A stretch of 64,000 nucleotides of DNA from Caulobacter sp. Root1455 (GTDB lineage Bacteria; Pseudomonadota; Alphaproteobacteria; Caulobacterales; Caulobacteraceae). The stretch covers positions 27,235 through 91,234 of the forward strand of contig NZ_LMFQ01000007.1 of assembly GCF_001426905.1 (NCBI RefSeq). The letters run 5' to 3'. The first letter of the stretch is position 1, and each line of letters starts with the position of its first letter. Shown here piece after piece: positions 1 to 64,000 of the stretch. Made by a program: the position numbers and the translations under genes. The notes beneath the pieces were generated by a model. The model was not told the DNA's origin and did not search any database. It worked only from the letters and a program-made list of their open reading frames with translations.

Positions 1-1
1 G

Positions 2-1459
2 TCAGGCATGGACGGCCTCCAGCGCCTTGGCGGTTTCGGTCACGTCGTCGAACGGATGGTTCACGCCGGCCACCAACTGGCCCTGCTCGTGGCCCTTGCC
101 GGCCACCACCAGCACGTCGCCGTCGGCCAGCAGCGACGCGCCGGCCCGGATGGCTTCGCGACGGTCGCCATATTCCTTCGCGCCCGGCGCGGCGGCCAGG
201 ATGGCGGCGCGGATCGAGGCGGGCTCCTCGGAGCGGGGATTGTCGTCGGTGACGATGGCCACGTCGGCCAGACGGGCGGCGATCTCGCCCATCAAGGGTC
301 GTTTGCCGCGGTCGCGGTCGCCGCCGGCCCCGAACACCACGATCAGCTTGCCGCGGGTGTGGGGACGCAGGGCGGCCAGCACCGTCTCAAGCCCATCGGG
401 GGTGTGGGCGTAGTCGACATAGGCCTCGCCGCCGCGCGCGCCGGTTCCGACCCGCTGCAGCCGGCCGGCCGCGCCTTCGAGGGTGGCCAGGGCGGCGATG
501 GTCGCGTCGAGGTCCTCGCCGGTGGCCAGGACCAGGCCCGCGGCGACCAGGACGTTGGAGGCCTGGAAGTCGCCGGCCAGCGGCAGCAGCACGTCGAACT
601 CGCGGCCCTGGGCGGCGATCTTCAGGCGCTGGCCTTGCGGCACGGGGGTGCGCGAGACCAGCGTCAGCCCCTGCCCTTCATGACCGACCGACAGGACGGT
701 CTGGCCCGAGGTGACGGCGGCCGAGGCGAAGGCCGGGAAGGCGTCGCTGTCGGCGTTCAGAACGGCGGTGCGGGCGCGCGGCAGCAGGGTCTCGAACAGC
801 CGCAGCTTGGCCGCCCGGTAGCAGCCCATGGTGCCGTGATAGTCCAGGTGGTCCTGGGTGAAGTTGGTGAAGCCGGCGGCGGCCAGGCGCACGCCGTCCA
901 GGCGGCGCTGGTCGATGCCGTGCGACGAGGCCTCGACCGCCAGATGAGTGACGCCCATGGCCGCCAGCTTGGCCATCATTTCCGCGACGTCGGCCGCGTC
1001 CGGCGTGGTCAGGCCCGGCGGGGTCAGTTGCTGGTCCGGCGCGCCCGGTGCGCTGACCACGACGCCCAGGGTGCCCATGCTCGCCGCCTTATGGCCGAGC
1101 CGGGCATAGATCTGGCGGCAGAAGCCGGCGACCGAGGTCTTGCCGTTGGTGCCGGTCACCGCCACGCAGGTCGCCGGCTGCTCGGCCCAGAACTGGGCGG
1201 CCGCCAGGGCGTAGGCGCGGCGCAGGTCGCCGGCGTGGACGACGGGAACCGACAGGCCCTCGACGTCGTCCGGGGCCAGCACGGCCGCCGCGCCGGAGGC
1301 GATCGCGCCGGGGATGAAGCTGCGACCGTCGGCCTTGCTGCCCGGCAGGGCCGCGAACAGGAATCCTTCACGCACCTTGCGGCTGTCGGCGGTGACCCCG
1401 GTGATCACGGGATCGACCTCGCACGGCCGGTTCAGAATCTGCGAAAGGGTCTTGCTCAA
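2..1459 (-). CDS. murE: UDP-N-acetylmuramoyl-tripeptide synthetase (meso-DAP adding)
   Basis: This 485-residue Mur ligase adds meso-diaminopimelate to UDP-MurNAc-L-Ala-D-Glu in the cytoplasm using ATP, the third ligase step of peptidoglycan precursor synthesis. The ATP loop GTNGKTS lies at about residues 103-109. The DNPR motif at 406-409, which in this family recognises meso-DAP rather than lysine, predicts DAP-type wall. The length is normal for MurE. It is the last dcw-cluster gene in the window. Its ATG overlaps the ftsI stop by 4 bases, so the two are probably translationally coupled. The stop codon is inside the window, so the gene is complete. Confidence 0.97.
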   Translation of the reverse strand: MSKTLSQILNRPCEVDPVITGVTADSRKVREGFLFAALPGSKADGRSFIPGAIASGAAAVLAPDDVEGLSVPVVHAGDLRRAYALAAAQFWAEQPATCVAVTGTNGKTSVAGFCRQIYARLGHKAASMGTLGVVVSAPGAPDQQLTPPGLTTPDAADVAEMMAKLAAMGVTHLAVEASSHGIDQRRLDGVRLAAAGFTNFTQDHLDYHGTMGCYRAAKLRLFETLLPRARTAVLNADSDAFPAFASAAVTSGQTVLSVGHEGQGLTLVSRTPVPQGQRLKIAAQGREFDVLLPLAGDFQASNVLVAAGLVLATGEDLDATIAALATLEGAAGRLQRVGTGARGGEAYVDYAHTPDGLETVLAALRPHTRGKLIVVFGAGGDRDRGKRPLMGEIAARLADVAIVTDDNPRSEEPASIRAAILAAAPGAKEYGDRREAIRAGASLLADGDVLVVAGKGHEQGQLVAGVNHPFDDVTETAKALEAVHA

Positions 1460-3210
1460 AGTCCCGCCTCCGAAGCGGCTTGCGGCGACTGGGCCACGGT
1501 GAAGATGTCGCTCTGCCGGCGGACGCCGAGGAACGGAGCGATGCGGTCGATAACACGGCCGGCGGCCGGCGCGGCCACCCAGCCGCCGGTCGAGAAGCCG
1601 GCGGTCCTGGCGTTGCCCTTGGGCTCGTCCAGCAGCACCAGCACGAAGTAGCGGTCGGCCTCGACCGGCCCCTCGGTCGGGAACACCGCGGCGAACGACG
1701 AGACCTGGCGCTGGTGGTTATAACCCCGGATCGCCGGGTCGTACTTCTCGCCGGTGCCGGTTTTGCCGCCGACCGACAGGCCTGGAATGTTGGCCGACTT
1801 GCCGCTGCCGCCGGTGACGTTGGCGCGCATGATCCGCAGCATCTGCTGGGAGGTCTCTTCCGAGACGGCGCGCGGGGCTTCCGGACGCACGCCCTGGGCC
1901 AGCTTGTGGATGGTCAGCGGCTGCAGCGTGCCGCCGTTCAGCACCGCGCCCATCGCCTGGGCCAGGGCGAGGGGCGAGACGTTGATGCCGTGGCCGAACG
2001 AGGTCGAGGCCACCGCGTCGTCGTCCCACTTCTTCGGGGTCAGCGGGCGGGCCGACTCCAGCAGCTCGACCTTGGCCGGCTTGGTCAGGCCCAGGGCCGT
2101 GAAATAGCGGCTCAGGCGCTCGCCGCCGATGCGCTCGGCCAGCATGGCGGTGCCGATGTTGGACGAGTGCTGGAACACCTCGACCAGGGTCAGGATCTTC
2201 CGCGCGGCGTGGAAGTCGTGGATCGTCCGGTAGCCCAGCTTGAAGGGCTCGCGGGCGTCGAAGGTCGAGGCCGTGGTCGCCGCGCCGGTGTCCAGGCCGA
2301 TGGCCACGGTGAAGGCCTTGAAGGTCGAGCCCATCTCATAGACCGAGGCGGCTGCGTGATTGGTCATCTGCTCGGCGGACGCCTGGTCCAGCCGGTTGGG
2401 GTCGTAGTCCGGGAAGCTGGTCATGCCGAGGATCTCCCCGGTATGGACGTTGGTCACGATGCCGACGGCGCCCTTGGCCTGGAACTCGATCGCGGCCTTG
2501 CGGACCTCGTCCTCCAGGGCGGCCTGGACGCGCAGGTCGATCGACAGCGGGATCGCGCCGTCCGGTCCCTTGGCGGCGGCCTCGCGCACCGACTTGTCCA
2601 GAGCCTTCTCGACGCCGGACAGGCCCTTGCCGCCCTTGTCGACGAAGCCGATGAAGTGGGCGGCGCTGGAGCCCAGCGGATAGACCCGGGCGGCCTGTTC
2701 CTCGAACTCGACGCCGGGCAGGCCCAGGTCGAAGATCGCGTCCTTCTCGGCCGGGGTCATGCCGCCGACCACGAAGCTGCGGCGGTCGGAGAGCACAGCC
2801 TGGTCCAGGCGCTTGGCCGGAACCGCCGGCAGGGCCTTGCCCAGGGCCCGGCGCGTGGCCTTGGCGTCCCAGACGTCCTTGGGATTGATGTAGAGGGCGT
2901 AGTGGGTCAGGTCGACGGCCAGCAGCTGGCCGTTGCGGTCGACCAGGTCGCCCCGCGCCCCGTCGGTGGAGGCCAGATAGCCGTTGCCGCCCACCTTGGA
3001 GAACACCGCCGCCCAGGTCGCGCCCAGGGCCAGCACGGTGAAGGCCAGGCCGAAGATGGCCATGACGAAGAAGATGCGGATGCGGGTGTCGTCCTGCGGC
3101 CGGGCGGCGGCGCGCGAGCGCTCGAAGGCGTGCTCCAGCCGCCAGACCCGTTCGATCAGCCAGCGCCAGGCCGCGGGCGCGCCGCCGGGAGCGAGGTTGG
3201 CCAGGCTCAT
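1456..3210 (-). CDS. ftsI: Peptidoglycan D,D-transpeptidase FtsI (PBP3)
   Basis: This is a 584-residue class B penicillin-binding protein that crosslinks septal peptidoglycan. A cytoplasmic head is followed by one membrane segment at about residues 46-70, then a PBP dimerisation domain and the transpeptidase domain. The catalytic set is complete: GSTFK with the nucleophile Ser at residue 295, an SSN motif (in HSSNIGT), and KTGTGEK. Length and architecture fit FtsI of alphaproteobacteria. It overlaps ftsL upstream and murE downstream by 4 bases each, as expected in a tightly coupled division operon. Confidence 0.96.
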   Translation of the reverse strand: MSLANLAPGGAPAAWRWLIERVWRLEHAFERSRAAARPQDDTRIRIFFVMAIFGLAFTVLALGATWAAVFSKVGGNGYLASTDGARGDLVDRNGQLLAVDLTHYALYINPKDVWDAKATRRALGKALPAVPAKRLDQAVLSDRRSFVVGGMTPAEKDAIFDLGLPGVEFEEQAARVYPLGSSAAHFIGFVDKGGKGLSGVEKALDKSVREAAAKGPDGAIPLSIDLRVQAALEDEVRKAAIEFQAKGAVGIVTNVHTGEILGMTSFPDYDPNRLDQASAEQMTNHAAASVYEMGSTFKAFTVAIGLDTGAATTASTFDAREPFKLGYRTIHDFHAARKILTLVEVFQHSSNIGTAMLAERIGGERLSRYFTALGLTKPAKVELLESARPLTPKKWDDDAVASTSFGHGINVSPLALAQAMGAVLNGGTLQPLTIHKLAQGVRPEAPRAVSEETSQQMLRIMRANVTGGSGKSANIPGLSVGGKTGTGEKYDPAIRGYNHQRQVSSFAAVFPTEGPVEADRYFVLVLLDEPKGNARTAGFSTGGWVAAPAAGRVIDRIAPFLGVRRQSDIFTVAQSPQAASEAGL

Positions 3211-3668
3211 CGCGGAGCCTCCCCAGAGGGCGCCTGGCCGGTCGCAGGCTGGGGCGGCGGATAGTCGTCCGGCGTCGCCTCGGGCGCCTCCGCCGAGGCC
3301 GCCTCGTTGTTCGCCGCCGCCGTCGGCGAGGCCGGGGCGTGGGCGGCGGGCGCGTGGCGCGCCACGTCGATCAGGGCGTCCTCGGTCGTCTCGTGTTCGG
3401 GGCTGATCGGCGCCAGCTGCAGCTGCTGAGCCAGTTGCTCGATGCGGCGCGGCTGCTCCAGGTAGGCGACCTCGGCCTTGAGCAGGCGGACGCGGGCCTT
3501 CTCCTGGACGATCTGCTCCTCGACCGAGGCGATCTGGGCCCGCTCGCGGCCGGCGAAGGTCTTGGCCATGTAGACGCCCAGGACCAGGATCAGCAGGATG
3601 GTCAGGCAGACCAGCTCGACGACCCGGAAGCCCCGCACGCGGCGGTCGAAGATGCTCGACAGGCTCAT
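3207..3668 (-). CDS. ftsL: Cell division protein FtsL
   Basis: This 153-residue bitopic protein has a short basic cytoplasmic end, one hydrophobic helix at about residues 17-36, and a heptad-like periplasmic coiled coil (about 40-85). A proline- and alanine-rich, low-complexity C-terminal tail follows. This is the usual form of FtsL, which joins FtsB and FtsQ in the divisome. FtsL is poorly conserved in sequence, so the call rests on topology and on its position between rsmH and ftsI. The C-terminal tail of about 60 residues is longer than in E. coli and is of a kind seen in Caulobacter-like FtsL. Confidence 0.88.
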
Positions 3669-4645
3669 GCGGCGCTCCAGACGGGAGCTTGGGTGCGCAC
3701 GGCGGCGCGCAGCTTGGACGACCGGGCGCGCGGATTGACCGCCAGCTCGGCCTCGCCCGGCGCGATGGCCTTGGACGAGATCAGCTGGAAGCTGGGCGGG
3801 GCGCCGGCTTCGACCGGCGGCGCGTGGCGCGATCCGCCGGGCGTGCGGCCCGCGCGTTCGGCCAGGAAATTCTTGACGATCCGGTCTTCCAGCGAGTGGA
3901 AGGTGACCACCGCCAGGCGGCCGCCGGGCTTCAGCACGCGCTCGGCGGCCACGAGGCCGGCCTCCAGCTCTTCCAGCTCGGCGTTGACGGCGATCCGCAG
4001 GCCTTGGAACGAGCGGGTGGCGGGGTGGACCTTGGCGCCCTTGCGACCGCCCAGGGCGCGCTCGATCACGTGGGCCAGGTCCAGGGTGCGGGTGAACGGA
4101 CGCTCACCCCGACGCTTGACGATGAAGCTGGCGATGCGGCGCGAGGCGTGCTCCTCGCCATAGACGTAGAGGATGCGGGCCAGCTCGACCTGATCCAGCT
4201 CGTTGACCAGATCGGCGGCGGTGGGGCCGTCGGCGCCCATGCGCATGTCCAGAGGACCGTCGCGCATGAAAGAGAAACCGCGCTCAGCCTCGTCGAGCTG
4301 CATGGAGGAAACGCCAAGATCCAGGGTGACGCCGTCGACCGACGCATCCTCCAGATACTCGGTGATTTGCGAAAAGCGGTCCTGAATCAACCGAAAGCGA
4401 CTATCCGTCGCGGAAGAATTGGCCGTCGCGGCGAACTCGGCGGCGAAGCGAGCGACGCTGGGATCGCGGTCAAAGGCGATGACCGAGGCCCCCGTCGCCA
4501 GGATGGCGCGGGTGTAGCCGCCGGCCCCGAAGGTGCCGTCGACGACCACGTCGCCGGGCCCCGAGGCCAAAGCGCCGACCACCTCGTCGAGCAGCACCGA
4601 GACGTGCGGCGCGCCGGGCTCCCGGACGGTTTCCTGGTCGCTCAT
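3665..4645 (-). CDS. rsmH: 16S rRNA (cytosine-1402-N4)-methyltransferase
   Basis: This 326-residue S-adenosylmethionine-dependent enzyme methylates N4 of C1402 in the 16S rRNA decoding centre. Its N-terminal region has the [10 protein letters not shown] segment and the SAM loop GTFGAGGYT typical of RsmH/MraW. Further on are [11 protein letters not shown] and the C-terminal HSLEDRIVK segment. The open frame extends 58 codons further upstream, but that extension runs through mraZ. The ATG at 4645 overlaps the mraZ stop by 4 bases and gives the normal family length. Confidence 0.96.
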
Positions 4646-5109
4646 GCCGCGCCCCCGATCCGGGCGGTGCGCTGCTGGGCGCGCATGGCGGCCAGGCCGT
4701 CGCGGGCCAGTTCGCGCTGGGCGGCGCGGTGGGCCTGGAAGGCCTCGCGCGACCAGATCTGGAACCGCTCGCCCAGGCCGACCACGGCGACCCAGTCGGT
4801 CAGGCCGAACATCTCGCACAGGGTGTCGGGAAGCGTGATGCGGCCGGCGGTGTCGAACGACAGCCGCGCCATGCCGCCCAGCACGCTAGTCTCCAGGGCC
4901 GAGCGCAGGGGATCGCCGAACGGCAGCTCGTCGATCACGCCCTGGTAACGGTCGAACAGGCTTTTTCCGCCGGCTTCCAGGCAGTCGGCCTCGATGGAGG
5001 GGAAGCAGAAGATCCCGTCGAACGGACCCGAGAGCGCGGCGCGGAAGTCCTGCGGCACGACGATGCGCCGCTTGCTGTCCAGCTGCTTCTCGAACGTCGA
5101 GAGAAACAC
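4642..5109 (-). CDS. mraZ: Transcriptional regulator MraZ
   Basis: This 155-residue protein belongs to the AbrB-like double-barrel family, with two tandem MraZ domains that each carry a DxKxR-like core ([12 protein letters not shown] near the N-terminus, DTAGRITLP in the second half). In E. coli, MraZ binds direct TGGG repeats before its own gene and represses the dcw cluster. Three such repeats with a 10-bp period occur upstream here (5170-5193). It is the first gene of the dcw operon and overlaps rsmH by 4 bases. Confidence 0.95.
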
Positions 5110-5420
5110 CTCGCCTACCCCTGTTTAAGCCCGCCGCCGGACGCCCTGCCACGATCGCTCCGGCAGAAGTGGGTTAACATGGGATTGATTGGGACACAAT
5201 GACACCAACGGCCGTTTAGCCGTCAAAACAAAGGTGTCGCGGCGCTCTTTCACAGAGCGCTAGAATCTATCCACAGAACATACATGGAACTTGTTAAGAC
5301 TTGCGGCGCGCTAGACTCTGCGCGAGTCCCTTGCGGATAAGGGAACCCACGGCCGCGCTGTCGACGTCTTGGGGAGAAGTGGGGCTGAAACCCACTTTTT
5401 CGTGGCCCCGATGCGGGGCG
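5110..5420. other. Intergenic regulatory stretch between mraZ and rnpB
   Basis: No convincing coding sequence lies here. The stretch holds the three TGGG repeats (5170-5193), a GTTAAC half-site, one DnaA-box-like CTATCCACA (5267-5275, one mismatch to TTATCCACA), and GANTC sites (GAATC near 5263, GACTC near 5313) of the kind methylated by CcrM in Caulobacterales. A GC hairpin at 5405-5419 lies just past the 3' end of rnpB, but lacks a U-run. Base composition is lower in GC than the flanking genes, as expected for a promoter region. Confidence 0.6.
5170..5193. promoter_or_regulatory. Probable MraZ operator: three TGGG repeats, 10-bp period
   Basis: TGGG occurs at 5170, 5180 and 5190, exactly one helical turn apart, 60-80 bases upstream of the mraZ start. 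MraZ is known to bind TGGGN repeats separated by 5 bases, which is the same period. The repeats read on the plus strand, opposite to mraZ. I infer autoregulation of the dcw operon; orientation relative to the promoter is the main uncertainty. Confidence 0.65.
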
Positions 5421-5826
5421 AATGGACCAGATGGTCTGTAAGCCGGGTTCTGTCTGACGCCCGCCCCTCCCGAAAGAAAGACGACCGCGAGACGGCCATT
5501 CCTCTGGACCGCCCATCGCTGGACGGTTCTCGCGACCTACCCGGACCCTCTCAGCCAGTGACGGCCTATCCGACGCGAGGCCGGCGCGGGGTCCCTATTC
5601 GGTCTTGCTCCAGGCGGGGCTTGCCATGCCGTCCCTGTTGCCAGGTCCGCGGTGGGCTCTTACCCCACCCTTTCACCCTTCCCGCCCCGGAGGGAGGAGG
5701 TTTGCTTTCTGTGGCGCTATCCCTGGGATCGCTCCCGGCGGGCGTTACCCGCCGCCTTGTCACCGTGGAGCCCGGACTTTCCTCGACATCCGAAGATGCC
5801 GCGGCCGCCCGACCATCTGGTCCGGG
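5421..5826 (-). ncRNA. rnpB: RNase P RNA (M1 RNA, bacterial type A)
   Basis: This is the catalytic RNA that trims tRNA 5' leaders. On the minus strand the 5' region carries the universal P4-side element GAGGAAAGTCCGGGC (plus-strand 5771-5784), and the 3' end carries ACAGAACCCGGCTTA (about 5439-5453). A 13-bp P1 helix closes the molecule: GGACCAGATGGTC pairs with GACCATCTGGTCC (plus coordinates 5811-5823 and 5424-5436). The length of about 400 nt is normal. The ends are set from the P1 helix and may be off by a few bases. Confidence 0.95.
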
Positions 5827-5870
5827 GGTTGTGTGACGGTTGGGAGCGTTGGGGTCAAGCCGTGGCGCGA

Positions 5871-5959
5871 ATTCCTCGTCCTTCGACAAGCTCAGGATGA
5901 GGAATTCGAATGTCGGCTTCGCGAAGTCGTCCTCATCCTGAGCCTGTCCAAGGACGAGG
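5871..5959. repeat. Intergenic inverted repeat, family R1 (copy 1)
   Basis: Two inverted arms of about 28 bases share the core CCTTCGACAAGCTCAGGATG and its complement, with a short spacer between. It lies downstream of the PaiB-like gene and upstream of rnpB. The same element recurs at 34479-34574 and 42194-42301. In RNA it would form a long hairpin. The right arm has one change from the other copies (CCTGTCC in place of CTTGTCG). Confidence 0.85.
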
Positions 5960-5988
5960 GCGGGCCCGCAGGCATCGCTCAACGAGAC

Positions 5989-6591
5989 CTAGGGATCTCG
6001 CATCAACCCCGCGATCGGATGATCGCCCAGCGCCGCGACCACGCCGGCCCGCTCGGCGGCGGTCCTGTTCTGCGACAGCTTCCAGGTCCCTTCCAGGCGC
6101 TCGACGCTGAGCCGGCAGCCGATGACGCCGCGCATCATGGTCTCGAAGCGGCCGGGGCTCATCTTGGCGCGGGTCCAGGGCGTCTTGGGCAGGAGCCGCG
6201 CCTCCTCCTGGGCCGAGAGGTCGTCGAGCAAGGCCACGAACTCGGCGTCGCTGAGCGGCGCGACCAGGCCCTCGGCCTCGGCCGAGACGTAGTTCCAGGT
6301 CGGTACATGGTCCTCCGTGCCGTACCAGTCGGGACTGACATAGGCGTCCGGACCGGTCGCCAGGGCCACGGCGCGGAAGCCCTGGACCACGTAGGGCGCC
6401 AGGGCGTTGCCGCGCGACAGGTGGAAGTCCAGCGCCACCTCGCCGAAGTCCAGTTCGCGGACCACCACCGGCGCCTGGGCGGTGAATGGCCGCCCGCCCA
6501 CCGCCGCCGCGATCGTCACGAACGGACGCGCGCGGAAGAAGCCGAGCAACGTCTCGCGGTCGTCGACGTGGAACGGCTTGGCAGGATGCAT
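5989..6591 (-). CDS. FMN-binding negative regulator family protein (PaiB-like)
   Basis: This 200-residue protein of the PaiB/FMN-binding split-barrel family has the recognisable segments PVVVRELDFGEVALDFHLSR, an SPDWYG motif, VPTWNYV, and a C-terminal KLSQNR. Homologues bind flavin; in Bacillus PaiB is linked to sporulation and protease repression, but the biochemical role of most members is not known. The ATG at 6591 shares a base with the stop of the upstream amidase gene, so they are probably co-transcribed. A start further upstream would run through the amidase gene. Confidence 0.88.
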   Translation of the reverse strand: MHPAKPFHVDDRETLLGFFRARPFVTIAAAVGGRPFTAQAPVVVRELDFGEVALDFHLSRGNALAPYVVQGFRAVALATGPDAYVSPDWYGTEDHVPTWNYVSAEAEGLVAPLSDAEFVALLDDLSAQEEARLLPKTPWTRAKMSPGRFETMMRGVIGCRLSVERLEGTWKLSQNRTAAERAGVVAALGDHPIAGLMRDP

Positions 6592-7310
6592 CAGCCGGCG
6601 GCCCGCAGCAGGGCCACCAGCCGGGCCCGGGTCTCGCCGTCGGCGACGCCGTCGAAGCGGGTCTGCAGCCAGTGGCGCTGGAAGGCGGCGACCACGGTCT
6701 CGGTCCACTCATCGTACTGGCCGGACGGCGGACAGTTGTAGCCCAGGCGGGTCAGGCCGGCCTGCAGGGCGAAGACGCCGGTCCCCTCCTCGCCCTGGCC
6801 CAGCGGCGCGCCGGGCGACGGCGGCGGCTCGACCCACAGGCCGTGGCCGGCCTCGGCCAGACGCTTCCAGGGGAACAGCTCGCCCGGATCGATCTTGCGG
6901 CCGGGGGCGATGTCGGAGTGGCCGATGATCATGTCGTCGTCGATCATCCAGCGCGAGCGAATGTCGGCCAGCAGGTTGATCACCGCGGCGATCTGGGCGT
7001 CGGGGAACGGGCGATAGCCGAACTCGTGGCCGGGATTGACGATCTCGACGCCGATCGAGGCCGAGTTGATGTCCTTGACGCCCCTCCAGAAGGCGGCCCC
7101 GGCGTGCCAGGCGCGGCGCTCCTCGGGCACCAGGCGGAAGATCCGGCCATCCTCCTCGACCAGATAGTGGGCCGAGACCTTGGCTTCGGGGTCGCACAGC
7201 CGCGCCAGGGCGGCCGGGCCGGTCTCCATGCCGGTGTAGTGCAGGACGACGCAGTCGGGCACGGCCTTGCGCGCGTCGAAGTTCGGCGACGGGGCGTCGA
7301 TCAACGTCAT
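6591..7310 (-). CDS. N-acetylmuramoyl-L-alanine amidase, AmpD-like, with peptidoglycan-binding domain
   Basis: This 239-residue amidase_2 (type 2 zinc amidase) cleaves the bond between MurNAc and the stem peptide. The zinc ligands are visible: His in VVLHYTG near residue 24, His in the IIGHSDIAPGRKIDPG motif, and its following Asp. A C-terminal PG_binding_1-like repeat (LQAGLTRLGY, AFQRHW) spans about residues 175-235. There is no signal peptide, so a cytoplasmic AmpD-like recycling role is likely. It overlaps the EamA gene by 4 bases upstream and the FMN-binding gene by 1 base downstream. The open frame continues far upstream, but only this part is real. Confidence 0.92.
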   Translation of the reverse strand: MTLIDAPSPNFDARKAVPDCVVLHYTGMETGPAALARLCDPEAKVSAHYLVEEDGRIFRLVPEERRAWHAGAAFWRGVKDINSASIGVEIVNPGHEFGYRPFPDAQIAAVINLLADIRSRWMIDDDMIIGHSDIAPGRKIDPGELFPWKRLAEAGHGLWVEPPPSPGAPLGQGEEGTGVFALQAGLTRLGYNCPPSGQYDEWTETVVAAFQRHWLQTRFDGVADGETRARLVALLRAAG

Positions 7311-8200
7311 TGAGAGCGGTTCCTCGTCAGCATCAGCAGCGGCATCACCTGGTTCTTGCGCAGGGCGATGATCAGCACCCCCACTAGCGCGAGCAGCGTG
7401 CCGATTCCCATGCGGGCGTCGAAATGATCGTGCGTGATCAGAACGCCCAGGCCAATGGTCATCAGCGGGGTCATCAGGGTCAGCGGCGCGACCAGATTGG
7501 CGTCGTGGCGTTGGATCAGGCCGTAATAGGCGGTGTGGGCCAGGACCGAGACGATCAGGGCCGAGAACAGCAGCGCCGCCAGGAACGGCCAGCCGGCCTT
7601 CAGGGCCAGGTCCAGGCCGCCGGGTTCGGTCGCCAGGCTCAGCAGGGCCAGGGGCGCGACCGAGGTGGCGCCGACCCAGGCCTGGAACTGCAGCGGTTTC
7701 ACGCCCTCGATCTGCTTCATCATCACCGCGCCCAGCGAACCGGTGAACGCCGAGGCGACGATGAACCACAGGCCCGGCGACAGCTGCAGGCCGTGCGGGT
7801 TCCACATCACCACCACCGCGCCCGCCAGGGTCAGGGCGATGCCCAGGCCGCGTTTCCAGCGCACCTTCTCGCCCAGCATCAGCATCGACAGGAGCGTCGT
7901 GAACGGCACGCCCAGCTGGATCACCACCGCCGAGGCCGACGGCGAGGCGGTCTTGAAGCCCATGAACAGCAGGGCGAAGTTGCCCGCCCCCATCAGCAGA
8001 CCCACGGTCACGATCCGCCAGGTCGGGCGCGGCGCGGGCAGCAGCCACGGCAGGGTCACCGCCGCGACGATGGCGAAACGCACCGCCGCATAGAACAGCG
8101 GCGGCACGCCCCAGTGGGCGACCACGATCTTGGAAATGATGTTGTTGCAGGCCCAGACCAGACAGACCAGGACCAGCAAACCAAAGTCGCGCAAAGACAT
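7307..8200 (-). CDS. DMT-superfamily transporter (EamA family)
   Basis: This 297-residue inner-membrane protein has about ten hydrophobic helices in two EamA repeats, as in the drug/metabolite transporters of the RhaT/YedA type. Features include an N-terminal LVCLVWACNNIISK and a central GEKVRWKRGLGIALTLAGAV. The substrate cannot be read from sequence; amino acids, nucleobases and drugs are all known in this superfamily. The ATG at 8200 is preferred over a TTG at 8242 because the membrane segment begins directly after it. It is the first gene of a three-gene minus-strand unit with the amidase and the FMN-binding protein. Confidence 0.88.
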   Translation of the reverse strand: MSLRDFGLLVLVCLVWACNNIISKIVVAHWGVPPLFYAAVRFAIVAAVTLPWLLPAPRPTWRIVTVGLLMGAGNFALLFMGFKTASPSASAVVIQLGVPFTTLLSMLMLGEKVRWKRGLGIALTLAGAVVVMWNPHGLQLSPGLWFIVASAFTGSLGAVMMKQIEGVKPLQFQAWVGATSVAPLALLSLATEPGGLDLALKAGWPFLAALLFSALIVSVLAHTAYYGLIQRHDANLVAPLTLMTPLMTIGLGVLITHDHFDARMGIGTLLALVGVLIIALRKNQVMPLLMLTRNRSQ

Positions 8201-8378
8201 GGGAATGACCGATACGCGCCGCTGACGAGGGTTTGCAATCAAAACCGATGACCGCCGACATCGTCTTGCGCGACGCCGCGGTTGACGGATGGGCTAAACG
8301 GTCGTTTGCTGGTGAACAATGTTCACATACGCGAGCGCCCGGACCACCGGGCCGGGTGAACTTCAGGGCGGAGGCACG

Positions 8379-9860
8379 ATGGCCATCGAGCATTTCGACG
8401 TATTGATCGTGGGCGCGGGCCTGTCGGGCATCGGCGCGGCCTACCATCTTCAACGCGACTGTCCGAAGAAGACCTACGCCATCCTCGAGGCGCGGGCGGC
8501 GATGGGCGGCACCTGGGACCTGTTCCGCTATCCGGGCATCCGGTCCGACAGCGACATGTACACCCTGGGCTACGCCTTCAAGCCGTGGCGCGAGGCGAAA
8601 GCCATCGCCGACGGCCCGTCGATCCTGAACTATGTCCACGAGACCGCCGCCGAGAACGGCATCGACCGCCACATCCGCTACGGCCACAAGGTCAAGCGGG
8701 CCAGCTGGTCCTCGGAGACCGCCACCTGGACCGTCGAGGCCGAGCACGACGGCAAGACGGTGAAGGTGACCTGCAATTTCCTGTCGATGTGCAGCGGCTA
8801 CTACAACTACGACGCCGGCTACACGCCTGACTTCCCCGGGGTCGAACGTTTCCAGGGCCGCCTCGTCCACCCGCAGCACTGGCCCGAGGACCTGGACTAC
8901 GCCGGCAAGCAAGTCGTGGTCATCGGCAGCGGCGCCACGGCCGTCACCCTGGTGCCGGAAATGGCCAAGACCGCCGGCCACGTGACCATGCTGCAGCGCT
9001 CGCCGACCTATGTGGTCTCGCGCCCGGCCGAGGACGGGATCGCCAACTGGCTGCGCGCCAAGCTGCCGGCCATGACCGCCTACGGCATCACGCGCTGGAA
9101 GAACGTGCTGATGCAGCTGCTGTTCTTCAACATCGCCCGCAAGAAGCCGGAGAAGACCAAGGAGCGGCTTCTGGGCCTGGTGCGCGAGCACCTGGGTCCC
9201 GACTACGACATCGCGACCCACTTCACGCCGCGCTACAATCCCTGGGACCAGCGGCTGTGCCTGGTGCCGGACGCCGACCTGTTCGACTCCCTGAAGGCCG
9301 GGACCTCGTCGGTGGTCACCGACCAGATCGAGACCTTCACCGAAACCGGCCTGAAGCTGAAATCGGGCGCGAGCCTGAACGCCGACATCATCGTCACCGC
9401 CACCGGCCTGCGCATGCAGCTGCTGGGCGAGATGGAGGTGGTGGTCGACGGCCGGAAGATCGCGCCGCACGAGACCACCAGCTACAAGGGCATGATGTTC
9501 AGCGACGTGCCGAACCTGGCCTCGACCTTCGGCTACACCAACGCCAGCTGGACCCTGAAGGCCGACCTGACGGCCGAATATGTCTGCCGCCTGCTCAACC
9601 ACATGGACCGGACGGGGGCCCAGATCTGCACCCCGCGCCTGCCCGAGGGCCAGATGGAGATCGAGCCCTGGCTGGACTTCTCGTCGGGCTACGTCCAGCG
9701 CGCCCTGAAGATCCTGCCCAAGCAGGGCGCCAAGACGCCGTGGAAGGTGCACCAGAACTACGCGCTGGACCTGGTGACCTTGCGCTACGGCAAGGTGGAC
9801 GACGGAACGATGGAGTTCTCGAAGGCCAGGGCCCCGGCCAAGGAGAAGGTCGCGGCGTAA
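8379..9860 (+). CDS. FAD-dependent monooxygenase (Baeyer-Villiger type, EthA-like)
   Basis: This 493-residue flavoprotein has an FAD-binding GAGLSG at about residues 12-17 and a second, NADPH-binding GSGATA. Between them is the Baeyer-Villiger fingerprint in the form FQGRLVHPQHWP (FxGxxxHxxxWP). Such enzymes insert oxygen next to ketones or oxidise N or S atoms; the substrate is unknown. EthA of mycobacteria is the closest named type. The ATG at 8379 follows a good ribosome site (GGGCGGAGG) and is preferred to the open frame start 60 bases upstream. It stands alone, convergent with the Sel1 gene across an R2 repeat. Confidence 0.9.
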   Translation: MAIEHFDVLIVGAGLSGIGAAYHLQRDCPKKTYAILEARAAMGGTWDLFRYPGIRSDSDMYTLGYAFKPWREAKAIADGPSILNYVHETAAENGIDRHIRYGHKVKRASWSSETATWTVEAEHDGKTVKVTCNFLSMCSGYYNYDAGYTPDFPGVERFQGRLVHPQHWPEDLDYAGKQVVVIGSGATAVTLVPEMAKTAGHVTMLQRSPTYVVSRPAEDGIANWLRAKLPAMTAYGITRWKNVLMQLLFFNIARKKPEKTKERLLGLVREHLGPDYDIATHFTPRYNPWDQRLCLVPDADLFDSLKAGTSSVVTDQIETFTETGLKLKSGASLNADIIVTATGLRMQLLGEMEVVVDGRKIAPHETTSYKGMMFSDVPNLASTFGYTNASWTLKADLTAEYVCRLLNHMDRTGAQICTPRLPEGQMEIEPWLDFSSGYVQRALKILPKQGAKTPWKVHQNYALDLVTLRYGKVDDGTMEFSKARAPAKEKVAA

Positions 9861-9997
9861 GGTCCTCCCCCTGTGGGGGAGGCGATCGCGCAGCGATCGG
9901 TGGGGGGATTCTTTGGGCGATCGATCCGGGATGCGGAAAGAGCCGATCGCTCCCCCCTCCGTCGGCTTCGCCGACACCTCCCCCACAGGGGGAGGGC
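9861..9997. repeat. Intergenic inverted repeat, family R2 (copy 1)
   Basis: A 137-base imperfect inverted repeat begins TCCTCCCCCTGTGGGGGAGG and ends with its complement. The inner left arm is GGCGATCGCGCAGCGATCGG, and the inner right arm holds GTCGGCTTCGCCGAC. It fills the gap between two convergent genes. Copies are at 46849-46985 and 53670-53808. The centre shares TCGATCCGGGATGCGG with copy 2. Confidence 0.88.
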
Positions 9998-10004
9998 CGC
10001 TCAT

Positions 10005-11033
10005 CTATTTCGGCTTCTTCGTCGACACGTTGGCGGTCTTGAAGCTCTTGAGAAGCTTGAGGGCGTAGTCGGCGCGGGTCTTGACCTCGGGCCTGGGATC
10101 GCGCTCGAGCGCGGCCTGGTACCACAGCTCGACCACCTCGATGTCCTTGAGCGGCACGCCGCCCTTGAACGCATAGGTCCCTGGGCCAGGCTTGCGGCCG
10201 CCCGTCATCTCCGAAAACAGCTGGTCGGCCATCAGGATGCAGGCGGCCTGATCGCCCGCCTTCTCGGCGGCGCCCCACAGTTCGAGCGCTTTCTTGGTGT
10301 CGCGCTTGCCGCCCTCGCCGCTGGCGTACAGATCGCCCAGCTTGCGCGCGGCCATCAGGGGGTTCTCCTTGACGGCCATCTCGTACCATTTGCGCGCCTC
10401 GCGCGGATCGCGGGTCACGGGCTTGCCGGCCAGATAGGCCGAGCCCAGGGCCAGCTGCGCCTCGTTGTCGCCGGCGCGGGCGGCTTCCTTGCATAGCGCC
10501 AGGCCGCGGTCGACCGAGGCCGGCTCGGCCATCAGCATCTGACCCAGGGCGCACTTGGACTGCGGATAGCCCATCTGCATGGCGCGGGTGTAGGCGGCCT
10601 TGGCGCCCTCGACGTCGGGCTTGCCGCCCGCCAGGCCGTACTGCAGGCACCGCGCGCGCAGGTGCATGGCGTCGGCGCGCTCGTCCGCCGCCTTGGCGGC
10701 GTAGGCGCAGCCGCGCGGCGGGTTCGGCGCGATCTTGCCCCGCCCCATGACGAACAGCAGCCCGGCATAGGCCTGGGCGTCGGCCCTGCCGCTGTCGGCC
10801 AGGGTCGTCAGGGCCTCGGGCGAGCCCGTGGCCGCCCTGTCCAGCGCGGCCTGGAGATCGGCGGCCGGCGGCGGCGGCGTCCAGGTCTTGGCCGCGGTTT
10901 GGGAGCTGGTCTGGGCCGAAACCGGCGGGCCGCTCGGCAGGACGCTCAGGCTCGCGGCGAGGAAGAGACAGCAGGTCGCGAAGGGCGTCGTGGCGACGCG
11001 GAAGATCATCGCGGAGGCGCGGGGCGCGGTCAT
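10005..11033 (-). CDS. Sel1-repeat (TPR-like) exported protein
   Basis: This 342-residue protein has an N-terminal hydrophobic segment ending near VSAQ, likely a signal peptide. Several Sel1-like repeats follow (for example AQLALGSAYLAGKPV, ARKLGDLYASGEGG) from about residue 95 to 270. Sel1 repeats form alpha-solenoids that bind partner proteins, often in periplasmic or envelope quality-control roles; the partner is unknown. The start could be the ATG at 11033 or one 8 codons later at 11009, which places the hydrophobic helix nearer the N-terminus. No strong ribosome site separates the two. Confidence 0.82.
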   Translation of the reverse strand: MTAPRASAMIFRVATTPFATCCLFLAASLSVLPSGPPVSAQTSSQTAAKTWTPPPPAADLQAALDRAATGSPEALTTLADSGRADAQAYAGLLFVMGRGKIAPNPPRGCAYAAKAADERADAMHLRARCLQYGLAGGKPDVEGAKAAYTRAMQMGYPQSKCALGQMLMAEPASVDRGLALCKEAARAGDNEAQLALGSAYLAGKPVTRDPREARKWYEMAVKENPLMAARKLGDLYASGEGGKRDTKKALELWGAAEKAGDQAACILMADQLFSEMTGGRKPGPGTYAFKGGVPLKDIEVVELWYQAALERDPRPEVKTRADYALKLLKSFKTANVSTKKPK

Positions 11034-11142
11034 CGGTTGAACCCTGGACAGACGCGCCAGTCTAGCCGCCGACGCGGGCCGCCCCCATCAGGTGGATCAC
11101 GCGCGCGCCGCGGGCCGAGACCCGATGGGAACGAGCCGCGCC

Positions 11143-11793
11143 TCAGTCCTCGTCGAACCCCTGATCCTCGTCTTCAACCGGCGCGGGCTTCACCGCCGCC
11201 CCGCCCTTGCGCCTGACGAACCGCAGCGCCGTATGGGTCTTGGAGAAGGCGCAGACCTTGGTGTCGACCAGGCCCTGCTCGCGCGCGGCGGTCAGGATCT
11301 CGACGTCCTTCAGCGGCGCGCCCTTGCCCTTCTGCGCGACGATCCAGATCGCGCCCTTGGGCCCGAGCCCGCCGACCAGGTCTTCCATCTGGTCGAAATC
11401 GGCCAGATCCTCGACGCCCAGGAACAGCAGGTCGATGTCCTCATAGGCCTCGACCGGCTCGACGCGGGTCGACAGCTCGTCCAGGAACTCGCCGTCGTCT
11501 ATGGCCTGGACCACCACCGTCTGGCCGGCCTTGACGCCCAGCTTGTCCAGCCGCCCGGGCGGATTCTGGATGGCGTGCAGCCACTTGTCGGCCTGGCCTG
11601 GCTCCAGGGTGAAGCGCGTACCGTCGGTCAGCACCAGGTCATCGCCCTCGACCCGCAGGTCGCGCAGGGCGTGCCCCTGGAAGATGCCGCGCACCGCCCC
11701 GCGGAAGATCAGCTTGGGCGGCTCCCAGACCAGCTTGCCGTCGCTCTCGCCGTCGGAGAGCTGGCCCCAGACGCCCTTGGCCTCCTTGCCCAT
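11143..11793 (-). CDS. DUF3052-family protein with an N-terminal extension
   Basis: This protein has 216 residues. The C-terminal two-thirds fit the DUF3052 family (GRLDKLGVKAGQTVVV near residue 80, LGPKGAIWIVAQKGKG, and an end rich in Lys/Arg then Asp/Glu). Residues 1-75 form an unassigned beta-rich part that in many DUF3052 proteins is absent. The function is unknown. The ATG at 11793 shares one base with the stop of the enoyl-CoA hydratase gene, so the pair is probably co-transcribed. The open frame runs further upstream only as a shadow of that hydratase. Confidence 0.82.
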   Translation of the reverse strand: MGKEAKGVWGQLSDGESDGKLVWEPPKLIFRGAVRGIFQGHALRDLRVEGDDLVLTDGTRFTLEPGQADKWLHAIQNPPGRLDKLGVKAGQTVVVQAIDDGEFLDELSTRVEPVEAYEDIDLLFLGVEDLADFDQMEDLVGGLGPKGAIWIVAQKGKGAPLKDVEILTAAREQGLVDTKVCAFSKTHTALRFVRRKGGAAVKPAPVEDEDQGFDED

Positions 11794-12617
11794 CACGAAC
11801 CCCGGAAGTTGGGCTGGCGCTTCTCGAGGATGGCGTCGACGCCCTCCATGTGGTCGTCGGTGTGGTGGGCGATGGCCTGGGCGGCGGCGCTCATCTCCAT
11901 CAGGGTGTCGTAGCTGGCGGTCTGGCCGTGCTTGAGCAGGCTCTTGGCCATGCGCAGGGCGTGGGGCGGCTGCTGCGCGATCCGCGTGGCCAGGGCCATG
12001 GCCTCGTCCATCAGCGTCTCGGCCGGCACGGCCTTGCTGATCAGGCCCCAGGCCTCGGCCTTGGCCGCATCGATGACGTCGCCGGTGAACAGCAGTTCGG
12101 CCGCGCGGCTCATGCCGATGGTGCGCGGCATCAGCCAGGCGCCGCCGTCGCCGGGGATCAGGCCCAGCTTCAGGAAGGTCACCCCGAACTTGGCGGTGTC
12201 GGCGGCTATGCGGATGTCGGTCATGCAGGCCACGTCGCAGCCCAGGCCGATGGCCGCGCCGTTGACCGCGGCGATCGACGGAACCTCCAGGCCGTAGATG
12301 GCCCGCACAACGCGGTGGATGTTCTTGCGGTAGCCGTCGCGGATCTTGACGCCGTTGCCCCCGAACGCCCCTTCCCGCGCCTTCATCGCCTTGACGTCGC
12401 CGCCGGCCGAGAAGGCCCGGCCCGCGCCGGTCAGGATCACGCAGCGGATGTCCTGGTCGTCGTTGATCGCCTCGCAGGCCGCCGCCACCTGGTCGCCGTC
12501 GCCGGGCGCGCCCAGGGCGTTCATGGCGTCGGGTCGGTTGAGCGTCAGGATCGCGACGTGGCCGCGTTTCTCGGTGAGGATCAGCGGCGGAAGGGTGGAA
12601 GGGGTGTCTTGCGACAT
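11793..12617 (-). CDS. Enoyl-CoA hydratase/isomerase family protein
   Basis: This 274-residue crotonase-fold protein has the oxyanion-hole segments AFSAGGDVKAMK and AAVNGAAIGLGCDVA and the LGLIPGDGGAW stretch, as in enoyl-CoA hydratases. The family covers hydration, isomerisation and hydrolysis of acyl-CoA thioesters, so the exact reaction is open. The ATG at 12617 is favoured by an AGGAG ribosome site 9 bases upstream; a start 17 codons further upstream is possible but has no such site. It is followed directly by the DUF3052 gene. Confidence 0.9.
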   Translation of the reverse strand: MSQDTPSTLPPLILTEKRGHVAILTLNRPDAMNALGAPGDGDQVAAACEAINDDQDIRCVILTGAGRAFSAGGDVKAMKAREGAFGGNGVKIRDGYRKNIHRVVRAIYGLEVPSIAAVNGAAIGLGCDVACMTDIRIAADTAKFGVTFLKLGLIPGDGGAWLMPRTIGMSRAAELLFTGDVIDAAKAEAWGLISKAVPAETLMDEAMALATRIAQQPPHALRMAKSLLKHGQTASYDTLMEMSAAAQAIAHHTDDHMEGVDAILEKRQPNFRGS

Positions 12618-12949
12618 GGCGAGGGCGCTCCTGCGGGGTTTCTGGCCTGGGCCATTTTTGATCTGCATAGCGCAAATCGGCGAGGGAGAGGCAAGAGACC
12701 AACGCTCGGCGGGCTTTGTTTTACAAACTAAGGTAAATCCCGGACTTCGACCGAGATGGACAAGACCCAGCGCTTCTTTTTGTGATCACACACAACACCT
12801 GGAAGAACTTGCGAGCTGCGAACCAGACGCAACAACGGCCCAGCGGCTTTTTAGACAAGCTGAGCCGTAAAAAGCGTTGGCGCGGAAGGGAATCATAGGC
12901 TTCTACTAACTGCAGGGACGATTTTAAGAAGCGGTGGCGTGCAGTGCAC
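12618..12949. other. Gene-free, lower-GC stretch with a hairpin
   Basis: About 330 bases separate the enoyl-CoA hydratase gene and the receiver-domain gene. I see no credible gene. The stretch is visibly richer in A and T than its neighbours (runs such as CTTCTTTTTGTGATCACAC). It holds a hairpin at 12846-12875 with 8-bp arms GCTTTTTA and TAAAAAGC around a 14-base loop. It must carry both divergent promoters; an unannotated small RNA is possible but unsupported. Confidence 0.5.
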
Positions 12950-13306
12950 ATGTCCCAGAGACATGCTTTGATCATCGAGGATGAAATCCTCATCGCGATG
13001 GAGGTCGAGGCTTTGCTCAGCGAGCAAGGGTTCGACACCTTCGATATCGCGGAAAGCCCCCAGGCGGCGCTCGATTGCGCCCTAAGGCGCCCGCCGGATC
13101 TGATCACGGCCGACTATCGCATCATCGGCGGCACCGGCGTCGAAGCGGTCACCGCGATCCTCGCCCGGCTGGGGCCGATTCCCGTGGTCTATGTGACCGG
13201 CAACGCCGACCAGCTGTCCCCTCGCACGCGCGCCGTGGTCGACAAGCCGATCTCGCCCCACCGCCTGGCCGAGGCCTGCGCCATGGTCCAGAACGCCAGC
13301 GTCTAG
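12950..13306 (+). CDS. Stand-alone response-regulator receiver domain
   Basis: This is a 118-residue single REC domain with all phosphorylation residues: acidic pair ED near residue 10, phospho-acceptor Asp in LITADYRI, Thr in YVTGN and Lys in VDKPIS. There is no output domain, so it acts by protein contact or as a phosphate shuttle, as many Caulobacter single-domain regulators do. No kinase gene is adjacent; the nearest is the hybrid kinase about 10 kb away. The ATG at 12950 is preferred to a GTG two codons upstream. Confidence 0.9.
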   Translation: MSQRHALIIEDEILIAMEVEALLSEQGFDTFDIAESPQAALDCALRRPPDLITADYRIIGGTGVEAVTAILARLGPIPVVYVTGNADQLSPRTRAVVDKPISPHRLAEACAMVQNASV

Positions 13307-13357
13307 GCGCGCCGCCGAGACACCCGCTATGCTGGCGGCCCTTGAGGGGAGCCGCCC

Positions 13358-13969
13358 ATGATCATCGACGACCTCGAAACGCTCGAAGCCCTCTACGCGC
13401 CGGCCCCGGTCCCGGCCTCGATCGTCAAGGTCGCCGACCGCATCACCCCGCACTATCGCGCCCTGATCGAGGCCTCGCCGTTCCTGGCCCTGGCCACCGT
13501 CGGCCCCGAGGGCCTGGACTGCAGCCCGCGCGGCGACCAGGCCGGCTTCGTCCGCATCCAGGACGAGCGGACCCTGATCCTGCCCGACCGTCGCGGCAAC
13601 AACCGCATCGACAGCCTGCGCAACGTGGTCCGCGATCCGCGCGTGGCGCTGATGTTCCTGATCCCCGGCTCGGGCACGACCTTCCGGGTCAACGGCCGGG
13701 CCGTGGTCAGCGCCGATCCCGACCTGCTGCGGAGCTTCGCCGTCGACGGCAAGGCGCCGCGCACCTGCTTGGTGGTGACCGTGGTCGAGGCCTATTTCCA
13801 GTGCGCCCGCGCCATCGTCCGCTCGGGCCTGTGGAAGGCCGAAAGCCAGGTCGATCCCCGCGACCTGCCCTCGCCCGGCGCCATGCTGGCGGCGATGAGC
13901 GAGGACGCGGTCGGGGGCGATGACTACGACAAGGCCTGGCCCGAGCGGGCGGCGGCGAGTCTGTGGTGA
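13358..13969 (+). CDS. Pyridoxamine 5'-phosphate oxidase-family FMN-binding protein
   Basis: This 203-residue flavin split-barrel protein has FLALATVGPEGLDCSPRGD, then LPDRRGNNRIDSLRNV, a FLIPGSGTTFRVNGRA strand and an acidic C-terminus. This matches the MSMEG_1061-type subgroup of the pyridoxamine phosphate oxidase superfamily, whose members bind FMN or F420 and whose reactions are mostly unknown. A strong ribosome site (GAGGGGAG) precedes the ATG. It is convergent with the DUF885 gene, with only 4 bases between the stops. Confidence 0.88.
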   Translation: MIIDDLETLEALYAPAPVPASIVKVADRITPHYRALIEASPFLALATVGPEGLDCSPRGDQAGFVRIQDERTLILPDRRGNNRIDSLRNVVRDPRVALMFLIPGSGTTFRVNGRAVVSADPDLLRSFAVDGKAPRTCLVVTVVEAYFQCARAIVRSGLWKAESQVDPRDLPSPGAMLAAMSEDAVGGDDYDKAWPERAAASLW

Positions 13970-13973
13970 GCCG

Positions 13974-15803
13974 CTAACCCGCCACGTACCGATCCACCAC
14001 CTCGGCCAGCACGGTCAGCGGCACGCCGCCTGTCGAGACCACGGCGTCGTTGAAGTCGCGCAGATCGAACTTTCCGCCCATCTTGGCCTTGGCCATTTCG
14101 CGCAGGCGGACGATCTCGGTGTGGCCCACCTTGTAGCCGCAGGCCTGGCCGGGGTTGGCGCAGTACCGGTCGACCTCGCTGGTCATGGCCGGTCGCGCCC
14201 GGCCGGTGGTGGTGACCAGGTAGTCGATGGCCTGCTCGCGGGTCCAGCGCTTGTGGTGCAGGCCGGTGTCGACCACCAGCCGCGCGGCGCGGAACTGCTG
14301 GGCCTGCAGATAGCCCAGCTGGCCCAGCGGATCGCCGTCATAGAAGCCGCCCTCGTCGGCCAGCTGCTCGGCATAGAGCGCCCAGCCCTCGATGAAGGCG
14401 TTGAAGCCCATCAGCGAGGCGATCAGCGGGATCTGGCTGGACCGTTCGGCCAGGTAGGCGCCCTGCCAGGCGTGGCCGGGGATGGCCTCGTGTGTGGTCA
14501 GGGTCGGCAGGGTGAACTTCGGCCAGTTCCCGATGTCCTTGAGGTTGATGTAGTAGATCGCCGGCCGCGAGCCATCGAGGGCGGCGAAGTTCATGTAGCC
14601 CTGCGGCGCGCCGGCCTCGATCTCCTTGGGCACGGCCTTGACCCGGACCTCAGCCTTCAGCCCCAGGCGCGACAGCTTGGGCATCATCAGCCGGGTGGCG
14701 GCGATGCGGTCCTCCAGATAGGCCAGCAGCTGGGCCCGGCCGGCGTCGCTGTCGGGGTACAGATAGCGGGGATCCTTGGTCAGGGCGGTGACCCGCTCGC
14801 CGACGCCGCCCTGGGTCAGGCCCTGGGCCTTGAGGATCGGGTCCATGCGGGCGGCGATGGCCGCGCCCTGCTCCAGGCCCATCGCGTGGATCTGGTCGGC
14901 CGACATCGTGGTGGTCGTGCCCACGCGCAGGGCCCAGGCATAGTATTCGTCGCCCTTGGGCAGCTTCCAGACGCCGGCGTCGGCCGTGGCCTTGGCGCGC
15001 GCCGCCTTCAGGGCGGCCAGCTGCCGGTCGAGCGCCGGGAACACCTCGTCGGCGACGATCCTGGTCTCGGCCGCCGAGGGATCGGCCAGCCCCTTGGCCT
15101 TGGCCCGCTCGGCCAGGGAGGCGACCAGCTGGGTGCTTCCGGCCGCCTGGCCGCGCAATTCGGTCAGCTGGGCGATGGCGGTGTCGAGGATGAAGGCCGG
15201 GGCGATCACCCCGGCGCCGGCGTCCTCGCCGATCCGGGCGGTCTCTTGGTCCAGCACCTTGGCGAAGGCGTGGGTGCGGGCCAGGTAGGCGTCGACGTCC
15301 GCCGCGGTGTTGACGGCGTGCTGCGAGTTGAGGAATTCGGGAACGCCGGAGACCGCGCCGCTCTGCTGGGTCACCACATAGGGGTTGGCGTAGTCGACGC
15401 CGTACGAGAAGGCCCCGCCCTCGACAGTCAGGGTCTGGGCGGCCAGCACGGTGTCGCGGATCGTCAGGTCGTGGGGGTTCAGGCTCTTGGGGTCGATGGC
15501 CGACAGTCGCTTGACCCGGTCGGCGGCGGCGGCCACCTGGGCGCGGCGATCGGCGGTCGAGGCGCCCGACAGCCGCGATTTCAGCCCGGCCCGCGCGCCC
15601 TTGTCGAGGCCCAGCGAGGTGGCGGTTTCCGGCGAGTCGGTCAGCATCTGCTCGACGAACCTGTCCAGCAGGGCGGCCAGCTTGGCGTCGGCGACGGGTC
15701 CCGCGACCGGCGAGCCGGCCTGCGCGGCGAAGGCGGCGGCGAAGGGCGCGAGGCTCGCGGCCGCCGTGCTGGTCGCCAGGAGATGGCGACGCGTCATGGT
15801 CAT
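13974..15803 (-). CDS. DUF885-family exported hydrolase (Tat signal)
   Basis: This 609-residue protein begins with a twin-arginine type signal (TRRHLLATSTAAASLAPFA). The rest is a DUF885 domain, an alpha-helical family related to zinc metallopeptidases. The motif THEAIPGHAWQ near residue 445 supplies the HExxxGH-like metal site. Members are thought to be peptidases or carboxypeptidase-like enzymes of the periplasm, but few are tested. Downstream of its start, toward dksA, lies the dksA terminator, so it is transcribed separately. Confidence 0.85.
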   Translation of the reverse strand: MTMTRRHLLATSTAAASLAPFAAAFAAQAGSPVAGPVADAKLAALLDRFVEQMLTDSPETATSLGLDKGARAGLKSRLSGASTADRRAQVAAAADRVKRLSAIDPKSLNPHDLTIRDTVLAAQTLTVEGGAFSYGVDYANPYVVTQQSGAVSGVPEFLNSQHAVNTAADVDAYLARTHAFAKVLDQETARIGEDAGAGVIAPAFILDTAIAQLTELRGQAAGSTQLVASLAERAKAKGLADPSAAETRIVADEVFPALDRQLAALKAARAKATADAGVWKLPKGDEYYAWALRVGTTTTMSADQIHAMGLEQGAAIAARMDPILKAQGLTQGGVGERVTALTKDPRYLYPDSDAGRAQLLAYLEDRIAATRLMMPKLSRLGLKAEVRVKAVPKEIEAGAPQGYMNFAALDGSRPAIYYINLKDIGNWPKFTLPTLTTHEAIPGHAWQGAYLAERSSQIPLIASLMGFNAFIEGWALYAEQLADEGGFYDGDPLGQLGYLQAQQFRAARLVVDTGLHHKRWTREQAIDYLVTTTGRARPAMTSEVDRYCANPGQACGYKVGHTEIVRLREMAKAKMGGKFDLRDFNDAVVSTGGVPLTVLAEVVDRYVAG

Positions 15804-15885
15804 GATGAAATTCCCCGGTCGCCGCGGCCCTTCCGGGGCGAAGACTTCAGCAAATCACCTCAGTCCGACCATGGAAACACCCGAA

Positions 15886-15916
15886 ACGAAAACGGCCCCG
15901 CCGTGGGGCGGGGCCG
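15886..15916 (-). terminator. Rho-independent terminator after dksA
   Basis: A 10-bp GC stem (CGGCCCCGCC at 15893-15902 pairing with 15907-15916, loop of 4) is followed on the minus strand by TTTTCGTTTCG. It sits 33 bases past the dksA stop. It terminates dksA before the DUF885 gene. Confidence 0.85.
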
Positions 15917-15948
15917 CTCGAAAACACATCCAGTCGAGGTCGGTGACC

Positions 15949-16377
15949 TCAGTCGTCGCGGTGAACCCGTTCCCGACGTTCGTGACGCTCCTGGGCTTCC
16001 AGGCTGAGCGTCGCGGTGGGCCGCGCGTCCAGTCGAGCCAAACCGATCGGCTCGCCGGTTTCCTCGCAATAGCCGTAGGAACCGTCCTCGACTCGGCGCA
16101 ACGCCTGGTCGATTTTCGAGATAAGTTTTCTCTGACGATCCCGGGTGCGAAGTTCCAGCGCCCGATCAGTTTCCGACGACGCGCGATCGGCGAGGTCGGC
16201 ATGGTTTTCAGTCTCAGCTTGCAGATGGGAGACCGTCTCGCGAGATTCGCGGAGGATCTCTTCTTTCCATGCCAGGAGCTTCTGCTTGAAATACTCAAGC
16301 TGACGCTCGTTCATGAAAGGCTCGTCATCCGACGGACGATACGAGTCTGGTACCTTAAGAACAGTGGCCGTTTGCAT
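15949..16377 (-). CDS. dksA: RNA polymerase-binding transcription factor DksA
   Basis: This 142-residue DksA/TraR protein binds the RNA polymerase secondary channel and, with ppGpp, adjusts rRNA and amino-acid promoters. A coiled coil (about residues 25-90) precedes a globular C-terminal part with DGSYGYCEETGEPIGL and LSLEAQERHERRE, diagnostic of DksA. Only one cysteine of the usual zinc-binding four is present, as is typical of the alphaproteobacterial zinc-free form. It has its own terminator downstream, and a gap of 175 bases to fliX upstream. Confidence 0.93.
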   Translation of the reverse strand: MQTATVLKVPDSYRPSDDEPFMNERQLEYFKQKLLAWKEEILRESRETVSHLQAETENHADLADRASSETDRALELRTRDRQRKLISKIDQALRRVEDGSYGYCEETGEPIGLARLDARPTATLSLEAQERHERRERVHRDD

Positions 16378-16552
16378 TAACGCCTCACGCCCCGATGAAC
16401 TCCGCCCAGGTCAGGCCGGGTGCTTATACCAAAACGATAGCCCGGTTCAATGAACGTCGCGTGAGCGGCGTGTTCACCGCCGTGCACGAATGCCGCGTTT
16501 CTGGGGATATTCAGAGAACCGTGTTTCTTAAGATACGGTTTCATCAGCGTTT

Positions 16553-16981
16553 TCAGCCCAGTCGCATCTGTTCGAGCTTGGCCGCCTCGACGGCCGCGCG
16601 GGTCTCGATTTCATTGAGAATGGCTTCGAGCTTGGGATCGTCGGTCGCCTCGCGATGCTCGCGCACGGCGCTCTTGAGTCGCGACAGCGTGCCGGTGGAA
16701 ACCTCGCCGTCCAGGGTGGCCAGCTTCAGCGCGTCCAGCAGGTCCAGCAGGCCGCCGGCCCGCTTCACCGCCCGGCGCTTGCGCTCGGTGGGGTCCATGT
16801 CGGCCTGCAGGGCCAGGAGCGCGTCGAGCGATCCGATCCCGGCCACGCCGCCCGTCTGGGCGACTCCGGAAGCGGCGCCGGCGCCGCCGACCGAAGGTAG
16901 GGAAAACCCCGATCCGCCGCCCACCGGTTTGGCCCGCGATGCGCCAACCGCGCCCGCGCCTCCCGTGCTGGAAACCTTCAT
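16553..16981 (-). CDS. fliX: Flagellar assembly regulator FliX
   Basis: This 142-residue protein begins MKVSSTGGAG and has a glycine-rich first third, followed by a helical C-terminal part (RAGGLLDLLDALKLATLDGE, EAKLEQMRLG-like end). This matches Caulobacter FliX, which couples completion of the early basal body to the sigma-54 activator FlbD. It is divergent from flgI, the arrangement known in Caulobacter crescentus. On its own strand the upstream region has a TTAACCAT element (plus 17062-17069), a known CtrA half-site form. Confidence 0.9.
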   Translation of the reverse strand: MKVSSTGGAGAVGASRAKPVGGGSGFSLPSVGGAGAASGVAQTGGVAGIGSLDALLALQADMDPTERKRRAVKRAGGLLDLLDALKLATLDGEVSTGTLSRLKSAVREHREATDDPKLEAILNEIETRAAVEAAKLEQMRLG

Positions 16982-17061
16982 GACGAAATCCTGTTCCGAC
17001 TGCCGATCAAGGGAGTCACCCCCTCCCCGTTAACCACATCTTGCTGGGCGCCGCTTGCGGT

Positions 17062-17069
17062 ATGGTTAA
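17062..17069 (-). promoter_or_regulatory. Possible CtrA half-site upstream of fliX
   Basis: TTAACCAT on the minus strand lies about 80 bases before the fliX ATG. CtrA recognises TTAA-N7-TTAA and the TTAACCAT form in Caulobacter. The second half-site is not intact here (GCAA at the expected place), so this is a weak call based mainly on position; fliX is a class II gene in Caulobacter. Confidence 0.4.
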
Positions 17070-17070
17070 T

Positions 17071-17118
17071 GCCGGGCAGAATCTGCCGAACCAGAATGTC
17101 GCAGGCAGAAAATCGCCG
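17071..17118. promoter_or_regulatory. Two ftr-like FlbD enhancer sites upstream of flgI
   Basis: GGCAGA-A-TCTGCC (17075-17087) is a perfect dyad inside CCGGGCAGAATCTGCCG, and GGCAGAAAATCGCCG lies at 17104-17118. Both resemble Caulobacter ftr elements (GGCA-rich, ending in GCCG or CCCG) bound by FlbD. They lie about 70-110 bases before the expected start of transcription, the usual distance for enhancers of sigma-54 promoters. Confidence 0.6.
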
Positions 17119-17159
17119 CCTTTCGACTGATTTCATTGGGCTTTTCAACACATTCAGAC

Positions 17160-17175
17160 TGGCCCGGTTCTCGCA
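17160..17175 (+). promoter_or_regulatory. Sigma-54 promoter of the flgI operon
   Basis: TGGCCCGGTTCTCGCA matches TGGCACG-N4-TTGCA with the required GG and GC exactly 10 bases apart. Transcription would start near 17187, about 28 bases before the flgI ATG. flgI is sigma-54 dependent in Caulobacter crescentus, and two ftr-like sites lie upstream. Confidence 0.75.
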
Positions 17176-17214
17176 TGGGACGGCGCGGGGATGCCACCCC
17201 GCCGCAGGATCGCC

Positions 17215-18327
17215 ATGTCTCGTTCATTCTTTGCTTCCGTTCTGGGCCTCGCCCTCGCCGCCGTCGCCCTGGTTTCGACCCCGGCCGACGCCAAGTCGCG
17301 CATCAAGGACATCGTCGCCTTCGAGGGCGTGCGCGACAACCAGCTGGTCGGCTACGGCATCGTCGTGGGCTTGAACGGTTCGGGCGACAGCCTGCGCAAC
17401 GCGCCGATGACCAAGCAGAGCCTGGAAGCGATGCTCGAGCGCCAGGGCGTCAACGTCCGCGACGGCAACCTCAACACCAAGAACACCGCCGCCGTCATGG
17501 TCACGGCCAACCTGCCGCCGTTCTCGGCGGCCGGCGCGCGCATGGACGTCACGGTCTCGACCCTCGGCGACGCCAAGAGTCTGCTGGGCGGCACCCTGCT
17601 GGTCACCTCGCTGCAAGGCGCCGACGGCCAGACCTACGCGGTGGCCCAGGGCTCGGTGCAGACCGGCGCGGTCTCGGCCGGCGGGGCCTCGGGCAGTTCT
17701 GTCACGAAAGGTGTTCCGACCGCGGGCCGGATCGCCGCCGGCGGCATCATCGAAAAGGAGACCGGCTTCCAGATGGTGAGCATGGACGTGCTGCGCATGA
17801 CCCTGCGCAATCCGGACTTCACCACCTCGCGCCGCATCGCCGACGCCATCAACGGCCGCTTCCCCAACTGCGCCCAGGCCCAGAACCCGACGATCGTCGC
17901 GGTCCGTCCGCCCGCCGGCATGGACATGATCAGCTTCGTCACCGCCATCGAGAACCTGGAGGTCGAACCCGACGCCCCGGCCAAGGTGATCATCGACGAG
18001 GTGGCCGGCGTGATCGTCATGGGCGACGACGTCCGCATCAGCCAGGTGGCGATCGCCCAGGGCAACCTGACCATCTCGGTCCAGGAGACTCCGGCCGTCA
18101 GCCAGCCGGCCCCGTTCAGCCAGGGCCAGACCAAGGTCGTCCCGCAGTCGACCGTCAGCGTCAACGAAGAGACCGGCCGGCAATTGCTGACCCTGGGCGG
18201 CGGCGCCTCGCTCAAGAGCCTGGTCGGCGGCCTCAACGCCCTGGGCGTCACCCCGCGCGACATGATCTCGATCCTGCAGGCCATCAAGGCCTCGGGCGCC
18301 CTGCAAGCCGAAATCGAGGTGATGTGA
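17215..18327 (+). CDS. flgI: Flagellar P-ring protein FlgI
   Basis: This 370-residue protein has a cleavable signal (about residues 1-24, ending STPADA). It forms the periplasmic P-ring around the flagellar rod in the peptidoglycan layer. Typical segments are RIKDIVAFEGVRDNQLVGYG, GLNGSGDSL, and the C-terminal LVGGLNALGVTPRDMISILQ. Length is standard. The ATG at 17215 follows an AGGAT ribosome site and gives the best signal peptide. The stop overlaps the start of the rod-binding gene by one base. Confidence 0.97.
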   Translation: MSRSFFASVLGLALAAVALVSTPADAKSRIKDIVAFEGVRDNQLVGYGIVVGLNGSGDSLRNAPMTKQSLEAMLERQGVNVRDGNLNTKNTAAVMVTANLPPFSAAGARMDVTVSTLGDAKSLLGGTLLVTSLQGADGQTYAVAQGSVQTGAVSAGGASGSSVTKGVPTAGRIAAGGIIEKETGFQMVSMDVLRMTLRNPDFTTSRRIADAINGRFPNCAQAQNPTIVAVRPPAGMDMISFVTAIENLEVEPDAPAKVIIDEVAGVIVMGDDVRISQVAIAQGNLTISVQETPAVSQPAPFSQGQTKVVPQSTVSVNEETGRQLLTLGGGASLKSLVGGLNALGVTPRDMISILQAIKASGALQAEIEVM

Positions 18328-18653
18328 TGAACCTCTCCACGATCGCGACCCCGCCCATGACTTCTGGCGTCGACATCGTCGGCCCGACCGCCGCCTCCAC
18401 CGCCGAACTGCTCAAGCGCGGCAAGATCCGTGAGACGGCCCAGAAGTTCGAGGCCTCGTTCCTGTCGGTGATGATGCAGTCGATGACGGCCGGCATGAAG
18501 ACGCCGGACATCGGCGGCGGCGGGGCCGGCGAGGACATGTTCAAGTCCCTTCTGGCCGAGGAGATGGCCAAGCAGGTCTCCAAGGCCGGCGGCATCGGCG
18601 TCGCCGCCGCCGTGCAGAAGGAAATGCTGAAGATGCAAGGTCTGAAGGAGTAG
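18327..18653 (+). CDS. Rod-binding protein (FlgJ N-terminal domain; CheL-like)
   Basis: This 108-residue protein consists of a FlgJ-type rod-binding domain (AQKFEASFLSVMMQSM at about 34-49, SLLAEEMAKQVSKAGGIGVA). It lacks the muramidase domain of enterobacterial FlgJ, as in most alphaproteobacteria, where it is often called CheL. It probably caps or helps rod assembly across the peptidoglycan. It overlaps the flgI stop by one base and is followed by flbY within 3 bases. Confidence 0.88.
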   Translation: MNLSTIATPPMTSGVDIVGPTAASTAELLKRGKIRETAQKFEASFLSVMMQSMTAGMKTPDIGGGGAGEDMFKSLLAEEMAKQVSKAGGIGVAAAVQKEMLKMQGLKE

Positions 18654-18656
18654 CCC

Positions 18657-19103
18657 ATGGCCCTCACCGCCCTCGATTGCGACGACCGCGTCGAACAGCT
18701 GATCATCCTGACCGAGCGCCTGACCGACCTGATCGCCCGGCAGTCGGCCGCCTTCGAGGCTCGTCGTCCGCACGAGGCGGCGCAGTACGTCGACGAAGTG
18801 GCCAAGCTGGCCAACCTCTATCGCCACGAGTCGACCCGGGTCCGCGGCAACGTCGCCCTGGTGTCGGGCGCCTCGCTCCAGCGCCGCCAACGCCTGGTGC
18901 GCGCCACCGAGGCCTTCGACTCCGTCCTGGCCCGCCAGGGCCGCGCTGTCACCGCCGCCAAGACCGTCACCGAAGGCCTGGTTCGCGCCATCGCCCAGGA
19001 AGTCGCCGAACAACGCCCCACCGCCTCCGGCTACGGCCCCGGCGCCCAGGGCGCGGCCTATCGCCAGAACGGCACGGCGATCACGCTGAACCAACGGGCC
19101 TAA
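18657..19103 (+). CDS. flbY: Flagellar protein FlbY (FlgN-like chaperone)
   Basis: This is a 148-residue helical protein. Its first 110 residues form two long helices (DRVEQLIILTERLTDLIARQ, RRPHEAAQYVDEVAKLANL), like FlgN export chaperones. The C-terminal tail is glycine- and alanine-rich. The position after flgI and the rod-binding gene matches flbY of Caulobacter, and the ribosome site AAGGAG overlaps the end of the previous gene. FlbY is required for flagellum formation in Caulobacter; a chaperone function is inferred from the fold. Confidence 0.82.
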   Translation: MALTALDCDDRVEQLIILTERLTDLIARQSAAFEARRPHEAAQYVDEVAKLANLYRHESTRVRGNVALVSGASLQRRQRLVRATEAFDSVLARQGRAVTAAKTVTEGLVRAIAQEVAEQRPTASGYGPGAQGAAYRQNGTAITLNQRA

Positions 19104-19377
19104 GGCTCGCCGGGGGCGATATCCGCTCGTCGGACCGAGGCGCGTCGCCCCGCTTCACATCGCCAAAGACCACCTCGCCCTGTCCCCGCTCCATCGCGGG
19201 GGCGGGGCGATGCGCATGGGCTCCACGACCGTGACCGCCGTCACGCGTGGGCTTCGGCGGATGATGGGACGCTGCGTCGTCCGGGCCGTCGCCAGCCGCT
19301 CCGGACGCCATCAGTTCCACCCAGCGAAGGGGCCTGGTCCGCGCGGCCGGCCGCCCGCGCCGAACGGAGAGACACGC

Positions 19378-20958
19378 ATGTCCAGCGAACACGGGCGGCT
19401 CCTTCGCGGATTGCCGCCAACCGGGGTCGAGGTCCAGGACCTGGTCCGATCAGAGTCAGGCTTCGGACGGTTCGGCCGGATGTTTCCGGACCTTCCCGTC
19501 GCCGTCTATGGCGCGGACACCCAGACCACCTTCCCCGGTTCGCTGGAGGCGCTGATCGCGCTGGCCGGCAGCATGCTCAAGGCCGATCCCGGCGCCCCGA
19601 TCACCGAGGCGGAGCCCGAGGACGAGAACCCGGAAATCACCGCCGGCTACACCTATTTCGGCCAGTTCATCGACCACGACCTGACCTTCGACACCGCGTC
19701 CAGCCTGGACCGGGTGAACGATCCCCGCGCCGTGCAGGACTTCCGGACCTCGCGCTTCGACCTCGACAGCCTCTACGGCAAGGGCCCCTCGGATCAGCCC
19801 TATCTCTACAGGGCCGCCGACGGGTTCTGCAGCCTGCACCAGGGAGAAGACAAGGCGCCGACGGGCCTGCCGCCGCGCTTCGACCTGGCCCGCAACGCCG
19901 ACGGCCGGGCCATGACGGGCGATCCCCGCAACGACGAGAACAAGCTGGTCTCGCAGTTCCACGCCCTGTTCACCGACTTCCACAACATCCTGATCGGCTT
20001 GACGCCCCAGGGAACGCCCGATCGCTTTCTCAAGGTCCAGCAGCAGGTGCGCTTCCACTACCAGTGGCTGGTGGTGAACGACTTCCTGAAGACGATCCTC
20101 GACCGGAACGTCTGGGCGACCTATTTCAGCCAGGGTCTGCCCGCCTTGCGCTTCTATCGCAAGGAGCCGGAAACCTACCCCTTCATCCCGGTGGAATTCG
20201 CGGTGGCGGCCTATCGCTTCGGCCACTCGATGATCCGGCCCAGCTATTCGCTCAACAATCCGGTGCTGACCGACATCGACGCAAAGCACCCGCGCATCCC
20301 CGTGTTCTCGGGCGATCCCGAACCCCGCAACAATCTGAACGGCTTTGGCCCCCTCCCCGATTTCTGGGGGATCGACTGGAGCTTCTTCTTCGCCGGAGTG
20401 GCCGCCACGAGCGCCCTCGACGGTCAGATCGTTCCGCAGCCCAGCTACCGGATCGACTCCCTGCTGGTCGGCCAGCTCGCCGAGCTTCCCGAGATGCAGG
20501 GCCAGACGCCCGACTGGCGCCGCTCGCTGGCGGCCCGCAACCTGGTGCGGGGACGCGCGCTCGGCCTGCCCTCCGGCCAGCGCGTCGCCCTGGCGATCGG
20601 CGAGACGCCCCTGAGCGACGACGCGCTGTGGCGCGACCCCGGCAACCTCGATGCGGCGACCGCCGCCAAGCGCCTGGCCGTGTACGACCAGTTCCATGGG
20701 TTCAAGATGAACGCCCCGCTCTGGTACTATGTGCTGCGCGAGGCCGAGATCACCCAGAAGGACGGCGGATCGCTTGGCGGTCACCGGCTGGGCGTGGTGG
20801 GCAGCACGATCGTGGCGGAGACCTTCGCGGCGCTGCTGCTCAACGACCAGTTCTCCTATCTGAGCGTCTTTCCGGCCTTCCAGCCGGATCTGGAGGGCGA
20901 GGATCCGGCAAGCTTCACCATCGCGTCGCTGATCAACTTCGTGGACCGGCATCACTGA
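19378..20958 (+). CDS. Animal-type haem peroxidase family protein
   Basis: This 526-residue protein belongs to the peroxidase-cyclooxygenase superfamily. The distal histidine is in GQFIDHDLTF (residue 100), the catalytic Arg region in DPRNDENKLVSQFHALFTDF, and the proximal haem ligand in YRFGHSMIRPSY (His 283). No signal peptide is seen from the chosen ATG, which follows a GGAGA ribosome site; an open upstream extension of 56 codons lacks family similarity. Bacterial members oxidise halides or organic substrates with peroxide. Its 3' end overlaps the convergent ABC-F gene by 26 bases. Confidence 0.88.
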   Translation: MSSEHGRLLRGLPPTGVEVQDLVRSESGFGRFGRMFPDLPVAVYGADTQTTFPGSLEALIALAGSMLKADPGAPITEAEPEDENPEITAGYTYFGQFIDHDLTFDTASSLDRVNDPRAVQDFRTSRFDLDSLYGKGPSDQPYLYRAADGFCSLHQGEDKAPTGLPPRFDLARNADGRAMTGDPRNDENKLVSQFHALFTDFHNILIGLTPQGTPDRFLKVQQQVRFHYQWLVVNDFLKTILDRNVWATYFSQGLPALRFYRKEPETYPFIPVEFAVAAYRFGHSMIRPSYSLNNPVLTDIDAKHPRIPVFSGDPEPRNNLNGFGPLPDFWGIDWSFFFAGVAATSALDGQIVPQPSYRIDSLLVGQLAELPEMQGQTPDWRRSLAARNLVRGRALGLPSGQRVALAIGETPLSDDALWRDPGNLDAATAAKRLAVYDQFHGFKMNAPLWYYVLREAEITQKDGGSLGGHRLGVVGSTIVAETFAALLLNDQFSYLSVFPAFQPDLEGEDPASFTIASLINFVDRHH

Positions 20959-22531
20959 CGATCCGCCGCTCCACCCCCACGGCGTCGAGGAAGTCCTGGT
21001 CGTGACTGGCGATCAGCAGGGCGCCGTCATAGCCCGCCAGGGCGCTCTCCACCGCCTGGACCGAGTCGAGGTCCAGGTGGTTGGTCGGCTCGTCCAGGAT
21101 CAGCAGCTGGGGCGGCTCGGCGGCCATCAGCACGCAGGCCAGGGCGGCCCGCAAGCGCTCGCCGCCGCTGAGCGTGGCCACCGTCTGGTGGGCGGCGACG
21201 TTGCGGAACAGGAACCGCGCCAGGGCGGCGTGGGCCTCGTTCTGGCCGGCGGCCGGGTTCAGGCGACGGAAGTTCTCCAGGATGGTCTGGGTCTCGTCCA
21301 GCACCGCCGCCCGCTGGTCCAGCAGGGCCGCCGGAACGCCGCGGGTGACGGCGCCGGCGGTGGGCGCGAGGCCGCCGGTCGCCAGCCGGATCAGGGTCGA
21401 CTTGCCCGTCCCATTGGCGCCGACCAATCCCACGCGCTCGGGACCGGTCAGACGGAAGCTCAGGTTCGACAGCACCGGCGGCCCCTCCGGATAGGCGAGG
21501 CCGACGGCGTCGAAATCCAGCACCAGCCGCCCGGCGGGCAGGCCGCAGGACGGCAGGTCGAAGGCCAGGCGGCGCAGACGCTCGACCCGGGCGTCGGCGG
21601 CCTCGCGGGCCTGTGCGGCGTCGTGGGCGGCGCGATCGGCCAGCCGTCCATCGCGCGCGCCGCTCAGCTCGGCCCGCTCGGCCTGGGCGCCCAGCAGGAT
21701 CTTCGGCTCGCTGCCCTTGGCGGCGAACCTGCGGCCGGCGGCGTCGCGGCGCGCCTTGCGCTCACGGGCGACCTGGGCCTCGCGGGCCGCCTGGCGCACC
21801 TGGCGCTCGGCGGCCTCCAGGTCGTGCTCGGCGGCGGCCACGGCCTGGGCCTTGCGTTCGGCGTAGAGGTCGTAGCCGCCGCCGTAGCTGGTCGCGCCCA
21901 GGCTGCTCAGCTCGACGATGCGGTCCATGCCGCGCAGCAGGGCCCGGTCATGGCTGACCACCACCGCCCCGCCCTTCCAGCGCCGCAACACGTCGGCCAG
22001 CAGGCTGCGGGCGGCGGCGTCGAGATTGTTGGTCGGCTCGTCCAGCAGGACGACGTCGGGAGCGGCGATCAGCAGCCCGGCCAAGGCCGCGCGGGTCATC
22101 TGGCCGCCGCTGAGCTCGGCCGCCGGACGCGAGGCGTCCCAGCGCGACAGCCCGACCTCGGCCAGGGCGGCGGCGACGCGGCCCGGCAAGGTCCAGTCGG
22201 CCTCGACGAGGTCCTCCTGCGTCCCCTCCTCCGCCTCGATGCGGCACAGCCGGTCCCAGGCGGGTCCGACGCCCAGCAGGTCGGCCAGGCGCGCGCCCGG
22301 CGGCGGGGCGTGCAGCTGCGGCAGCACCCCGACGACGCCGGCGCGATTGATCGTCCCCGAGGTCGGCGCGCGGGCCCCGGCGATCAGCGACAGCAGCGTG
22401 GACTTGCCCACGCCGTTGCGGCCCACCAGGCCGATGCGCTCGGCCCCGATGGTCAGGTTCAGATGGTCGAAGAGAACGCGGCCGTCAGGGGCGGCGGCGC
22501 TGACGGAATCCAGGGTGATGAAGGCGGGCAT
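20933..22531 (-). CDS. ABC-F family ATPase (ribosome-associated type)
   Basis: This 532-residue protein has two ABC ATPase domains in one chain and no membrane segment. Walker A motifs are GRNGVGKST (about residue 37) and GANGTGKST (about 370). Signatures are LSGGQMTRAAL and LSGGERLRAAL, and Walker B are LLDEPTNNLD and ILDEPTNHLD. A charged linker helix (about 215-275) separates the domains. ABC-F proteins act on the ribosome in translation or antibiotic protection rather than in transport. The subgroup is not clear. The gene is not obviously in an operon. Confidence 0.9.
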   Translation of the reverse strand: MPAFITLDSVSAAAPDGRVLFDHLNLTIGAERIGLVGRNGVGKSTLLSLIAGARAPTSGTINRAGVVGVLPQLHAPPPGARLADLLGVGPAWDRLCRIEAEEGTQEDLVEADWTLPGRVAAALAEVGLSRWDASRPAAELSGGQMTRAALAGLLIAAPDVVLLDEPTNNLDAAARSLLADVLRRWKGGAVVVSHDRALLRGMDRIVELSSLGATSYGGGYDLYAERKAQAVAAAEHDLEAAERQVRQAAREAQVARERKARRDAAGRRFAAKGSEPKILLGAQAERAELSGARDGRLADRAAHDAAQAREAADARVERLRRLAFDLPSCGLPAGRLVLDFDAVGLAYPEGPPVLSNLSFRLTGPERVGLVGANGTGKSTLIRLATGGLAPTAGAVTRGVPAALLDQRAAVLDETQTILENFRRLNPAAGQNEAHAALARFLFRNVAAHQTVATLSGGERLRAALACVLMAAEPPQLLILDEPTNHLDLDSVQAVESALAGYDGALLIASHDQDFLDAVGVERRIVSDAGPRS

Positions 22532-22736
22532 GGGAAACCACGGTCAGGTCAGTGGGAAGGGCGAAACGGTCGTCCATCGCAATGTCCATGGTTGCCTCCA
22601 TCGGTCGGCCCGGGGTTTCGAGCACGACTTTCTAAGCGATCGACCGGCGTTCGGCAAGTTTCGGCCGACCGCAAGGATCGGGTGTCGGCCTGGTCCGGCC
22701 GACGTCAGGATCAGGCTCCGATCTCAGGAGCCCGCC

Positions 22737-23207
22737 ATGTCCTTCACCGTTTCCAGCTTGCCGATCGAGCCGTTCGCGCCGCTGTTCGCCCTCGACGACG
22801 CGACCCTGGCCGAGCGCGGCATGCTGCGCGTCGTCGCCGACGCGCCGTTCGCCTTTCCGTGCCGTGTGACCTTGGAGGACGCCGCGCCGGGCGAGACCCT
22901 GATCCTGCTGAACCACGAGCATCAGGCCGCCGACACGCCGTTCCGCTCGCGCCACGCCATCTATGTCCGTGAAGCCGCCCGGGCCCCGGCCTCGACCAAC
23001 GACGCCCTGCCCCCGGCCCTGCGCCGCCGATTGCTGTCCCTGCGCGGATTCGACGCGGCCGGCATGCTGCGCGACGCCGACGTGATCGAGGGCGCCGTCG
23101 CCGTCCCGGTGATCGAGAGAATGCTGGAAAATCCCGACGTGGCCTACCTGCATGCCCATTACGCCAAGCCCGGTTGCTACGCTGCAAGGATCGACCGCGC
23201 GACCTAG
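22737..23207 (+). CDS. DUF1203-family protein
   Basis: This 156-residue cytoplasmic protein fits the DUF1203 family: it has the central FPCRVTLEDA, then LILLNHEHQAADTPFRSRHAI, and the C-terminal NPDVAYLHAHYAKPGCYAARI. The histidines and cysteine could bind metal, but the function is unknown. The ATG at 22737 follows CAGGAG. The 200 bases between it and the divergent ABC-F gene hold no other visible gene. Confidence 0.85.
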   Translation: MSFTVSSLPIEPFAPLFALDDATLAERGMLRVVADAPFAFPCRVTLEDAAPGETLILLNHEHQAADTPFRSRHAIYVREAARAPASTNDALPPALRRRLLSLRGFDAAGMLRDADVIEGAVAVPVIERMLENPDVAYLHAHYAKPGCYAARIDRAT

Positions 23208-23301
23208 ACTTCGTCCGCGAACGGTAGCGGTCTCAATTGCAACTTAACCCCGATCTCCTAGGGTGCCGCTCAAGCCAGAAGGCAGAAAGGGCGCGCAGCT
23301 C

Positions 23302-25107
23302 ATGAGGCGTACGATCGGCAGGCTCGAGCCCATACCGACGCAGGAAATCGTCGGGTCGTACCTGCCGATTCTGCGTGGCTATCTGGTGGCCGCCGCGACC
23401 TATTACTGCGTGATCAGCCTGTCGCACCCCTTCTATGAAAAGGGCGCGGCCCTGGTCGTGCTGGAGGGGCTGGCGGTGGTCGCCGCCGCCGCCGGATTCT
23501 GGCTATGGCGCCGGCTGAAGACCAACCCGCCCCGGATGCCGGCGCTGGAAGCCGCCGCCGTGGCGATGAACGCGCTCTTCATGGCTAATGTCGCGGCCTA
23601 CCAGTCCTTCCACTTCGAACCGGCCAAGCTGGTCTATTTCGTGCTGATGGCCCTGGTGTTCGCCACCTCGGCCCCGACCCGGCGCGTGGCCCTGGCCAGC
23701 GTCGGCGCGGCGACCGTCGGCCTTGTGCTGATGGCCCGCAACGCGCCGGGCGACCTGGTCAGCCAGTACGGCTTCATCGGCGTGGCCGGCGCCTTCGCCG
23801 CCCTGGGCATGTCGACCCTGATGCGCGGCGCGGTGATGCGCGAACTGCGGGCCCGCCTGGCGTCCGACGCCCTCAACCGCAAGCTCGAGTCCGAGCTCGA
23901 GGAGAACCGCCGCCTGCGGACCGAGGCCCAGGAGCTGGCCGTCGTCGCCCAGACCGCCAGCCGGGTGAAGACCGAATTCCTCGAGACCATGAGCCACGAG
24001 ATCCGCACGCCCCTGAACGGCGTGCTGGGCATGGCCCAGGCCATGGAGCGGGACACGCTGTCGGCCGCCCAGCGCGCCCGTCTGGCCATGATCCACGACT
24101 CCGGCGCCACCCTGCTGGACGTGATCAACGCGGTGCTCGACATCTCGCGGATCGAGGCGGGCAAGATGGAGATCGTCCGGGCGCCGTTCGACCTGGACGC
24201 CCTGACCCACACCCTGGGCCAACTCTATGGCGGCCTGGCCCACGACAAGGGTCTGGCGTTCACCCTCGAGGTCGCGCCCGGAGCCGGAGGCTGGCGCGAC
24301 GGCGACGTCGCGCGGCTGCGCCAGGTGCTCAGCAACCTCATCTCCAACGCCATCAAGTTCACCGACTCGGGCCACGTGGCCGTGCGCATCGGCGGCGACG
24401 CCTCGACCCTGACCTGCGCCGTGACCGACACCGGCCTGGGCGTGCCCGAGGCCCGCCGCGCCCAGATCTTCGAGAAGTTCGTCCAGGTCGACGGATCGAG
24501 CACGCGCCGCACGGGCGGCAGCGGGCTGGGCCTGGCCATCTGCCGCGAGCTGATGACGCTGATGGGCGGCCAGATCAGCTTCGAAAGCCCGGCCCAGGGC
24601 GGCGCCTGCTTCACCTTCGAGGCGCCCTGCCCGGCCCTGGCGCCGCTGGCCCCGCCGGCGCCCGCGCAAGCGGCGCACGACGAACCGGCGATGGACGGCG
24701 AATTGAAGATGCTGGTCGTCGACGACAACGCCACCAACCGCACCGTCCTCCAGGCCATGCTGAGCCATATGGGCGTCGCCTGCGGCGTGGCGCGGGACGG
24801 TCACGAGGCGGTGGCGATGTGGGAGGCGGCCCCCTGGGACGCCATCCTGATGGACATCCACATGCCGGGCATGGACGGGCTGGAGGCCGGTCGGGTCATC
24901 CGCGCGCGCGAGGTGGTCGAGGGCCGGAGCCGCACGCCGATCCTGGCGGTCACCGCCAGCGTCCTGACCCACGAGACCGACCGCTATCTCGCCGCCGGCA
25001 TGGACGGCTTCGTGGCCAAGCCGATCGCGGCCCAACGCCTGGTGGCGGCCTTGGACGCGGCCTTGAGCGGTCCACCGAAAGGCGCGGCCGCGGCGGTGCT
25101 GGGGTAA
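23302..25107 (+). CDS. Membrane-bound hybrid sensor histidine kinase
   Basis: This is a 601-residue hybrid kinase. The N-terminus has about five to six membrane helices (residues 20-185) without a large periplasmic domain. A coiled coil (about 190-225) follows, then a HisKA domain with phospho-acceptor His 232 in SHEIRTPLNG and an HATPase domain (N-box near 344, DTGLGV, GGSGLGLAI). The C-terminal receiver has acceptor Asp 518 in LMDIHMPGMDG and Lys in VAKPIA. The signal is unknown. The ATG at 23302 follows AAAGGG; a GTG 13 codons upstream is possible. No response regulator is next to it, so its output goes elsewhere, possibly through a phosphotransferase. Confidence 0.9.
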   Translation: MRRTIGRLEPIPTQEIVGSYLPILRGYLVAAATYYCVISLSHPFYEKGAALVVLEGLAVVAAAAGFWLWRRLKTNPPRMPALEAAAVAMNALFMANVAAYQSFHFEPAKLVYFVLMALVFATSAPTRRVALASVGAATVGLVLMARNAPGDLVSQYGFIGVAGAFAALGMSTLMRGAVMRELRARLASDALNRKLESELEENRRLRTEAQELAVVAQTASRVKTEFLETMSHEIRTPLNGVLGMAQAMERDTLSAAQRARLAMIHDSGATLLDVINAVLDISRIEAGKMEIVRAPFDLDALTHTLGQLYGGLAHDKGLAFTLEVAPGAGGWRDGDVARLRQVLSNLISNAIKFTDSGHVAVRIGGDASTLTCAVTDTGLGVPEARRAQIFEKFVQVDGSSTRRTGGSGLGLAICRELMTLMGGQISFESPAQGGACFTFEAPCPALAPLAPPAPAQAAHDEPAMDGELKMLVVDDNATNRTVLQAMLSHMGVACGVARDGHEAVAMWEAAPWDAILMDIHMPGMDGLEAGRVIRAREVVEGRSRTPILAVTASVLTHETDRYLAAGMDGFVAKPIAAQRLVAALDAALSGPPKGAAAAVLG

Positions 25108-25128
25108 CTGCTCCAGCTACATCCTAGA

Positions 25129-25233
25129 GCTGTCATCCCGGACGTAGCGCAGCGATGATCCGGGACCGCCGGAAGCGCCGAGTTCACGCGTCGGTCCCGG
25201 ATCGGCGCTGCGCGCTTGTCCGGGATGACAGCG
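25129..25233. repeat. Intergenic inverted repeat, family R3
   Basis: Arms GCTGTCATCCCGGACG and TGTCCGGGATGACAGC, with inner paired blocks GATCCGGGACC and GGTCCCGGATC, form an imperfect hairpin of about 100 bases between the convergent kinase gene and the small membrane-protein gene. A single copy was seen in this window, but TCATCCCGGA-type elements are common in alphaproteobacterial genomes. Confidence 0.8.
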
Positions 25234-25274
25234 TCTTTGACGGCTGAAAGATCGGGCGACGCCGATCGAGCCGC

Positions 25275-25484
25275 CTAGAAGCTCAGCGCGCCCAGGTCGA
25301 CGATGATCTTGAGGGCCCAGATCGTGCAGGCGACGCAGACCACCAGGGTGATGATGTCGTCGATCTCGGACCGCTGGCGAGCGACCTTGGCGGCCTTGCC
25401 GCCCTTGCCCTTGCCCTTGGCCGGAGCTTCCGAGGCCGCGGGGGTCGCCGGCTTCGCATCCATTTTCGCCGCCGCCTTGGCCAC
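25275..25484 (-). CDS. Small single-span membrane protein, hypothetical
   Basis: This is a 69-residue protein with an Ala/Lys-rich N-terminal half (GKGKGGKAAKVARQR) and one predicted membrane helix near the C-terminus (IITLVVCVACTIWALKIIV). I do not recognise a family. The positively charged stretch before the helix suggests an N-in orientation. It lies between an R3 repeat and the divergent DUF1223 gene. Codon use fits the genome, but short high-GC frames can be false. Confidence 0.6.
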   Translation of the reverse strand: MAKAAAKMDAKPATPAASEAPAKGKGKGGKAAKVARQRSEIDDIITLVVCVACTIWALKIIVDLGALSF

Positions 25485-25647
25485 GCTGGTCGTCCTCGAA
25501 CGGCGCGCTCGATGCGCGGCCTTGCTTCGTTAGACACCGGCGGTGCTGAAGGTTGCGCTTCCAAAGGCGGTTTATTGTTCGTGAACGCTGTAACCTTGAC
25601 CCGCCCCGCCGCGAACTGATCCTCGACGGTCAACAGGGACGCGCGCC

Positions 25648-26385
25648 ATGACACGAACGACGATGCGGAAGACGGCCTGGGCCAGCCTGGCGGCCGGCGG
25701 CGTCCTGGCGGCGGCCGTCGGGGCCTGGGCCCTGTCGGCCCCGGGGGCGGCCGCCGGCGGCTCGGCCCAACGCCCGGTGGTGCTGGAGCTGTTCCAGAGC
25801 CAGGGCTGTTCGTCCTGCCCGCCGGCCAACGCCAATCTCAACGCCGTCGCCGACCGGCCCGATGTCCTGGCGCTCAGCTTCGGGGTCACCTATTGGGACC
25901 AGCTGGGCTGGAAGGACACCTTCGCCAAGCCGGCCTTCACCGACCGGCAGAAGGCCTATGCCCGCGGCCTGGGCGCCCAGTTGGGCACGCCGCAGATGGT
26001 GGTCGAGGGCCGCGAAGACCTGATCGGCGTGAACGCCCGCGAGCTTGACGCCGCCCTGCGCCGCGCCCGGCCGGCCGTGGACGCCAGCGTCGCCCTGTCG
26101 CGCGGCCGGGTCGAGATCGGAGCGGGCCAAGCGCCCAAGGCCGGCGCCGATGTCTGGCTGGTGCGCTACGATCCGCGCGTCCAGCAAGTGGCCATCCAGC
26201 GCGGCGAGAACAACGGCAAGACCCTGCCCCACCGCGACGTGGTCCGTGAACTGACCCGGCTGGGCGGCTGGAACGGCGCGCCCGTCGCGTTCGCCACCCT
26301 GCCGCCCGCGGATCCGGCCCTGCGCACGGCGGTGCTGGTCCAGGCCAAGAACGGCGGCCCGATCCTGGCGGCGGCGCGGCTCTAG
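25648..26385 (+). CDS. DUF1223-family exported thioredoxin-like protein
   Basis: This 245-residue protein has an N-terminal signal (about residues 1-35) and then the DUF1223 core: VVLELFQSQGCSSCPPANA near residue 50 and LSFGVTYWDQLGWKD. The CSSC pair sits where thioredoxins have CxxC, so redox activity is possible, though no member is well characterised. It is convergent with the next gene across an R4 repeat. Confidence 0.87.
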   Translation: MTRTTMRKTAWASLAAGGVLAAAVGAWALSAPGAAAGGSAQRPVVLELFQSQGCSSCPPANANLNAVADRPDVLALSFGVTYWDQLGWKDTFAKPAFTDRQKAYARGLGAQLGTPQMVVEGREDLIGVNARELDAALRRARPAVDASVALSRGRVEIGAGQAPKAGADVWLVRYDPRVQQVAIQRGENNGKTLPHRDVVRELTRLGGWNGAPVAFATLPPADPALRTAVLVQAKNGGPILAAARL

Positions 26386-26388
26386 TTC

Positions 26389-26438
26389 AGAAGCGTGACG
26401 GACGCCGAAACCGGCATCCACTTTCGGCTGTCACGCTC
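26389..26438. repeat. Short intergenic inverted repeat, family R4
   Basis: Paired arms AGCGTGAC/GTCACGCT and GCCGAAA/TTTCGGC, with ATCCAC in the loop, form a hairpin of about 50 bases between convergent genes. Repeats of this pattern are frequent in Rhizobiales and Caulobacterales. It may act as a bidirectional transcription stop. Confidence 0.75.
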
Positions 26439-26902
26439 TAGCCGCCGTAACGCTTCTTCACGTCGTCGGTCAGGACGTTGCAGAGCTTCATCTGGTCCTT
26501 GAGGAAGGCCTTGTCGACCTCGCCGGCCTTATGGAATCGCGGGATCAGGGTCGAGGCGAACTGGAAGCGCGCCTTGACCACCTCCTCGCGCTTGACCTGG
26601 CCGACCAGCACCAAGGTGTCGAGCGCGTCGTTCAGCGAGGGCGTGTAGAGCGTCTTTTCCGGGATGAAGAGCGGCTTGTAGAGAATGCCCCCGCCTGGCG
26701 CGATGATCGTGCCGGCCTCCAGGTCGGGATTCGACAGGAAGAACCGGGTCATGTCGCAGGCGGCCAGGGCGTCCGCCCATCCCTGCGCCTTGTTGATGTC
26801 CAGCGACGCGAACACCGACGGCTCGGCGGCGTGGCCGGGCGCGGCCACGAGCAGGGCGGCGAACGAAGCGGCGGCGGCGAGAATCTGGCGAACCCTGTTC
26901 AT
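26438..26902 (-). CDS. Exported protein of unknown function
   Basis: This is a 154-residue protein with a clear signal peptide (residues 1-25, ending APGHAA). The mature part is mixed helical, with cysteines in LAACDMTRFF and MKLCNVL that could pair. I recognise no family. Its start region is divergent from uvrA and lies within about 210 bases of it. The stop abuts the R4 repeat. Confidence 0.72.
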   Translation of the reverse strand: MNRVRQILAAAASFAALLVAAPGHAAEPSVFASLDINKAQGWADALAACDMTRFFLSNPDLEAGTIIAPGGGILYKPLFIPEKTLYTPSLNDALDTLVLVGQVKREEVVKARFQFASTLIPRFHKAGEVDKAFLKDQMKLCNVLTDDVKKRYGG

Positions 26903-27018
26903 GCGACAACCTTAGGAACCTTCGCCGGACTTAGACAAGGGGCGAGCTTGACCACACAGCGAGCCTCCTGCTGACACCTACTGTCAGCAGCTGGAGCAAG
27001 CACGCACCCGCGACATTT

Positions 27019-27033
27019 GTTCGCATCTTGTTC
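27019..27033. promoter_or_regulatory. LexA (SOS) box upstream of uvrA
   Basis: GTTCGCATCTTGTTC is an exact match to GTTC-N7-GTTC, the LexA site of alphaproteobacteria including Caulobacter. It lies 82 bases before the uvrA ATG. uvrA is a standard SOS gene, so repression by LexA and induction by DNA damage are expected. Confidence 0.88.
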
Positions 27034-27114
27034 TTGTGTTAATTCCCGTCCCGCGCCCTACATATAGCCGTCGCGCCGCGGCTCCCCCCACGGCCCCCAC
27101 GCGTTCCGGAAAAC

Positions 27115-30020
<2,906 letters not shown>

Positions 30021-30024
<4 letters not shown>

Positions 30025-30875
30025 GGCTCGGCGGCGATCCGGTCAACCGGGTCGCCCGCCAGCTCGCGGCAGGCATGGGCCAGCGGGGCGACCTGGATCG
30101 CCGTCGCCAGGGCGTTGGTGACGCCCGACATCAGCCGGAGCGGCAGCTGGCCGAGCGGGAACGCGGCCTCTAGGGCTTCTGAGAGGGACGGAGAGCCCAG
30201 CAGGCCTGGCGGTCGGTTGGCCTGCAGCAGGTTGGCGACCACGTCGCGCGCGAACTGGCTGAACACACTGATCAAGCCGGCTATGACCATGACCGTGACC
30301 AGGATCCCGGCCAGCTGAAGATGGCGCCCCCGGGTCAGGGCGACGGACTCGCGCACCGTCAGACGCCGTCGGGCGATGGTCAGCGGCGCGGCGAGGGCGA
30401 GCCGGGCGCCCAGGATCGCCAGCATGACCATGGTCCCGGTCATGCCCAGGGCGCCGAACGAGCGCGGGCCCAGCCCCAGGAATCCGATGGCCAAGCCGAT
30501 CAGGATTCCCGTGACCAAAATCCCGATCACCTGCACCGGAGCCGCGAGCAACAGCAGTCGAGGCTCATCGCCTCCGAACCGCGGCCAGGCGGCGCCGCGG
30601 TCGCCCGGGCGGATCACCGCGCGCATCACCGCCGCCCCGACGATGGCGAAGGCCAGCAGATCGACGACCGCCGCGAAGATCCCGGTCGCGACCGCCAGGC
30701 GTCCGACACTTCCCCCGGCCGCGACGCCCTGCGCGAAAGCCAGTTTGGATCCCCTGACCGCCAGGCTTTCCACGGTGAATAACAGAGCCCAGCAAGCCGC
30801 CGCCGCCGGCCTACGGGCGACGAGCCGGAAACCGAACAGGACAGCGTCGCGCCAGGGCAGGGTCTTGGATGTCAT
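30021..30875 (-). CDS. Polytopic membrane protein, paralogue 1 of a seven-member array
   Basis: This is a 284-residue protein with about six hydrophobic helices. It shares the array pattern: an N-terminal [13 protein letters not shown], the motif RAVIRP, an [11 protein letters not shown] loop, and a later [20 protein letters not shown] stretch before another helix pair. It is the most diverged member. The family is not recognised; it may be an uncharacterised glycerophosphodiesterase-type membrane domain relative. It is convergent with uvrA (4-base overlap) and lies 9 bases after paralogue 2. Confidence 0.8.
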
Positions 30876-30884
30876 GGCCCGCCC

Positions 30885-31814
30885 CTAGCTGAACACTTCG
30901 GCCTGGTTTTCCGGGCGGGTTTCGGCGATGTCGCGATAGACGGCGGCGGCGGGCGCGTAGGTCACGGCGGTCAGCACGCCGCCGACCGCCCCGCCGAACA
31001 CCAGATAGGCGATGCGGGCGGGGCTGAAATAGGCCGCCAGGGTGGTCATGTCGGGCTGGAAGACCTCGCTCGCGGCCCGGCTGAAGTCGCCGCCGGCGAA
31101 GGCTACGCTGACGCCGAAATAGAGCGTCGTCATCACCAGGTAGATCGGGATCATCAGCGCCACGGCCAAACCATAGGCGCCCAGCAGCGGCCAGAACCGT
31201 CCCTTGGTCAGGCGCCACGACTCGAACACCCGCAGCCGGCGCTCGGCGAAGGTCATCACCCCGGCCAGGGACAGGCGGACCGCGAAATAGACCAGGCCGA
31301 TCAGGACGAGCAGATAGCCCAGCAGCGTCACCAGGACCACGCCGGCCGTCGCGCCGACCGACTCGCCGTGGCCAAAGCCGCTCCCGGCCGCGATCGCGAC
31401 GCCGACGATGGCCACCGGAATGAACAGCGCCATGGACAGCACGGCGAACAACAGGCCCATGATCACCGACAGCAGGATCAGCCGCAGTTCATCGCCGCCG
31501 AACCGCAGCCGGGTCAGGGGCGCCTCGGTCGGTCGCAGGATCGCGCGGTAGACGGCCGCCCCCATGACCGAGGCGATCAGGATCGTGCCGACGATCGCCA
31601 CGCCCTCGCCGATCAGCAGCCCGACCATCAAATCGGGAGACATCGTCCCGGTTTTCGACGCGCTCATGAAACGGCCGAAGCCCGACTGGATCATCGCCGC
31701 TGTCAGCGCCATCCCGGCGACCAGGTTGAAGACCGCCCAGATCGCGATCGTCCTAGGCTCGCGCCGGATCAGGCGGAAGCCCGCGAACGCGGCTTCCGTC
31801 ACCTTGAATTGCAT
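30885..31814 (-). CDS. Polytopic membrane protein, paralogue 2 of a seven-member array
   Basis: This 309-residue protein starts MQFKVTEAAFAGFRL and has about six hydrophobic helices. The shared blocks are clear: YRAILRPTEAP, RFGGDELRLILL, then RLSLAGVMTFAERRLRVFES followed by WRLTKGRFWPLLGAYG. The C-terminus is short and soluble. The function is unknown. The ATG at 31814 is chosen because every paralogue begins with the same xxFxxxxAxxAGF pattern; the longer open frame upstream overlaps paralogue 3. Confidence 0.82.
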   Translation of the reverse strand: MQFKVTEAAFAGFRLIRREPRTIAIWAVFNLVAGMALTAAMIQSGFGRFMSASKTGTMSPDLMVGLLIGEGVAIVGTILIASVMGAAVYRAILRPTEAPLTRLRFGGDELRLILLSVIMGLLFAVLSMALFIPVAIVGVAIAAGSGFGHGESVGATAGVVLVTLLGYLLVLIGLVYFAVRLSLAGVMTFAERRLRVFESWRLTKGRFWPLLGAYGLAVALMIPIYLVMTTLYFGVSVAFAGGDFSRAASEVFQPDMTTLAAYFSPARIAYLVFGGAVGGVLTAVTYAPAAAVYRDIAETRPENQAEVFS

Positions 31815-31897
31815 TTTTGAACACCCCCGATACTGGCGCGCATCCTCGCGTCGCGCTTGGCGGATGGCAAGGTTCGGCGCCGAGGCCGGCGATCCGC

Positions 31898-32743
31898 CTA
31901 GTCGAACACCGCGGCCTGATCGGCGACGGGGTCCCCGATTAGGTGCTGGCGGATCAGCGCCGCCGGCGCCGCCTGAAGGATCACGGCAAGACCGACCAGA
32001 AGCCCCTGCAGCAGAACGTGGACCAGCACGATAGACCGGACCACCGCCGTCAGCGCGACCGCCAGGGAAGGGTCGTAGATCAGGGACGCATCCAGCCCCA
32101 GCGCCGCGATCGCCATGACCAGCAGGAAACTGCCCAGGCCCCCAACCAGCCCGGCCATCAGCAGGGTGACCAGGAAGACGCCGAAGATCTTCCACTGCCG
32201 TTCCCGGGTCAGCCGCCAGGACGCCATGAACCGCAACCGACCGTCCTGAACGGTCATGGGCCCGGCCAACGACAGGCGGCTGGCCAAGGCGAGAACCAGG
32301 ATCACGCCGAGCGCCAGGGCGGCGAACATGACAACGTCCTTCCAGATCCCGTTCGTCTCGACCACCGCCGTGACACCCCCGCCAAGGCCGACCGCCAGAA
32401 GGACGACGCCCAAGGCGACGAAGGCGAGCAGCGACAGGATGAACAGCCGGACCTCGTCGCCGCCGAACCTCGCCCTTCCGCCCCGCGAGACGGCCGCCGC
32501 GATCACCGACAGCACCAGCAGAAACGCCAGCATGTCGACCAGGGTCGTCGCCGTGTTGGCCGCCACGAGCGAACTGGGTTGAGAAAGGGCGGCCACCGCG
32601 AAGTGGCTGGAGACCACCGCCGTCACCCGTCCGGCGAGGGTGGCCGCCGCGCCGACCAGCGCCAAGGCGAGGGTCGCCAACGGGCGTCGACGCAGCAGAT
32701 CCCAGCCCGCCAGGACCGCCCGGCCGAACGCGAAGTCCCTCAT
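31898..32743 (-). CDS. Polytopic membrane protein, paralogue 3 of a seven-member array
   Basis: This is a 281-residue protein with about six hydrophobic helices. Family blocks are RARFGGDEVRLFILSLL, SRLSLAGPMTVQDGRLRFM and SWRLTRERQWKIFG. The N-terminal pattern AVLAGWDLLRRRP matches the other members. It lies 9 bases downstream of paralogue 4, so they are probably one transcript. The function is unknown. Confidence 0.82.
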   Translation of the reverse strand: MRDFAFGRAVLAGWDLLRRRPLATLALALVGAAATLAGRVTAVVSSHFAVAALSQPSSLVAANTATTLVDMLAFLLVLSVIAAAVSRGGRARFGGDEVRLFILSLLAFVALGVVLLAVGLGGGVTAVVETNGIWKDVVMFAALALGVILVLALASRLSLAGPMTVQDGRLRFMASWRLTRERQWKIFGVFLVTLLMAGLVGGLGSFLLVMAIAALGLDASLIYDPSLAVALTAVVRSIVLVHVLLQGLLVGLAVILQAAPAALIRQHLIGDPVADQAAVFD

Positions 32744-32752
32744 CCGCCGCGC

Positions 32753-33673
32753 CTAGCCGAAGGTCTCGGTGACGTCGCGCCCCTTCAGTTGGGCGTAGAT
32801 GGTCGGGGCCGGGGCGAAGACGATCAGCGACAGCAGGATCGAGGTCAGACCCGACAGCAGCGACCGGACCACGCCGGCCACCGAGAGCAGGTCCTTCAGA
32901 GTGGCGGCCTCGTTACGCAAGGCGTCGCCCGCCGCCGCCAGGCCGCCGCCCATGGCCGTACTGGCGATCGCGCCGACGGCGGCGATCATCACGAACAGCA
33001 GCAGATAGACCACCACCGCCAGGACCATGGCGATCAGATAGGTCCCGAACAGCGGCCAGAACCGGCCCTTGGTCAGGGTCCACGACGCGCCCAGGTCGAT
33101 GCGGCGCGTATCGAAGGCCAGGGTGTTGACGAACGACAGGCGCACCGACAGGAAGACCAGCCCCGCCAGCAAGCCGGCGAAGGCCGTCACGCCAAGCAGC
33201 ACGCCAAGCGCCGCGCCGCCAATGGCGGCGCCGAGCCCGCCCAGGATCACCGCCGCCACGCCGCCGATCAGATAGGCGCCGAACAACACCACATAGAGCA
33301 GCAGTTGCGCCGCGGCCTGGCGCAGTTCGTCCGCCCCCAGCCGCAGATAGGCCCCGGCGCTGTCCTGCGGCCGCAGGACGACGCGGTTGACCGCGGCCGT
33401 CAGGATCGCGTTGGTCACCAGCACATAGAGCGCCGAGCCCAGGAACAGGGGCCACATGCCGCGCATCGCCGCCAGGGTGGTCTGCGGATCCGGTTCGCCT
33501 TCCAGAGCCTCGGCCAGGCCGGTCAGCTTGTCGCCGAAGGTCGACACCGCGACGATGGCGACGATGAATGACAGGATCGCCATGAGGCCGGCCCAGATGG
33601 CCACCGTCTTCGGTTTTTCGCGCGCCACCCGAAAGCCGGCCAGCGCCGCGTCCGTGGCCGAAAACTGATCCAT
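32753..33673 (-). CDS. Polytopic membrane protein, paralogue 4 of a seven-member array
   Basis: This is a 306-residue protein beginning MDQFSATDAALAGFRV, with about six hydrophobic helices. Shared blocks are NRVVLRPQDSA, RLGADELRQAA, VRLSFVNTLAFDTRRIDL and SWTLTKGRFWPLFGTY. The start at 33673 has a GGGG ribosome site 7 bases upstream and matches the N-termini of the other members; an ATG two codons earlier is too close to that site. It is divergent from the glutathione S-transferase gene. The function is unknown. Confidence 0.82.
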   Translation of the reverse strand: MDQFSATDAALAGFRVAREKPKTVAIWAGLMAILSFIVAIVAVSTFGDKLTGLAEALEGEPDPQTTLAAMRGMWPLFLGSALYVLVTNAILTAAVNRVVLRPQDSAGAYLRLGADELRQAAAQLLLYVVLFGAYLIGGVAAVILGGLGAAIGGAALGVLLGVTAFAGLLAGLVFLSVRLSFVNTLAFDTRRIDLGASWTLTKGRFWPLFGTYLIAMVLAVVVYLLLFVMIAAVGAIASTAMGGGLAAAGDALRNEAATLKDLLSVAGVVRSLLSGLTSILLSLIVFAPAPTIYAQLKGRDVTETFG

Positions 33674-33836
33674 CGCCATGCCCCGTTCAATCTCGACCAC
33701 GCCTAACAAGGTTCGCGGCCGCGCGACAGTCCCCGCCGAAGGATTGGTCGGCTGGAATGTTTGCCCTGTGCAAACGCTCCGGCCAATTCTAACGTTCGTT
33801 TGAACCGGTCGGAACAGGCCGCGAGCGGAGGATCCC

Positions 33837-34451
33837 ATGAAGCTCTACGGCGAAGCCAATCCGGCCCCCAATCCGCGCCGGGTGCGCATTTTCGCGGCCG
33901 AAAAGGGGCTGGAGCTTCCCGAGATCCGTATCGGCATGCGCCAGGGCGGCCACAAGACGCCCGAGCACAAGGCCCGCAACTCCCTAGGCCAGGTCCCGGT
34001 GCTGGAGCTGGACGACGGCGAGATGATCAGCGAGAGCGTCGCCATCTGCCGCTATCTGGAGGCCCTGCATCCGACGCCGCCGATGTTCGGGACCTGCGCC
34101 CTGTCGCAGGCGCGCACCGAGATGTGGGTGCGGCGGATCGAGTTCCAGATCCTGATCCCGGTCGGCATGTACTGGCGCCACGCCCACCCGCTGACCGCGT
34201 CGCTGCTGGTCCAGAACCGCGAGTTCGGCGAATCCAACAAGCCGGTCGCCGCCAAGGCCATGGGCTGGCTGGACCGCGAGCTGGCCGACGACCGCGAATG
34301 GATCGCCGGCGACGCCTACGGCATGGCCGACATCGTGGCCCTGACGACGATCGACTTCGCCGGCTTCATCGGCCTGGACGTCCCCGAAGACGCCGAGCGG
34401 TTGAAGGCCTGGCGCGAGCGGGCGAGCGCGCGGCCAAGCGCGAGCGCCTAG
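33837..34451 (+). CDS. Glutathione S-transferase family protein
   Basis: This 204-residue protein has a thioredoxin-like N-terminal domain (NPAPNPRRVRIFAAEKGL, then GQVPVLELDDGEMISESVAI with the SNAIL-type ES glutathione-binding pair) and an all-helical C-terminal domain. Such enzymes conjugate or reduce substrates with glutathione; the substrate is unknown. It is the only plus-strand gene inside the array of membrane-protein paralogues, divergent from paralogue 4 and convergent with paralogue 5 across an R1 repeat. Confidence 0.9.
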   Translation: MKLYGEANPAPNPRRVRIFAAEKGLELPEIRIGMRQGGHKTPEHKARNSLGQVPVLELDDGEMISESVAICRYLEALHPTPPMFGTCALSQARTEMWVRRIEFQILIPVGMYWRHAHPLTASLLVQNREFGESNKPVAAKAMGWLDRELADDREWIAGDAYGMADIVALTTIDFAGFIGLDVPEDAERLKAWRERASARPSASA

Positions 34452-34478
34452 AGCGCGACCACATTCAAGCGCCGTGCA

Positions 34479-34574
34479 TGGTCCTCGTCCTTCGACAAGC
34501 TCAGGATGAGGACCATTGTGGAGGCGGCGGCATTGGAAAACCTCATCCTGAGCTTGTCGAAGGACGAGGTTTTC
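34479..34574. repeat. Intergenic inverted repeat, family R1 (copy 2)
   Basis: Arms GTCCTCGTCCTTCGACAAGC and its complement lie about 25 bases apart, between the convergent glutathione S-transferase and paralogue 5 genes. The sequence is nearly identical in the arms to copies at 5871-5959 and 42194-42301; the spacer differs. Confidence 0.87.
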
Positions 34575-34579
34575 GCTTC

Positions 34580-35449
34580 CTAAGCCGTCGCCGGCGCCAG
34601 CTCGCTTTCGTGCAGGTCGTAATAGGCCCGGGCCGGGGCGGCGGTCAGGATCACCATCTGCACCGTGAAGAAGAACGGCGCCAGCAGCAGGTTGGCGAAG
34701 CCTGTCAGGGCCAGCATCACCAGGTTCGTCGCCCCGCCCGACAGGCTGAGGATCAGGCCCGCCACGATGGTCTGGGCCACGCTGACCAGGAAGGTGATCA
34801 CGAAGGCCAGGGCGTACATGCCCAGCAGGTGCCAGAAGTGGTGGTCGGTCAGGGTCCAGGTCCGCCGCAGGTCCAGCTTGCCCTCGGCGAAGGTGGTGAT
34901 CGACAGCAGCGACAGGCGGATGCCGGCCCAGATCGACAGGCCGGCCACGGCGATGGCCCCTAGCACCTCGACCCAGCGATTGGTCTCGACCGCGCCCAGG
35001 CTGATCAGGCCCGCGCCGATCAGCACCAGCACGGCGCTGGGCAGGGCCGTGACGACCAGGGCCACGACCCAGCCGACCAGGGCGACGACGAACTGCCGCG
35101 CCTCCTCGGGGCCGACCCGCAGATAGGCCAGGCGCCGTTCCTGCGGCCGCACCACCGCCCGCATGATCGCCACGCTGATCACCGACTGCAGGGCGACGGC
35201 GAAGGCGATCAACGGCAGCAGCGTCCCCTTGCGGCGGGCGACGATGTCGATCAGCTCGCGCAAGTCGTTGGTCCGCGACAGCAGCGCCAGGTCGGCCCGC
35301 ACCGTGCCGCCGAACGCGAAGGCGACCACCAGCCCCAGCGCGACCAGCATGGCGAAATAGCAGGCGGCCCAGGCCAGCACGACCAGCGGCTTGCGGCGCG
35401 TCATGCGGACGCCTTCGAGAGCGGCTTGGACGGGCGAGAAGGTGGTCAT
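34580..35449 (-). CDS. Polytopic membrane protein, paralogue 5 of a seven-member array
   Basis: This 289-residue protein starts MTTFSPVQAALEGVRM and has about six hydrophobic helices. Family blocks are MRAVVRPQERR, RVGPEEARQFVV, IRLSLLSITTFAEGKLDLRR and WTLTDHHFWHLLGMYA. The GxxE loop is GPEE here instead of GGDE. Its start overlaps the stop of paralogue 6 by 4 bases, so the two are coupled. The function is unknown. Confidence 0.82.
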   Translation of the reverse strand: MTTFSPVQAALEGVRMTRRKPLVVLAWAACYFAMLVALGLVVAFAFGGTVRADLALLSRTNDLRELIDIVARRKGTLLPLIAFAVALQSVISVAIMRAVVRPQERRLAYLRVGPEEARQFVVALVGWVVALVVTALPSAVLVLIGAGLISLGAVETNRWVEVLGAIAVAGLSIWAGIRLSLLSITTFAEGKLDLRRTWTLTDHHFWHLLGMYALAFVITFLVSVAQTIVAGLILSLSGGATNLVMLALTGFANLLLAPFFFTVQMVILTAAPARAYYDLHESELAPATA

Positions 35450-36240
35450 GTCCGGAGGGTTCCAGGGGGCGGGGCGGGCTGCAGCCGATAGACGTCGACC
35501 AGGGCCGCGGCCCAGACCGGGATAAGGTAGAAGAAGACCAGCGCGACGCTGACCAGCTCGGGGATCAGCGCGCCTTCCGAGAAGCCGGCGATCGCCCGCA
35601 GATAGCCGATGACGACCACCAGGATCACGGCCGGCGCGGCCAGGACCGCCCCGGCCGCCGCCAGGACCAGAACCACCCCGCGCGTGCGCCCAAAGGCGCT
35701 GAGCACCTGGATCCTGTCCAGGTCGATCGTGGCGGCCGGCGCCAGGGACAGACGCAGGAACAGCCAGAGCATGATCACCATCGACAGCAGCGGCGGCAGG
35801 CCGGCGACCAGGGCGCCGGGGCCGTCCAGCGCGCCGCGCCAGGCGTCCACCGAGGTGATGTCCAGGCCCGGCGCGTTGCTCTTGGCCACGCCCACCACCA
35901 CCGCCCCGACCAGCACCGCCAGCACCGCCATGACGACGGTCAGAATGAGGGTGACCAGGGCCTGGACGGCCAGCAGCCGCCACTCCTGGACGCCCCAACG
36001 CAAGCCCTTCCAGCCGGCGGGGCCGCCGAACGCGGCGCGGTACAGGGCGCCATAGGCCAGGGTCGTGGCGGCCAGTTCGAGCGGCAGGCCGAGGAAGGCC
36101 AGGCTGGGCGGCAGGACGCGCGGCGCCAGGCCGAGCGTCGCGCCCACGACGAGCGCGGCCCAGCAGGTCCGCACCCCTGGCGTCCACCCCGCCATTCCGG
36201 CGCGAACGGTTCGCCCGATCGCCGCCGATCCCTCGCCCAT
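35446..36240 (-). CDS. Polytopic membrane protein, paralogue 6 of a seven-member array
   Basis: This 264-residue protein has about six hydrophobic helices and weaker similarity to the rest of the array: RAAFGGPAGW, WGVQEWRLLAV, LRLSLAPAATIDLDRIQVLS and FGRTRGVVLVL. The ATG at 36240 follows GAGGG at a good distance; an upstream ATG at 36291 would add 17 residues. It overlaps paralogue 5 by 4 bases. The function is unknown. Confidence 0.75.
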   Translation of the reverse strand: MGEGSAAIGRTVRAGMAGWTPGVRTCWAALVVGATLGLAPRVLPPSLAFLGLPLELAATTLAYGALYRAAFGGPAGWKGLRWGVQEWRLLAVQALVTLILTVVMAVLAVLVGAVVVGVAKSNAPGLDITSVDAWRGALDGPGALVAGLPPLLSMVIMLWLFLRLSLAPAATIDLDRIQVLSAFGRTRGVVLVLAAAGAVLAAPAVILVVVIGYLRAIAGFSEGALIPELVSVALVFFYLIPVWAAALVDVYRLQPAPPPGTLRT

Positions 36241-36377
36241 GTAGCCCTCACTCGTCCGTCGCCGCGCGAACCCCTCAATCCCAAGAGTCATAAGCGGTTC
36301 ACCCCCCGCTTGGCGACGAGTCGCGACGGGTGTCACGCTGAATTTCGCGGGACGTGGCCGTGGCGCCGCGTGGACGA

Positions 36378-37331
36378 TCAGGACGCCTTGGCGCCGGAGG
36401 CCGCCAGCTCCTGATAGGCCTTGGCCCAGGGCGCGCAGATCAGGGCCATGGCGAACGCGGCCAGGAACGACAGCACCACCGCCCCGATCGCCGCGATCTT
36501 CCAGAACGCGTGCAGCCAGGCTTGCGGCGGCTGGTCGCGCAGGGCCTCGACCATGGCCGCGATCCCGCTCCAGGATCCGAAGACCGCCACCCCGACGACC
36601 GCATAGACCACCAGCTCCAGCGCCATCAGGATCAGCGCCAGCAACACGGCCATGCCCAGCAGCCGGCCGCTCTGGCCGCGCGTGAAGGTCCAGGATTCGA
36701 ACAGCAGGAACTTGCCCTCGGCGAAGCTCATCGGCCCGGCCATCGACAGGCGCAGGACGCCCCAGAGCAGGACCCCGATCGCCGCCAGGATCACCAGGCC
36801 GATCAGCAGGCCGGCGACCAGCTTGCCGCCGTCTCCCGCCGCCGAACCGGCCATGTAGACGATCATGCCGAGGATGAAGCCGATAATCAGCACGGCGAAA
36901 TAGGCCATCATGAACAGTACGGTCTGGACCAGGGTCACCAGGGCCAGCCACAGCTCCGACTTGCCCAAGCGCAGATAGGCCCAGCGCTTCTGGTCGGGCT
37001 GTAGCACCGCGCGGAACACAGCCCCGGCCACCACCGCCTTGATCGCCGTCCCGCCCACCAGGCTGATCGCGTTCAGGCCCATCATGCTGGTCTGCAACTG
37101 CATCATCCGCGCGAACATGGCAGGGTCGGCCGCCGGCGAGGAGGTCGAGGCCGGATCGGGCATCGCTTTGAAGATCTCGATGAACTGCGGGATCAGCATC
37201 CACATCAGGCCCATCATCGGCCCGATCAGGGTCACCAGCATCACCAGCCCCCAGGCCAGCACCGCCAGCGGCGCGCGGGCGATCACACCGAAACCGGCCG
37301 TTGCCGCGCCCGAAACCGAAAACCTCGCCAT
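36378..37331 (-). CDS. Polytopic membrane protein, paralogue 7 of a seven-member array
   Basis: This 317-residue protein starts [20 protein letters not shown] and has about six hydrophobic helices. Shared blocks are [45 protein letters not shown] and [14 protein letters not shown]. It has a longer first loop ([13 protein letters not shown]) than the others. It is divergent from trmFO with 83 bases between starts, and is the first gene of the array in the direction of transcription. The function is unknown. Confidence 0.82.
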
Positions 37332-37414
37332 CGCCGCCCCCCGACGCGCTCCACGTTAGGTCCCAGCCTACACACAGGTTTCGCCGCGTGGCCAGCAGGG
37401 GTATGAGGGCGCCC

Positions 37415-38818
37415 ATGAGCACTCCCCCTAATTCCGCCCGTCCCGTTCACGTCATCGGCGGCGGCCTGGCCGGGTCCGAGGCCGCCTGGCAGATCGCCCA
37501 GGCCGGCGTCCCGGTCATTCTTCACGAGATGCGTCCTGTGCGCGGTACGGACGCCCACCAGACCGACGGCCTGGCCGAGATGGTCTGCTCCAACTCTTTC
37601 CGGTCGGACGACTGGCAGTTCAACGCCGTGGGCCTGCTGCACGCCGAGATGCGCAAGCTGGACTCGCTGATCATGTCGGCCGCCGACCAGCATCAGGTCC
37701 CGGCCGGCGGCGCCCTGGCCGTCGACCGCGACGGCTTCTCGGCCGAGGTCACGCGCCGCATCGAGGCCCATCCGCTGATCACCATCGCCCGCGAGGAGGT
37801 GGCCGGCCTGCCACCGGAAGACTGGGACAGCGTGGTGGTGGCCACCGGCCCCCTCACCTCGCCCGCCCTGGCCGACGCGATCCTCGATCTCAGCGGCGAG
37901 GGCCAGCTCAGCTTCTTCGACGCCATCGCCCCGATCATCCACGTCGAGTCGATCGACATGGACATCGCCTGGCGCCAGTCGCGCTACGACAAGGAAGGCC
38001 CCGGCGGCGACGCGGCCGCCTATATCAACTGCCCGATGAACAAGGCCGAATACGAGGCCTTCATCGACGCCCTGCTCGAGGGCCCCAAGGCCGAGTTCAA
38101 GGACTGGGAGCACGTGCCCTATTTCGACGGCTGCCTGCCGATCGAGGTGATGGCCGAGCGCGGCCGCGAGACCCTGCGCCACGGCCCGATGAAGCCGGTC
38201 GGCCTGACCAATCCGCGCGACCCGCTGGTCAAGGCCCACGCCATCGTCCAACTGCGCCAGGACAACGCCCTGGGCACGCTGTGGAACATGGTCGGCTTCC
38301 AGACCAAGCTGAAGCATGGCGCCCAGGCCGAGGTGTTCCGGATGATCCCTGGCCTGGCGAACGCCCAGTTCGCCCGCCTGGGCGGGCTGCACCGCAACAC
38401 CTTCATCAACAGCCCGCGCCTGCTGGACCGGTCCCTGCGGATGAAGGTCGCCCCGCGTCTGCGCTTCGCCGGCCAGATGACCGGGGTCGAGGGCTATGTC
38501 GAGAGCGCCGCCACCGGCCTGCTGGCCGGCCGCTTCGCCGCCGCCGAGCGCCTGGGCAAGACGCTGGACGCTCCGCCGCCGACCACCGCGCTCGGAGCCC
38601 TGGTCGACCATGTCACCGGCGGCCACATCGAGGGAGCCGAAGTCGGCAAGACCTCATTCCAGCCAATGAACATCAACTACGGCCTGCTGCCGCCGATGGA
38701 GACCCCCAAGATCGGCGACGACGGGGTCAAGATTCCGCTGAAGGAACGCGGTCGCGCCAAGAAGCGGTTGATGAGCGTGCGCGCCCTGGCGGACCTGGAC
38801 GGGTGGATGGCCGGCTGA
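37415..38818 (+). CDS. trmFO: tRNA (uracil-54-C5)-methyltransferase, folate/FAD-dependent
   Basis: This 467-residue TrmFO makes ribothymidine at position 54 of tRNA using methylenetetrahydrofolate and FADH2. Features are the FAD loop [12 protein letters not shown] (about 13-24), the cysteine in [11 protein letters not shown] (Cys 58) matching the flavin/tRNA-linked Cys53 of Bacillus, and YINCPMN with the second catalytic cysteine. Further on are [14 protein letters not shown] and [11 protein letters not shown]. The ATG at 37415 has a GAGGG site; an earlier ATG at 37403 is possible. TrmFO replaces TrmA in many alphaproteobacteria. Confidence 0.95.
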
Positions 38819-38839
38819 CGCCGGCCGTCCAGGGTCGTT

Positions 38840-39640
38840 CTATTTGCCCCAGCGCTTGAGGAGCTCGCTCTTCCCGCCCGAGGTCCTGCCGGCATAGACG
38901 CTGACGCGATCGATGTTCGACGTCACGAAGCACTGGTTGTCCGACAGGAAGTTGAGCTTGTCGCCGGTGACGTTCTCGGCCGAGAGCAAGCCGCGGAACT
39001 TGCCGCAGATCAGCGGACCGCCGTTGGCCAGGGGGACGACCTCGCCCTCCACGACGACGACCATGCCGTCGACCGCCTGCCTGACGCCGATCGGATCCAT
39101 GTTGACCCGCGAGATCATCAGCGGCTTGAAGCCCGAGGGCAGGCCCGCCGCGTCCGTCTGCGGATAGGGCGTGGCCAGGCCGTAGCTGACGCCGAGCGAG
39201 CGGATCCCGGCTTCGCTGGCCACGCCGACGGCGCCCATCCCAGCGCCGCCCGGCACGACCCGCTTCTCGAAATTGGTCTGAACCTTGCGTTCCTCGACGT
39301 GGAAATAGGTCGTCTGGAGGTCCGGCAGCACCGACAGCCCCTGCTCGTCGAATTGGTCGTAGTTCTGCGACGAAATCTGGCCCAGGCCGACGGTGACCTC
39401 CAGCTCGCGCTTTTTGCGATCGTAGCGCCAGCGGGCCGGGCTCTTGTAGGTCTTCAGGTTCTGGCGATCGCCGTAGACCACCGGCAGAATAATCTTGAAC
39501 CGCCGCCCCGCGAGGGCCTGACCATGATCGTCCGGTGTCTCGCGCGCCTCCTGGATGGCCGTGGTCAGGCCCGCGTTGTCCAGAACCTGCGGGGCCGCCC
39601 CCGCGAGAAGTAGAGAAACGGCCAAGATGGAAACGATCAT
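38840..39640 (-). CDS. Exported protein of unknown function
   Basis: This is a 266-residue protein with an N-terminal signal-like helix (MIVSILAVSLLLAGAAP). The mature part is beta-rich, with segments YKSPARWRYDRKKRELEVTV and VVVVEGEVVPLANGGPLICG, and two cysteines near the C-terminus (LICGK, NQCFV). I do not recognise a family. It is convergent with trmFO and followed by 21 bases only. The 180 bases before its start hold no visible gene. Confidence 0.7.
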   Translation of the reverse strand: MIVSILAVSLLLAGAAPQVLDNAGLTTAIQEARETPDDHGQALAGRRFKIILPVVYGDRQNLKTYKSPARWRYDRKKRELEVTVGLGQISSQNYDQFDEQGLSVLPDLQTTYFHVEERKVQTNFEKRVVPGGAGMGAVGVASEAGIRSLGVSYGLATPYPQTDAAGLPSGFKPLMISRVNMDPIGVRQAVDGMVVVVEGEVVPLANGGPLICGKFRGLLSAENVTGDKLNFLSDNQCFVTSNIDRVSVYAGRTSGGKSELLKRWGK

Positions 39641-39820
39641 TGCATCTCTCCAGATTTACCTGAGGTTGTCCCCCTTGCCGCATGCCGGTCAAGACCTCGC
39701 GTAACGCGGCCCCCCCGCCGATCCCCGCGTTGAGCGACATGTCCGCGCGAGCAGATGATGGCCCTCTCGCGTGACCAGGTCCCATAGCCTTGCTCCGGCG
39801 CCGGCCGGAGATGTCTGACG

Positions 39821-40687
39821 CTAGGGCGTGAGTTCGGGCGGCGGGCGAATGCGGCGGTAGCGCGCCTCGACCAGGCCGAACAGCCCGAAGGCGATCAGAC
39901 CTGTCGCGACCAGGCCCAGAGCCCAGCTTCCGAAGGGCTGGCGTTCGACCGCCTGCAGCGCGCCGCCCCAGCCGCGGGCCTCGGCGGCCCGAGCCTGCAG
40001 CCCCGCCAACACCAGGAAGACGCCCAGCGGCAGGCTGGCCAGGCCCCGCGCCCCGTAGCCGACCTTGGCCAGGGGCACGACCCGCCGACAAATCCTGTCG
40101 TCGCAGTCCAGCCGCTTGCTGAAATCCTGGACGAGGCCCTGGATGACGTTGCCGATCCCGAACGCCACGACCGCCAGGCCGGCGGCGATCAGCAAGGTGT
40201 CGCCGTAGGGCAGGTCCAAAACAGCGCCGGCGGTGTGATGGACGGTCTGCTCCTCGTCGACCTCCCGGACATCCTCCAGCTCGTCCAACAGCTCGAAGGC
40301 CGACAGCGCCAGTCCACCGTAGATCAGGCCGCTGACCGCCTGGCCGATCCGCACCGCCCAGGCCTTGGGCGAGCGCCCATGCCGGTCGGCGTCGAACACC
40401 GCCTGCAGAAACCGCCAGGCCGCGAAGCCCGCCAGGCCGACGCCGATCCCGCCGATCAGCGCCCAGCCCAGCGGCCACTCGGCCCAGGCGCGCAGCATGC
40501 CCTTGGCGCCCTTGGCGCGCGGCGTCAGGTCCAGCGCGGCCAGCAGGACGATGGACCCCAGGCCCAGATAGACCAGCCCCCGCGCCGCGTAGCCGAGGCG
40601 CGAGGCCAGCTCGATCGCCTTGGCGACGGTCGTTCGCTGGACGCGCTTGACGAGTTTGCGCGGCGGGGCGATCGGTGATGTCGACAT
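39821..40687 (-). CDS. DUF1206-family membrane protein
   Basis: This 288-residue protein has six membrane helices arranged as three repeats of about 75 residues. Each repeat begins with a GYAARGLVYLGLG-like block (LGYAARGLVYLGLGS, AVSGLIYGGLAL, VGYGARGLASLPLGV). This is the DUF1206 fold, a family without known function and possibly stress-linked. It is divergent from the purine operon, with 265 bases between starts. Confidence 0.87.
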   Translation of the reverse strand: MSTSPIAPPRKLVKRVQRTTVAKAIELASRLGYAARGLVYLGLGSIVLLAALDLTPRAKGAKGMLRAWAEWPLGWALIGGIGVGLAGFAAWRFLQAVFDADRHGRSPKAWAVRIGQAVSGLIYGGLALSAFELLDELEDVREVDEEQTVHHTAGAVLDLPYGDTLLIAAGLAVVAFGIGNVIQGLVQDFSKRLDCDDRICRRVVPLAKVGYGARGLASLPLGVFLVLAGLQARAAEARGWGGALQAVERQPFGSWALGLVATGLIAFGLFGLVEARYRRIRPPPELTP

Positions 40688-40777
40688 GGTTCGTGCCCGG
40701 ACAGCCCAACTCTGGTGACCAACGGCGGGCTCGGCGCTGGCGTTCCCCGACCTCGTCGAGGGTCAGCCCTGTCATTC

Positions 40778-40803
40778 GCTAAGTAAGTGATTTATGACTT
40801 AGC
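40778..40803. promoter_or_regulatory. Candidate purine-locus operator, site A
   Basis: GCTAAGT and ACTTAGC are perfect 7-bp inverted arms with 12 bases between (TAAGT-N12-ACTTA core). A second, nested dyad reads AAGT-N-AT-NN-AT-N-ACTT. The right half ATTTATGACTTA (40790-40801) recurs, with small changes, in three other purine-locus regulatory regions. It lies 150 bases upstream of the allantoate amidohydrolase start. It is a probable binding site of the local regulator, possibly the TetR protein. Confidence 0.6.
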
Positions 40804-40952
40804 TTCAGGCGCCGGCCGTTCGGTCTGGCGCTGGTCGAGGCAGATGCGCGGGAAGCCGTACCGCGTCGCCGATCATCGCGCGCTTTGCGGCTCGCCGATG
40901 TTAGGCAAAGCATGTCACGGATGGCGTGTACGGCAAAGGGGAGCCCGGCAGG

Positions 40953-42224
40953 GTGGCGGAAGCCTACGAGATCGGTGTTCGGGCCAAGACCCGCTGCGAC
41001 CTGATGGGCGTGGAGCCCTACAGCGAGGTCGACGGCATGCTGGTGCGCCGTTTCCTCACGCCGGCCCACGATGAAGCGCTCAAGACCCTGGCCTTCTGGA
41101 TGGAAGAGGCCGGCATGACCGCCCGCCGCGACCACGCCGGCAATCTGGTCGGCCGCTACGAGGGCGAGACGCCGAACGCCCCGGCCCTGCTGATCGGCTC
41201 GCACATCGACAGCGTCCGCAACGGCGGACGGTATGACGGCGCTCTGGGCGTGATGCTGGGGGTCGACGTGGTCGAGGCCCTGGCCCGCGCCGGCCGCCGC
41301 CTGCCCTTCGCGGTCGAGGTGATCGCGTTCGGCGACGAGGAAGGCTCGCGCTTCCCCGCCTCGATGACCTGCAGCCGCGCCGTGGCCGGGACCGTCAAGC
41401 CCAGTGTCATGGAGATGACCGACGGTGACGGCGTCAGCCTGGCCGAGGCTTTCGCGGCCTTCGCCCTGGACCCCACCCGCCTGGAGGAAGCCGCGCGCAA
41501 GCCGGGCGAGATCTTCGCCTTCCTGGAGGCCCATATCGAACAGGGCCCGGTGCTCGAGGCCGAGGGCCTGGCCCTGGGCGTGGTCACCGCCATCGCCGCC
41601 CAGAAGCGGCTGATGGTGCGGTTCACCGGCACGGCCGGCCACGCCGGCACCACGCCGATGAACCTGCGCAAGGATCCAGGCCCCGCCGCCGCCGAGGCGA
41701 TCCTGGCGTTGGAGCGGATCTGCTCGGGAGGTCAGGACGGCCTGGTCGGCACCGTGGGCCGGATCACCGCCCTGCCCGGCGCCTTCAACGTCATTCCCGG
41801 GGCGGTCGACTATTCGATGGACGTCCGGGCCGAGGTCGCCGCCACCCGCGACGCCGCCGTCGAGGCCGTCACCGCCGAGATCCAGGCCATCGCCGCCCGG
41901 CGCGGTCTGGAGGTCTCGATCACCCTGATGCAGGACCTGGCCGCCAGCCCCTGCGATCCGGGCCTGACCGCCCTGCTGGAGAAGGCCGTCGCCGCGACGG
42001 GCCAGGCCCCGCGCCGCCTGCCCAGCGGGGCCGGCCACGACGCCATGGTCATCGCCGACCTCTGCCCCACCGCCATGCTGTTCATCCGCTGCGAGGGCGG
42101 GATCAGCCACAATCCGCGCGAGGCCGTGACCGAGGCCGACTGCGCCCTGGCGGCGAAGGTTATGCTGGATTTCGTCGAGCGGCTGGCGGCGCAAAACCCT
42201 CGTCCTTCGACAAGCTCAGGATGA
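40953..42224 (+). CDS. Allantoate amidohydrolase (M20 family)
   Basis: This 423-residue metallohydrolase of the allantoate amidohydrolase/N-carbamoyl-amino-acid hydrolase group turns allantoate into (S)-ureidoglycine. Metal and substrate motifs are present: GSHIDSVRNGGRYDGALGV, FGDEEGSRFP, HIEQGPVLE, and SGAGHDAM near the C-terminus. The GTG at 40953 follows AGGGGAG; another GTG at 40926 is possible. It is the first gene of the purine operon. The final residues PRPSTSSG and the stop codon come from an R1 repeat, so the natural end has probably been replaced. Confidence 0.88.
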   Translation: MAEAYEIGVRAKTRCDLMGVEPYSEVDGMLVRRFLTPAHDEALKTLAFWMEEAGMTARRDHAGNLVGRYEGETPNAPALLIGSHIDSVRNGGRYDGALGVMLGVDVVEALARAGRRLPFAVEVIAFGDEEGSRFPASMTCSRAVAGTVKPSVMEMTDGDGVSLAEAFAAFALDPTRLEEAARKPGEIFAFLEAHIEQGPVLEAEGLALGVVTAIAAQKRLMVRFTGTAGHAGTTPMNLRKDPGPAAAEAILALERICSGGQDGLVGTVGRITALPGAFNVIPGAVDYSMDVRAEVAATRDAAVEAVTAEIQAIAARRGLEVSITLMQDLAASPCDPGLTALLEKAVAATGQAPRRLPSGAGHDAMVIADLCPTAMLFIRCEGGISHNPREAVTEADCALAAKVMLDFVERLAAQNPRPSTSSG

Positions 42225-42301
42225 GGGTTTTGAATGCGATCGCAGCCTGATCCACGACGTTCCCGTAGCCCTCATCCTGAGCTTGTCAAAGGACGAGGGC
42301 G
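42194..42301. repeat. Intergenic inverted repeat, family R1 (copy 3), inside an operon
   Basis: Arms CCCTCGTCCTTCGACAAGC and its near-complement (one change, CTTGTCAAAGG) flank a 48-base spacer. The left arm encodes the last residues and TGA of the allantoate amidohydrolase gene. Unlike the other copies, it separates two genes transcribed in the same direction, so it could attenuate or process the operon mRNA. Confidence 0.87.
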
Positions 42302-42331
42302 GCCCCTCGACCGCCCTATGAAGACCACCGC

Positions 42332-43555
42332 ATGACCCAGACTTTCGGCGAACTCGACCACCCCGCCCGCCTGCTGATGGGCCCCGGCCCGATCAACGTG
42401 CACCCCCGCGTGCTGCGGGCCATGTCGGTGCAGCTGCTGGGCCAGTTCGACCCGGAGTTCACCGGCTACATGAACGAGACCATGGCTCTGTACCGCCAGG
42501 TGTTCCAGACCCAGAACCGATGGACGTTCCTGATCGACGGCACCTCGCGCGCCGCGATCGAAGCGGCCCTGGTGTCGGTGCTGGCGCCGGGCGACGACGT
42601 GGTGGTGGTCAACGCCGGGCGCTTCGGCCTGCTGCTGTCGGAGATCGCCGAGCGCTGCGACGCCAAGGTCACCCTGGTCGAGGGCGAGTGGGGCAAGGTC
42701 GTCGATCCGCAGGCGGTGGAGGACGTGGTCAAGCGCGTGCGCCCGCGCCTGGTGGCCTGCGTGCACGGCGACACCTCCACCACCATGGCCCAGCCCATCG
42801 AGGCGATCGGCGAGATCTGCCGGCGTCATGACGCCCTGCTCTATGTCGACGCCACGGCGACGATCGGCGGCATGAGCGTGCCGGTCGACGCCTGGCAGGC
42901 CGACATCGTCACCGGCGGCCTGCAGAAGTGCCTGGGCGGTCCCTCGGGCTCGGGCCCGATCACGATCTCCGACCGCGCCGCCGCGCACATCAACGGCCGC
43001 AAGCACGTCGAGGCCGGCATCGCCACGGCGGGCGTCGTCAGCGGCGCCGGCCGCCGCATCGCCTCCAACTATTTCGACCTGGCGATGATCATGGACTATT
43101 GGTCCGACAAGCGCCTGAACCACCACACCGAGGCCGCCTCGATGCTGTACGCGGCCCGCGAATGCGCCCGGGTGGTGCTGGAGGAAGGACTGGAGGCCCG
43201 CTTCGCCCGCCACGCCCAGGCTGGGGCGGCGGTTGTCGCCGGGGTCGAGGCGATGGGCCTGAGCGTCTACGGCGACAAGGCCCACAAGATGACCAATGTC
43301 ACCGCCGTGCTGATCCCGCCCGGCGTCGATGGCGACCGGGTGCGCTCGCGCATGCGCACCGACTTCGAGATCGAGATCGGCACGGCGTTCGGACCGCTGG
43401 CGGGCAAGGTCTGGCGGATCGGGGCCATGGGCGTGAACGCGAAGAAGCACGCGGTGCTGACCACGCTGGCGGCGCTGGAGGCGGTGCTGCGCGGCGAGGG
43501 CTACGGCTTCACGGCCGGGGCCGGGGTGGACGCGGCGCTGGGGGTGTTCGCATGA
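42332..43555 (+). CDS. (S)-ureidoglycine-glyoxylate transaminase (PucG-like)
   Basis: This 407-residue PLP-dependent class V aminotransferase of the serine/alanine-glyoxylate type has features GPGPINVHPRVLRAM, DGTSRAAIEA and VVNAGRFG, and a PLP-lysine in TGGLQKCLGGPSG (Lys near 200). Among this family, PucG uses ureidoglycine and glyoxylate to make oxalurate and glycine. The position after allantoate amidohydrolase and before puuE supports that substrate over serine or alanine. Its stop overlaps the puuE start by 4 bases. Confidence 0.85.
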   Translation: MTQTFGELDHPARLLMGPGPINVHPRVLRAMSVQLLGQFDPEFTGYMNETMALYRQVFQTQNRWTFLIDGTSRAAIEAALVSVLAPGDDVVVVNAGRFGLLLSEIAERCDAKVTLVEGEWGKVVDPQAVEDVVKRVRPRLVACVHGDTSTTMAQPIEAIGEICRRHDALLYVDATATIGGMSVPVDAWQADIVTGGLQKCLGGPSGSGPITISDRAAAHINGRKHVEAGIATAGVVSGAGRRIASNYFDLAMIMDYWSDKRLNHHTEAASMLYAARECARVVLEEGLEARFARHAQAGAAVVAGVEAMGLSVYGDKAHKMTNVTAVLIPPGVDGDRVRSRMRTDFEIEIGTAFGPLAGKVWRIGAMGVNAKKHAVLTTLAALEAVLRGEGYGFTAGAGVDAALGVFA

Positions 43556-44469
43556 GCGACTACCCCCGCGACCTGATCGGCTACGGCGAGAACCCGCCCC
43601 ACGCCCGGTGGCCCAACGGCGCCCGCGTGGCGGTGCAGTTTGTCCTGAACTACGAGGAAGGCGCCGAGCGCAGCGTGCTGCACGGCGACCCGCAGGCCGA
43701 GCACTTCCTGTCGGAGATGGTCGGCGCCCAGCCGATCCCCGACGCCCGGCACATGTCGATGGAGAGCCTCTACGAATACGGTTCGCGGGCCGGCTTCTGG
43801 CGCATCCGACGATTGTTCGAGGAATTCGGCCTGCCGCTGACCGTCTTTGGCGTGGCCCAGGCCATGGCGCGCAACCCTGACGCCGTCGAGGCCATGCTCA
43901 AGTCCGGCTGGGAGATCGCCACCCACGGCTATCGCTGGATCGACTACCAGCACTTCCCCGAGGCGCTGGAGCGCGAGCACATCGCCCAGGCCATCGAGAT
44001 CCACGAGGCCCTGACCGGCGAGCGGCCGCTGGGCTGGTACCAGGGCCGCACCAGTCCCAACACCGCCCGGCTGATCGCCCAGGAAGGCGGCTTCGTCTAC
44101 GACGCCGACAGCTACGCCGACGACCTGCCCTATTGGGACGACCAGCACGGCCGGCCGCAGTTGATCGCGCCCTACACCCTGGACGCCAACGACATGCGCT
44201 TCGCCGCGCCCCAGGGCTTCAACAGCGGCGACCAGTTCTTCGCCTATCTGCGCGACAGCTTCGACGCCCTCTATCTGGAGGGCGAGACCGCCCCGAAGAT
44301 GATGAGCGTCGGCCTGCACTGCCGGATCGTCGGCAAGCCGGGCCGGATCATGGCCCTGCGGCGCTTCCTCAACCACATCACCGCCCGCGACAAGGTCTGG
44401 GTCGCCAAGCGCATCGACATCGCGCGGCACTGGATCGCGACCCACCCTTACAAGGCAGCGAACAAATGA
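43552..44469 (+). CDS. puuE: Allantoinase PuuE (polysaccharide-deacetylase type)
   Basis: This 305-residue enzyme hydrolyses (S)-allantoin to allantoate. PuuE is unrelated to the metal-dependent amidohydrolase allantoinase and has a polysaccharide-deacetylase fold. Typical segments are LNYEEGAERSVLHGD, GSRAGFWRIRRLF, WEIATHGYRWIDYQ, and GWYQGRTSPNTARL. Both neighbouring genes overlap it by 4 bases. The product fits between OHCU decarboxylase and allantoate amidohydrolase. Confidence 0.93.
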   Translation: MSDYPRDLIGYGENPPHARWPNGARVAVQFVLNYEEGAERSVLHGDPQAEHFLSEMVGAQPIPDARHMSMESLYEYGSRAGFWRIRRLFEEFGLPLTVFGVAQAMARNPDAVEAMLKSGWEIATHGYRWIDYQHFPEALEREHIAQAIEIHEALTGERPLGWYQGRTSPNTARLIAQEGGFVYDADSYADDLPYWDDQHGRPQLIAPYTLDANDMRFAAPQGFNSGDQFFAYLRDSFDALYLEGETAPKMMSVGLHCRIVGKPGRIMALRRFLNHITARDKVWVAKRIDIARHWIATHPYKAANK

Positions 44470-44987
44470 GCGCCCCGCCCCTGACCCTGTCCGACCTGAA
44501 CCGGATGAACCGCACCGGTTTCGCCACCACCCTGGGCTTCGCGTTCGAGCTGTCGCCGTGGGTGGTGCAGCGCGCCTATGACGCCGCGCCGTTCGACAGC
44601 GTCGAGGCCCTGCATGCCGCGACCATGACCGTTCTGGAGGCCGCCTCGGAGGACCAGCGCCTGGCCCTGATCCGCGCCCACCCGGAACTGGCCAGCAAGG
44701 CGGCGATCGACAAGACGTTGACCGCCGAGAGCAACGCCGAACAGGCCAGCGCGGGCCTGGACCGCCTGACCCAGGAAGAGTTCGACCGCTTCCACGCCCT
44801 GAACGCCGCCTATCGCGAGCGTTTCGGCTTTCCGTTCATCGTCGCGGTGCGGCTGAACGACAAGACCTCGATCCTGGCCGCCATGCAGGCGCGCCTGGAG
44901 AACGACAAGGCCGCCGAGGTCGCCGAAGCGATCAGGCAGATCGGCCTGATCTCGAAACTTCGACTGCAAGACGCGGTCACCGGCTGA
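44466..44987 (+). CDS. uraD: 2-oxo-4-hydroxy-4-carboxy-5-ureidoimidazoline decarboxylase
   Basis: This 173-residue OHCU decarboxylase produces (S)-allantoin from the HIU hydrolase product. The catalytic histidine is in RAHPELASKAAI, followed by the family's glutamate-rich stretch SAGLDRLTQEEFDRFHALN and FGFPFIVAVRLN. Length is standard for the stand-alone bacterial enzyme. The start overlaps puuE by 4 bases, and puuD begins one base after its stop. Confidence 0.95.
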   Translation: MSAPPLTLSDLNRMNRTGFATTLGFAFELSPWVVQRAYDAAPFDSVEALHAATMTVLEAASEDQRLALIRAHPELASKAAIDKTLTAESNAEQASAGLDRLTQEEFDRFHALNAAYRERFGFPFIVAVRLNDKTSILAAMQARLENDKAAEVAEAIRQIGLISKLRLQDAVTG

Positions 44988-44988
44988 G

Positions 44989-46170
44989 ATGGACTACGAC
45001 GTCACCACCTGGCTGAACCTTTCCCTGCGCTGGCTGCACGTGATCGCCGGCGTCGCCTGGATCGGCGCCTCGTTCTACTTCGTCTGGCTGGACAACAATC
45101 TGCGCGCTCCCGTTCCCGAAAAGGACGGCGTGAAGGGCGAGCTGTGGGCCGTGCACGGCGGCGGCTTCTACCATTCGCAGAAGTACATGACGGCCCCGGC
45201 CCACATGCCCGACCATCTGCACTGGTTCAAATGGGAGGCCTACACCACCTGGCTGTCGGGTTTCGCCCTGCTGATCGTGCTCTACTACGTCGGCGCGCCG
45301 GTCTATCTGATCGACGCCTCCAAGCATGCGTTCAGCCAGGCCGGCGCCGTCGCCACGGGCCTGGCCTTCATCCTGGGCGGCCTAGTCGTCTACGAGGGTT
45401 TGTGCCGCTCGCCGCTGGGCCAGAGACCGCGCCTGTTCGGCGTCGTCTGGTTCCTAGCCCTGACGGCCGCGACCTGGGCCCTGACCCAGCTCTTCACCGA
45501 CCGCGGAGCCTTCATCCACGTCGGCGCGATCATCGGCACGTGCATGGTCGGCAACGTGTTCCTGATCATCATCCCCAACCAGCGCAAGATCGTCGCCGAC
45601 ATGCTGGCCGGACGTCCCGTCGATCCGCGCCTGGGCGCGATGGGCAAGCAGCGCTCGGTCCACAACACCCACATGACTCTCCCGGTCATCTTCATCATGA
45701 TCAGCAACCACTATCCGGTGGTGACGGGCCATCACCTGGCCTGGCTGCTGCTGGCGATGATCAGCCTGGGCGGGGTGTCGATCCGCTACTTCTTCATTCT
45801 GCGCCACCACGGGATCATCAGGCCGGGCTTCATCTTCGCCGGGGTGATGATGGTGTTCTTCGTCAGCGTGATCGCCAGCCAGAAGCCCAAGGCCGAAACG
45901 GTCTCGGACGTGCCTTTCCCCGTCGCCCAGGCGATCGTCGAAAAGCACTGCGTGGCCTGTCACGGCGCCGTTCCGACCCACAAGGGCTTCACCGCCCCGC
46001 CCAACGGCGCGGCCTTCGACACGCCGGCGGGCATGGCGCGTTATGCGGGCAAGATCCGCGAACGCGCGGTGGACTCGACCAGCATGCCCCTTGGAAACGA
46101 GACTCATATTACCGATCACGAGCGGGCCCAGTTGGGCGCCTGGATCGAGGCAGGAGCAAAGACGCAGTGA
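44989..46170 (+). CDS. puuD: Membrane urate oxidase PuuD with cytochrome c domain
   Basis: This 393-residue integral membrane protein has about eight helices (residues 10-300) and a C-terminal cytochrome c domain with the haem site CVACH at 321-325 and a distal methionine in TSMPLGNE. PuuD oxidises urate to 5-hydroxyisourate and passes electrons to the respiratory chain, replacing soluble uricase. Features include LRWLHVIAGVAWIGASFYF and HNTHMTLPVIFIMISNHYP. The stop overlaps the GTG of the TetR gene. Confidence 0.94.
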   Translation: MDYDVTTWLNLSLRWLHVIAGVAWIGASFYFVWLDNNLRAPVPEKDGVKGELWAVHGGGFYHSQKYMTAPAHMPDHLHWFKWEAYTTWLSGFALLIVLYYVGAPVYLIDASKHAFSQAGAVATGLAFILGGLVVYEGLCRSPLGQRPRLFGVVWFLALTAATWALTQLFTDRGAFIHVGAIIGTCMVGNVFLIIIPNQRKIVADMLAGRPVDPRLGAMGKQRSVHNTHMTLPVIFIMISNHYPVVTGHHLAWLLLAMISLGGVSIRYFFILRHHGIIRPGFIFAGVMMVFFVSVIASQKPKAETVSDVPFPVAQAIVEKHCVACHGAVPTHKGFTAPPNGAAFDTPAGMARYAGKIRERAVDSTSMPLGNETHITDHERAQLGAWIEAGAKTQ

Positions 46171-46841
46171 CCACCTTGGCAGAGACGCCTTCGGCCGCAC
46201 CGACCGACGACGCCGCTCCGGCGCCCCGCAAGCGCAACGCCGAGCGGACGCGCAAGGCGATCCTGACCGCGGCGCTGCGGGAGTTCTCCCAGGCGGGCTA
46301 CGCCGGCGCGCGGATCGAGAAGATCGTCAAGGCCGCCAAGTGCAATATCCGCATGCTCTACCACTACTTCGGCGACAAGAAGGGCCTGTACCTGGCGGTG
46401 CTGGAGGCCGCCTACGAGGACCTGCGCGGCCGCGAGGCCGAGCTGGAGATCGACTTCGACCGGCCGCTGGAAGGCTTTCTCGCGCTGCAGCGGTTCACCT
46501 TCGAGTATTTCGAGAAGAACCCGCGCATCGACGGCCTGCTGCGCAACGAGAACCTGATCCAGGGCAAGTTCGTCTCCCAGTCGCGCAAGGTCACCGAGAC
46601 CGCGTTCCCGCTGCGCCGGACCATCGAGCGGCTGATCGACAGCGGCCAGAAGCAGGGGATCTTCCGCGACGGCTTGGACTGGGCCCAGATCTACGTGACC
46701 ATCGCGGCCATGAGCCGGTTCCACCTGGCCAACGGCTATTCGCTGTCGGTGACGCTGGACACCGACATGAGCAAGCCGGAGTGGCGGCGGGCGCGGCTGA
46801 CGCATGCGCTGGAGCTGCTGGAAGGCTATCTGCGGAAGTAG
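46167..46841 (+). CDS. TetR-family transcriptional regulator of the purine operon
   Basis: This 224-residue repressor has an N-terminal helix-turn-helix (TRKAILTAALREFSQAGYAG, then IVKAAKCNIRMLYHYFGDKK, about residues 25-70) and a helical ligand domain related to RutR-type proteins (NPRIDGLLRNENL). A GTG start overlaps the puuD stop (GTGA), with AGGAG upstream, so it is translated with the catabolic operon. It is the best candidate to bind the shared AT-rich elements described here, with urate or xanthine as a possible ligand; none of this is tested. Confidence 0.87.
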   Translation: MTTLAETPSAAPTDDAAPAPRKRNAERTRKAILTAALREFSQAGYAGARIEKIVKAAKCNIRMLYHYFGDKKGLYLAVLEAAYEDLRGREAELEIDFDRPLEGFLALQRFTFEYFEKNPRIDGLLRNENLIQGKFVSQSRKVTETAFPLRRTIERLIDSGQKQGIFRDGLDWAQIYVTIAAMSRFHLANGYSLSVTLDTDMSKPEWRRARLTHALELLEGYLRK

Positions 46842-46848
46842 GGGCCCA

Positions 46849-46985
46849 AGTCCTCCCCCTGTGGGGGAGGTGGTCGCGTAGCGACCGGAGGGGGGAGTTT
46901 TCCGGCGGTCGATCCGGGATGCGGCCGCCGCCCAAACTCCCCTCCCCGTCGGCTTCGCCGACACCCCTCCCACAGGGAGGGGGCT
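46849..46985. repeat. Intergenic inverted repeat, family R2 (copy 2)
   Basis: Arms TCCTCCCCCTGTGGGGGAGG and CCTCCCACAGGGAGG, with inner GTCGGCTTCGCCGAC, separate the convergent TetR and formamidase genes. The middle has TCGATCCGGGATGCGG as in copy 1. The left inner arm differs from the other copies (GGTCGCGTAGCGACC), with compensating bases. Confidence 0.88.
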
Positions 46986-47931
46986 AGAACAGAACCCCCT
47001 TCTCCAGCATCCCATGCACCCCCTTCTCGCCGTTGACCGTCTGGGTCACGCGGAAGTCCACCGCCAGCGAACAGAACTGGTAAGCCTGCACCCGGCTCAG
47101 CGACGAGCGCGAGACGATCAGGTCGATCATTCCCCGCAGGGCCTGTTTCATCGCCAGGTCCAGGTCCTCGTTGAAGCCCAGCGTCAGGTAGTGGGTCGGG
47201 CTCTCGGCGCTCGGCCAGGTGCGGACCCCGACGTGGGCGGCCTTGTGCAGCACGAAGGTGAAGGTCCCGGTCAGGCCCATTTCCAGGGCGTTGACGCAAA
47301 CCTCGCCGTCGCCCTGGCGGCCATGGCCGTCGCCGGCGCTGAAGTTCGCGCCCGGAACCCAGACCGGCAGGAACAGGGTCGAGCCCGCGACCAGCTCCTT
47401 GCAGTCCATGTTGCCGCCGTGCTCGCGCGGCTCGCGGCTGGACAGGCGGCCGTAGCGGGCCGGTGGGGCGACGCCGGTGGTGCCGAAGAACGGCCGCAGC
47501 GGCAGGGTCGGCCCCCAGGCCGGCTTGCAGGTTCCCGCCGCGGCGTCGACGGCGATGTGGCTGACATAGCGCTCGGGAAACTCGTCCGGCAGGGTCCCGG
47601 CCAACGGCCGGACAGCGCAATAGCCCCAAGTGTTGTTGGGCTCGATGGCCTCGATCCGCACCTCCAGGGTGTCGCCCGGCTCCGCGCCGGCGATCGCCAC
47701 CGGGCCGGTCAGGATGTGCGGCCCGATGCGCTCGAGCCGGGCGTCGTGGATCGCCCGCAGGGCGGGCGGGATGGCCAGTCCCGCGTCCGGGCCCGGCATG
47801 ACCTCGGGGCCGCCAGACACGCAGTCGATCACCACGGTGTCGCCGGGCGCGACCGTCAGCACCGGGTCGAAGGCGGCGTCGAAGATCCCGAAGCGCACCG
47901 TGTCCGGGGCCGAGGCCAGGTGATGCCGCAT
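46984..47931 (-). CDS. Acetamidase/formamidase family protein
   Basis: This 315-residue FmdA/AmdA-type amidase hydrolyses short amides to ammonia. Typical segments are VAPGDTVVIDCVSGGPEVMP, GPHILTGPVAI, GEVCVNALEMGLTGTF and CSLAVDFRVTQTVNG. No nearby formamide source is obvious, so a role on an amide from oxalurate or oxamate breakdown is an attractive but unproven idea. It is divergent from hpxX and convergent with the TetR gene across an R2 repeat. Confidence 0.87.
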   Translation of the reverse strand: MRHHLASAPDTVRFGIFDAAFDPVLTVAPGDTVVIDCVSGGPEVMPGPDAGLAIPPALRAIHDARLERIGPHILTGPVAIAGAEPGDTLEVRIEAIEPNNTWGYCAVRPLAGTLPDEFPERYVSHIAVDAAAGTCKPAWGPTLPLRPFFGTTGVAPPARYGRLSSREPREHGGNMDCKELVAGSTLFLPVWVPGANFSAGDGHGRQGDGEVCVNALEMGLTGTFTFVLHKAAHVGVRTWPSAESPTHYLTLGFNEDLDLAMKQALRGMIDLIVSRSSLSRVQAYQFCSLAVDFRVTQTVNGEKGVHGMLEKGVLF

Positions 47932-48118
47932 GAAGTAAGCCCTCTATTACCAGGGCTCAGTTGGCGCGCGGCGGCCGCCCCACCCTAGTCTCGACCGCCG
48001 CGCGGCGGGGCGAAGCGCGCCGGCGCCCATCCGACGGGCAGAGCGGCCGCCGGGATGGCGCGGACGTGGGCGTCGGCGCGTTCGAGGCCTATGGTGCTGG
48101 CGGCGACCGCACATCCCG

Positions 48119-48145
48119 GTTATGAAGAAATTTCTTACTTGTGGA
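48119..48145. promoter_or_regulatory. Candidate purine-locus operator, site D
   Basis: A perfect 12-bp palindrome AAGAAATTTCTT (48125-48136) continues into ACTTG, giving ATTTCTTACTTG, the variant of the half-site seen at sites A-C. It lies between the divergent formamidase and hpxX genes, 11 bases before the hpxX ATG, and could control both. A weaker match, GAAGTAAG, lies right at the formamidase start (47932-47940). Confidence 0.5.
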
Positions 48146-48155
48146 GCTCGTCCGC

Positions 48156-48374
48156 ATGGCGACCGATCCGGCGCTCGCAGCGTTCCTGGCCCTCGACGAC
48201 GACACGGTCGCCGCCTATGCGGACGCCCGGGCCGAAGCGCTGGGCCTGGCCCTGCCGCCGGAGACCCGGGCCGGCGTTGTCGAGAACCTGGCCCTGCTGC
48301 GCCGCCAGGCCGCGACGTTCATGGCCGCCCTCGACGACACCGCCCCGCCGGCGCCCGAAGTGTTCGAGCCATGA
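48156..48374 (+). CDS. hpxX: HpxX/AtzG-like small subunit (DUF4089)
   Basis: This 72-residue protein, nearly all helix, fits the DUF4089 family. AtzG and HpxX of this family pair with an amidase partner as a small stabilising subunit. Here the amidase gene follows with a 4-base overlap, the same order as in hpxXY of Klebsiella and atzGE of Pseudomonas. The ATG at 48156 follows GGAG. The hpx name is given because of the purine context rather than sequence alone. Confidence 0.75.
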   Translation: MATDPALAAFLALDDDTVAAYADARAEALGLALPPETRAGVVENLALLRRQAATFMAALDDTAPPAPEVFEP

Positions 48375-49768
48375 GCGCCGCCGATTTCCGCTCGGCCCTG
48401 GCGGTCGTCGGCGACATCCAGCGCGGCAAGACCACCGCCCGTTCCGAAACCGAAGCCGCGCTCGCCCGCGCGAAGAGCGACCCGTTCAACGCCTACACCG
48501 CCGTCTTCGCCGAGCGCGCCCTGGTTCAGGCCGAGGCCATCGACGCCGACCTCGCCGCCGACCGTCCGGTCGGTCCGCTGGCCGGCGTCCCCTTCGCCGT
48601 GAAGAACCTGTTCGACGTCGAGGGCGTGACCACCATCGCCGGGTCCAGGATCCGCCGCGACGCGCCCCCCGCCGCCCACGACGCCACCGCCGTCCAGCGC
48701 CTGACCGCCGCCGGGGCGGTGCTGATCGGCGCGCTGAACATGGACGAGTTCGCCTACGGCTTCGTCACCGAGAACGCCCACGACGGTCCGACCCGCAATC
48801 CGCACGACCCGACCCGCATCGCCGGCGGCTCATCCGGCGGTTCAGCCGCGGCGGTCGGCGGCGGCCTGGTCCCCCTGGCCCTGGGCTCGGACACCAACGG
48901 CTCGATCCGCATCCCAGCCAGCCTGTGCGGGGTGTTCGGTCTGAAGCCCACCCTGGGCCGCCTGTCGCGCCAGGGCGCCTTTCCCTTTGTCGAGAGCCTG
49001 GACCATGTGGGGCCGTTCGCCCGCTCGGTCGCCGACCTGGCCCTCGCCTACGACCTGATGCAGGGCCCGGATCCCTTGGATCCGCTCTGCCGTCGGCCCG
49101 TCGAACCAGCCGCCCCTCGCCTGCAAGCCATCGCCGACGGTCCTCTCCGCGTCGGCGTGCTGGGCGGCTGGTTCGCGCAGGGCGCCTTTCCCGAGGTGTT
49201 GGAGGCGCTGGAGATCGTCGCCGACGCCCTGCAGGCTAGGCGCGGCGTCGAACTGCCTGGCGCCGAGCTGGCCCGCGCCGCCGCCTTCTGTCTGACCCCG
49301 ATCGAAGCCGCCCATCTGCACTGGCCCGACCTGAAGACCCGGCCCCTGGACTACGATCCCGCCGTCCGCGACCGTCTGCTGGCCGGCGCGCTGACGCCTG
49401 ACGCCGTCGCCGAAGCGGCCCGCCGCTATCGCCCGGTGTTCCGAGACGCCGTGCGCGGCGTGTTCGAGGATTTCGACGTGCTGCTGGCCCCGGCCTCGGT
49501 CTGCCCCGCGCCGGGCATCGGCCAGACGACCATGGAGATGGACGGCCAGCAGGTATCGGTGCGCAAGAACCTCGGCGCCTACACCCAGCCCATCAGCTAC
49601 GTCGGCCTGCCGGTTGTCGCCGCGCCGGTCAACCGGCCAGGCAAGCCGCCGATCGGGGTGCAGATCATCGCCCCGGCCTGGCGCGAGGACCTGGCCCTGG
49701 CCGCCGCCCTGCGCCTGGAGCGGGCCGGCCTCGTCGCCGCCCACAGGCCTCCGGAGGCGCATGCATGA
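48371..49768 (+). CDS. hpxY: AtzE/HpxY-like amidase, probable oxalurate-pathway amidohydrolase
   Basis: This 465-residue amidase-signature enzyme has the Ser-cisSer-Lys triad: Lys in FAVKNLFDVEG near 74, cis-Ser in GGSSGGSAAAV, and nucleophile Ser in GSDTNGSIRIPAS. AtzE homologues deaminate carboxybiuret; HpxY homologues belong to oxalurate use in purine catabolism. The neighbours here are purine genes and HpxX- and HpxZ-like proteins, so the oxalurate route is more likely. It overlaps the flanking genes by 4 bases on each side. The exact substrate is inferred. Confidence 0.8.
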   Translation: MSAADFRSALAVVGDIQRGKTTARSETEAALARAKSDPFNAYTAVFAERALVQAEAIDADLAADRPVGPLAGVPFAVKNLFDVEGVTTIAGSRIRRDAPPAAHDATAVQRLTAAGAVLIGALNMDEFAYGFVTENAHDGPTRNPHDPTRIAGGSSGGSAAAVGGGLVPLALGSDTNGSIRIPASLCGVFGLKPTLGRLSRQGAFPFVESLDHVGPFARSVADLALAYDLMQGPDPLDPLCRRPVEPAAPRLQAIADGPLRVGVLGGWFAQGAFPEVLEALEIVADALQARRGVELPGAELARAAAFCLTPIEAAHLHWPDLKTRPLDYDPAVRDRLLAGALTPDAVAEAARRYRPVFRDAVRGVFEDFDVLLAPASVCPAPGIGQTTMEMDGQQVSVRKNLGAYTQPISYVGLPVVAAPVNRPGKPPIGVQIIAPAWREDLALAAALRLERAGLVAAHRPPEAHA

Positions 49769-50166
49769 TCGTCAACGAACCCGACGTGCTGGCCGAGGTG
49801 ACCGCCGCGGTCGACGCCTACGAGACCGCGCTGATGACCAATGACGTCGAGGCGCTGGACGGCTTCTTCCGCGACGCGCCCGAAACCGTGCGCTACGGCG
49901 TGGCCGAGAACCTCTATGGATTCGAGGCGATCGCGGCCTTTCGAATCGGCCGCTCGGGCGGCTCGCCGCCGAGGTCGCGCCTAAGGACGGAAATCACCAC
50001 GTTTGGGCGGGATTTCGCGATCGCCAACGTCGAATTCCTCCGCGAAGGGGCAAAACGTCCCGGCCGCCAAAGCCAGGTTTGGATCCGCACCGAAACCGGT
50101 TGGAAAGTCGTCTCGGCCCACGTCTCGTTCCTGCAGGACGGCGCCGATCAACGCCTTGCGCCGTAA
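49765..50166 (+). CDS. hpxZ: HpxZ/AtzH-like protein (DUF3225)
   Basis: This 133-residue protein of the SnoaL-like/DUF3225 family has YETALMTNDVEALDGFFRD, then VRYGVAENLYGFEAI, and a C-terminal QVWIRTETGWKVVSAHVS. AtzH homologues are cone-fold enzymes or accessory factors found with AtzEG; HpxZ is the counterpart in purine loci. It overlaps hpxY by 4 bases and ends a three-gene unit. Site B follows 26 bases later. Confidence 0.78.
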   Translation: MIVNEPDVLAEVTAAVDAYETALMTNDVEALDGFFRDAPETVRYGVAENLYGFEAIAAFRIGRSGGSPPRSRLRTEITTFGRDFAIANVEFLREGAKRPGRQSQVWIRTETGWKVVSAHVSFLQDGADQRLAP

Positions 50167-50191
50167 GCGATCGACCGTCCGCGCCATGACA

Positions 50192-50215
50192 ATAAGTAAT
50201 AAATCCCTGACTTAT
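50192..50215. promoter_or_regulatory. Candidate purine-locus operator, site B
   Basis: ATAAGT and ACTTAT are 6-bp inverted arms with 12 bases between, the same TAAGT-N12-ACTTA layout as site A. On the minus strand it contains ATTTATTACTTA, matching the shared half-site. It lies about 170 bases upstream of the TonB-dependent receptor start. Confidence 0.6.
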
Positions 50216-50381
50216 GATCTGCTTTTGAGCAGTCCCGTCGCGGCGTGGTCAAATAGTAACATCCAGAGCAAAAACTTCACCCAACGGCGGTCGATACGTC
50301 ATCAAACCTTTGGATTCGCCTCGTTCATTGTGCATTGCACCCTTAAGCGTCGGGCCGCCGACGCATGAAGGGGATACTTCA

Positions 50382-52559
50382 ATGACCACCGCCACCAAGC
50401 TGCGCAGCCGCCTCCATCGCGGCGCCGCCCTCACCGCCCTGGCCCTCGCCGTCGGCGTCGCCGTCCCGGCCTTCGCCCAGGAAACGCCCACCGCGCTCGG
50501 CGATGTGATCGTCACCGCCCAGAAGCGCTCGGAAAACATCCAGGAAGTGCCGGTCTCGGTCGCCACCATGGGCGGCGAGAAGCTGGACGCCCTGTTCGCC
50601 GGCGGCGAGGACGTGCTGGCCCTGTCGAGCCGCGTGCCCGGCCTGTTCGTCGAAAGCTCCAACGGCCGCGCCGCGCCGCGCTTCTACATCCGCGGCCTGG
50701 GCAACACCGACTTCGACCTGGCCGCCTCGCAGCCGGTCTCGGTGATCATGGACGACGTGGTCATGGAAAACGTCGTGCTGAAGAGCACGCCGATCTTCGA
50801 CGTCGAGCAGGTTGAAGTGCTGCGCGGCCCGCAAGGCACGCTGTTCGGCCGCAACACCACCGCCGGCATCGTCAAGTTCGACAGCGTCAAGCCGAGCCAG
50901 ACCTTCAAGGCCAACGGCACGGTGACCTACGGCTCGTACGGTTCGTGGACCGCCGAAGGCGGCGTCGGCGGCCCGCTGGTCGAAGGCAAGCTGGCCGGCC
51001 GGATCGCCGTTCTGGGCCAGCACCGCGACAACTACATCGACAACACCTTCACCCACGAGAAGGACGCGATGGGGGGCTACGACGAGTACGCCATCCGCGG
51101 CCAACTGCTGTGGACCCCGACCGAGGACCTCAGCGTCCTGCTGAACGCCCACAACCGCTCGCTGGTCGGCACCGCCGCGATCTTCCGCGCTAACATCCTC
51201 ACGGCCGGCAGCAACAAGATCAACAGCAACTTCGACCGGGATTCCGTCTTCTACAACGGGGGCGCCAACAACCCGCAGAAGTACGACGGCAACGGCGAGT
51301 CCATTAAGGTCGACTACGACTTCGGCGGCGTGACCCTGACCTCGATCAGCGCCTACGAAACCACCAACGGCTACAGCCGCGGCGACATCGACGGCGGCGT
51401 GGCCGGCACGGGCCCGGGCTTCATCCCGTTCGACTCCGACACCCGGGACGGCATCGACGACCTGGACCAGTACACCCAGGAACTGCGCCTGGCCTCGGAC
51501 ACCGAAGGTCCGTTCAGCTGGCAAGTCGGCGGCTACTACTTCAAATCGGACTTCCTGGTGACCACCGACGCCGGCTTCAACAAGGCGACGCTGAATCACA
51601 AGAACACCGCCTGGGCCGCGTTCGGTCAGGCCGCCTATCAGGTCAACGACAAGCTGAAGGTGACCGGCGGCCTGCGCTACACCGACGACGACAAGAGCAT
51701 GACGGTCGTCGGCTCGACCGCGCCGAAAGTCTCGGTGCAGGACAGCAAGGTCTCGTGGGATCTGTCGGCGTTCTATGACGTGGCCGACGATTTCAGCCTG
51801 TACGCCCGCGCCGCCCACGGCTTCCGCGGCCCGACCATCCAGGGCCGCGACATCGTGTTCTTCAGCCCCGCTTCGGTGGCGCAGTCGGAGACGATCCAGT
51901 CGTACGAAATCGGCTTCAAGAGCGAACTGCTGGACCGCCGCGTCCGCTTCAACGGCGCGGCCTTCACCTATGAAGAAAAGAACCCGCAGTTCAGCGCCAT
52001 CGGCGGGGCCACCAACGGCACCCTGCTGATCAACGCCGACAAGGGCGAAGCCTACGGCGTCGAGTTCGACGGCGAGTTCCAGGTCACCGAGAACCTGCTG
52101 CTGACCGCCGGCTACAGCTACAACCACACCAAGATCAAGGACAAGAACCTGGCCGTGGCGGTCTGCGCCCAGTGCACGGTCACCGACCCCAAGAACGCCT
52201 CGGGTCAGGCCCTGGTCAACGGCAACCCGTTCCCGAACGCCCCGGAATACGTGCTGAACTTCACGGGTCGCTACAGCTACCCGATCGGCGACGGCGAACT
52301 GTTCGCCTACACCGACTGGTTCACCCAGGGCTACACGAACATCTTCCTCTATCAGAGCAAGGAGTTCTACTCGAAGGGCGACTTCGAAGGCGGTCTGAAG
52401 CTCGGCTACGCCAAGCAGGACGGCGCTTTCGAAATCGCCGCGTTCGCCCGCAACATCACCAACGAGGTGAACCTGCGCGGCGGCATCGACTTCAACAACC
52501 TGACCGGTTTCGTCAACGAGCCTCGGATCGTCGGCATCTCGATCAGCGCCAAGCGGTAA
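50382..52559 (+). CDS. TonB-dependent receptor, candidate purine-compound importer
   Basis: This 725-residue outer-membrane receptor has a signal peptide (about residues 1-30, ending PAFA), then a TonB-box-like TALGDVIVTAQKR, a plug domain (about 40-150, with QVEVLRGPQGTLFGRNTTAG), and a 22-strand barrel to the end. It stands inside the purine locus, with a shared operator-like site upstream. Caulobacter uses many such receptors for carbon sources. Substrate is inferred from context only. The ATG at 50382 follows AAGGGG. Confidence 0.88.
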   Translation: MTTATKLRSRLHRGAALTALALAVGVAVPAFAQETPTALGDVIVTAQKRSENIQEVPVSVATMGGEKLDALFAGGEDVLALSSRVPGLFVESSNGRAAPRFYIRGLGNTDFDLAASQPVSVIMDDVVMENVVLKSTPIFDVEQVEVLRGPQGTLFGRNTTAGIVKFDSVKPSQTFKANGTVTYGSYGSWTAEGGVGGPLVEGKLAGRIAVLGQHRDNYIDNTFTHEKDAMGGYDEYAIRGQLLWTPTEDLSVLLNAHNRSLVGTAAIFRANILTAGSNKINSNFDRDSVFYNGGANNPQKYDGNGESIKVDYDFGGVTLTSISAYETTNGYSRGDIDGGVAGTGPGFIPFDSDTRDGIDDLDQYTQELRLASDTEGPFSWQVGGYYFKSDFLVTTDAGFNKATLNHKNTAWAAFGQAAYQVNDKLKVTGGLRYTDDDKSMTVVGSTAPKVSVQDSKVSWDLSAFYDVADDFSLYARAAHGFRGPTIQGRDIVFFSPASVAQSETIQSYEIGFKSELLDRRVRFNGAAFTYEEKNPQFSAIGGATNGTLLINADKGEAYGVEFDGEFQVTENLLLTAGYSYNHTKIKDKNLAVAVCAQCTVTDPKNASGQALVNGNPFPNAPEYVLNFTGRYSYPIGDGELFAYTDWFTQGYTNIFLYQSKEFYSKGDFEGGLKLGYAKQDGAFEIAAFARNITNEVNLRGGIDFNNLTGFVNEPRIVGISISAKR

Positions 52560-52622
52560 TCTGAAACGACCCCGCCCGGCCTCACCGCCGGGCGGAACTC
52601 ACGAAGGATTGCCATCGTCCCG

Positions 52623-52652
52623 CCATGCTCCCGGTTCGCGCCGGGAGCATGG
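52623..52652 (+). terminator. Strong hairpin after the TonB receptor gene
   Basis: A perfect 12-bp stem CCATGCTCCCGG/CCGGGAGCATGG with loop TTCGCG is followed by TTCGTTTC. A weaker GC stem (CCGCCCGGC/GCCGGGCGG, 52572-52595) lies 28 bases before it. Together they would stop or slow transcription between the receptor and the nucleoside hydrolase genes. The U-run is imperfect. Confidence 0.6.
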
Positions 52653-52703
52653 TTCGTTTCGGAGGGCCTCCCCCTCCATCACACGATGAGTTAAATCCCT
52701 CGG

Positions 52704-53663
52704 ATGACGACCTCCAAAATCATCTTCGACACCGATCCCGGCATCGACGACGCCATGGCGCTTCTGTTCATCGAGGCCAGCCCCGCGCTCGACCTGGTGG
52801 CCGTGACCACGGTCTACGGCAACGCCGACATCGACATCACCACCCGCAACGCCCTCTACCTGAAGGACCGCTTCGGCCTGACGGCCCCGGTCTTCAAGGG
52901 CACGGACAAGCCGCTGACCCGGCCGCGCAATCCCTCGCCCACCTTCGTGCACGGCGAGAACGGCCTGGGCGACGTCGCGCTGACGGGCCTGGTCCCCGCC
53001 CGGCCGGAGGCCAAGCCGGCTCACCAGGCGATCATCGACCTGGCGCGCGAGAACCCCGGCGAGATCACCCTGGTCGCGGTCGGCCCGCTGACCAACCTGG
53101 CCCTGGCCCTGCGGGCCGATCCGGAAGTCGCCGCCCTGCTCAAGGCCGTGGTGATCATGGGCGGCGCGTTCGGCGTGGCCGGCAAGCCGGGCAACGTCAC
53201 GCCGGTGGCCGAGGCCAATATCTGGAACGATCCCGAGGCCGCCGACCTGGTGTTCACCGCCCCCTGGCATGTGACCGCCGTCAGCCTGGACGTCACCACC
53301 CAGGTGGTGATGACTCCCGCCTACATGGAAGCCCTGGAAGCCTCGGCCGGTCCGGCCGGCGCGTTCCTCAACGCCATTTCCAAGCCCTATGCGGCGTTCT
53401 ACGGCGGCCGCGACGGCATCGTCGGCTGCTGCGTGCACGACGCCGCGGCGGTGGCGTTCGTGATCGACCCGTCGCTGTTCGAGGTTCGCCCCGGCTCGAT
53501 CCGGGTGGTCACCGACGGCATCGCCCTGGGCCAGACCTGCCAGAAGGTCGAGGGCGAGCTGTTCGGGCCGTCGGCCTGGGACGACCAGCCCATCCAGGCG
53601 ATCACCGTGGGGGTGAAGGCCGAGGGGTTGTTGAAGTTGTACGCGGAGACGATGGGGGCTTAA
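52704..53663 (+). CDS. Nucleoside hydrolase (IunH family)
   Basis: This 319-residue Ca-dependent ribonucleoside hydrolase releases the base from purine or pyrimidine nucleosides. The signature DTDPGIDDAMAL is at about residues 9-20, a second Ca site in VVIMGGAF, and CCVHDAAAVAF near residue 240 holds the catalytic-region His-Asp. It probably feeds guanine, hypoxanthine or xanthine to the neighbouring enzymes. It is convergent with guaD across an R2 repeat. Confidence 0.92.
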   Translation: MTTSKIIFDTDPGIDDAMALLFIEASPALDLVAVTTVYGNADIDITTRNALYLKDRFGLTAPVFKGTDKPLTRPRNPSPTFVHGENGLGDVALTGLVPARPEAKPAHQAIIDLARENPGEITLVAVGPLTNLALALRADPEVAALLKAVVIMGGAFGVAGKPGNVTPVAEANIWNDPEAADLVFTAPWHVTAVSLDVTTQVVMTPAYMEALEASAGPAGAFLNAISKPYAAFYGGRDGIVGCCVHDAAAVAFVIDPSLFEVRPGSIRVVTDGIALGQTCQKVEGELFGPSAWDDQPIQAITVGVKAEGLLKLYAETMGA

Positions 53664-53669
53664 GGCAAA

Positions 53670-53808
53670 GGCCCTCCCCCTATGGGGGAGGCGATCGCGA
53701 AGCGATCGGTGGGGGGAGTTTCAGGACCGAATTTCCAAGACGCCGCCGCCTGCCGATCACTCCCCCCTCCGTCGGCTTCGCCGCCACCTCCCCCACAGGG
53801 GGGGGACC
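53670..53808. repeat. Intergenic inverted repeat, family R2 (copy 3)
   Basis: Arms CCTCCCCCTATGGGGGAGGC and CACCTCCCCCACAGGG, with inner GGCGATCGCGAAGCGATCGG and GTCGGCTTCGCCGCC, separate the convergent nucleoside hydrolase and guanine deaminase genes. The centre differs from copies 1 and 2. Confidence 0.87.
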
Positions 53809-53817
53809 TAAGAGGGC

Positions 53818-55104
53818 TCAGCGCCGATACCGCTCCACCCCGGCCACGTACGTCCGCTCCACCACGCGGTCGTCCCCCAGCACGGTCAGCGCGAACAGCC
53901 GGTCCTCGAGGCTCCGCGCCGCCGGCATCCGCCGGGCCAGCAGCGGGGTCGCCGCCAGGTCCAGCACCAGGAAGTCGGCGGTCTTGCCGCGCTCCAGACT
54001 GCCGATCTCGTCCTCCAGCCCCAGGGCCCGCGCCCCGCCCAGCGTCGCCAGGTACAGGGCGTGGAACGGGTCCAGCGCCTCGCCGCGCAGCTGGCCCACC
54101 TTGTAGGCCTCGCCCAGGGTGTGGAGGATCGAGAACGTCGTCCCCGCCCCGACGTCCGTGCCGATCCCCACCTTCACGCCGTGGGCGCAGGCGGTCTCCA
54201 GCGGAAACAGGCCCGAGCCCAGGAACAGGTTGGAGGTCGGGCAGAAGGCGATGGCCGAACCGGCATTGGCCAGCCGCTGGAACGCTTCACCCTGCAGGTG
54301 GACGCAGTGGGCGAAGACCGAGCGCTTCCCGACCAGGCCGAAGCGGTCATAGACGTCCAGATAGTCCTTCGCCTCGGGGAACAGCTTGGCGGTGTCGACG
54401 ATCTCGCGGATGTTCTCCGACAGGTGGGTCTGCATCCACACCGTCGGATGCTCGGCCAGCACCTCGCCCGCCATGGTCAGCTGTTCGTCGCTGCAGCTGA
54501 TCGCGAAGCGCGGGGTGACCGCATAGCCCAGCCGACCCTTGCCGTGCCAGTCGGCGATCAGGCTTTGCATGTCGGCGCGGCTGCTCTCGACCGTGTCGGT
54601 CAGGCCGGGCGGGGCGTTGCGGTCCATCAACGACTTGCCGGCGATCACCCGCATGTCGCGCTTCAGGGCCGCGGCGAACAGCGCCTCGACCGAGACCTTG
54701 TGCACCGAGCCGAACACCAGGGCGCTGGTCGTGCCGTTGCGCAGCAGCTCCTCGACGAAGAACTCGGCGGTCTCCTCGGCGTGGCCCTTGTCGGCGAACG
54801 CCGCCTCGGCCGGGAAGGTGTGGCGCTCCAGCCAGTCCAGCAGCTGCTCGCCGTGGGCGGCGATGATGTCGACCTGCGGGAAATGGATGTGGGTGTCGAC
54901 GAAGCCGGGGACGATCAGCTTGCCGCGCAGGTCTTCGATGGGCGTATCGCCCAGTTCGTCGGCCAGCTTGGCGTAGTCGCCGCAGGCGATGACCCGACCG
55001 TCCTCGACCAGCAGCAGGCCATCCTCGTGGAAGGCGTGCGCCTCCCCGTCCGTGGTGTTCGGGTCGTCCTCCAGGTGGAGGATCGACGCCCTATAGGCTT
55101 GCAA
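53818..55104 (-). CDS. guaD: Guanine deaminase
   Basis: This 428-residue amidohydrolase converts guanine to xanthine. Zinc ligands are in PGFVDTHIHFPQ (near 68-79), then MQTHLSEN, FAHCVHL and the Asp in GIGTDVGAG. The N-terminal AYRASILHLEDDP and the DGLLLVEDGRV segments fit guanine deaminase. A TTG start at 55104 is supported by AAGGA 8 bases upstream and overlaps the xdhC stop by 14 bases. It is the last gene of the hiuH-xdhABC-guaD unit. Confidence 0.92.
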   Translation of the reverse strand: MQAYRASILHLEDDPNTTDGEAHAFHEDGLLLVEDGRVIACGDYAKLADELGDTPIEDLRGKLIVPGFVDTHIHFPQVDIIAAHGEQLLDWLERHTFPAEAAFADKGHAEETAEFFVEELLRNGTTSALVFGSVHKVSVEALFAAALKRDMRVIAGKSLMDRNAPPGLTDTVESSRADMQSLIADWHGKGRLGYAVTPRFAISCSDEQLTMAGEVLAEHPTVWMQTHLSENIREIVDTAKLFPEAKDYLDVYDRFGLVGKRSVFAHCVHLQGEAFQRLANAGSAIAFCPTSNLFLGSGLFPLETACAHGVKVGIGTDVGAGTTFSILHTLGEAYKVGQLRGEALDPFHALYLATLGGARALGLEDEIGSLERGKTADFLVLDLAATPLLARRMPAARSLEDRLFALTVLGDDRVVERTYVAGVERYRR

Positions 55105-56101
55105 GCTGGAGATCCTTCGTACGTTCGCGGCGGGCGGCCTCGAGCCGCATCAGCAGGTCGGCGGCCACCGAGACGGCGATCACCTCGGGAGCCTTGTTCT
55201 TCAGGTGCGGCAGGCCGATCGGGCAGGTGACGCGGGACACCGTCCCGTCGCCGAAGCCGTCCTTGCGCAGCCGGCTCAGGAACCGTGCCTTCTTGGTGTC
55301 CGATCCGATCAGGCCCAGATAGCCGAACGCTCCGCCGGCCAGGGCCGACGAGGTCAGGGCGTAGTCCAGATTATGGTCGTGGGTCATGACCAGGATATAG
55401 GCGTCGGGCCCCGCGCCCATGGCGGCGGCGGCCAGCTCGGCGGCCGTCCCGACCGTCACGCCGGGAAATTCGGCGGTCTCGGGGCGGGTGTCGTACCAGG
55501 CCAGGCGGAACGGCAGCGGCTCCAGGGCCCGGGCCACGGCCTGGCCCACATGGCCGGCCCCGAACAGCAGCACCGGCGGGCGCGGCAGGTCCTGCGGCTC
55601 GACCAGCACGTCGCCCAGCGTCGGCCGCGCCCCGCGCGTCGTCGCCGGCTCGCCCGCCAGGGTGATCGTCGCCCCCTCGGGACTAGACGCCGCGACCGGA
55701 GCGACGGTCTTGGTCAGGGCGCCGGGGTTGAAGCGGGTGCGGACCTCGAAGGGCTGGTCGGCGTCCAGGCGGCGCGCGGCGTCGGTCAGCCAGTCGACGG
55801 CGGTCTTGTCCAGGCGCTCGATCAGCAGCCGCACGCGGCCGCCGCAGCATTGAGCCAGCAGCGGGCCCAGCGGATAGTCCTGCAGGGCGAAGTGGACCTC
55901 CGTCAGCAGCATGCGCCGCGCCTGGTCGGCGACCTGGTGCTCCAGATTGCCGCCGCCGATCGTGCCGGCCTGACCGTCGGCCCAGACCACCATCTTGGTC
56001 CCGGCGTCGCGCGGCGCCGAGCCCTCGGTGGCGAGGATCGTGACCAGGGCGACGGGCTGATCCTCGGCCAGACGCGCGAGGGATTGGCGGGCCCAGTTCA
56101 T
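55091..56101 (-). CDS. xdhC: Xanthine dehydrogenase accessory protein XdhC
   Basis: This 336-residue protein binds molybdenum cofactor and helps insert its sulphurated form into XdhB. Family segments are LVTILATEGSAPRDAGTKMV, GTIGGGNLEHQV, and a C-terminal Rossmann part (LLFGAGHVGQAVARAL, LGLIGSDTKKARF, CPIGLP). It lies 42 bases downstream of xdhB and overlaps guaD. Its presence supports an active molybdoenzyme. Confidence 0.93.
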   Translation of the reverse strand: MNWARQSLARLAEDQPVALVTILATEGSAPRDAGTKMVVWADGQAGTIGGGNLEHQVADQARRMLLTEVHFALQDYPLGPLLAQCCGGRVRLLIERLDKTAVDWLTDAARRLDADQPFEVRTRFNPGALTKTVAPVAASSPEGATITLAGEPATTRGARPTLGDVLVEPQDLPRPPVLLFGAGHVGQAVARALEPLPFRLAWYDTRPETAEFPGVTVGTAAELAAAAMGAGPDAYILVMTHDHNLDYALTSSALAGGAFGYLGLIGSDTKKARFLSRLRKDGFGDGTVSRVTCPIGLPHLKNKAPEVIAVSVAADLLMRLEAARRERTKDLQLASL

Positions 56102-56143
56102 GCGCCCTCTCCCATTGGGAGAGGGAGGATGTAGGTCGCCGCC

Positions 56144-58483
56144 CTAACCAAGACCGCCCCTCCGCTTGACGTCCTCGACCGCCATCAGGATCCGCTCGGG
56201 CGTCGCCGGCGCGTCCAGGTTCGGGAACACCTTGTGGTCGGCCACCGAGGCCACCGCCCGGTTCACCGCCGACAGCACCGACAAGGCCAGCATCAGCGGC
56301 GGCTCGCCCACGGCCTTGGAGCGATGGACCGTCTCCTCGACGTTGCGACCCGGCTCCCACAGGGCGATGTTCATCACCGCCGGCCGGTCGCCGCAGGTGG
56401 GAATCTTGTAGGTCGAGGGGGCGTGGGTCAGCAGGCGGCCGTCGGCGCTGAACACCAGCTCCTCGGTGGTCAGCCAGCCCATGCCCTGGATGAAACCGCC
56501 CTCGATCTGGCCCAGGTCGATGGCGGGGTTCAGCGAGCGGCCGGCGTCGTGCAGGATGTCGGCCCGGGTGACCTTCATCTCGCCGGTCAGGGTGTCGATC
56601 AGCACCTCGCTGCAGGCCGCGCCGTAGGCGAAATAGTAGAACGGCCGGCCGGTGTGGGTGGCGCGGTCGTAGTGAATCTTGGGCGTGGCGTAGAAGCCGG
56701 TGGACGACAGCGACACCCGGGCCAGGTGCGCCTGGCGGCACAGGACCTCGAACGGGATCAGCGTCTCCCCGGCCCGCAGGCCTTGCGGCGTGAATTCGAC
56801 GGCGCTCTTCAGGCAGCCCCATTTCATGGCCGCGAACTCGACCAGCCGCGTCTTGATCGTGTTGGCCGCCTTCAGCGCCGCCATCCCGTTCAGGTCCGTG
56901 CCCGACGAGGCCGCCGTGGCCGAGGTGTTGGGCACCTTGTCGGTGACGGTCGAGGTCACCTTCACGCGCGACACGTCGACCTTGAAGGCCTCGGCGACGA
57001 TCTGGGCGACCTTGACGAACAGCCCCTGCCCCATCTCGGTGCCGCCGTGGTTCAGCAGGATCGAGCCGTCGGCATAGAGGTGGATCAGCGCCCCGGCCTG
57101 GTTCAGGTGGGTGGTGGTGAACGAGATCCCGAACTTCACCGGCGTCAGGGCCAGGCCCTTCTTCAGCACCGGGCTCTTGGCGTTGTAGGCGTCGATCTCG
57201 CGCTGGCGGTCCTCGTAGTCGCAGGACGCCGCCAGTTCGGCCAGCAGCTGGGGCGCGACATTGTCCTCGACCGTCTGGTGATAGGGCGTCAGGTTGCGCC
57301 CCTCGCCGCCATAGAGATTTCGCCGGCGCACCTCCAGCGGATCCAGCCCCGCGGCCTGGGCGACCGCGTCCATCACCCGCTCGATCGCCGCCATGCCCTG
57401 CGGACCGCCGAACCCCCGGAACGCGGTGTTCGACACCGTGTGGGTCTTGAAGCGGTGCGAGACGATCTCGACGGCCGGCAGGAAGTAGCAGTTGTCGACG
57501 TGGAACATCGCCCGGTCGTTGATGGCCATCGACAGGTCGGTGGTGGAACCGCAGCGCGAGGCCAGCTCGAGCGCCAGCCCCCTCAACCGGCCCTCGTCGT
57601 CGAAGCCGACGTCGTAGGCGATCTCGAAGTCATGCCGCTTGCCGGTCATGACCATGTCCTCGTCGCGATCGGGCCGGGCCTTGGCCGGGCGGCCGGTCTT
57701 GACCGCCACGAGGGCGGCGGCGGCGGCGAACAGCGAGGCCTGGGTCTCCTTGCCGCCGAACCCGCCGCCCATTCGGCGGACCTCGACGGTCACCGAGGTG
57801 TGCGGCACGTCCAGCACCCGGGCGACCAGGTGCTGGACCTCGCTGGGATGTTGGGTCGACGACCAGACGTGGAGGTCGCCGCCCTCGCCCGGCGTGGCCA
57901 GGGCGACCTGGCCCTCGAGATAGAAATGGTCCTGACCGCCGATGGCGAACACGCCTCGCAGCCGCCGGGGCGAGGCGGCCAGGGCGGCGGCCGCGTCGCC
58001 GCGCGCCATGCGCTGGCTGGCCTCGATCTTCAGATCGGCGTCACGGGCCTGGGCGATGGTGATCGCGGCGGGCAGATCCTCGTACTCGACCACGGCCTTG
58101 GCGGCGGCGGCGCGGGCGGCGGCGATCGAGGTGGCGGCCACCGCGAACAGGCTCTGGCCGACGCAGATCACCTCGCCGTCGGCGAACAACCTGTCGTCGT
58201 GGATCACCGGGCTGACGTCGTTCTCGCCGGGAATGTCCTGGGCGGTCAGCACCGTGACCACGCCGGGCGAGGCGCGCACGGCCGCCAGGTCCATCGACAC
58301 GATCCGGGCGTGGGCCCGCGTGCTCATGCCCAGGTGGACGTGGAGCATGCCGACCGGTTCGGGAATGTCATCGACATAGATCGCCGCGCCCGAGACGTGG
58401 CGCAGGGCGCTGTCGTGCGGCAGCGCGGCGTGAACGCCCTGGAAGACGACCGGTTCGACCAGCTTGGCGCCGGAATCAGCCAT
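56144..58483 (-). CDS. xdhB: Xanthine dehydrogenase molybdenum-binding subunit XdhB
   Basis: This 779-residue molybdopterin subunit oxidises hypoxanthine or xanthine to urate. Cofactor-binding motifs are visible: MGGGFGGKETQ, AFRGFGGPQGM, NHGGTEMGQGL and the catalytic Glu in AVGEPPLMLAL. The N-terminal LRHVSGAAIYVDDI is typical. The reading frame is intact. It overlaps xdhA by 8 bases, and the two-subunit split (A plus B) follows the Rhodobacter arrangement. Confidence 0.96.
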   Translation of the reverse strand: MADSGAKLVEPVVFQGVHAALPHDSALRHVSGAAIYVDDIPEPVGMLHVHLGMSTRAHARIVSMDLAAVRASPGVVTVLTAQDIPGENDVSPVIHDDRLFADGEVICVGQSLFAVAATSIAAARAAAAKAVVEYEDLPAAITIAQARDADLKIEASQRMARGDAAAALAASPRRLRGVFAIGGQDHFYLEGQVALATPGEGGDLHVWSSTQHPSEVQHLVARVLDVPHTSVTVEVRRMGGGFGGKETQASLFAAAAALVAVKTGRPAKARPDRDEDMVMTGKRHDFEIAYDVGFDDEGRLRGLALELASRCGSTTDLSMAINDRAMFHVDNCYFLPAVEIVSHRFKTHTVSNTAFRGFGGPQGMAAIERVMDAVAQAAGLDPLEVRRRNLYGGEGRNLTPYHQTVEDNVAPQLLAELAASCDYEDRQREIDAYNAKSPVLKKGLALTPVKFGISFTTTHLNQAGALIHLYADGSILLNHGGTEMGQGLFVKVAQIVAEAFKVDVSRVKVTSTVTDKVPNTSATAASSGTDLNGMAALKAANTIKTRLVEFAAMKWGCLKSAVEFTPQGLRAGETLIPFEVLCRQAHLARVSLSSTGFYATPKIHYDRATHTGRPFYYFAYGAACSEVLIDTLTGEMKVTRADILHDAGRSLNPAIDLGQIEGGFIQGMGWLTTEELVFSADGRLLTHAPSTYKIPTCGDRPAVMNIALWEPGRNVEETVHRSKAVGEPPLMLALSVLSAVNRAVASVADHKVFPNLDAPATPERILMAVEDVKRRGGLG

Positions 58484-59951
58484 GGGCCGCCCCCAAGGCG
58501 TACGTCTGCACGCGGGTTTCGAGATCCGGCCGGGCGGACTCGATGAACACCTTGCGCAGCATGTTGCCGGCCGTCAGGGCGCGATAGGCGGCCGAGGCGC
58601 GGGCGTCGGTCAGGGGCCTGAAGTCGCCGGTCAGGGCCTCGACGGCGGCGTGGATCGTGGCCCGGTTCCACGGCTGGCCGACCAGGGCGGCCTCGCAGGC
58701 GACGGCCCGCTTCGGCGTGCCGGCCATGCCGCCATAGGCGATGCGGGCGCTGGTCACGACCTCATCCTGGATCTGGATGTTGAACGCCCCGCAGACCGCC
58801 GAAATGTCCTGGTCGAAGCGCTTGGACAGTTTGAAGACCTTGAACATCGCGCCGGGTCGCGGATCGGGAACCCGCACCGCTTCGACGAATTCACCCGGCC
58901 GGCGGTCCTGCTTGCCATAGGCGATGAAGAAGTCCTCCAGCGGCAGGGTTCGCCGCTCGTTCCAGTGGTGCAGCACCAGCTCCGCGCCCAGCGCGATCAG
59001 GGCCGGCGGCATGTCGCCGATCGGCGAGCCGTTGGCGATGTTGCCGCCGATCGTGCCGCTGTTGCGCACCTGGGTCGAACCCAGCCGGCGCATCATCGCG
59101 CCCAGGTCGGGATAGAGTTCGCCCAGCGTTTCCAGGGCGTCGGCATAGCGCACGCCGGCGCCGATGCGCAGCCCACCGTCCTCGCGGGCGACGGTCTTGA
59201 GTTCCTCCACCCGACCGATGTCGATCAGGGTCTTGAGCGGCTTGCGAAGCTTGGTGACCCACAGGCCGATGTCGGTGGCCCCGGCCACGACCACGGCGTC
59301 CGGATAGGCCGCGTAGGTCTTGGCCAGCTCGTCCACGCTCAAAGGCGCGAACCAGCGCCGGGTCAGGCCGGCGATCGGGTCGGCGTAGTCCAGGCTCAGG
59401 GCCTCGTCGCGCTTCAATCCCGCCAGCTTGTCGGCCACGTCCGGAGCCGCCTCGGGAATGATGGTCTCGGCCGCCGCGATGATCGGGCCATAGCCGGTGC
59501 AGCGGCACAGGTTGCCCGCCAGCACCTCGTCGACCGGCGCGTCGGCGCCCTTGGCCGCGACCGCCCGTCCGTACAGCGACATGACGATGCCCGGCGTGCA
59601 GAAGCCGCATTGCGAGCCGTGGTGCTCGACCATCGCCGCCTGCACCGGATGCGGCTCGTCCTTGGCGCCATTCTTTCTGGCGACGCCCTCGACGGTGATC
59701 ACCGCCTTGCCGTCCAGCATCGGCACGAACTGGATGCAGCTGTTGACCGCCCGCCAGGAAACTTTCCGATCGGCCGCCTCGCCCTCCAGTTCGCCGACCA
59801 GCACCGTGCACGACCCGCAGTCGCCCTCGGCGCAGCCTTCCTTGGTCCCGGTGCGCCGCAGGTCGCCGCGCAGATGCTCCAGCAGCGTGCGGGTGGGGTC
59901 GACGCCCTCGGCCTCGACCACCTCGCCGTTCAGCAGGAAGCGCACCGCCAT
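58476..59951 (-). CDS. xdhA: Xanthine dehydrogenase FAD/iron-sulphur subunit XdhA
   Basis: This 491-residue subunit carries two 2Fe-2S clusters and FAD. The plant-type cluster cysteines are at 40, 45 and 48 (EGCAEGDCGSC) plus NSCIQF; the second cluster is in QCGFCTPG and LCRCTGYGP. The FAD domain has VVAGATDIGLWVTK and GTIGGNIANGSPIGDMP. It passes electrons from the molybdenum site of XdhB to NAD. It starts one base after the hiuH stop. Confidence 0.96.
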   Translation of the reverse strand: MAVRFLLNGEVVEAEGVDPTRTLLEHLRGDLRRTGTKEGCAEGDCGSCTVLVGELEGEAADRKVSWRAVNSCIQFVPMLDGKAVITVEGVARKNGAKDEPHPVQAAMVEHHGSQCGFCTPGIVMSLYGRAVAAKGADAPVDEVLAGNLCRCTGYGPIIAAAETIIPEAAPDVADKLAGLKRDEALSLDYADPIAGLTRRWFAPLSVDELAKTYAAYPDAVVVAGATDIGLWVTKLRKPLKTLIDIGRVEELKTVAREDGGLRIGAGVRYADALETLGELYPDLGAMMRRLGSTQVRNSGTIGGNIANGSPIGDMPPALIALGAELVLHHWNERRTLPLEDFFIAYGKQDRRPGEFVEAVRVPDPRPGAMFKVFKLSKRFDQDISAVCGAFNIQIQDEVVTSARIAYGGMAGTPKRAVACEAALVGQPWNRATIHAAVEALTGDFRPLTDARASAAYRALTAGNMLRKVFIESARPDLETRVQTYALGAAHG

Positions 59952-59952
59952 C

Positions 59953-60300
59953 TCAGCTGCCCCGGTAGGTGGAATAGCCGAACGGCGAGACCAGCAGCGG
60001 GACGTGGTGGTGCTGGGTCGGATCGGCCACCGCGAAATCGATCACCACCACGTCCAGGAACGGCGGATCGCTGACGACCGCGCCCGAAGTCTTGAAATAG
60101 TCGGCCACCGCGAACTCCAGGCGATAGCCGCCGACCGCCAGATCCTCGCCCGCGACCAGCCGCGCCCGGCCGTCGGCGTCGGTGCGGGTTTCGCTCAGCA
60201 GGCTGACCTCTCCCCCGCGCCGGGCGAAAACCCGCACGACGACCTCCGCCGCCGGGCGGCCGGCCGCCGTGTCGAGGATGTGGGTGGTCAGGCCGCTCAT
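59953..60300 (-). CDS. hiuH: 5-hydroxyisourate hydrolase
   Basis: This 115-residue transthyretin-related HIU hydrolase acts on the PuuD product. It begins MSGLTTHILDTAAGRPA and ends with the diagnostic YRGS. Central histidine and arginine residues (HHHVPLLVSPFGYSTYRGS end) form the active site at the tetramer channel. It is the first gene of the xdhABC-guaD operon, with site C about 170 bases upstream. Confidence 0.95.
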   Translation of the reverse strand: MSGLTTHILDTAAGRPAAEVVVRVFARRGGEVSLLSETRTDADGRARLVAGEDLAVGGYRLEFAVADYFKTSGAVVSDPPFLDVVVIDFAVADPTQHHHVPLLVSPFGYSTYRGS

Positions 60301-60678
60301 GCGTTCGTGGTTCCTTGCTCGCCGTCGCCGTGCGCCATTCTAGACCCCCGGGCCTTTCGAGCGATGCTGAAACCGCCTCGCCCGCAAGTCCAGCCCGGAT
60401 GCTCGCCCGCCTCGCCAAGACGGCGAACCGCCTTGCGTGACGGCGTCGGGCGCCCGCCGGATGGGCGTTATATAAGTCTTTTATTACTTAGCGAGCCACC
60501 CGCGATCGCTCGCGCGGCGACCCGAACCGTAAAAAACATGCTTTGACCCTGGGTAAGGTTGGAAAAGCCGCGCCAACACCGGTAGCTAGGCCCTGACGGA
60601 TCGCGACACCGGGCGCCCAGGGGCCCGCACCAGACGATCCGCGCCGCCTTACCTTGCGCAGTCACCGAGGAACGACCG
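60301..60678. other. Divergent regulatory region between hiuH and maeB
   Basis: This is a gap of about 380 bases with no credible gene. It contains the purine-locus element site C (60471-60491) and an AT-rich block around GTTATATAAGTCTTTTATT that could hold the hiuH promoter. The maeB side has TTTGACCCTGGG near 60541, a possible -35, but no clear -10. Confidence 0.55.
60471..60491. promoter_or_regulatory. Candidate purine-locus operator, site C
   Basis: TAAGT and ACTTA (60473-60477, 60486-60490) are inverted arms with 8 bases between. When aligned on TTTTATTACTTA (60479-60490), the flanking bases also match the nested dyad of site A (AAGTCTTTTATTACTT against AAGT-N8-ACTT). It lies in front of the hiuH-xdhABC-guaD operon. 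Confidence 0.55.
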
Positions 60679-62979
60679 ATGGACGAGGATTTCCGTAAAG
60701 CCGCCCTGGACTACCACCGTCTGCCGCGGCCCGGAAAGCTGGCGATCGAGGCCACCAAGCGCATGGCCACCCAGCGCGACCTCGGCCTGGCCTACTCCCC
60801 CGGCGTCGCCGCGCCCTGCGAGGCTATCGCCGCCGATCCCGACTGCGCCCGCGACTACACCGCCCGGGGCAATCTGGTGGCCGTGATCTCCAACGGCACC
60901 GCCGTGCTGGGCCTGGGCAATATCGGCCCGCTGGCCTCCAAGCCGGTGATGGAGGGCAAGGCGGTCCTGTTCAAGAAATTCGCCGGCATCGACGTCTTCG
61001 ACCTGGAGGTCGACGCCGAGGATCCCGACCGCTTCATCGAGGTGGTCGCGGCCCTGGAGCCCACCTTCGGCGGCATCAATCTGGAGGACATCAAGGCTCC
61101 GGAATGCTTCGTCATCGAGCGCAAGCTGCGCGAACGGATGAAGATCCCGGTCTTCCACGACGACCAGCACGGCACCGCCATCGTCTGCGCCGCCGCCGTC
61201 CGCAACGCCCTGGTCGTGCAGGGCAAGACCCTCAAGGACGTCAAGCTGGTCACCTCGGGCGCCGGCGCGGCGGCCCTGGCCTGCGTGGACCTGCTGGTCT
61301 CGATGGGCCTGCCCGTCGAGAACGTCACCCTGACCGACATCAAGGGCGTGGTCCATGCCGGCCGCGAGCCCGACATGCCCGACAACATGGCCCGCTACGC
61401 CCGGCCGACCGACGCGCGGTCGCTGCCCGACGTGCTGCCCGGGGCCGACATCTTCCTGGGCCTGTCGGCGCCCCGCGTGTTCAAGGCCGAGTGGCTGCCG
61501 CTGCTGGCGCCCAATCCGCTGATCCTGGCCATGGCCAATCCCGAGCCGGAGATCCTGCCCGAGCTCGTCGCCGCCCAGCGCCCCGACGCCATCATGGCCA
61601 CGGGCCGCAGCGACTACCCCAACCAGGTCAACAACGTCCTGTGCTTCCCGTTCATCTTCCGCGGCGCGCTCGACGTCGGCGCCTCGGAGATCAACGAGGC
61701 CATGAAGGTGGCGGCCGTCGAGGCGATCGCCGAACTGGCCCGGGCCGAGGCCTCGGAAGTCGTGGCCAGCGCCTATGGCGGCGTCGCCCCGATGTTCGGC
61801 GCCAGCTACATCATCCCCAAGCCGTTCGACCCGCGCCTGATCCTGCAGATCGCGCCCGCCGTGGCCCGGGCGGCCATGGACAGCGGCGTCGCCACCCGGC
61901 CGATCGCCGACTTCGACGCCTATCGCGCCGAGCTGGAGCTGTTCGTCTATCGCTCGGGCCAGCTGATGCGGCCGGTGTTCGAGCGGGCCCGCAAGGCCAC
62001 CAAGACTTCGACGATCCGCGTGGCCTATGCCGAGGGCGAGGACGAACGGGTGCTGCGGGCCGTCCAGACCGTGCTGGACGAGGGTCTCTGCAAGCCCGTG
62101 CTGATCGGCAAGCGCGAGACGATCATCGCCAAGGCCGCCGAGATGGGCCTGCGCCTGGACTTCGACGGTCGCGTCGAGATTCTCGATCCGTCGGCCGACA
62201 AGGCGCTGTTCGCCCCGCTGGTCGAGCGCTACCAGGGCCTGGTCAGCCGTCGGGGCGTGCCGCCCCTGGCCGCCGAGCGCCGGGTGACCAACCGCCGGAC
62301 CGTCTCGGCCTCGATGCTGCTGCAGGCCGGCCACGTCGACGCCGCCCTGGTGGGCGGGGCCGGCGACTGGTGGCAGCACATGACCTATGTCCTGCCGATC
62401 ATTCCCAAAAGCGAGAACGTCGGCCGCGTCTACGCCCTGTCGGCCCTGATCATCGACAACGGCACGCTGTTCTTCTGCGACACCCACGTGAACGTCGACC
62501 CGACCGCCGAGCAGGTGGCCGAGATGACCCTGCTGGCCGCCGAGTCCGTGCGGCGCTTCGGCCTGACGCCCAAGGCGGCTCTGCTGTCGCACTCCAGCTT
62601 CGGGGCGTCGAACTCGCCGACCGCCCGGAAGATGCGCGAGGCCCTGGCCCTGGTGCGCGAGCGCGCGCCGGAGCTCGAGGTCGATGGCGAGATGCACGCC
62701 GACGCCGCCCTCTCCCAGGCCCTGCGCGACCGCCTGGTGCATGACAGCGCCCTGAAGGGCTCGGCCAACCTGCTGGTCATGCCCACCCTGGACGCGGCCA
62801 ACATCGCCCTGACCCTGCTCAGCGCCGCCACCGAGGGCCTGTTGGTCGGGCCCGTGCTGCTGGGCATGAGCCGGCCGCTGCATGTGCTGACGCCCAGCGT
62901 CACCGCGCGCGGCATCGCCAACATGACCGCTCTGGCGGTGAACCAGGCGGCCGCCGAGCGCGAGCTTCGGCGGGCCTAG
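60679..62979 (+). CDS. maeB: NADP-dependent malic enzyme fused to phosphotransacetylase-like domain
   Basis: This 766-residue protein decarboxylates malate to pyruvate. Residues 1-430 are the malic-enzyme part ([26 protein letters not shown]-site [13 protein letters not shown]). Residues 440-766 are a phosphate acetyl/butyryl transferase-like domain ([20 protein letters not shown], and FADTHVN-like end [17 protein letters not shown]). This fusion is the normal MaeB form in alphaproteobacteria; the C-terminal part is thought to be regulatory. It is monocistronic. Confidence 0.96.
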
Positions 62980-63010
62980 AAGCCCCTTCATCGGCCCGGT
63001 CGCGGACACG

Positions 63011-63070
63011 AAAAAGCCCCGCAGAAGCCCTTCCACCGTCTCAGCGACGGGGAAAGGCTCCGGCGGGGCC
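63011..63070 (-). terminator. Terminator of the cold-shock protein gene
   Basis: On the minus strand, GCCCCGC at 63069-63063 pairs with GCGGGGC at 63022-63016, with a further inner helix, and TTTTTCGTG follows. It lies 57 bases past the csp stop. On the plus strand it would be the end of maeB, but that side lacks a U-run. Confidence 0.75.
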
Positions 63071-63126
63071 TAATTCGGGGGTCGAAAGATCGGCCGAACG
63101 CTCCGCGTCCGGCCTGATTCCGATCC

Positions 63127-63672
63127 TTAGAGGATGCGCAGGTTGCCGGCCGAGGTCTTGCCCGAGCGGCGGTCCTGTTCCAGTTCGTAACCGACTTGCT
63201 GGCCTTCGTTCAGGCCGCGCAGGCCGGCGCGTTCAACGGCCGAGATGTGCACGAAGATGTCGCCGCCGCCATTGTCCGGTTGGATGAAGCCGAAGCCCTT
63301 GGTGGTGTTGAACCACTTCACAACGCCGGTGCCGGCTTCGCCCGTGCCGCCGCCGCCGCCGCCGCCGCCGTAACCGCCGCCACGAGGCGCGTCATAGCCG
63401 CCGCCGCGCGGGGCGCCGAATTCGCGGGCCGGACGGCGGGGAGCCGACGGCGCCGCGCCTTGGCCGGTCACGCGCAGATTGCCGGCCGAGGTCTTGCCCG
63501 AGCGACGATCTTCTTCCAGCTCGTATGCCACCTGATCACCTTCGTTCAGGCCCGACAGACCCGAACGTTCAACCGCGGCGATGTGGACGAACACGTCCTG
63601 GCCGCCGTCCTCGGGCTGAATGAAACCAAAGCCCTTGGCCGGGTTGAACCACTTAACGACACCGTTCGCCAT
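63127..63672 (-). CDS. Two-domain cold-shock protein
   Basis: This 181-residue protein has two cold-shock domains (about residues 1-68 and 114-181), each with RNP1 KGFGFIQP and RNP2 VFVHI or IFVHI. They are joined by a linker rich in glycine, proline and arginine. Single-domain CspA is the usual form; the double form is typical of Caulobacter and relatives (CspC/CspD). It binds single-stranded RNA and may act in cold or stationary phase. A 230-base 5' leader up to the tRNA gene may carry regulatory RNA structure. Confidence 0.93.
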
Positions 63673-63904
63673 CTTATCCTCAAAACCTCATTCAGCGGGC
63701 CAGTTACCGACCCGCGTCCTTCCATCCTGCTCTCATGACGCAAATTCCAGGAACGCGCTACGGGGTTTGATCGCAGAATCTCAAGCCGAGGCCGGTCCGG
63801 GCGATAAATTTTCGCGTGACACGGGTCGATCGCGACCGAAACGCCACCGGAAGTGGCGCGGGGGCCACACATCGAAGGGCGTCGAGAAGCTTGGCTATAA
63901 GGCT

Positions 63905-63981
<77 letters not shown>

Positions 63982-64000
63982 GCGAAGAGGGTAGTGATTT

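Follow-up and report, generated by a model that had tools for sequence, protein, structure and literature searches.

Five copies of a 22-bp palindrome-like site head the purine operons of a 64-kb stretch of Caulobacter sp. Root1455 DNA (64,000 nucleotides, hereafter the window), and a TetR-family protein encoded in the same locus is the likely repressor acting there, to be released by a purine intermediate; judged from sequence comparison, I put the probability of this reading at roughly 0.8. It is the best reading of the position and rarity of the sites, their conservation, their placement at operon heads and their co-occurrence with the TetR. TetR subunits would occupy both yAAGTAAk and the half that mirrors it, preventing transcription of genes for TonB receptor uptake, for xanthine and guanine oxidation, for urate and allantoin breakdown and for an oxalurate-type amidase branch, until a purine intermediate released the protein. 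For the ligand, the content of the regulon leads me to guess urate or xanthine as the most likely. The TetR gene itself belongs to an operon that such a site heads, and the protein would therefore limit its own level.

NCBIfam and Pfam models identify the locus as one of purine breakdown (Table 1). The small ORF before atzE I take to be AtzG-like. By position alone, site C could serve either the HIUH-xdh operon or the facing malic enzyme gene. The urate oxidase (44989-46170) belongs to the membrane type (Urate_ox_N) and matches cytochrome c weakly at its C-terminal end. Between the TetR and amidase-like genes (46842-46983) there is a G+C-rich stretch of inverted repeats, which may represent a terminator or else an intergenic repeat.

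Table 1. Candidate operator sites and gene groups of the purine locus (window coordinates).
Feature	Position	Strand	Sequence or basis	Remark
Site A	40780..40801	.	TAAGTAAG-TGATTT-ATGACTTA	before allC operon
Site E	47932..47953	.	GAAGTAAG-CCCTCT-ATTACCAG	directly before amidase-like gene; weakest, 11.0 bits
Site D	48120..48141	.	TTATGAAG-AAATTT-CTTACTTG	15 bp before small ORF preceding atzE
Site B	50193..50214	.	TAAGTAAT-AAATCC-CTGACTTA	before TonB-dependent receptor gene
Site C	60469..60490	.	TATATAAG-TCTTTT-ATTACTTA	between HIUH-xdh operon and malic enzyme gene
Site A group: allantoate amidohydrolase, aminotransferase, PuuE, UraD, urate oxidase, then TetR	40926..46170 (TetR to 46841)	+	NCBIfam/Pfam	
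TetR-family regulator	46167..46841	+	TetR_N, TetR_C_29	likely binds the sites
Amidase/formamidase-like gene	46984..47931	-	FmdA model, 78.6 bits, far below cut-off of 500	behind site E
Site D group: small ORF, AtzE-family amidohydrolase, HpxZ	48156..50166	+	family models for AtzE, HpxZ	
Site B group: TonB-dependent receptor, nucleoside hydrolase	50382..53663	+	family models	
Site C group: HIU hydrolase, XdhA, XdhB, XdhC, guanine deaminase	53818..60300	-	family models	

The original prediction had listed four matches to a core, WTTTMTKACTTR, and an exact pattern scan of the window returned all four on the same strands and at the same coordinates. This compares with 0.01 matches expected, and none of 100 dinucleotide shuffles reached four. 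The prediction had named equal matches elsewhere in the genome as evidence that would speak against it; in the whole 5.08-Mb genome the same four exact matches are the only ones, and a reversed control pattern has no exact match. The core was written from these four sites, and the counts therefore serve as a check of position and rarity, independent evidence being sought in conservation among relatives.

Relatives show a single 22-bp dyad, yAAGTAAk-N6-mTKACTTr. Its commonest half-site is yAAGTAAk, and one half deviates in site C (TATATAA) and in site D (nTATGAA). The spacing proposed earlier, TAAGT-N12-ACTTA, holds for sites A and B, and site D does contain the 12-bp palindrome AAGAAATTTCTT, but the TAAGT-N8-ACTTA proposed for site C is an accident of register and was ruled out: many relatives carry TATATAAT-N6-ATTACTTA there without the inner TAAGT, so that the conserved site is 60469-60490. 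Site E, a fifth and weaker copy, had been missed.

A matrix built from sites A, B and D of the window alone found site A in every one of the 26 named loci with enough sequence before allC. With a later matrix, which includes sites from relatives, some of them among the loci scored, a site was found before allC in 30/30 fetched loci (out of 39 genomes with a match) and before HIUH-xdh in 30/30 (out of 45 genomes with a match, 37 genomes having both HIUH and TetR); the fetched and named loci have many genomes in common, and the two sets are not independent. Within 300 bp upstream in the named loci, scores of at least 20 bits were reached before allC (26/26), the small ORF preceding atzE (18/19) and the TonB receptor gene (7/7), and at 10 bits site D is present in 19/19 loci. 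Site B occurs in all seven named loci with the same gene order, and also before the receptor gene in a rearranged locus (L144). Over the same distance and at 20 bits, the internal genes gave no match: aminotransferase 0/28, uox 0/33, TetR 0/33, HpxZ 0/19, nucleoside hydrolase 0/17, guanine deaminase 0/12, XdhC 0/8 and PuuE 0/30, the last with one match at 10 bits. The counts upstream of AtzE (19-20/20) reflect site D reached across the small ORF within the 300 bp, and those upstream of Fmd (21/22) are mostly site D viewed from the other side. Column-shuffled matrices, applied to the first 10 loci of each gene, or 7 in the case of the receptor, reached 20 bits in 0.45-0.93% of sited upstream regions, whereas the observed rate for allC, atzG and the receptor was 95-100%. 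They reached 10 bits in about 9-10%, and the 10-bit level alone is therefore weak.

Sites A, C and D stand out as conserved footprints, much better kept than the sequence around them: mean column conservation is 0.916 at site A, compared with 0.523 elsewhere in the region (n = 27), 0.912 compared with 0.615 at site C (n = 30) and 0.913 compared with 0.678 at site D. For site E the difference is 0.835 against 0.684 (n = 21), a level that 10% of equal-length stretches attain, and 20 of the 21 aligned loci, that of the window included, retain the form sAAGTAAG-N6-mTTAC. The upstream scan and the conservation alignments were made without L050-L052, and L053-L074, which match 31-47% over part of the TetR, were left out of the study. 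Lack of conservation in orthologous loci, the other finding that the original prediction had said would count against it, was thus not what the relatives showed. Its proposal of a purine operator is supported as a candidate by the operon-head placement, the three footprints and the absence of 20-bit sites before the internal genes tested.

The position of the sites relative to the genes bears on the direction of control. For sites A, B and C the distance to the annotated start downstream is 125-170 bp, which would also suit an activator, or a protein that represses at some sites and activates at others, as does RutR of E. coli, which activates carAB and represses rut (PMC10891134, from an excerpt). 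Sites D and E, by contrast, are placed just before annotated start codons, as suits blocking, and activation, at all or some of the sites, appears unlikely beside the repression proposed here.

The TetR gene closes the operon headed by site A, its GTG start (46167) overlapping the TGA stop of uox (46168-46170), and it directly follows uox in 33/33 loci (L017-L049). Close relatives that carry this TetR are mostly named Caulobacter, and C. vibrioides DSM 9893 (L042) is one strain in which the locus is present. The protein scores above the family cut-offs for PF00440 (45.4 bits, cut-off 24) and PF17938 (100.4 bits, cut-off 26.2), and matches 17 NCBIfam models, in each case below the cut-off. A structure model (pLDDT 88.4) gave TetR folds at the top of a fold search, and the matches listed are TetR-type regulators; the best of them lie within 1 Z of each other, and the search therefore singles out no ligand.

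Among 61 Caulobacter genomes, the motif was found in 38 of the 39 with a TetR orthologue (E below 1e-100) and in 1 of the 22 without, the reversed control at one mismatch giving 16/39 and 4/22, respectively. The genome with the TetR and no motif (G214) has no allC match either, and the only match in the one with the motif and no TetR (G111) is on one strand and has one mismatch. In a family sample of 199 genomes, allowing up to one mismatch, the motif occurs in 29/29 Caulobacter genomes with the orthologue and in 1/10 without. Outside Caulobacter 13/160 genomes match, among them one with a TetR relative at 66-67% identity (G032); the reversed control is no rarer in those genomes, and these matches therefore say little. 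Of the TetR-less genomes in the genus sample, 21 of 22 have no allC match and the other has one at 38%; since they also lack the allC operon, the co-occurrence is confounded and is not proof. Sharper evidence, less confounded by allC loss, comes from the eight TetR-less genomes that keep HIUH (58-63% identity): in 8/8, no site of 6 bits or more was found within 2.9-4.0 kb around HIUH. Sites before orthologous pathway genes, missing where the regulator is missing, form the pattern by which comparative genomics would recognise a regulon, and the genomes compared here present it.

The same confounding leaves room for a true shared operator bound by a regulator encoded elsewhere, with the TetR acting on something else, and the genome of the window does encode a second TetR, 38% identical to the first. 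In the genus sample this paralogue was reported for the window's genome and for none of the other 38 with an orthologue, weaker 32% matches in G220 excepted, and so cannot explain sites that they share. When the genes of the sited region (36-64 kb) were scanned, moreover, the TetR was the only regulator recognised. In more distant relatives (TetR at 60-67% identity) the TetR gene does not close an allC operon, yet related sites stay near it: before the TetR gene in L258 (17.1 bits) and L257 (8.7 bits), and in L259 (60% identity) as a 27.1-bit site beside the TetR, between a xanthine-permease operon and an 8-oxoguanine deaminase gene. A regulator encoded elsewhere is, on these grounds, quite improbable, and the TetR, which the original prediction had put forward as the partner, is by operon position and co-occurrence the best-supported candidate binder. 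A chance origin of the four sites, as a pattern selected from AT-rich spacers, has next to no likelihood, for although the core was written from the sites and the 22-mer at up to three mismatches has 25 strand matches in the genome against 16 for the reversed control, chance is at odds with the four exact cores against none, the conservation and operon-head placement in relatives and the failure of shuffled matrices at 20 bits.

The regulon had been described as local, and this needs widening, since unlinked sites occur before rutB in the window's clade and before an AMP nucleosidase gene in other Caulobacter. The genome scans list 16 off-locus places in the window's genome, and the surroundings of five were read (C1:581009, C12:271417, C22:209837, C21:371607 and C1:176204). 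The second of these was chosen for follow-up because of its genes: it is a loose match before rutB (G000:C12:271417-271438), where RutB, RutC, RutD and RutA pass curated cut-offs. A site before rutB (24.2-28.3 bits) is found in 10 of the 48 genus genomes with rutB (loci L261-L270), and all 10, comprising 10/10 of the window's clade, have the TetR with at least 90% identity and lack RutR, counted here as a match at E 1e-30 or better (such matches score 324-366 bits, all below the cut-off of 368). The site is absent in 15/15 genomes with both TetR and RutR, in 12/12 without the TetR, and in the other 11 that have the TetR but no RutR, so that absence of RutR alone does not bring the site. The rutB site has a conservation of 0.973 in the 10 genomes, compared with 0.647 upstream of it and 0.767 downstream of it, with 10% of equal-length stretches equalling it when the conserved coding part is counted.

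The ten genomes look like one clade, and the site was therefore probably gained once. In this clade the same TetR would also control the uracil-breakdown rut operon, and I lean towards the view that the purine TetR replaced a lost RutR there, through gain of an operator before rutB. This would place both halves of nucleobase breakdown, purine and uracil, under one regulator, which I likewise consider somewhat more plausible than the contrary, and would give a clear example from nature of a TetR regulator taking the place of another.

RutR itself, the uracil-responsive TetR-family regulator of E. coli, was ruled out as the regulator of the window's sites, as no RutR match at E 1e-30 was found in the genome of the window. 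The purine TetR fails the RutR model TIGR03613 (46.1 bits, cut-off 368), and the two proteins are both present in many Caulobacter. The uracil-contacting residues of RutR given in the excerpt of PMC10891134, W77, W167 and Q171, align with Leu, Ala and Arg of the purine TetR, in an alignment with Caulobacter RutR-like proteins where the E. coli numbering was placed by the W-x3-Q spacing; the uracil contacts thus seem not to be preserved. XdhR of Streptomyces coelicolor resembles the purine TetR by description, as a TetR-family regulator of xanthine dehydrogenase genes, but differs in governing the genes of one enzyme, in an actinobacterium (PMC7057948, as far as the excerpt goes), and in being described as a (p)ppGpp target in the title of a reference cited there. 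HucR of Deinococcus, a urate-released repressor of the uricase gene, follows the same logic as that proposed here; it is however of the MarR family, and its only site, between uricase and hucR, contrasts with the set of operons proposed here (PMC5487221, likewise an excerpt). DIP1788 of Corynebacterium diphtheriae (PDB 3npi) is 26% identical to the purine TetR, and the title of the entry names no function. A literature search gave, among the matches listed, no paper on this regulon by title; the TetR-family regulators covered in the excerpt of PMC5343134 include RutR and none for purines. The analysis thus offers a likely function and target set for a TetR that falls below every NCBIfam cut-off, a candidate urate or xanthine sensor, and the prediction that the TonB receptor encoded at 50382 takes up a purine-related compound.

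The AMP nucleosidase loci, 30 of which were fetched out of 58 genomes with a match, have a full site in six cases (L182-L186 and L207), a half-site in 14 and none in 10, the window's genome being among the last; L203 was left out of one comparison. The gene for the second TetR is located at G000:C10:7506-8105 (L147), near a TonB receptor-like gene. At C1:581009-581030 (L142 5010-5031), a site-like stretch stands upstream of a TonB receptor gene, after which comes an agmatine deiminase-like gene; on the other flank of the stretch is a gene of the opposite strand. The stretch is kept in seven aligned relatives, in one of them with two changes, as is much of the flanking sequence.
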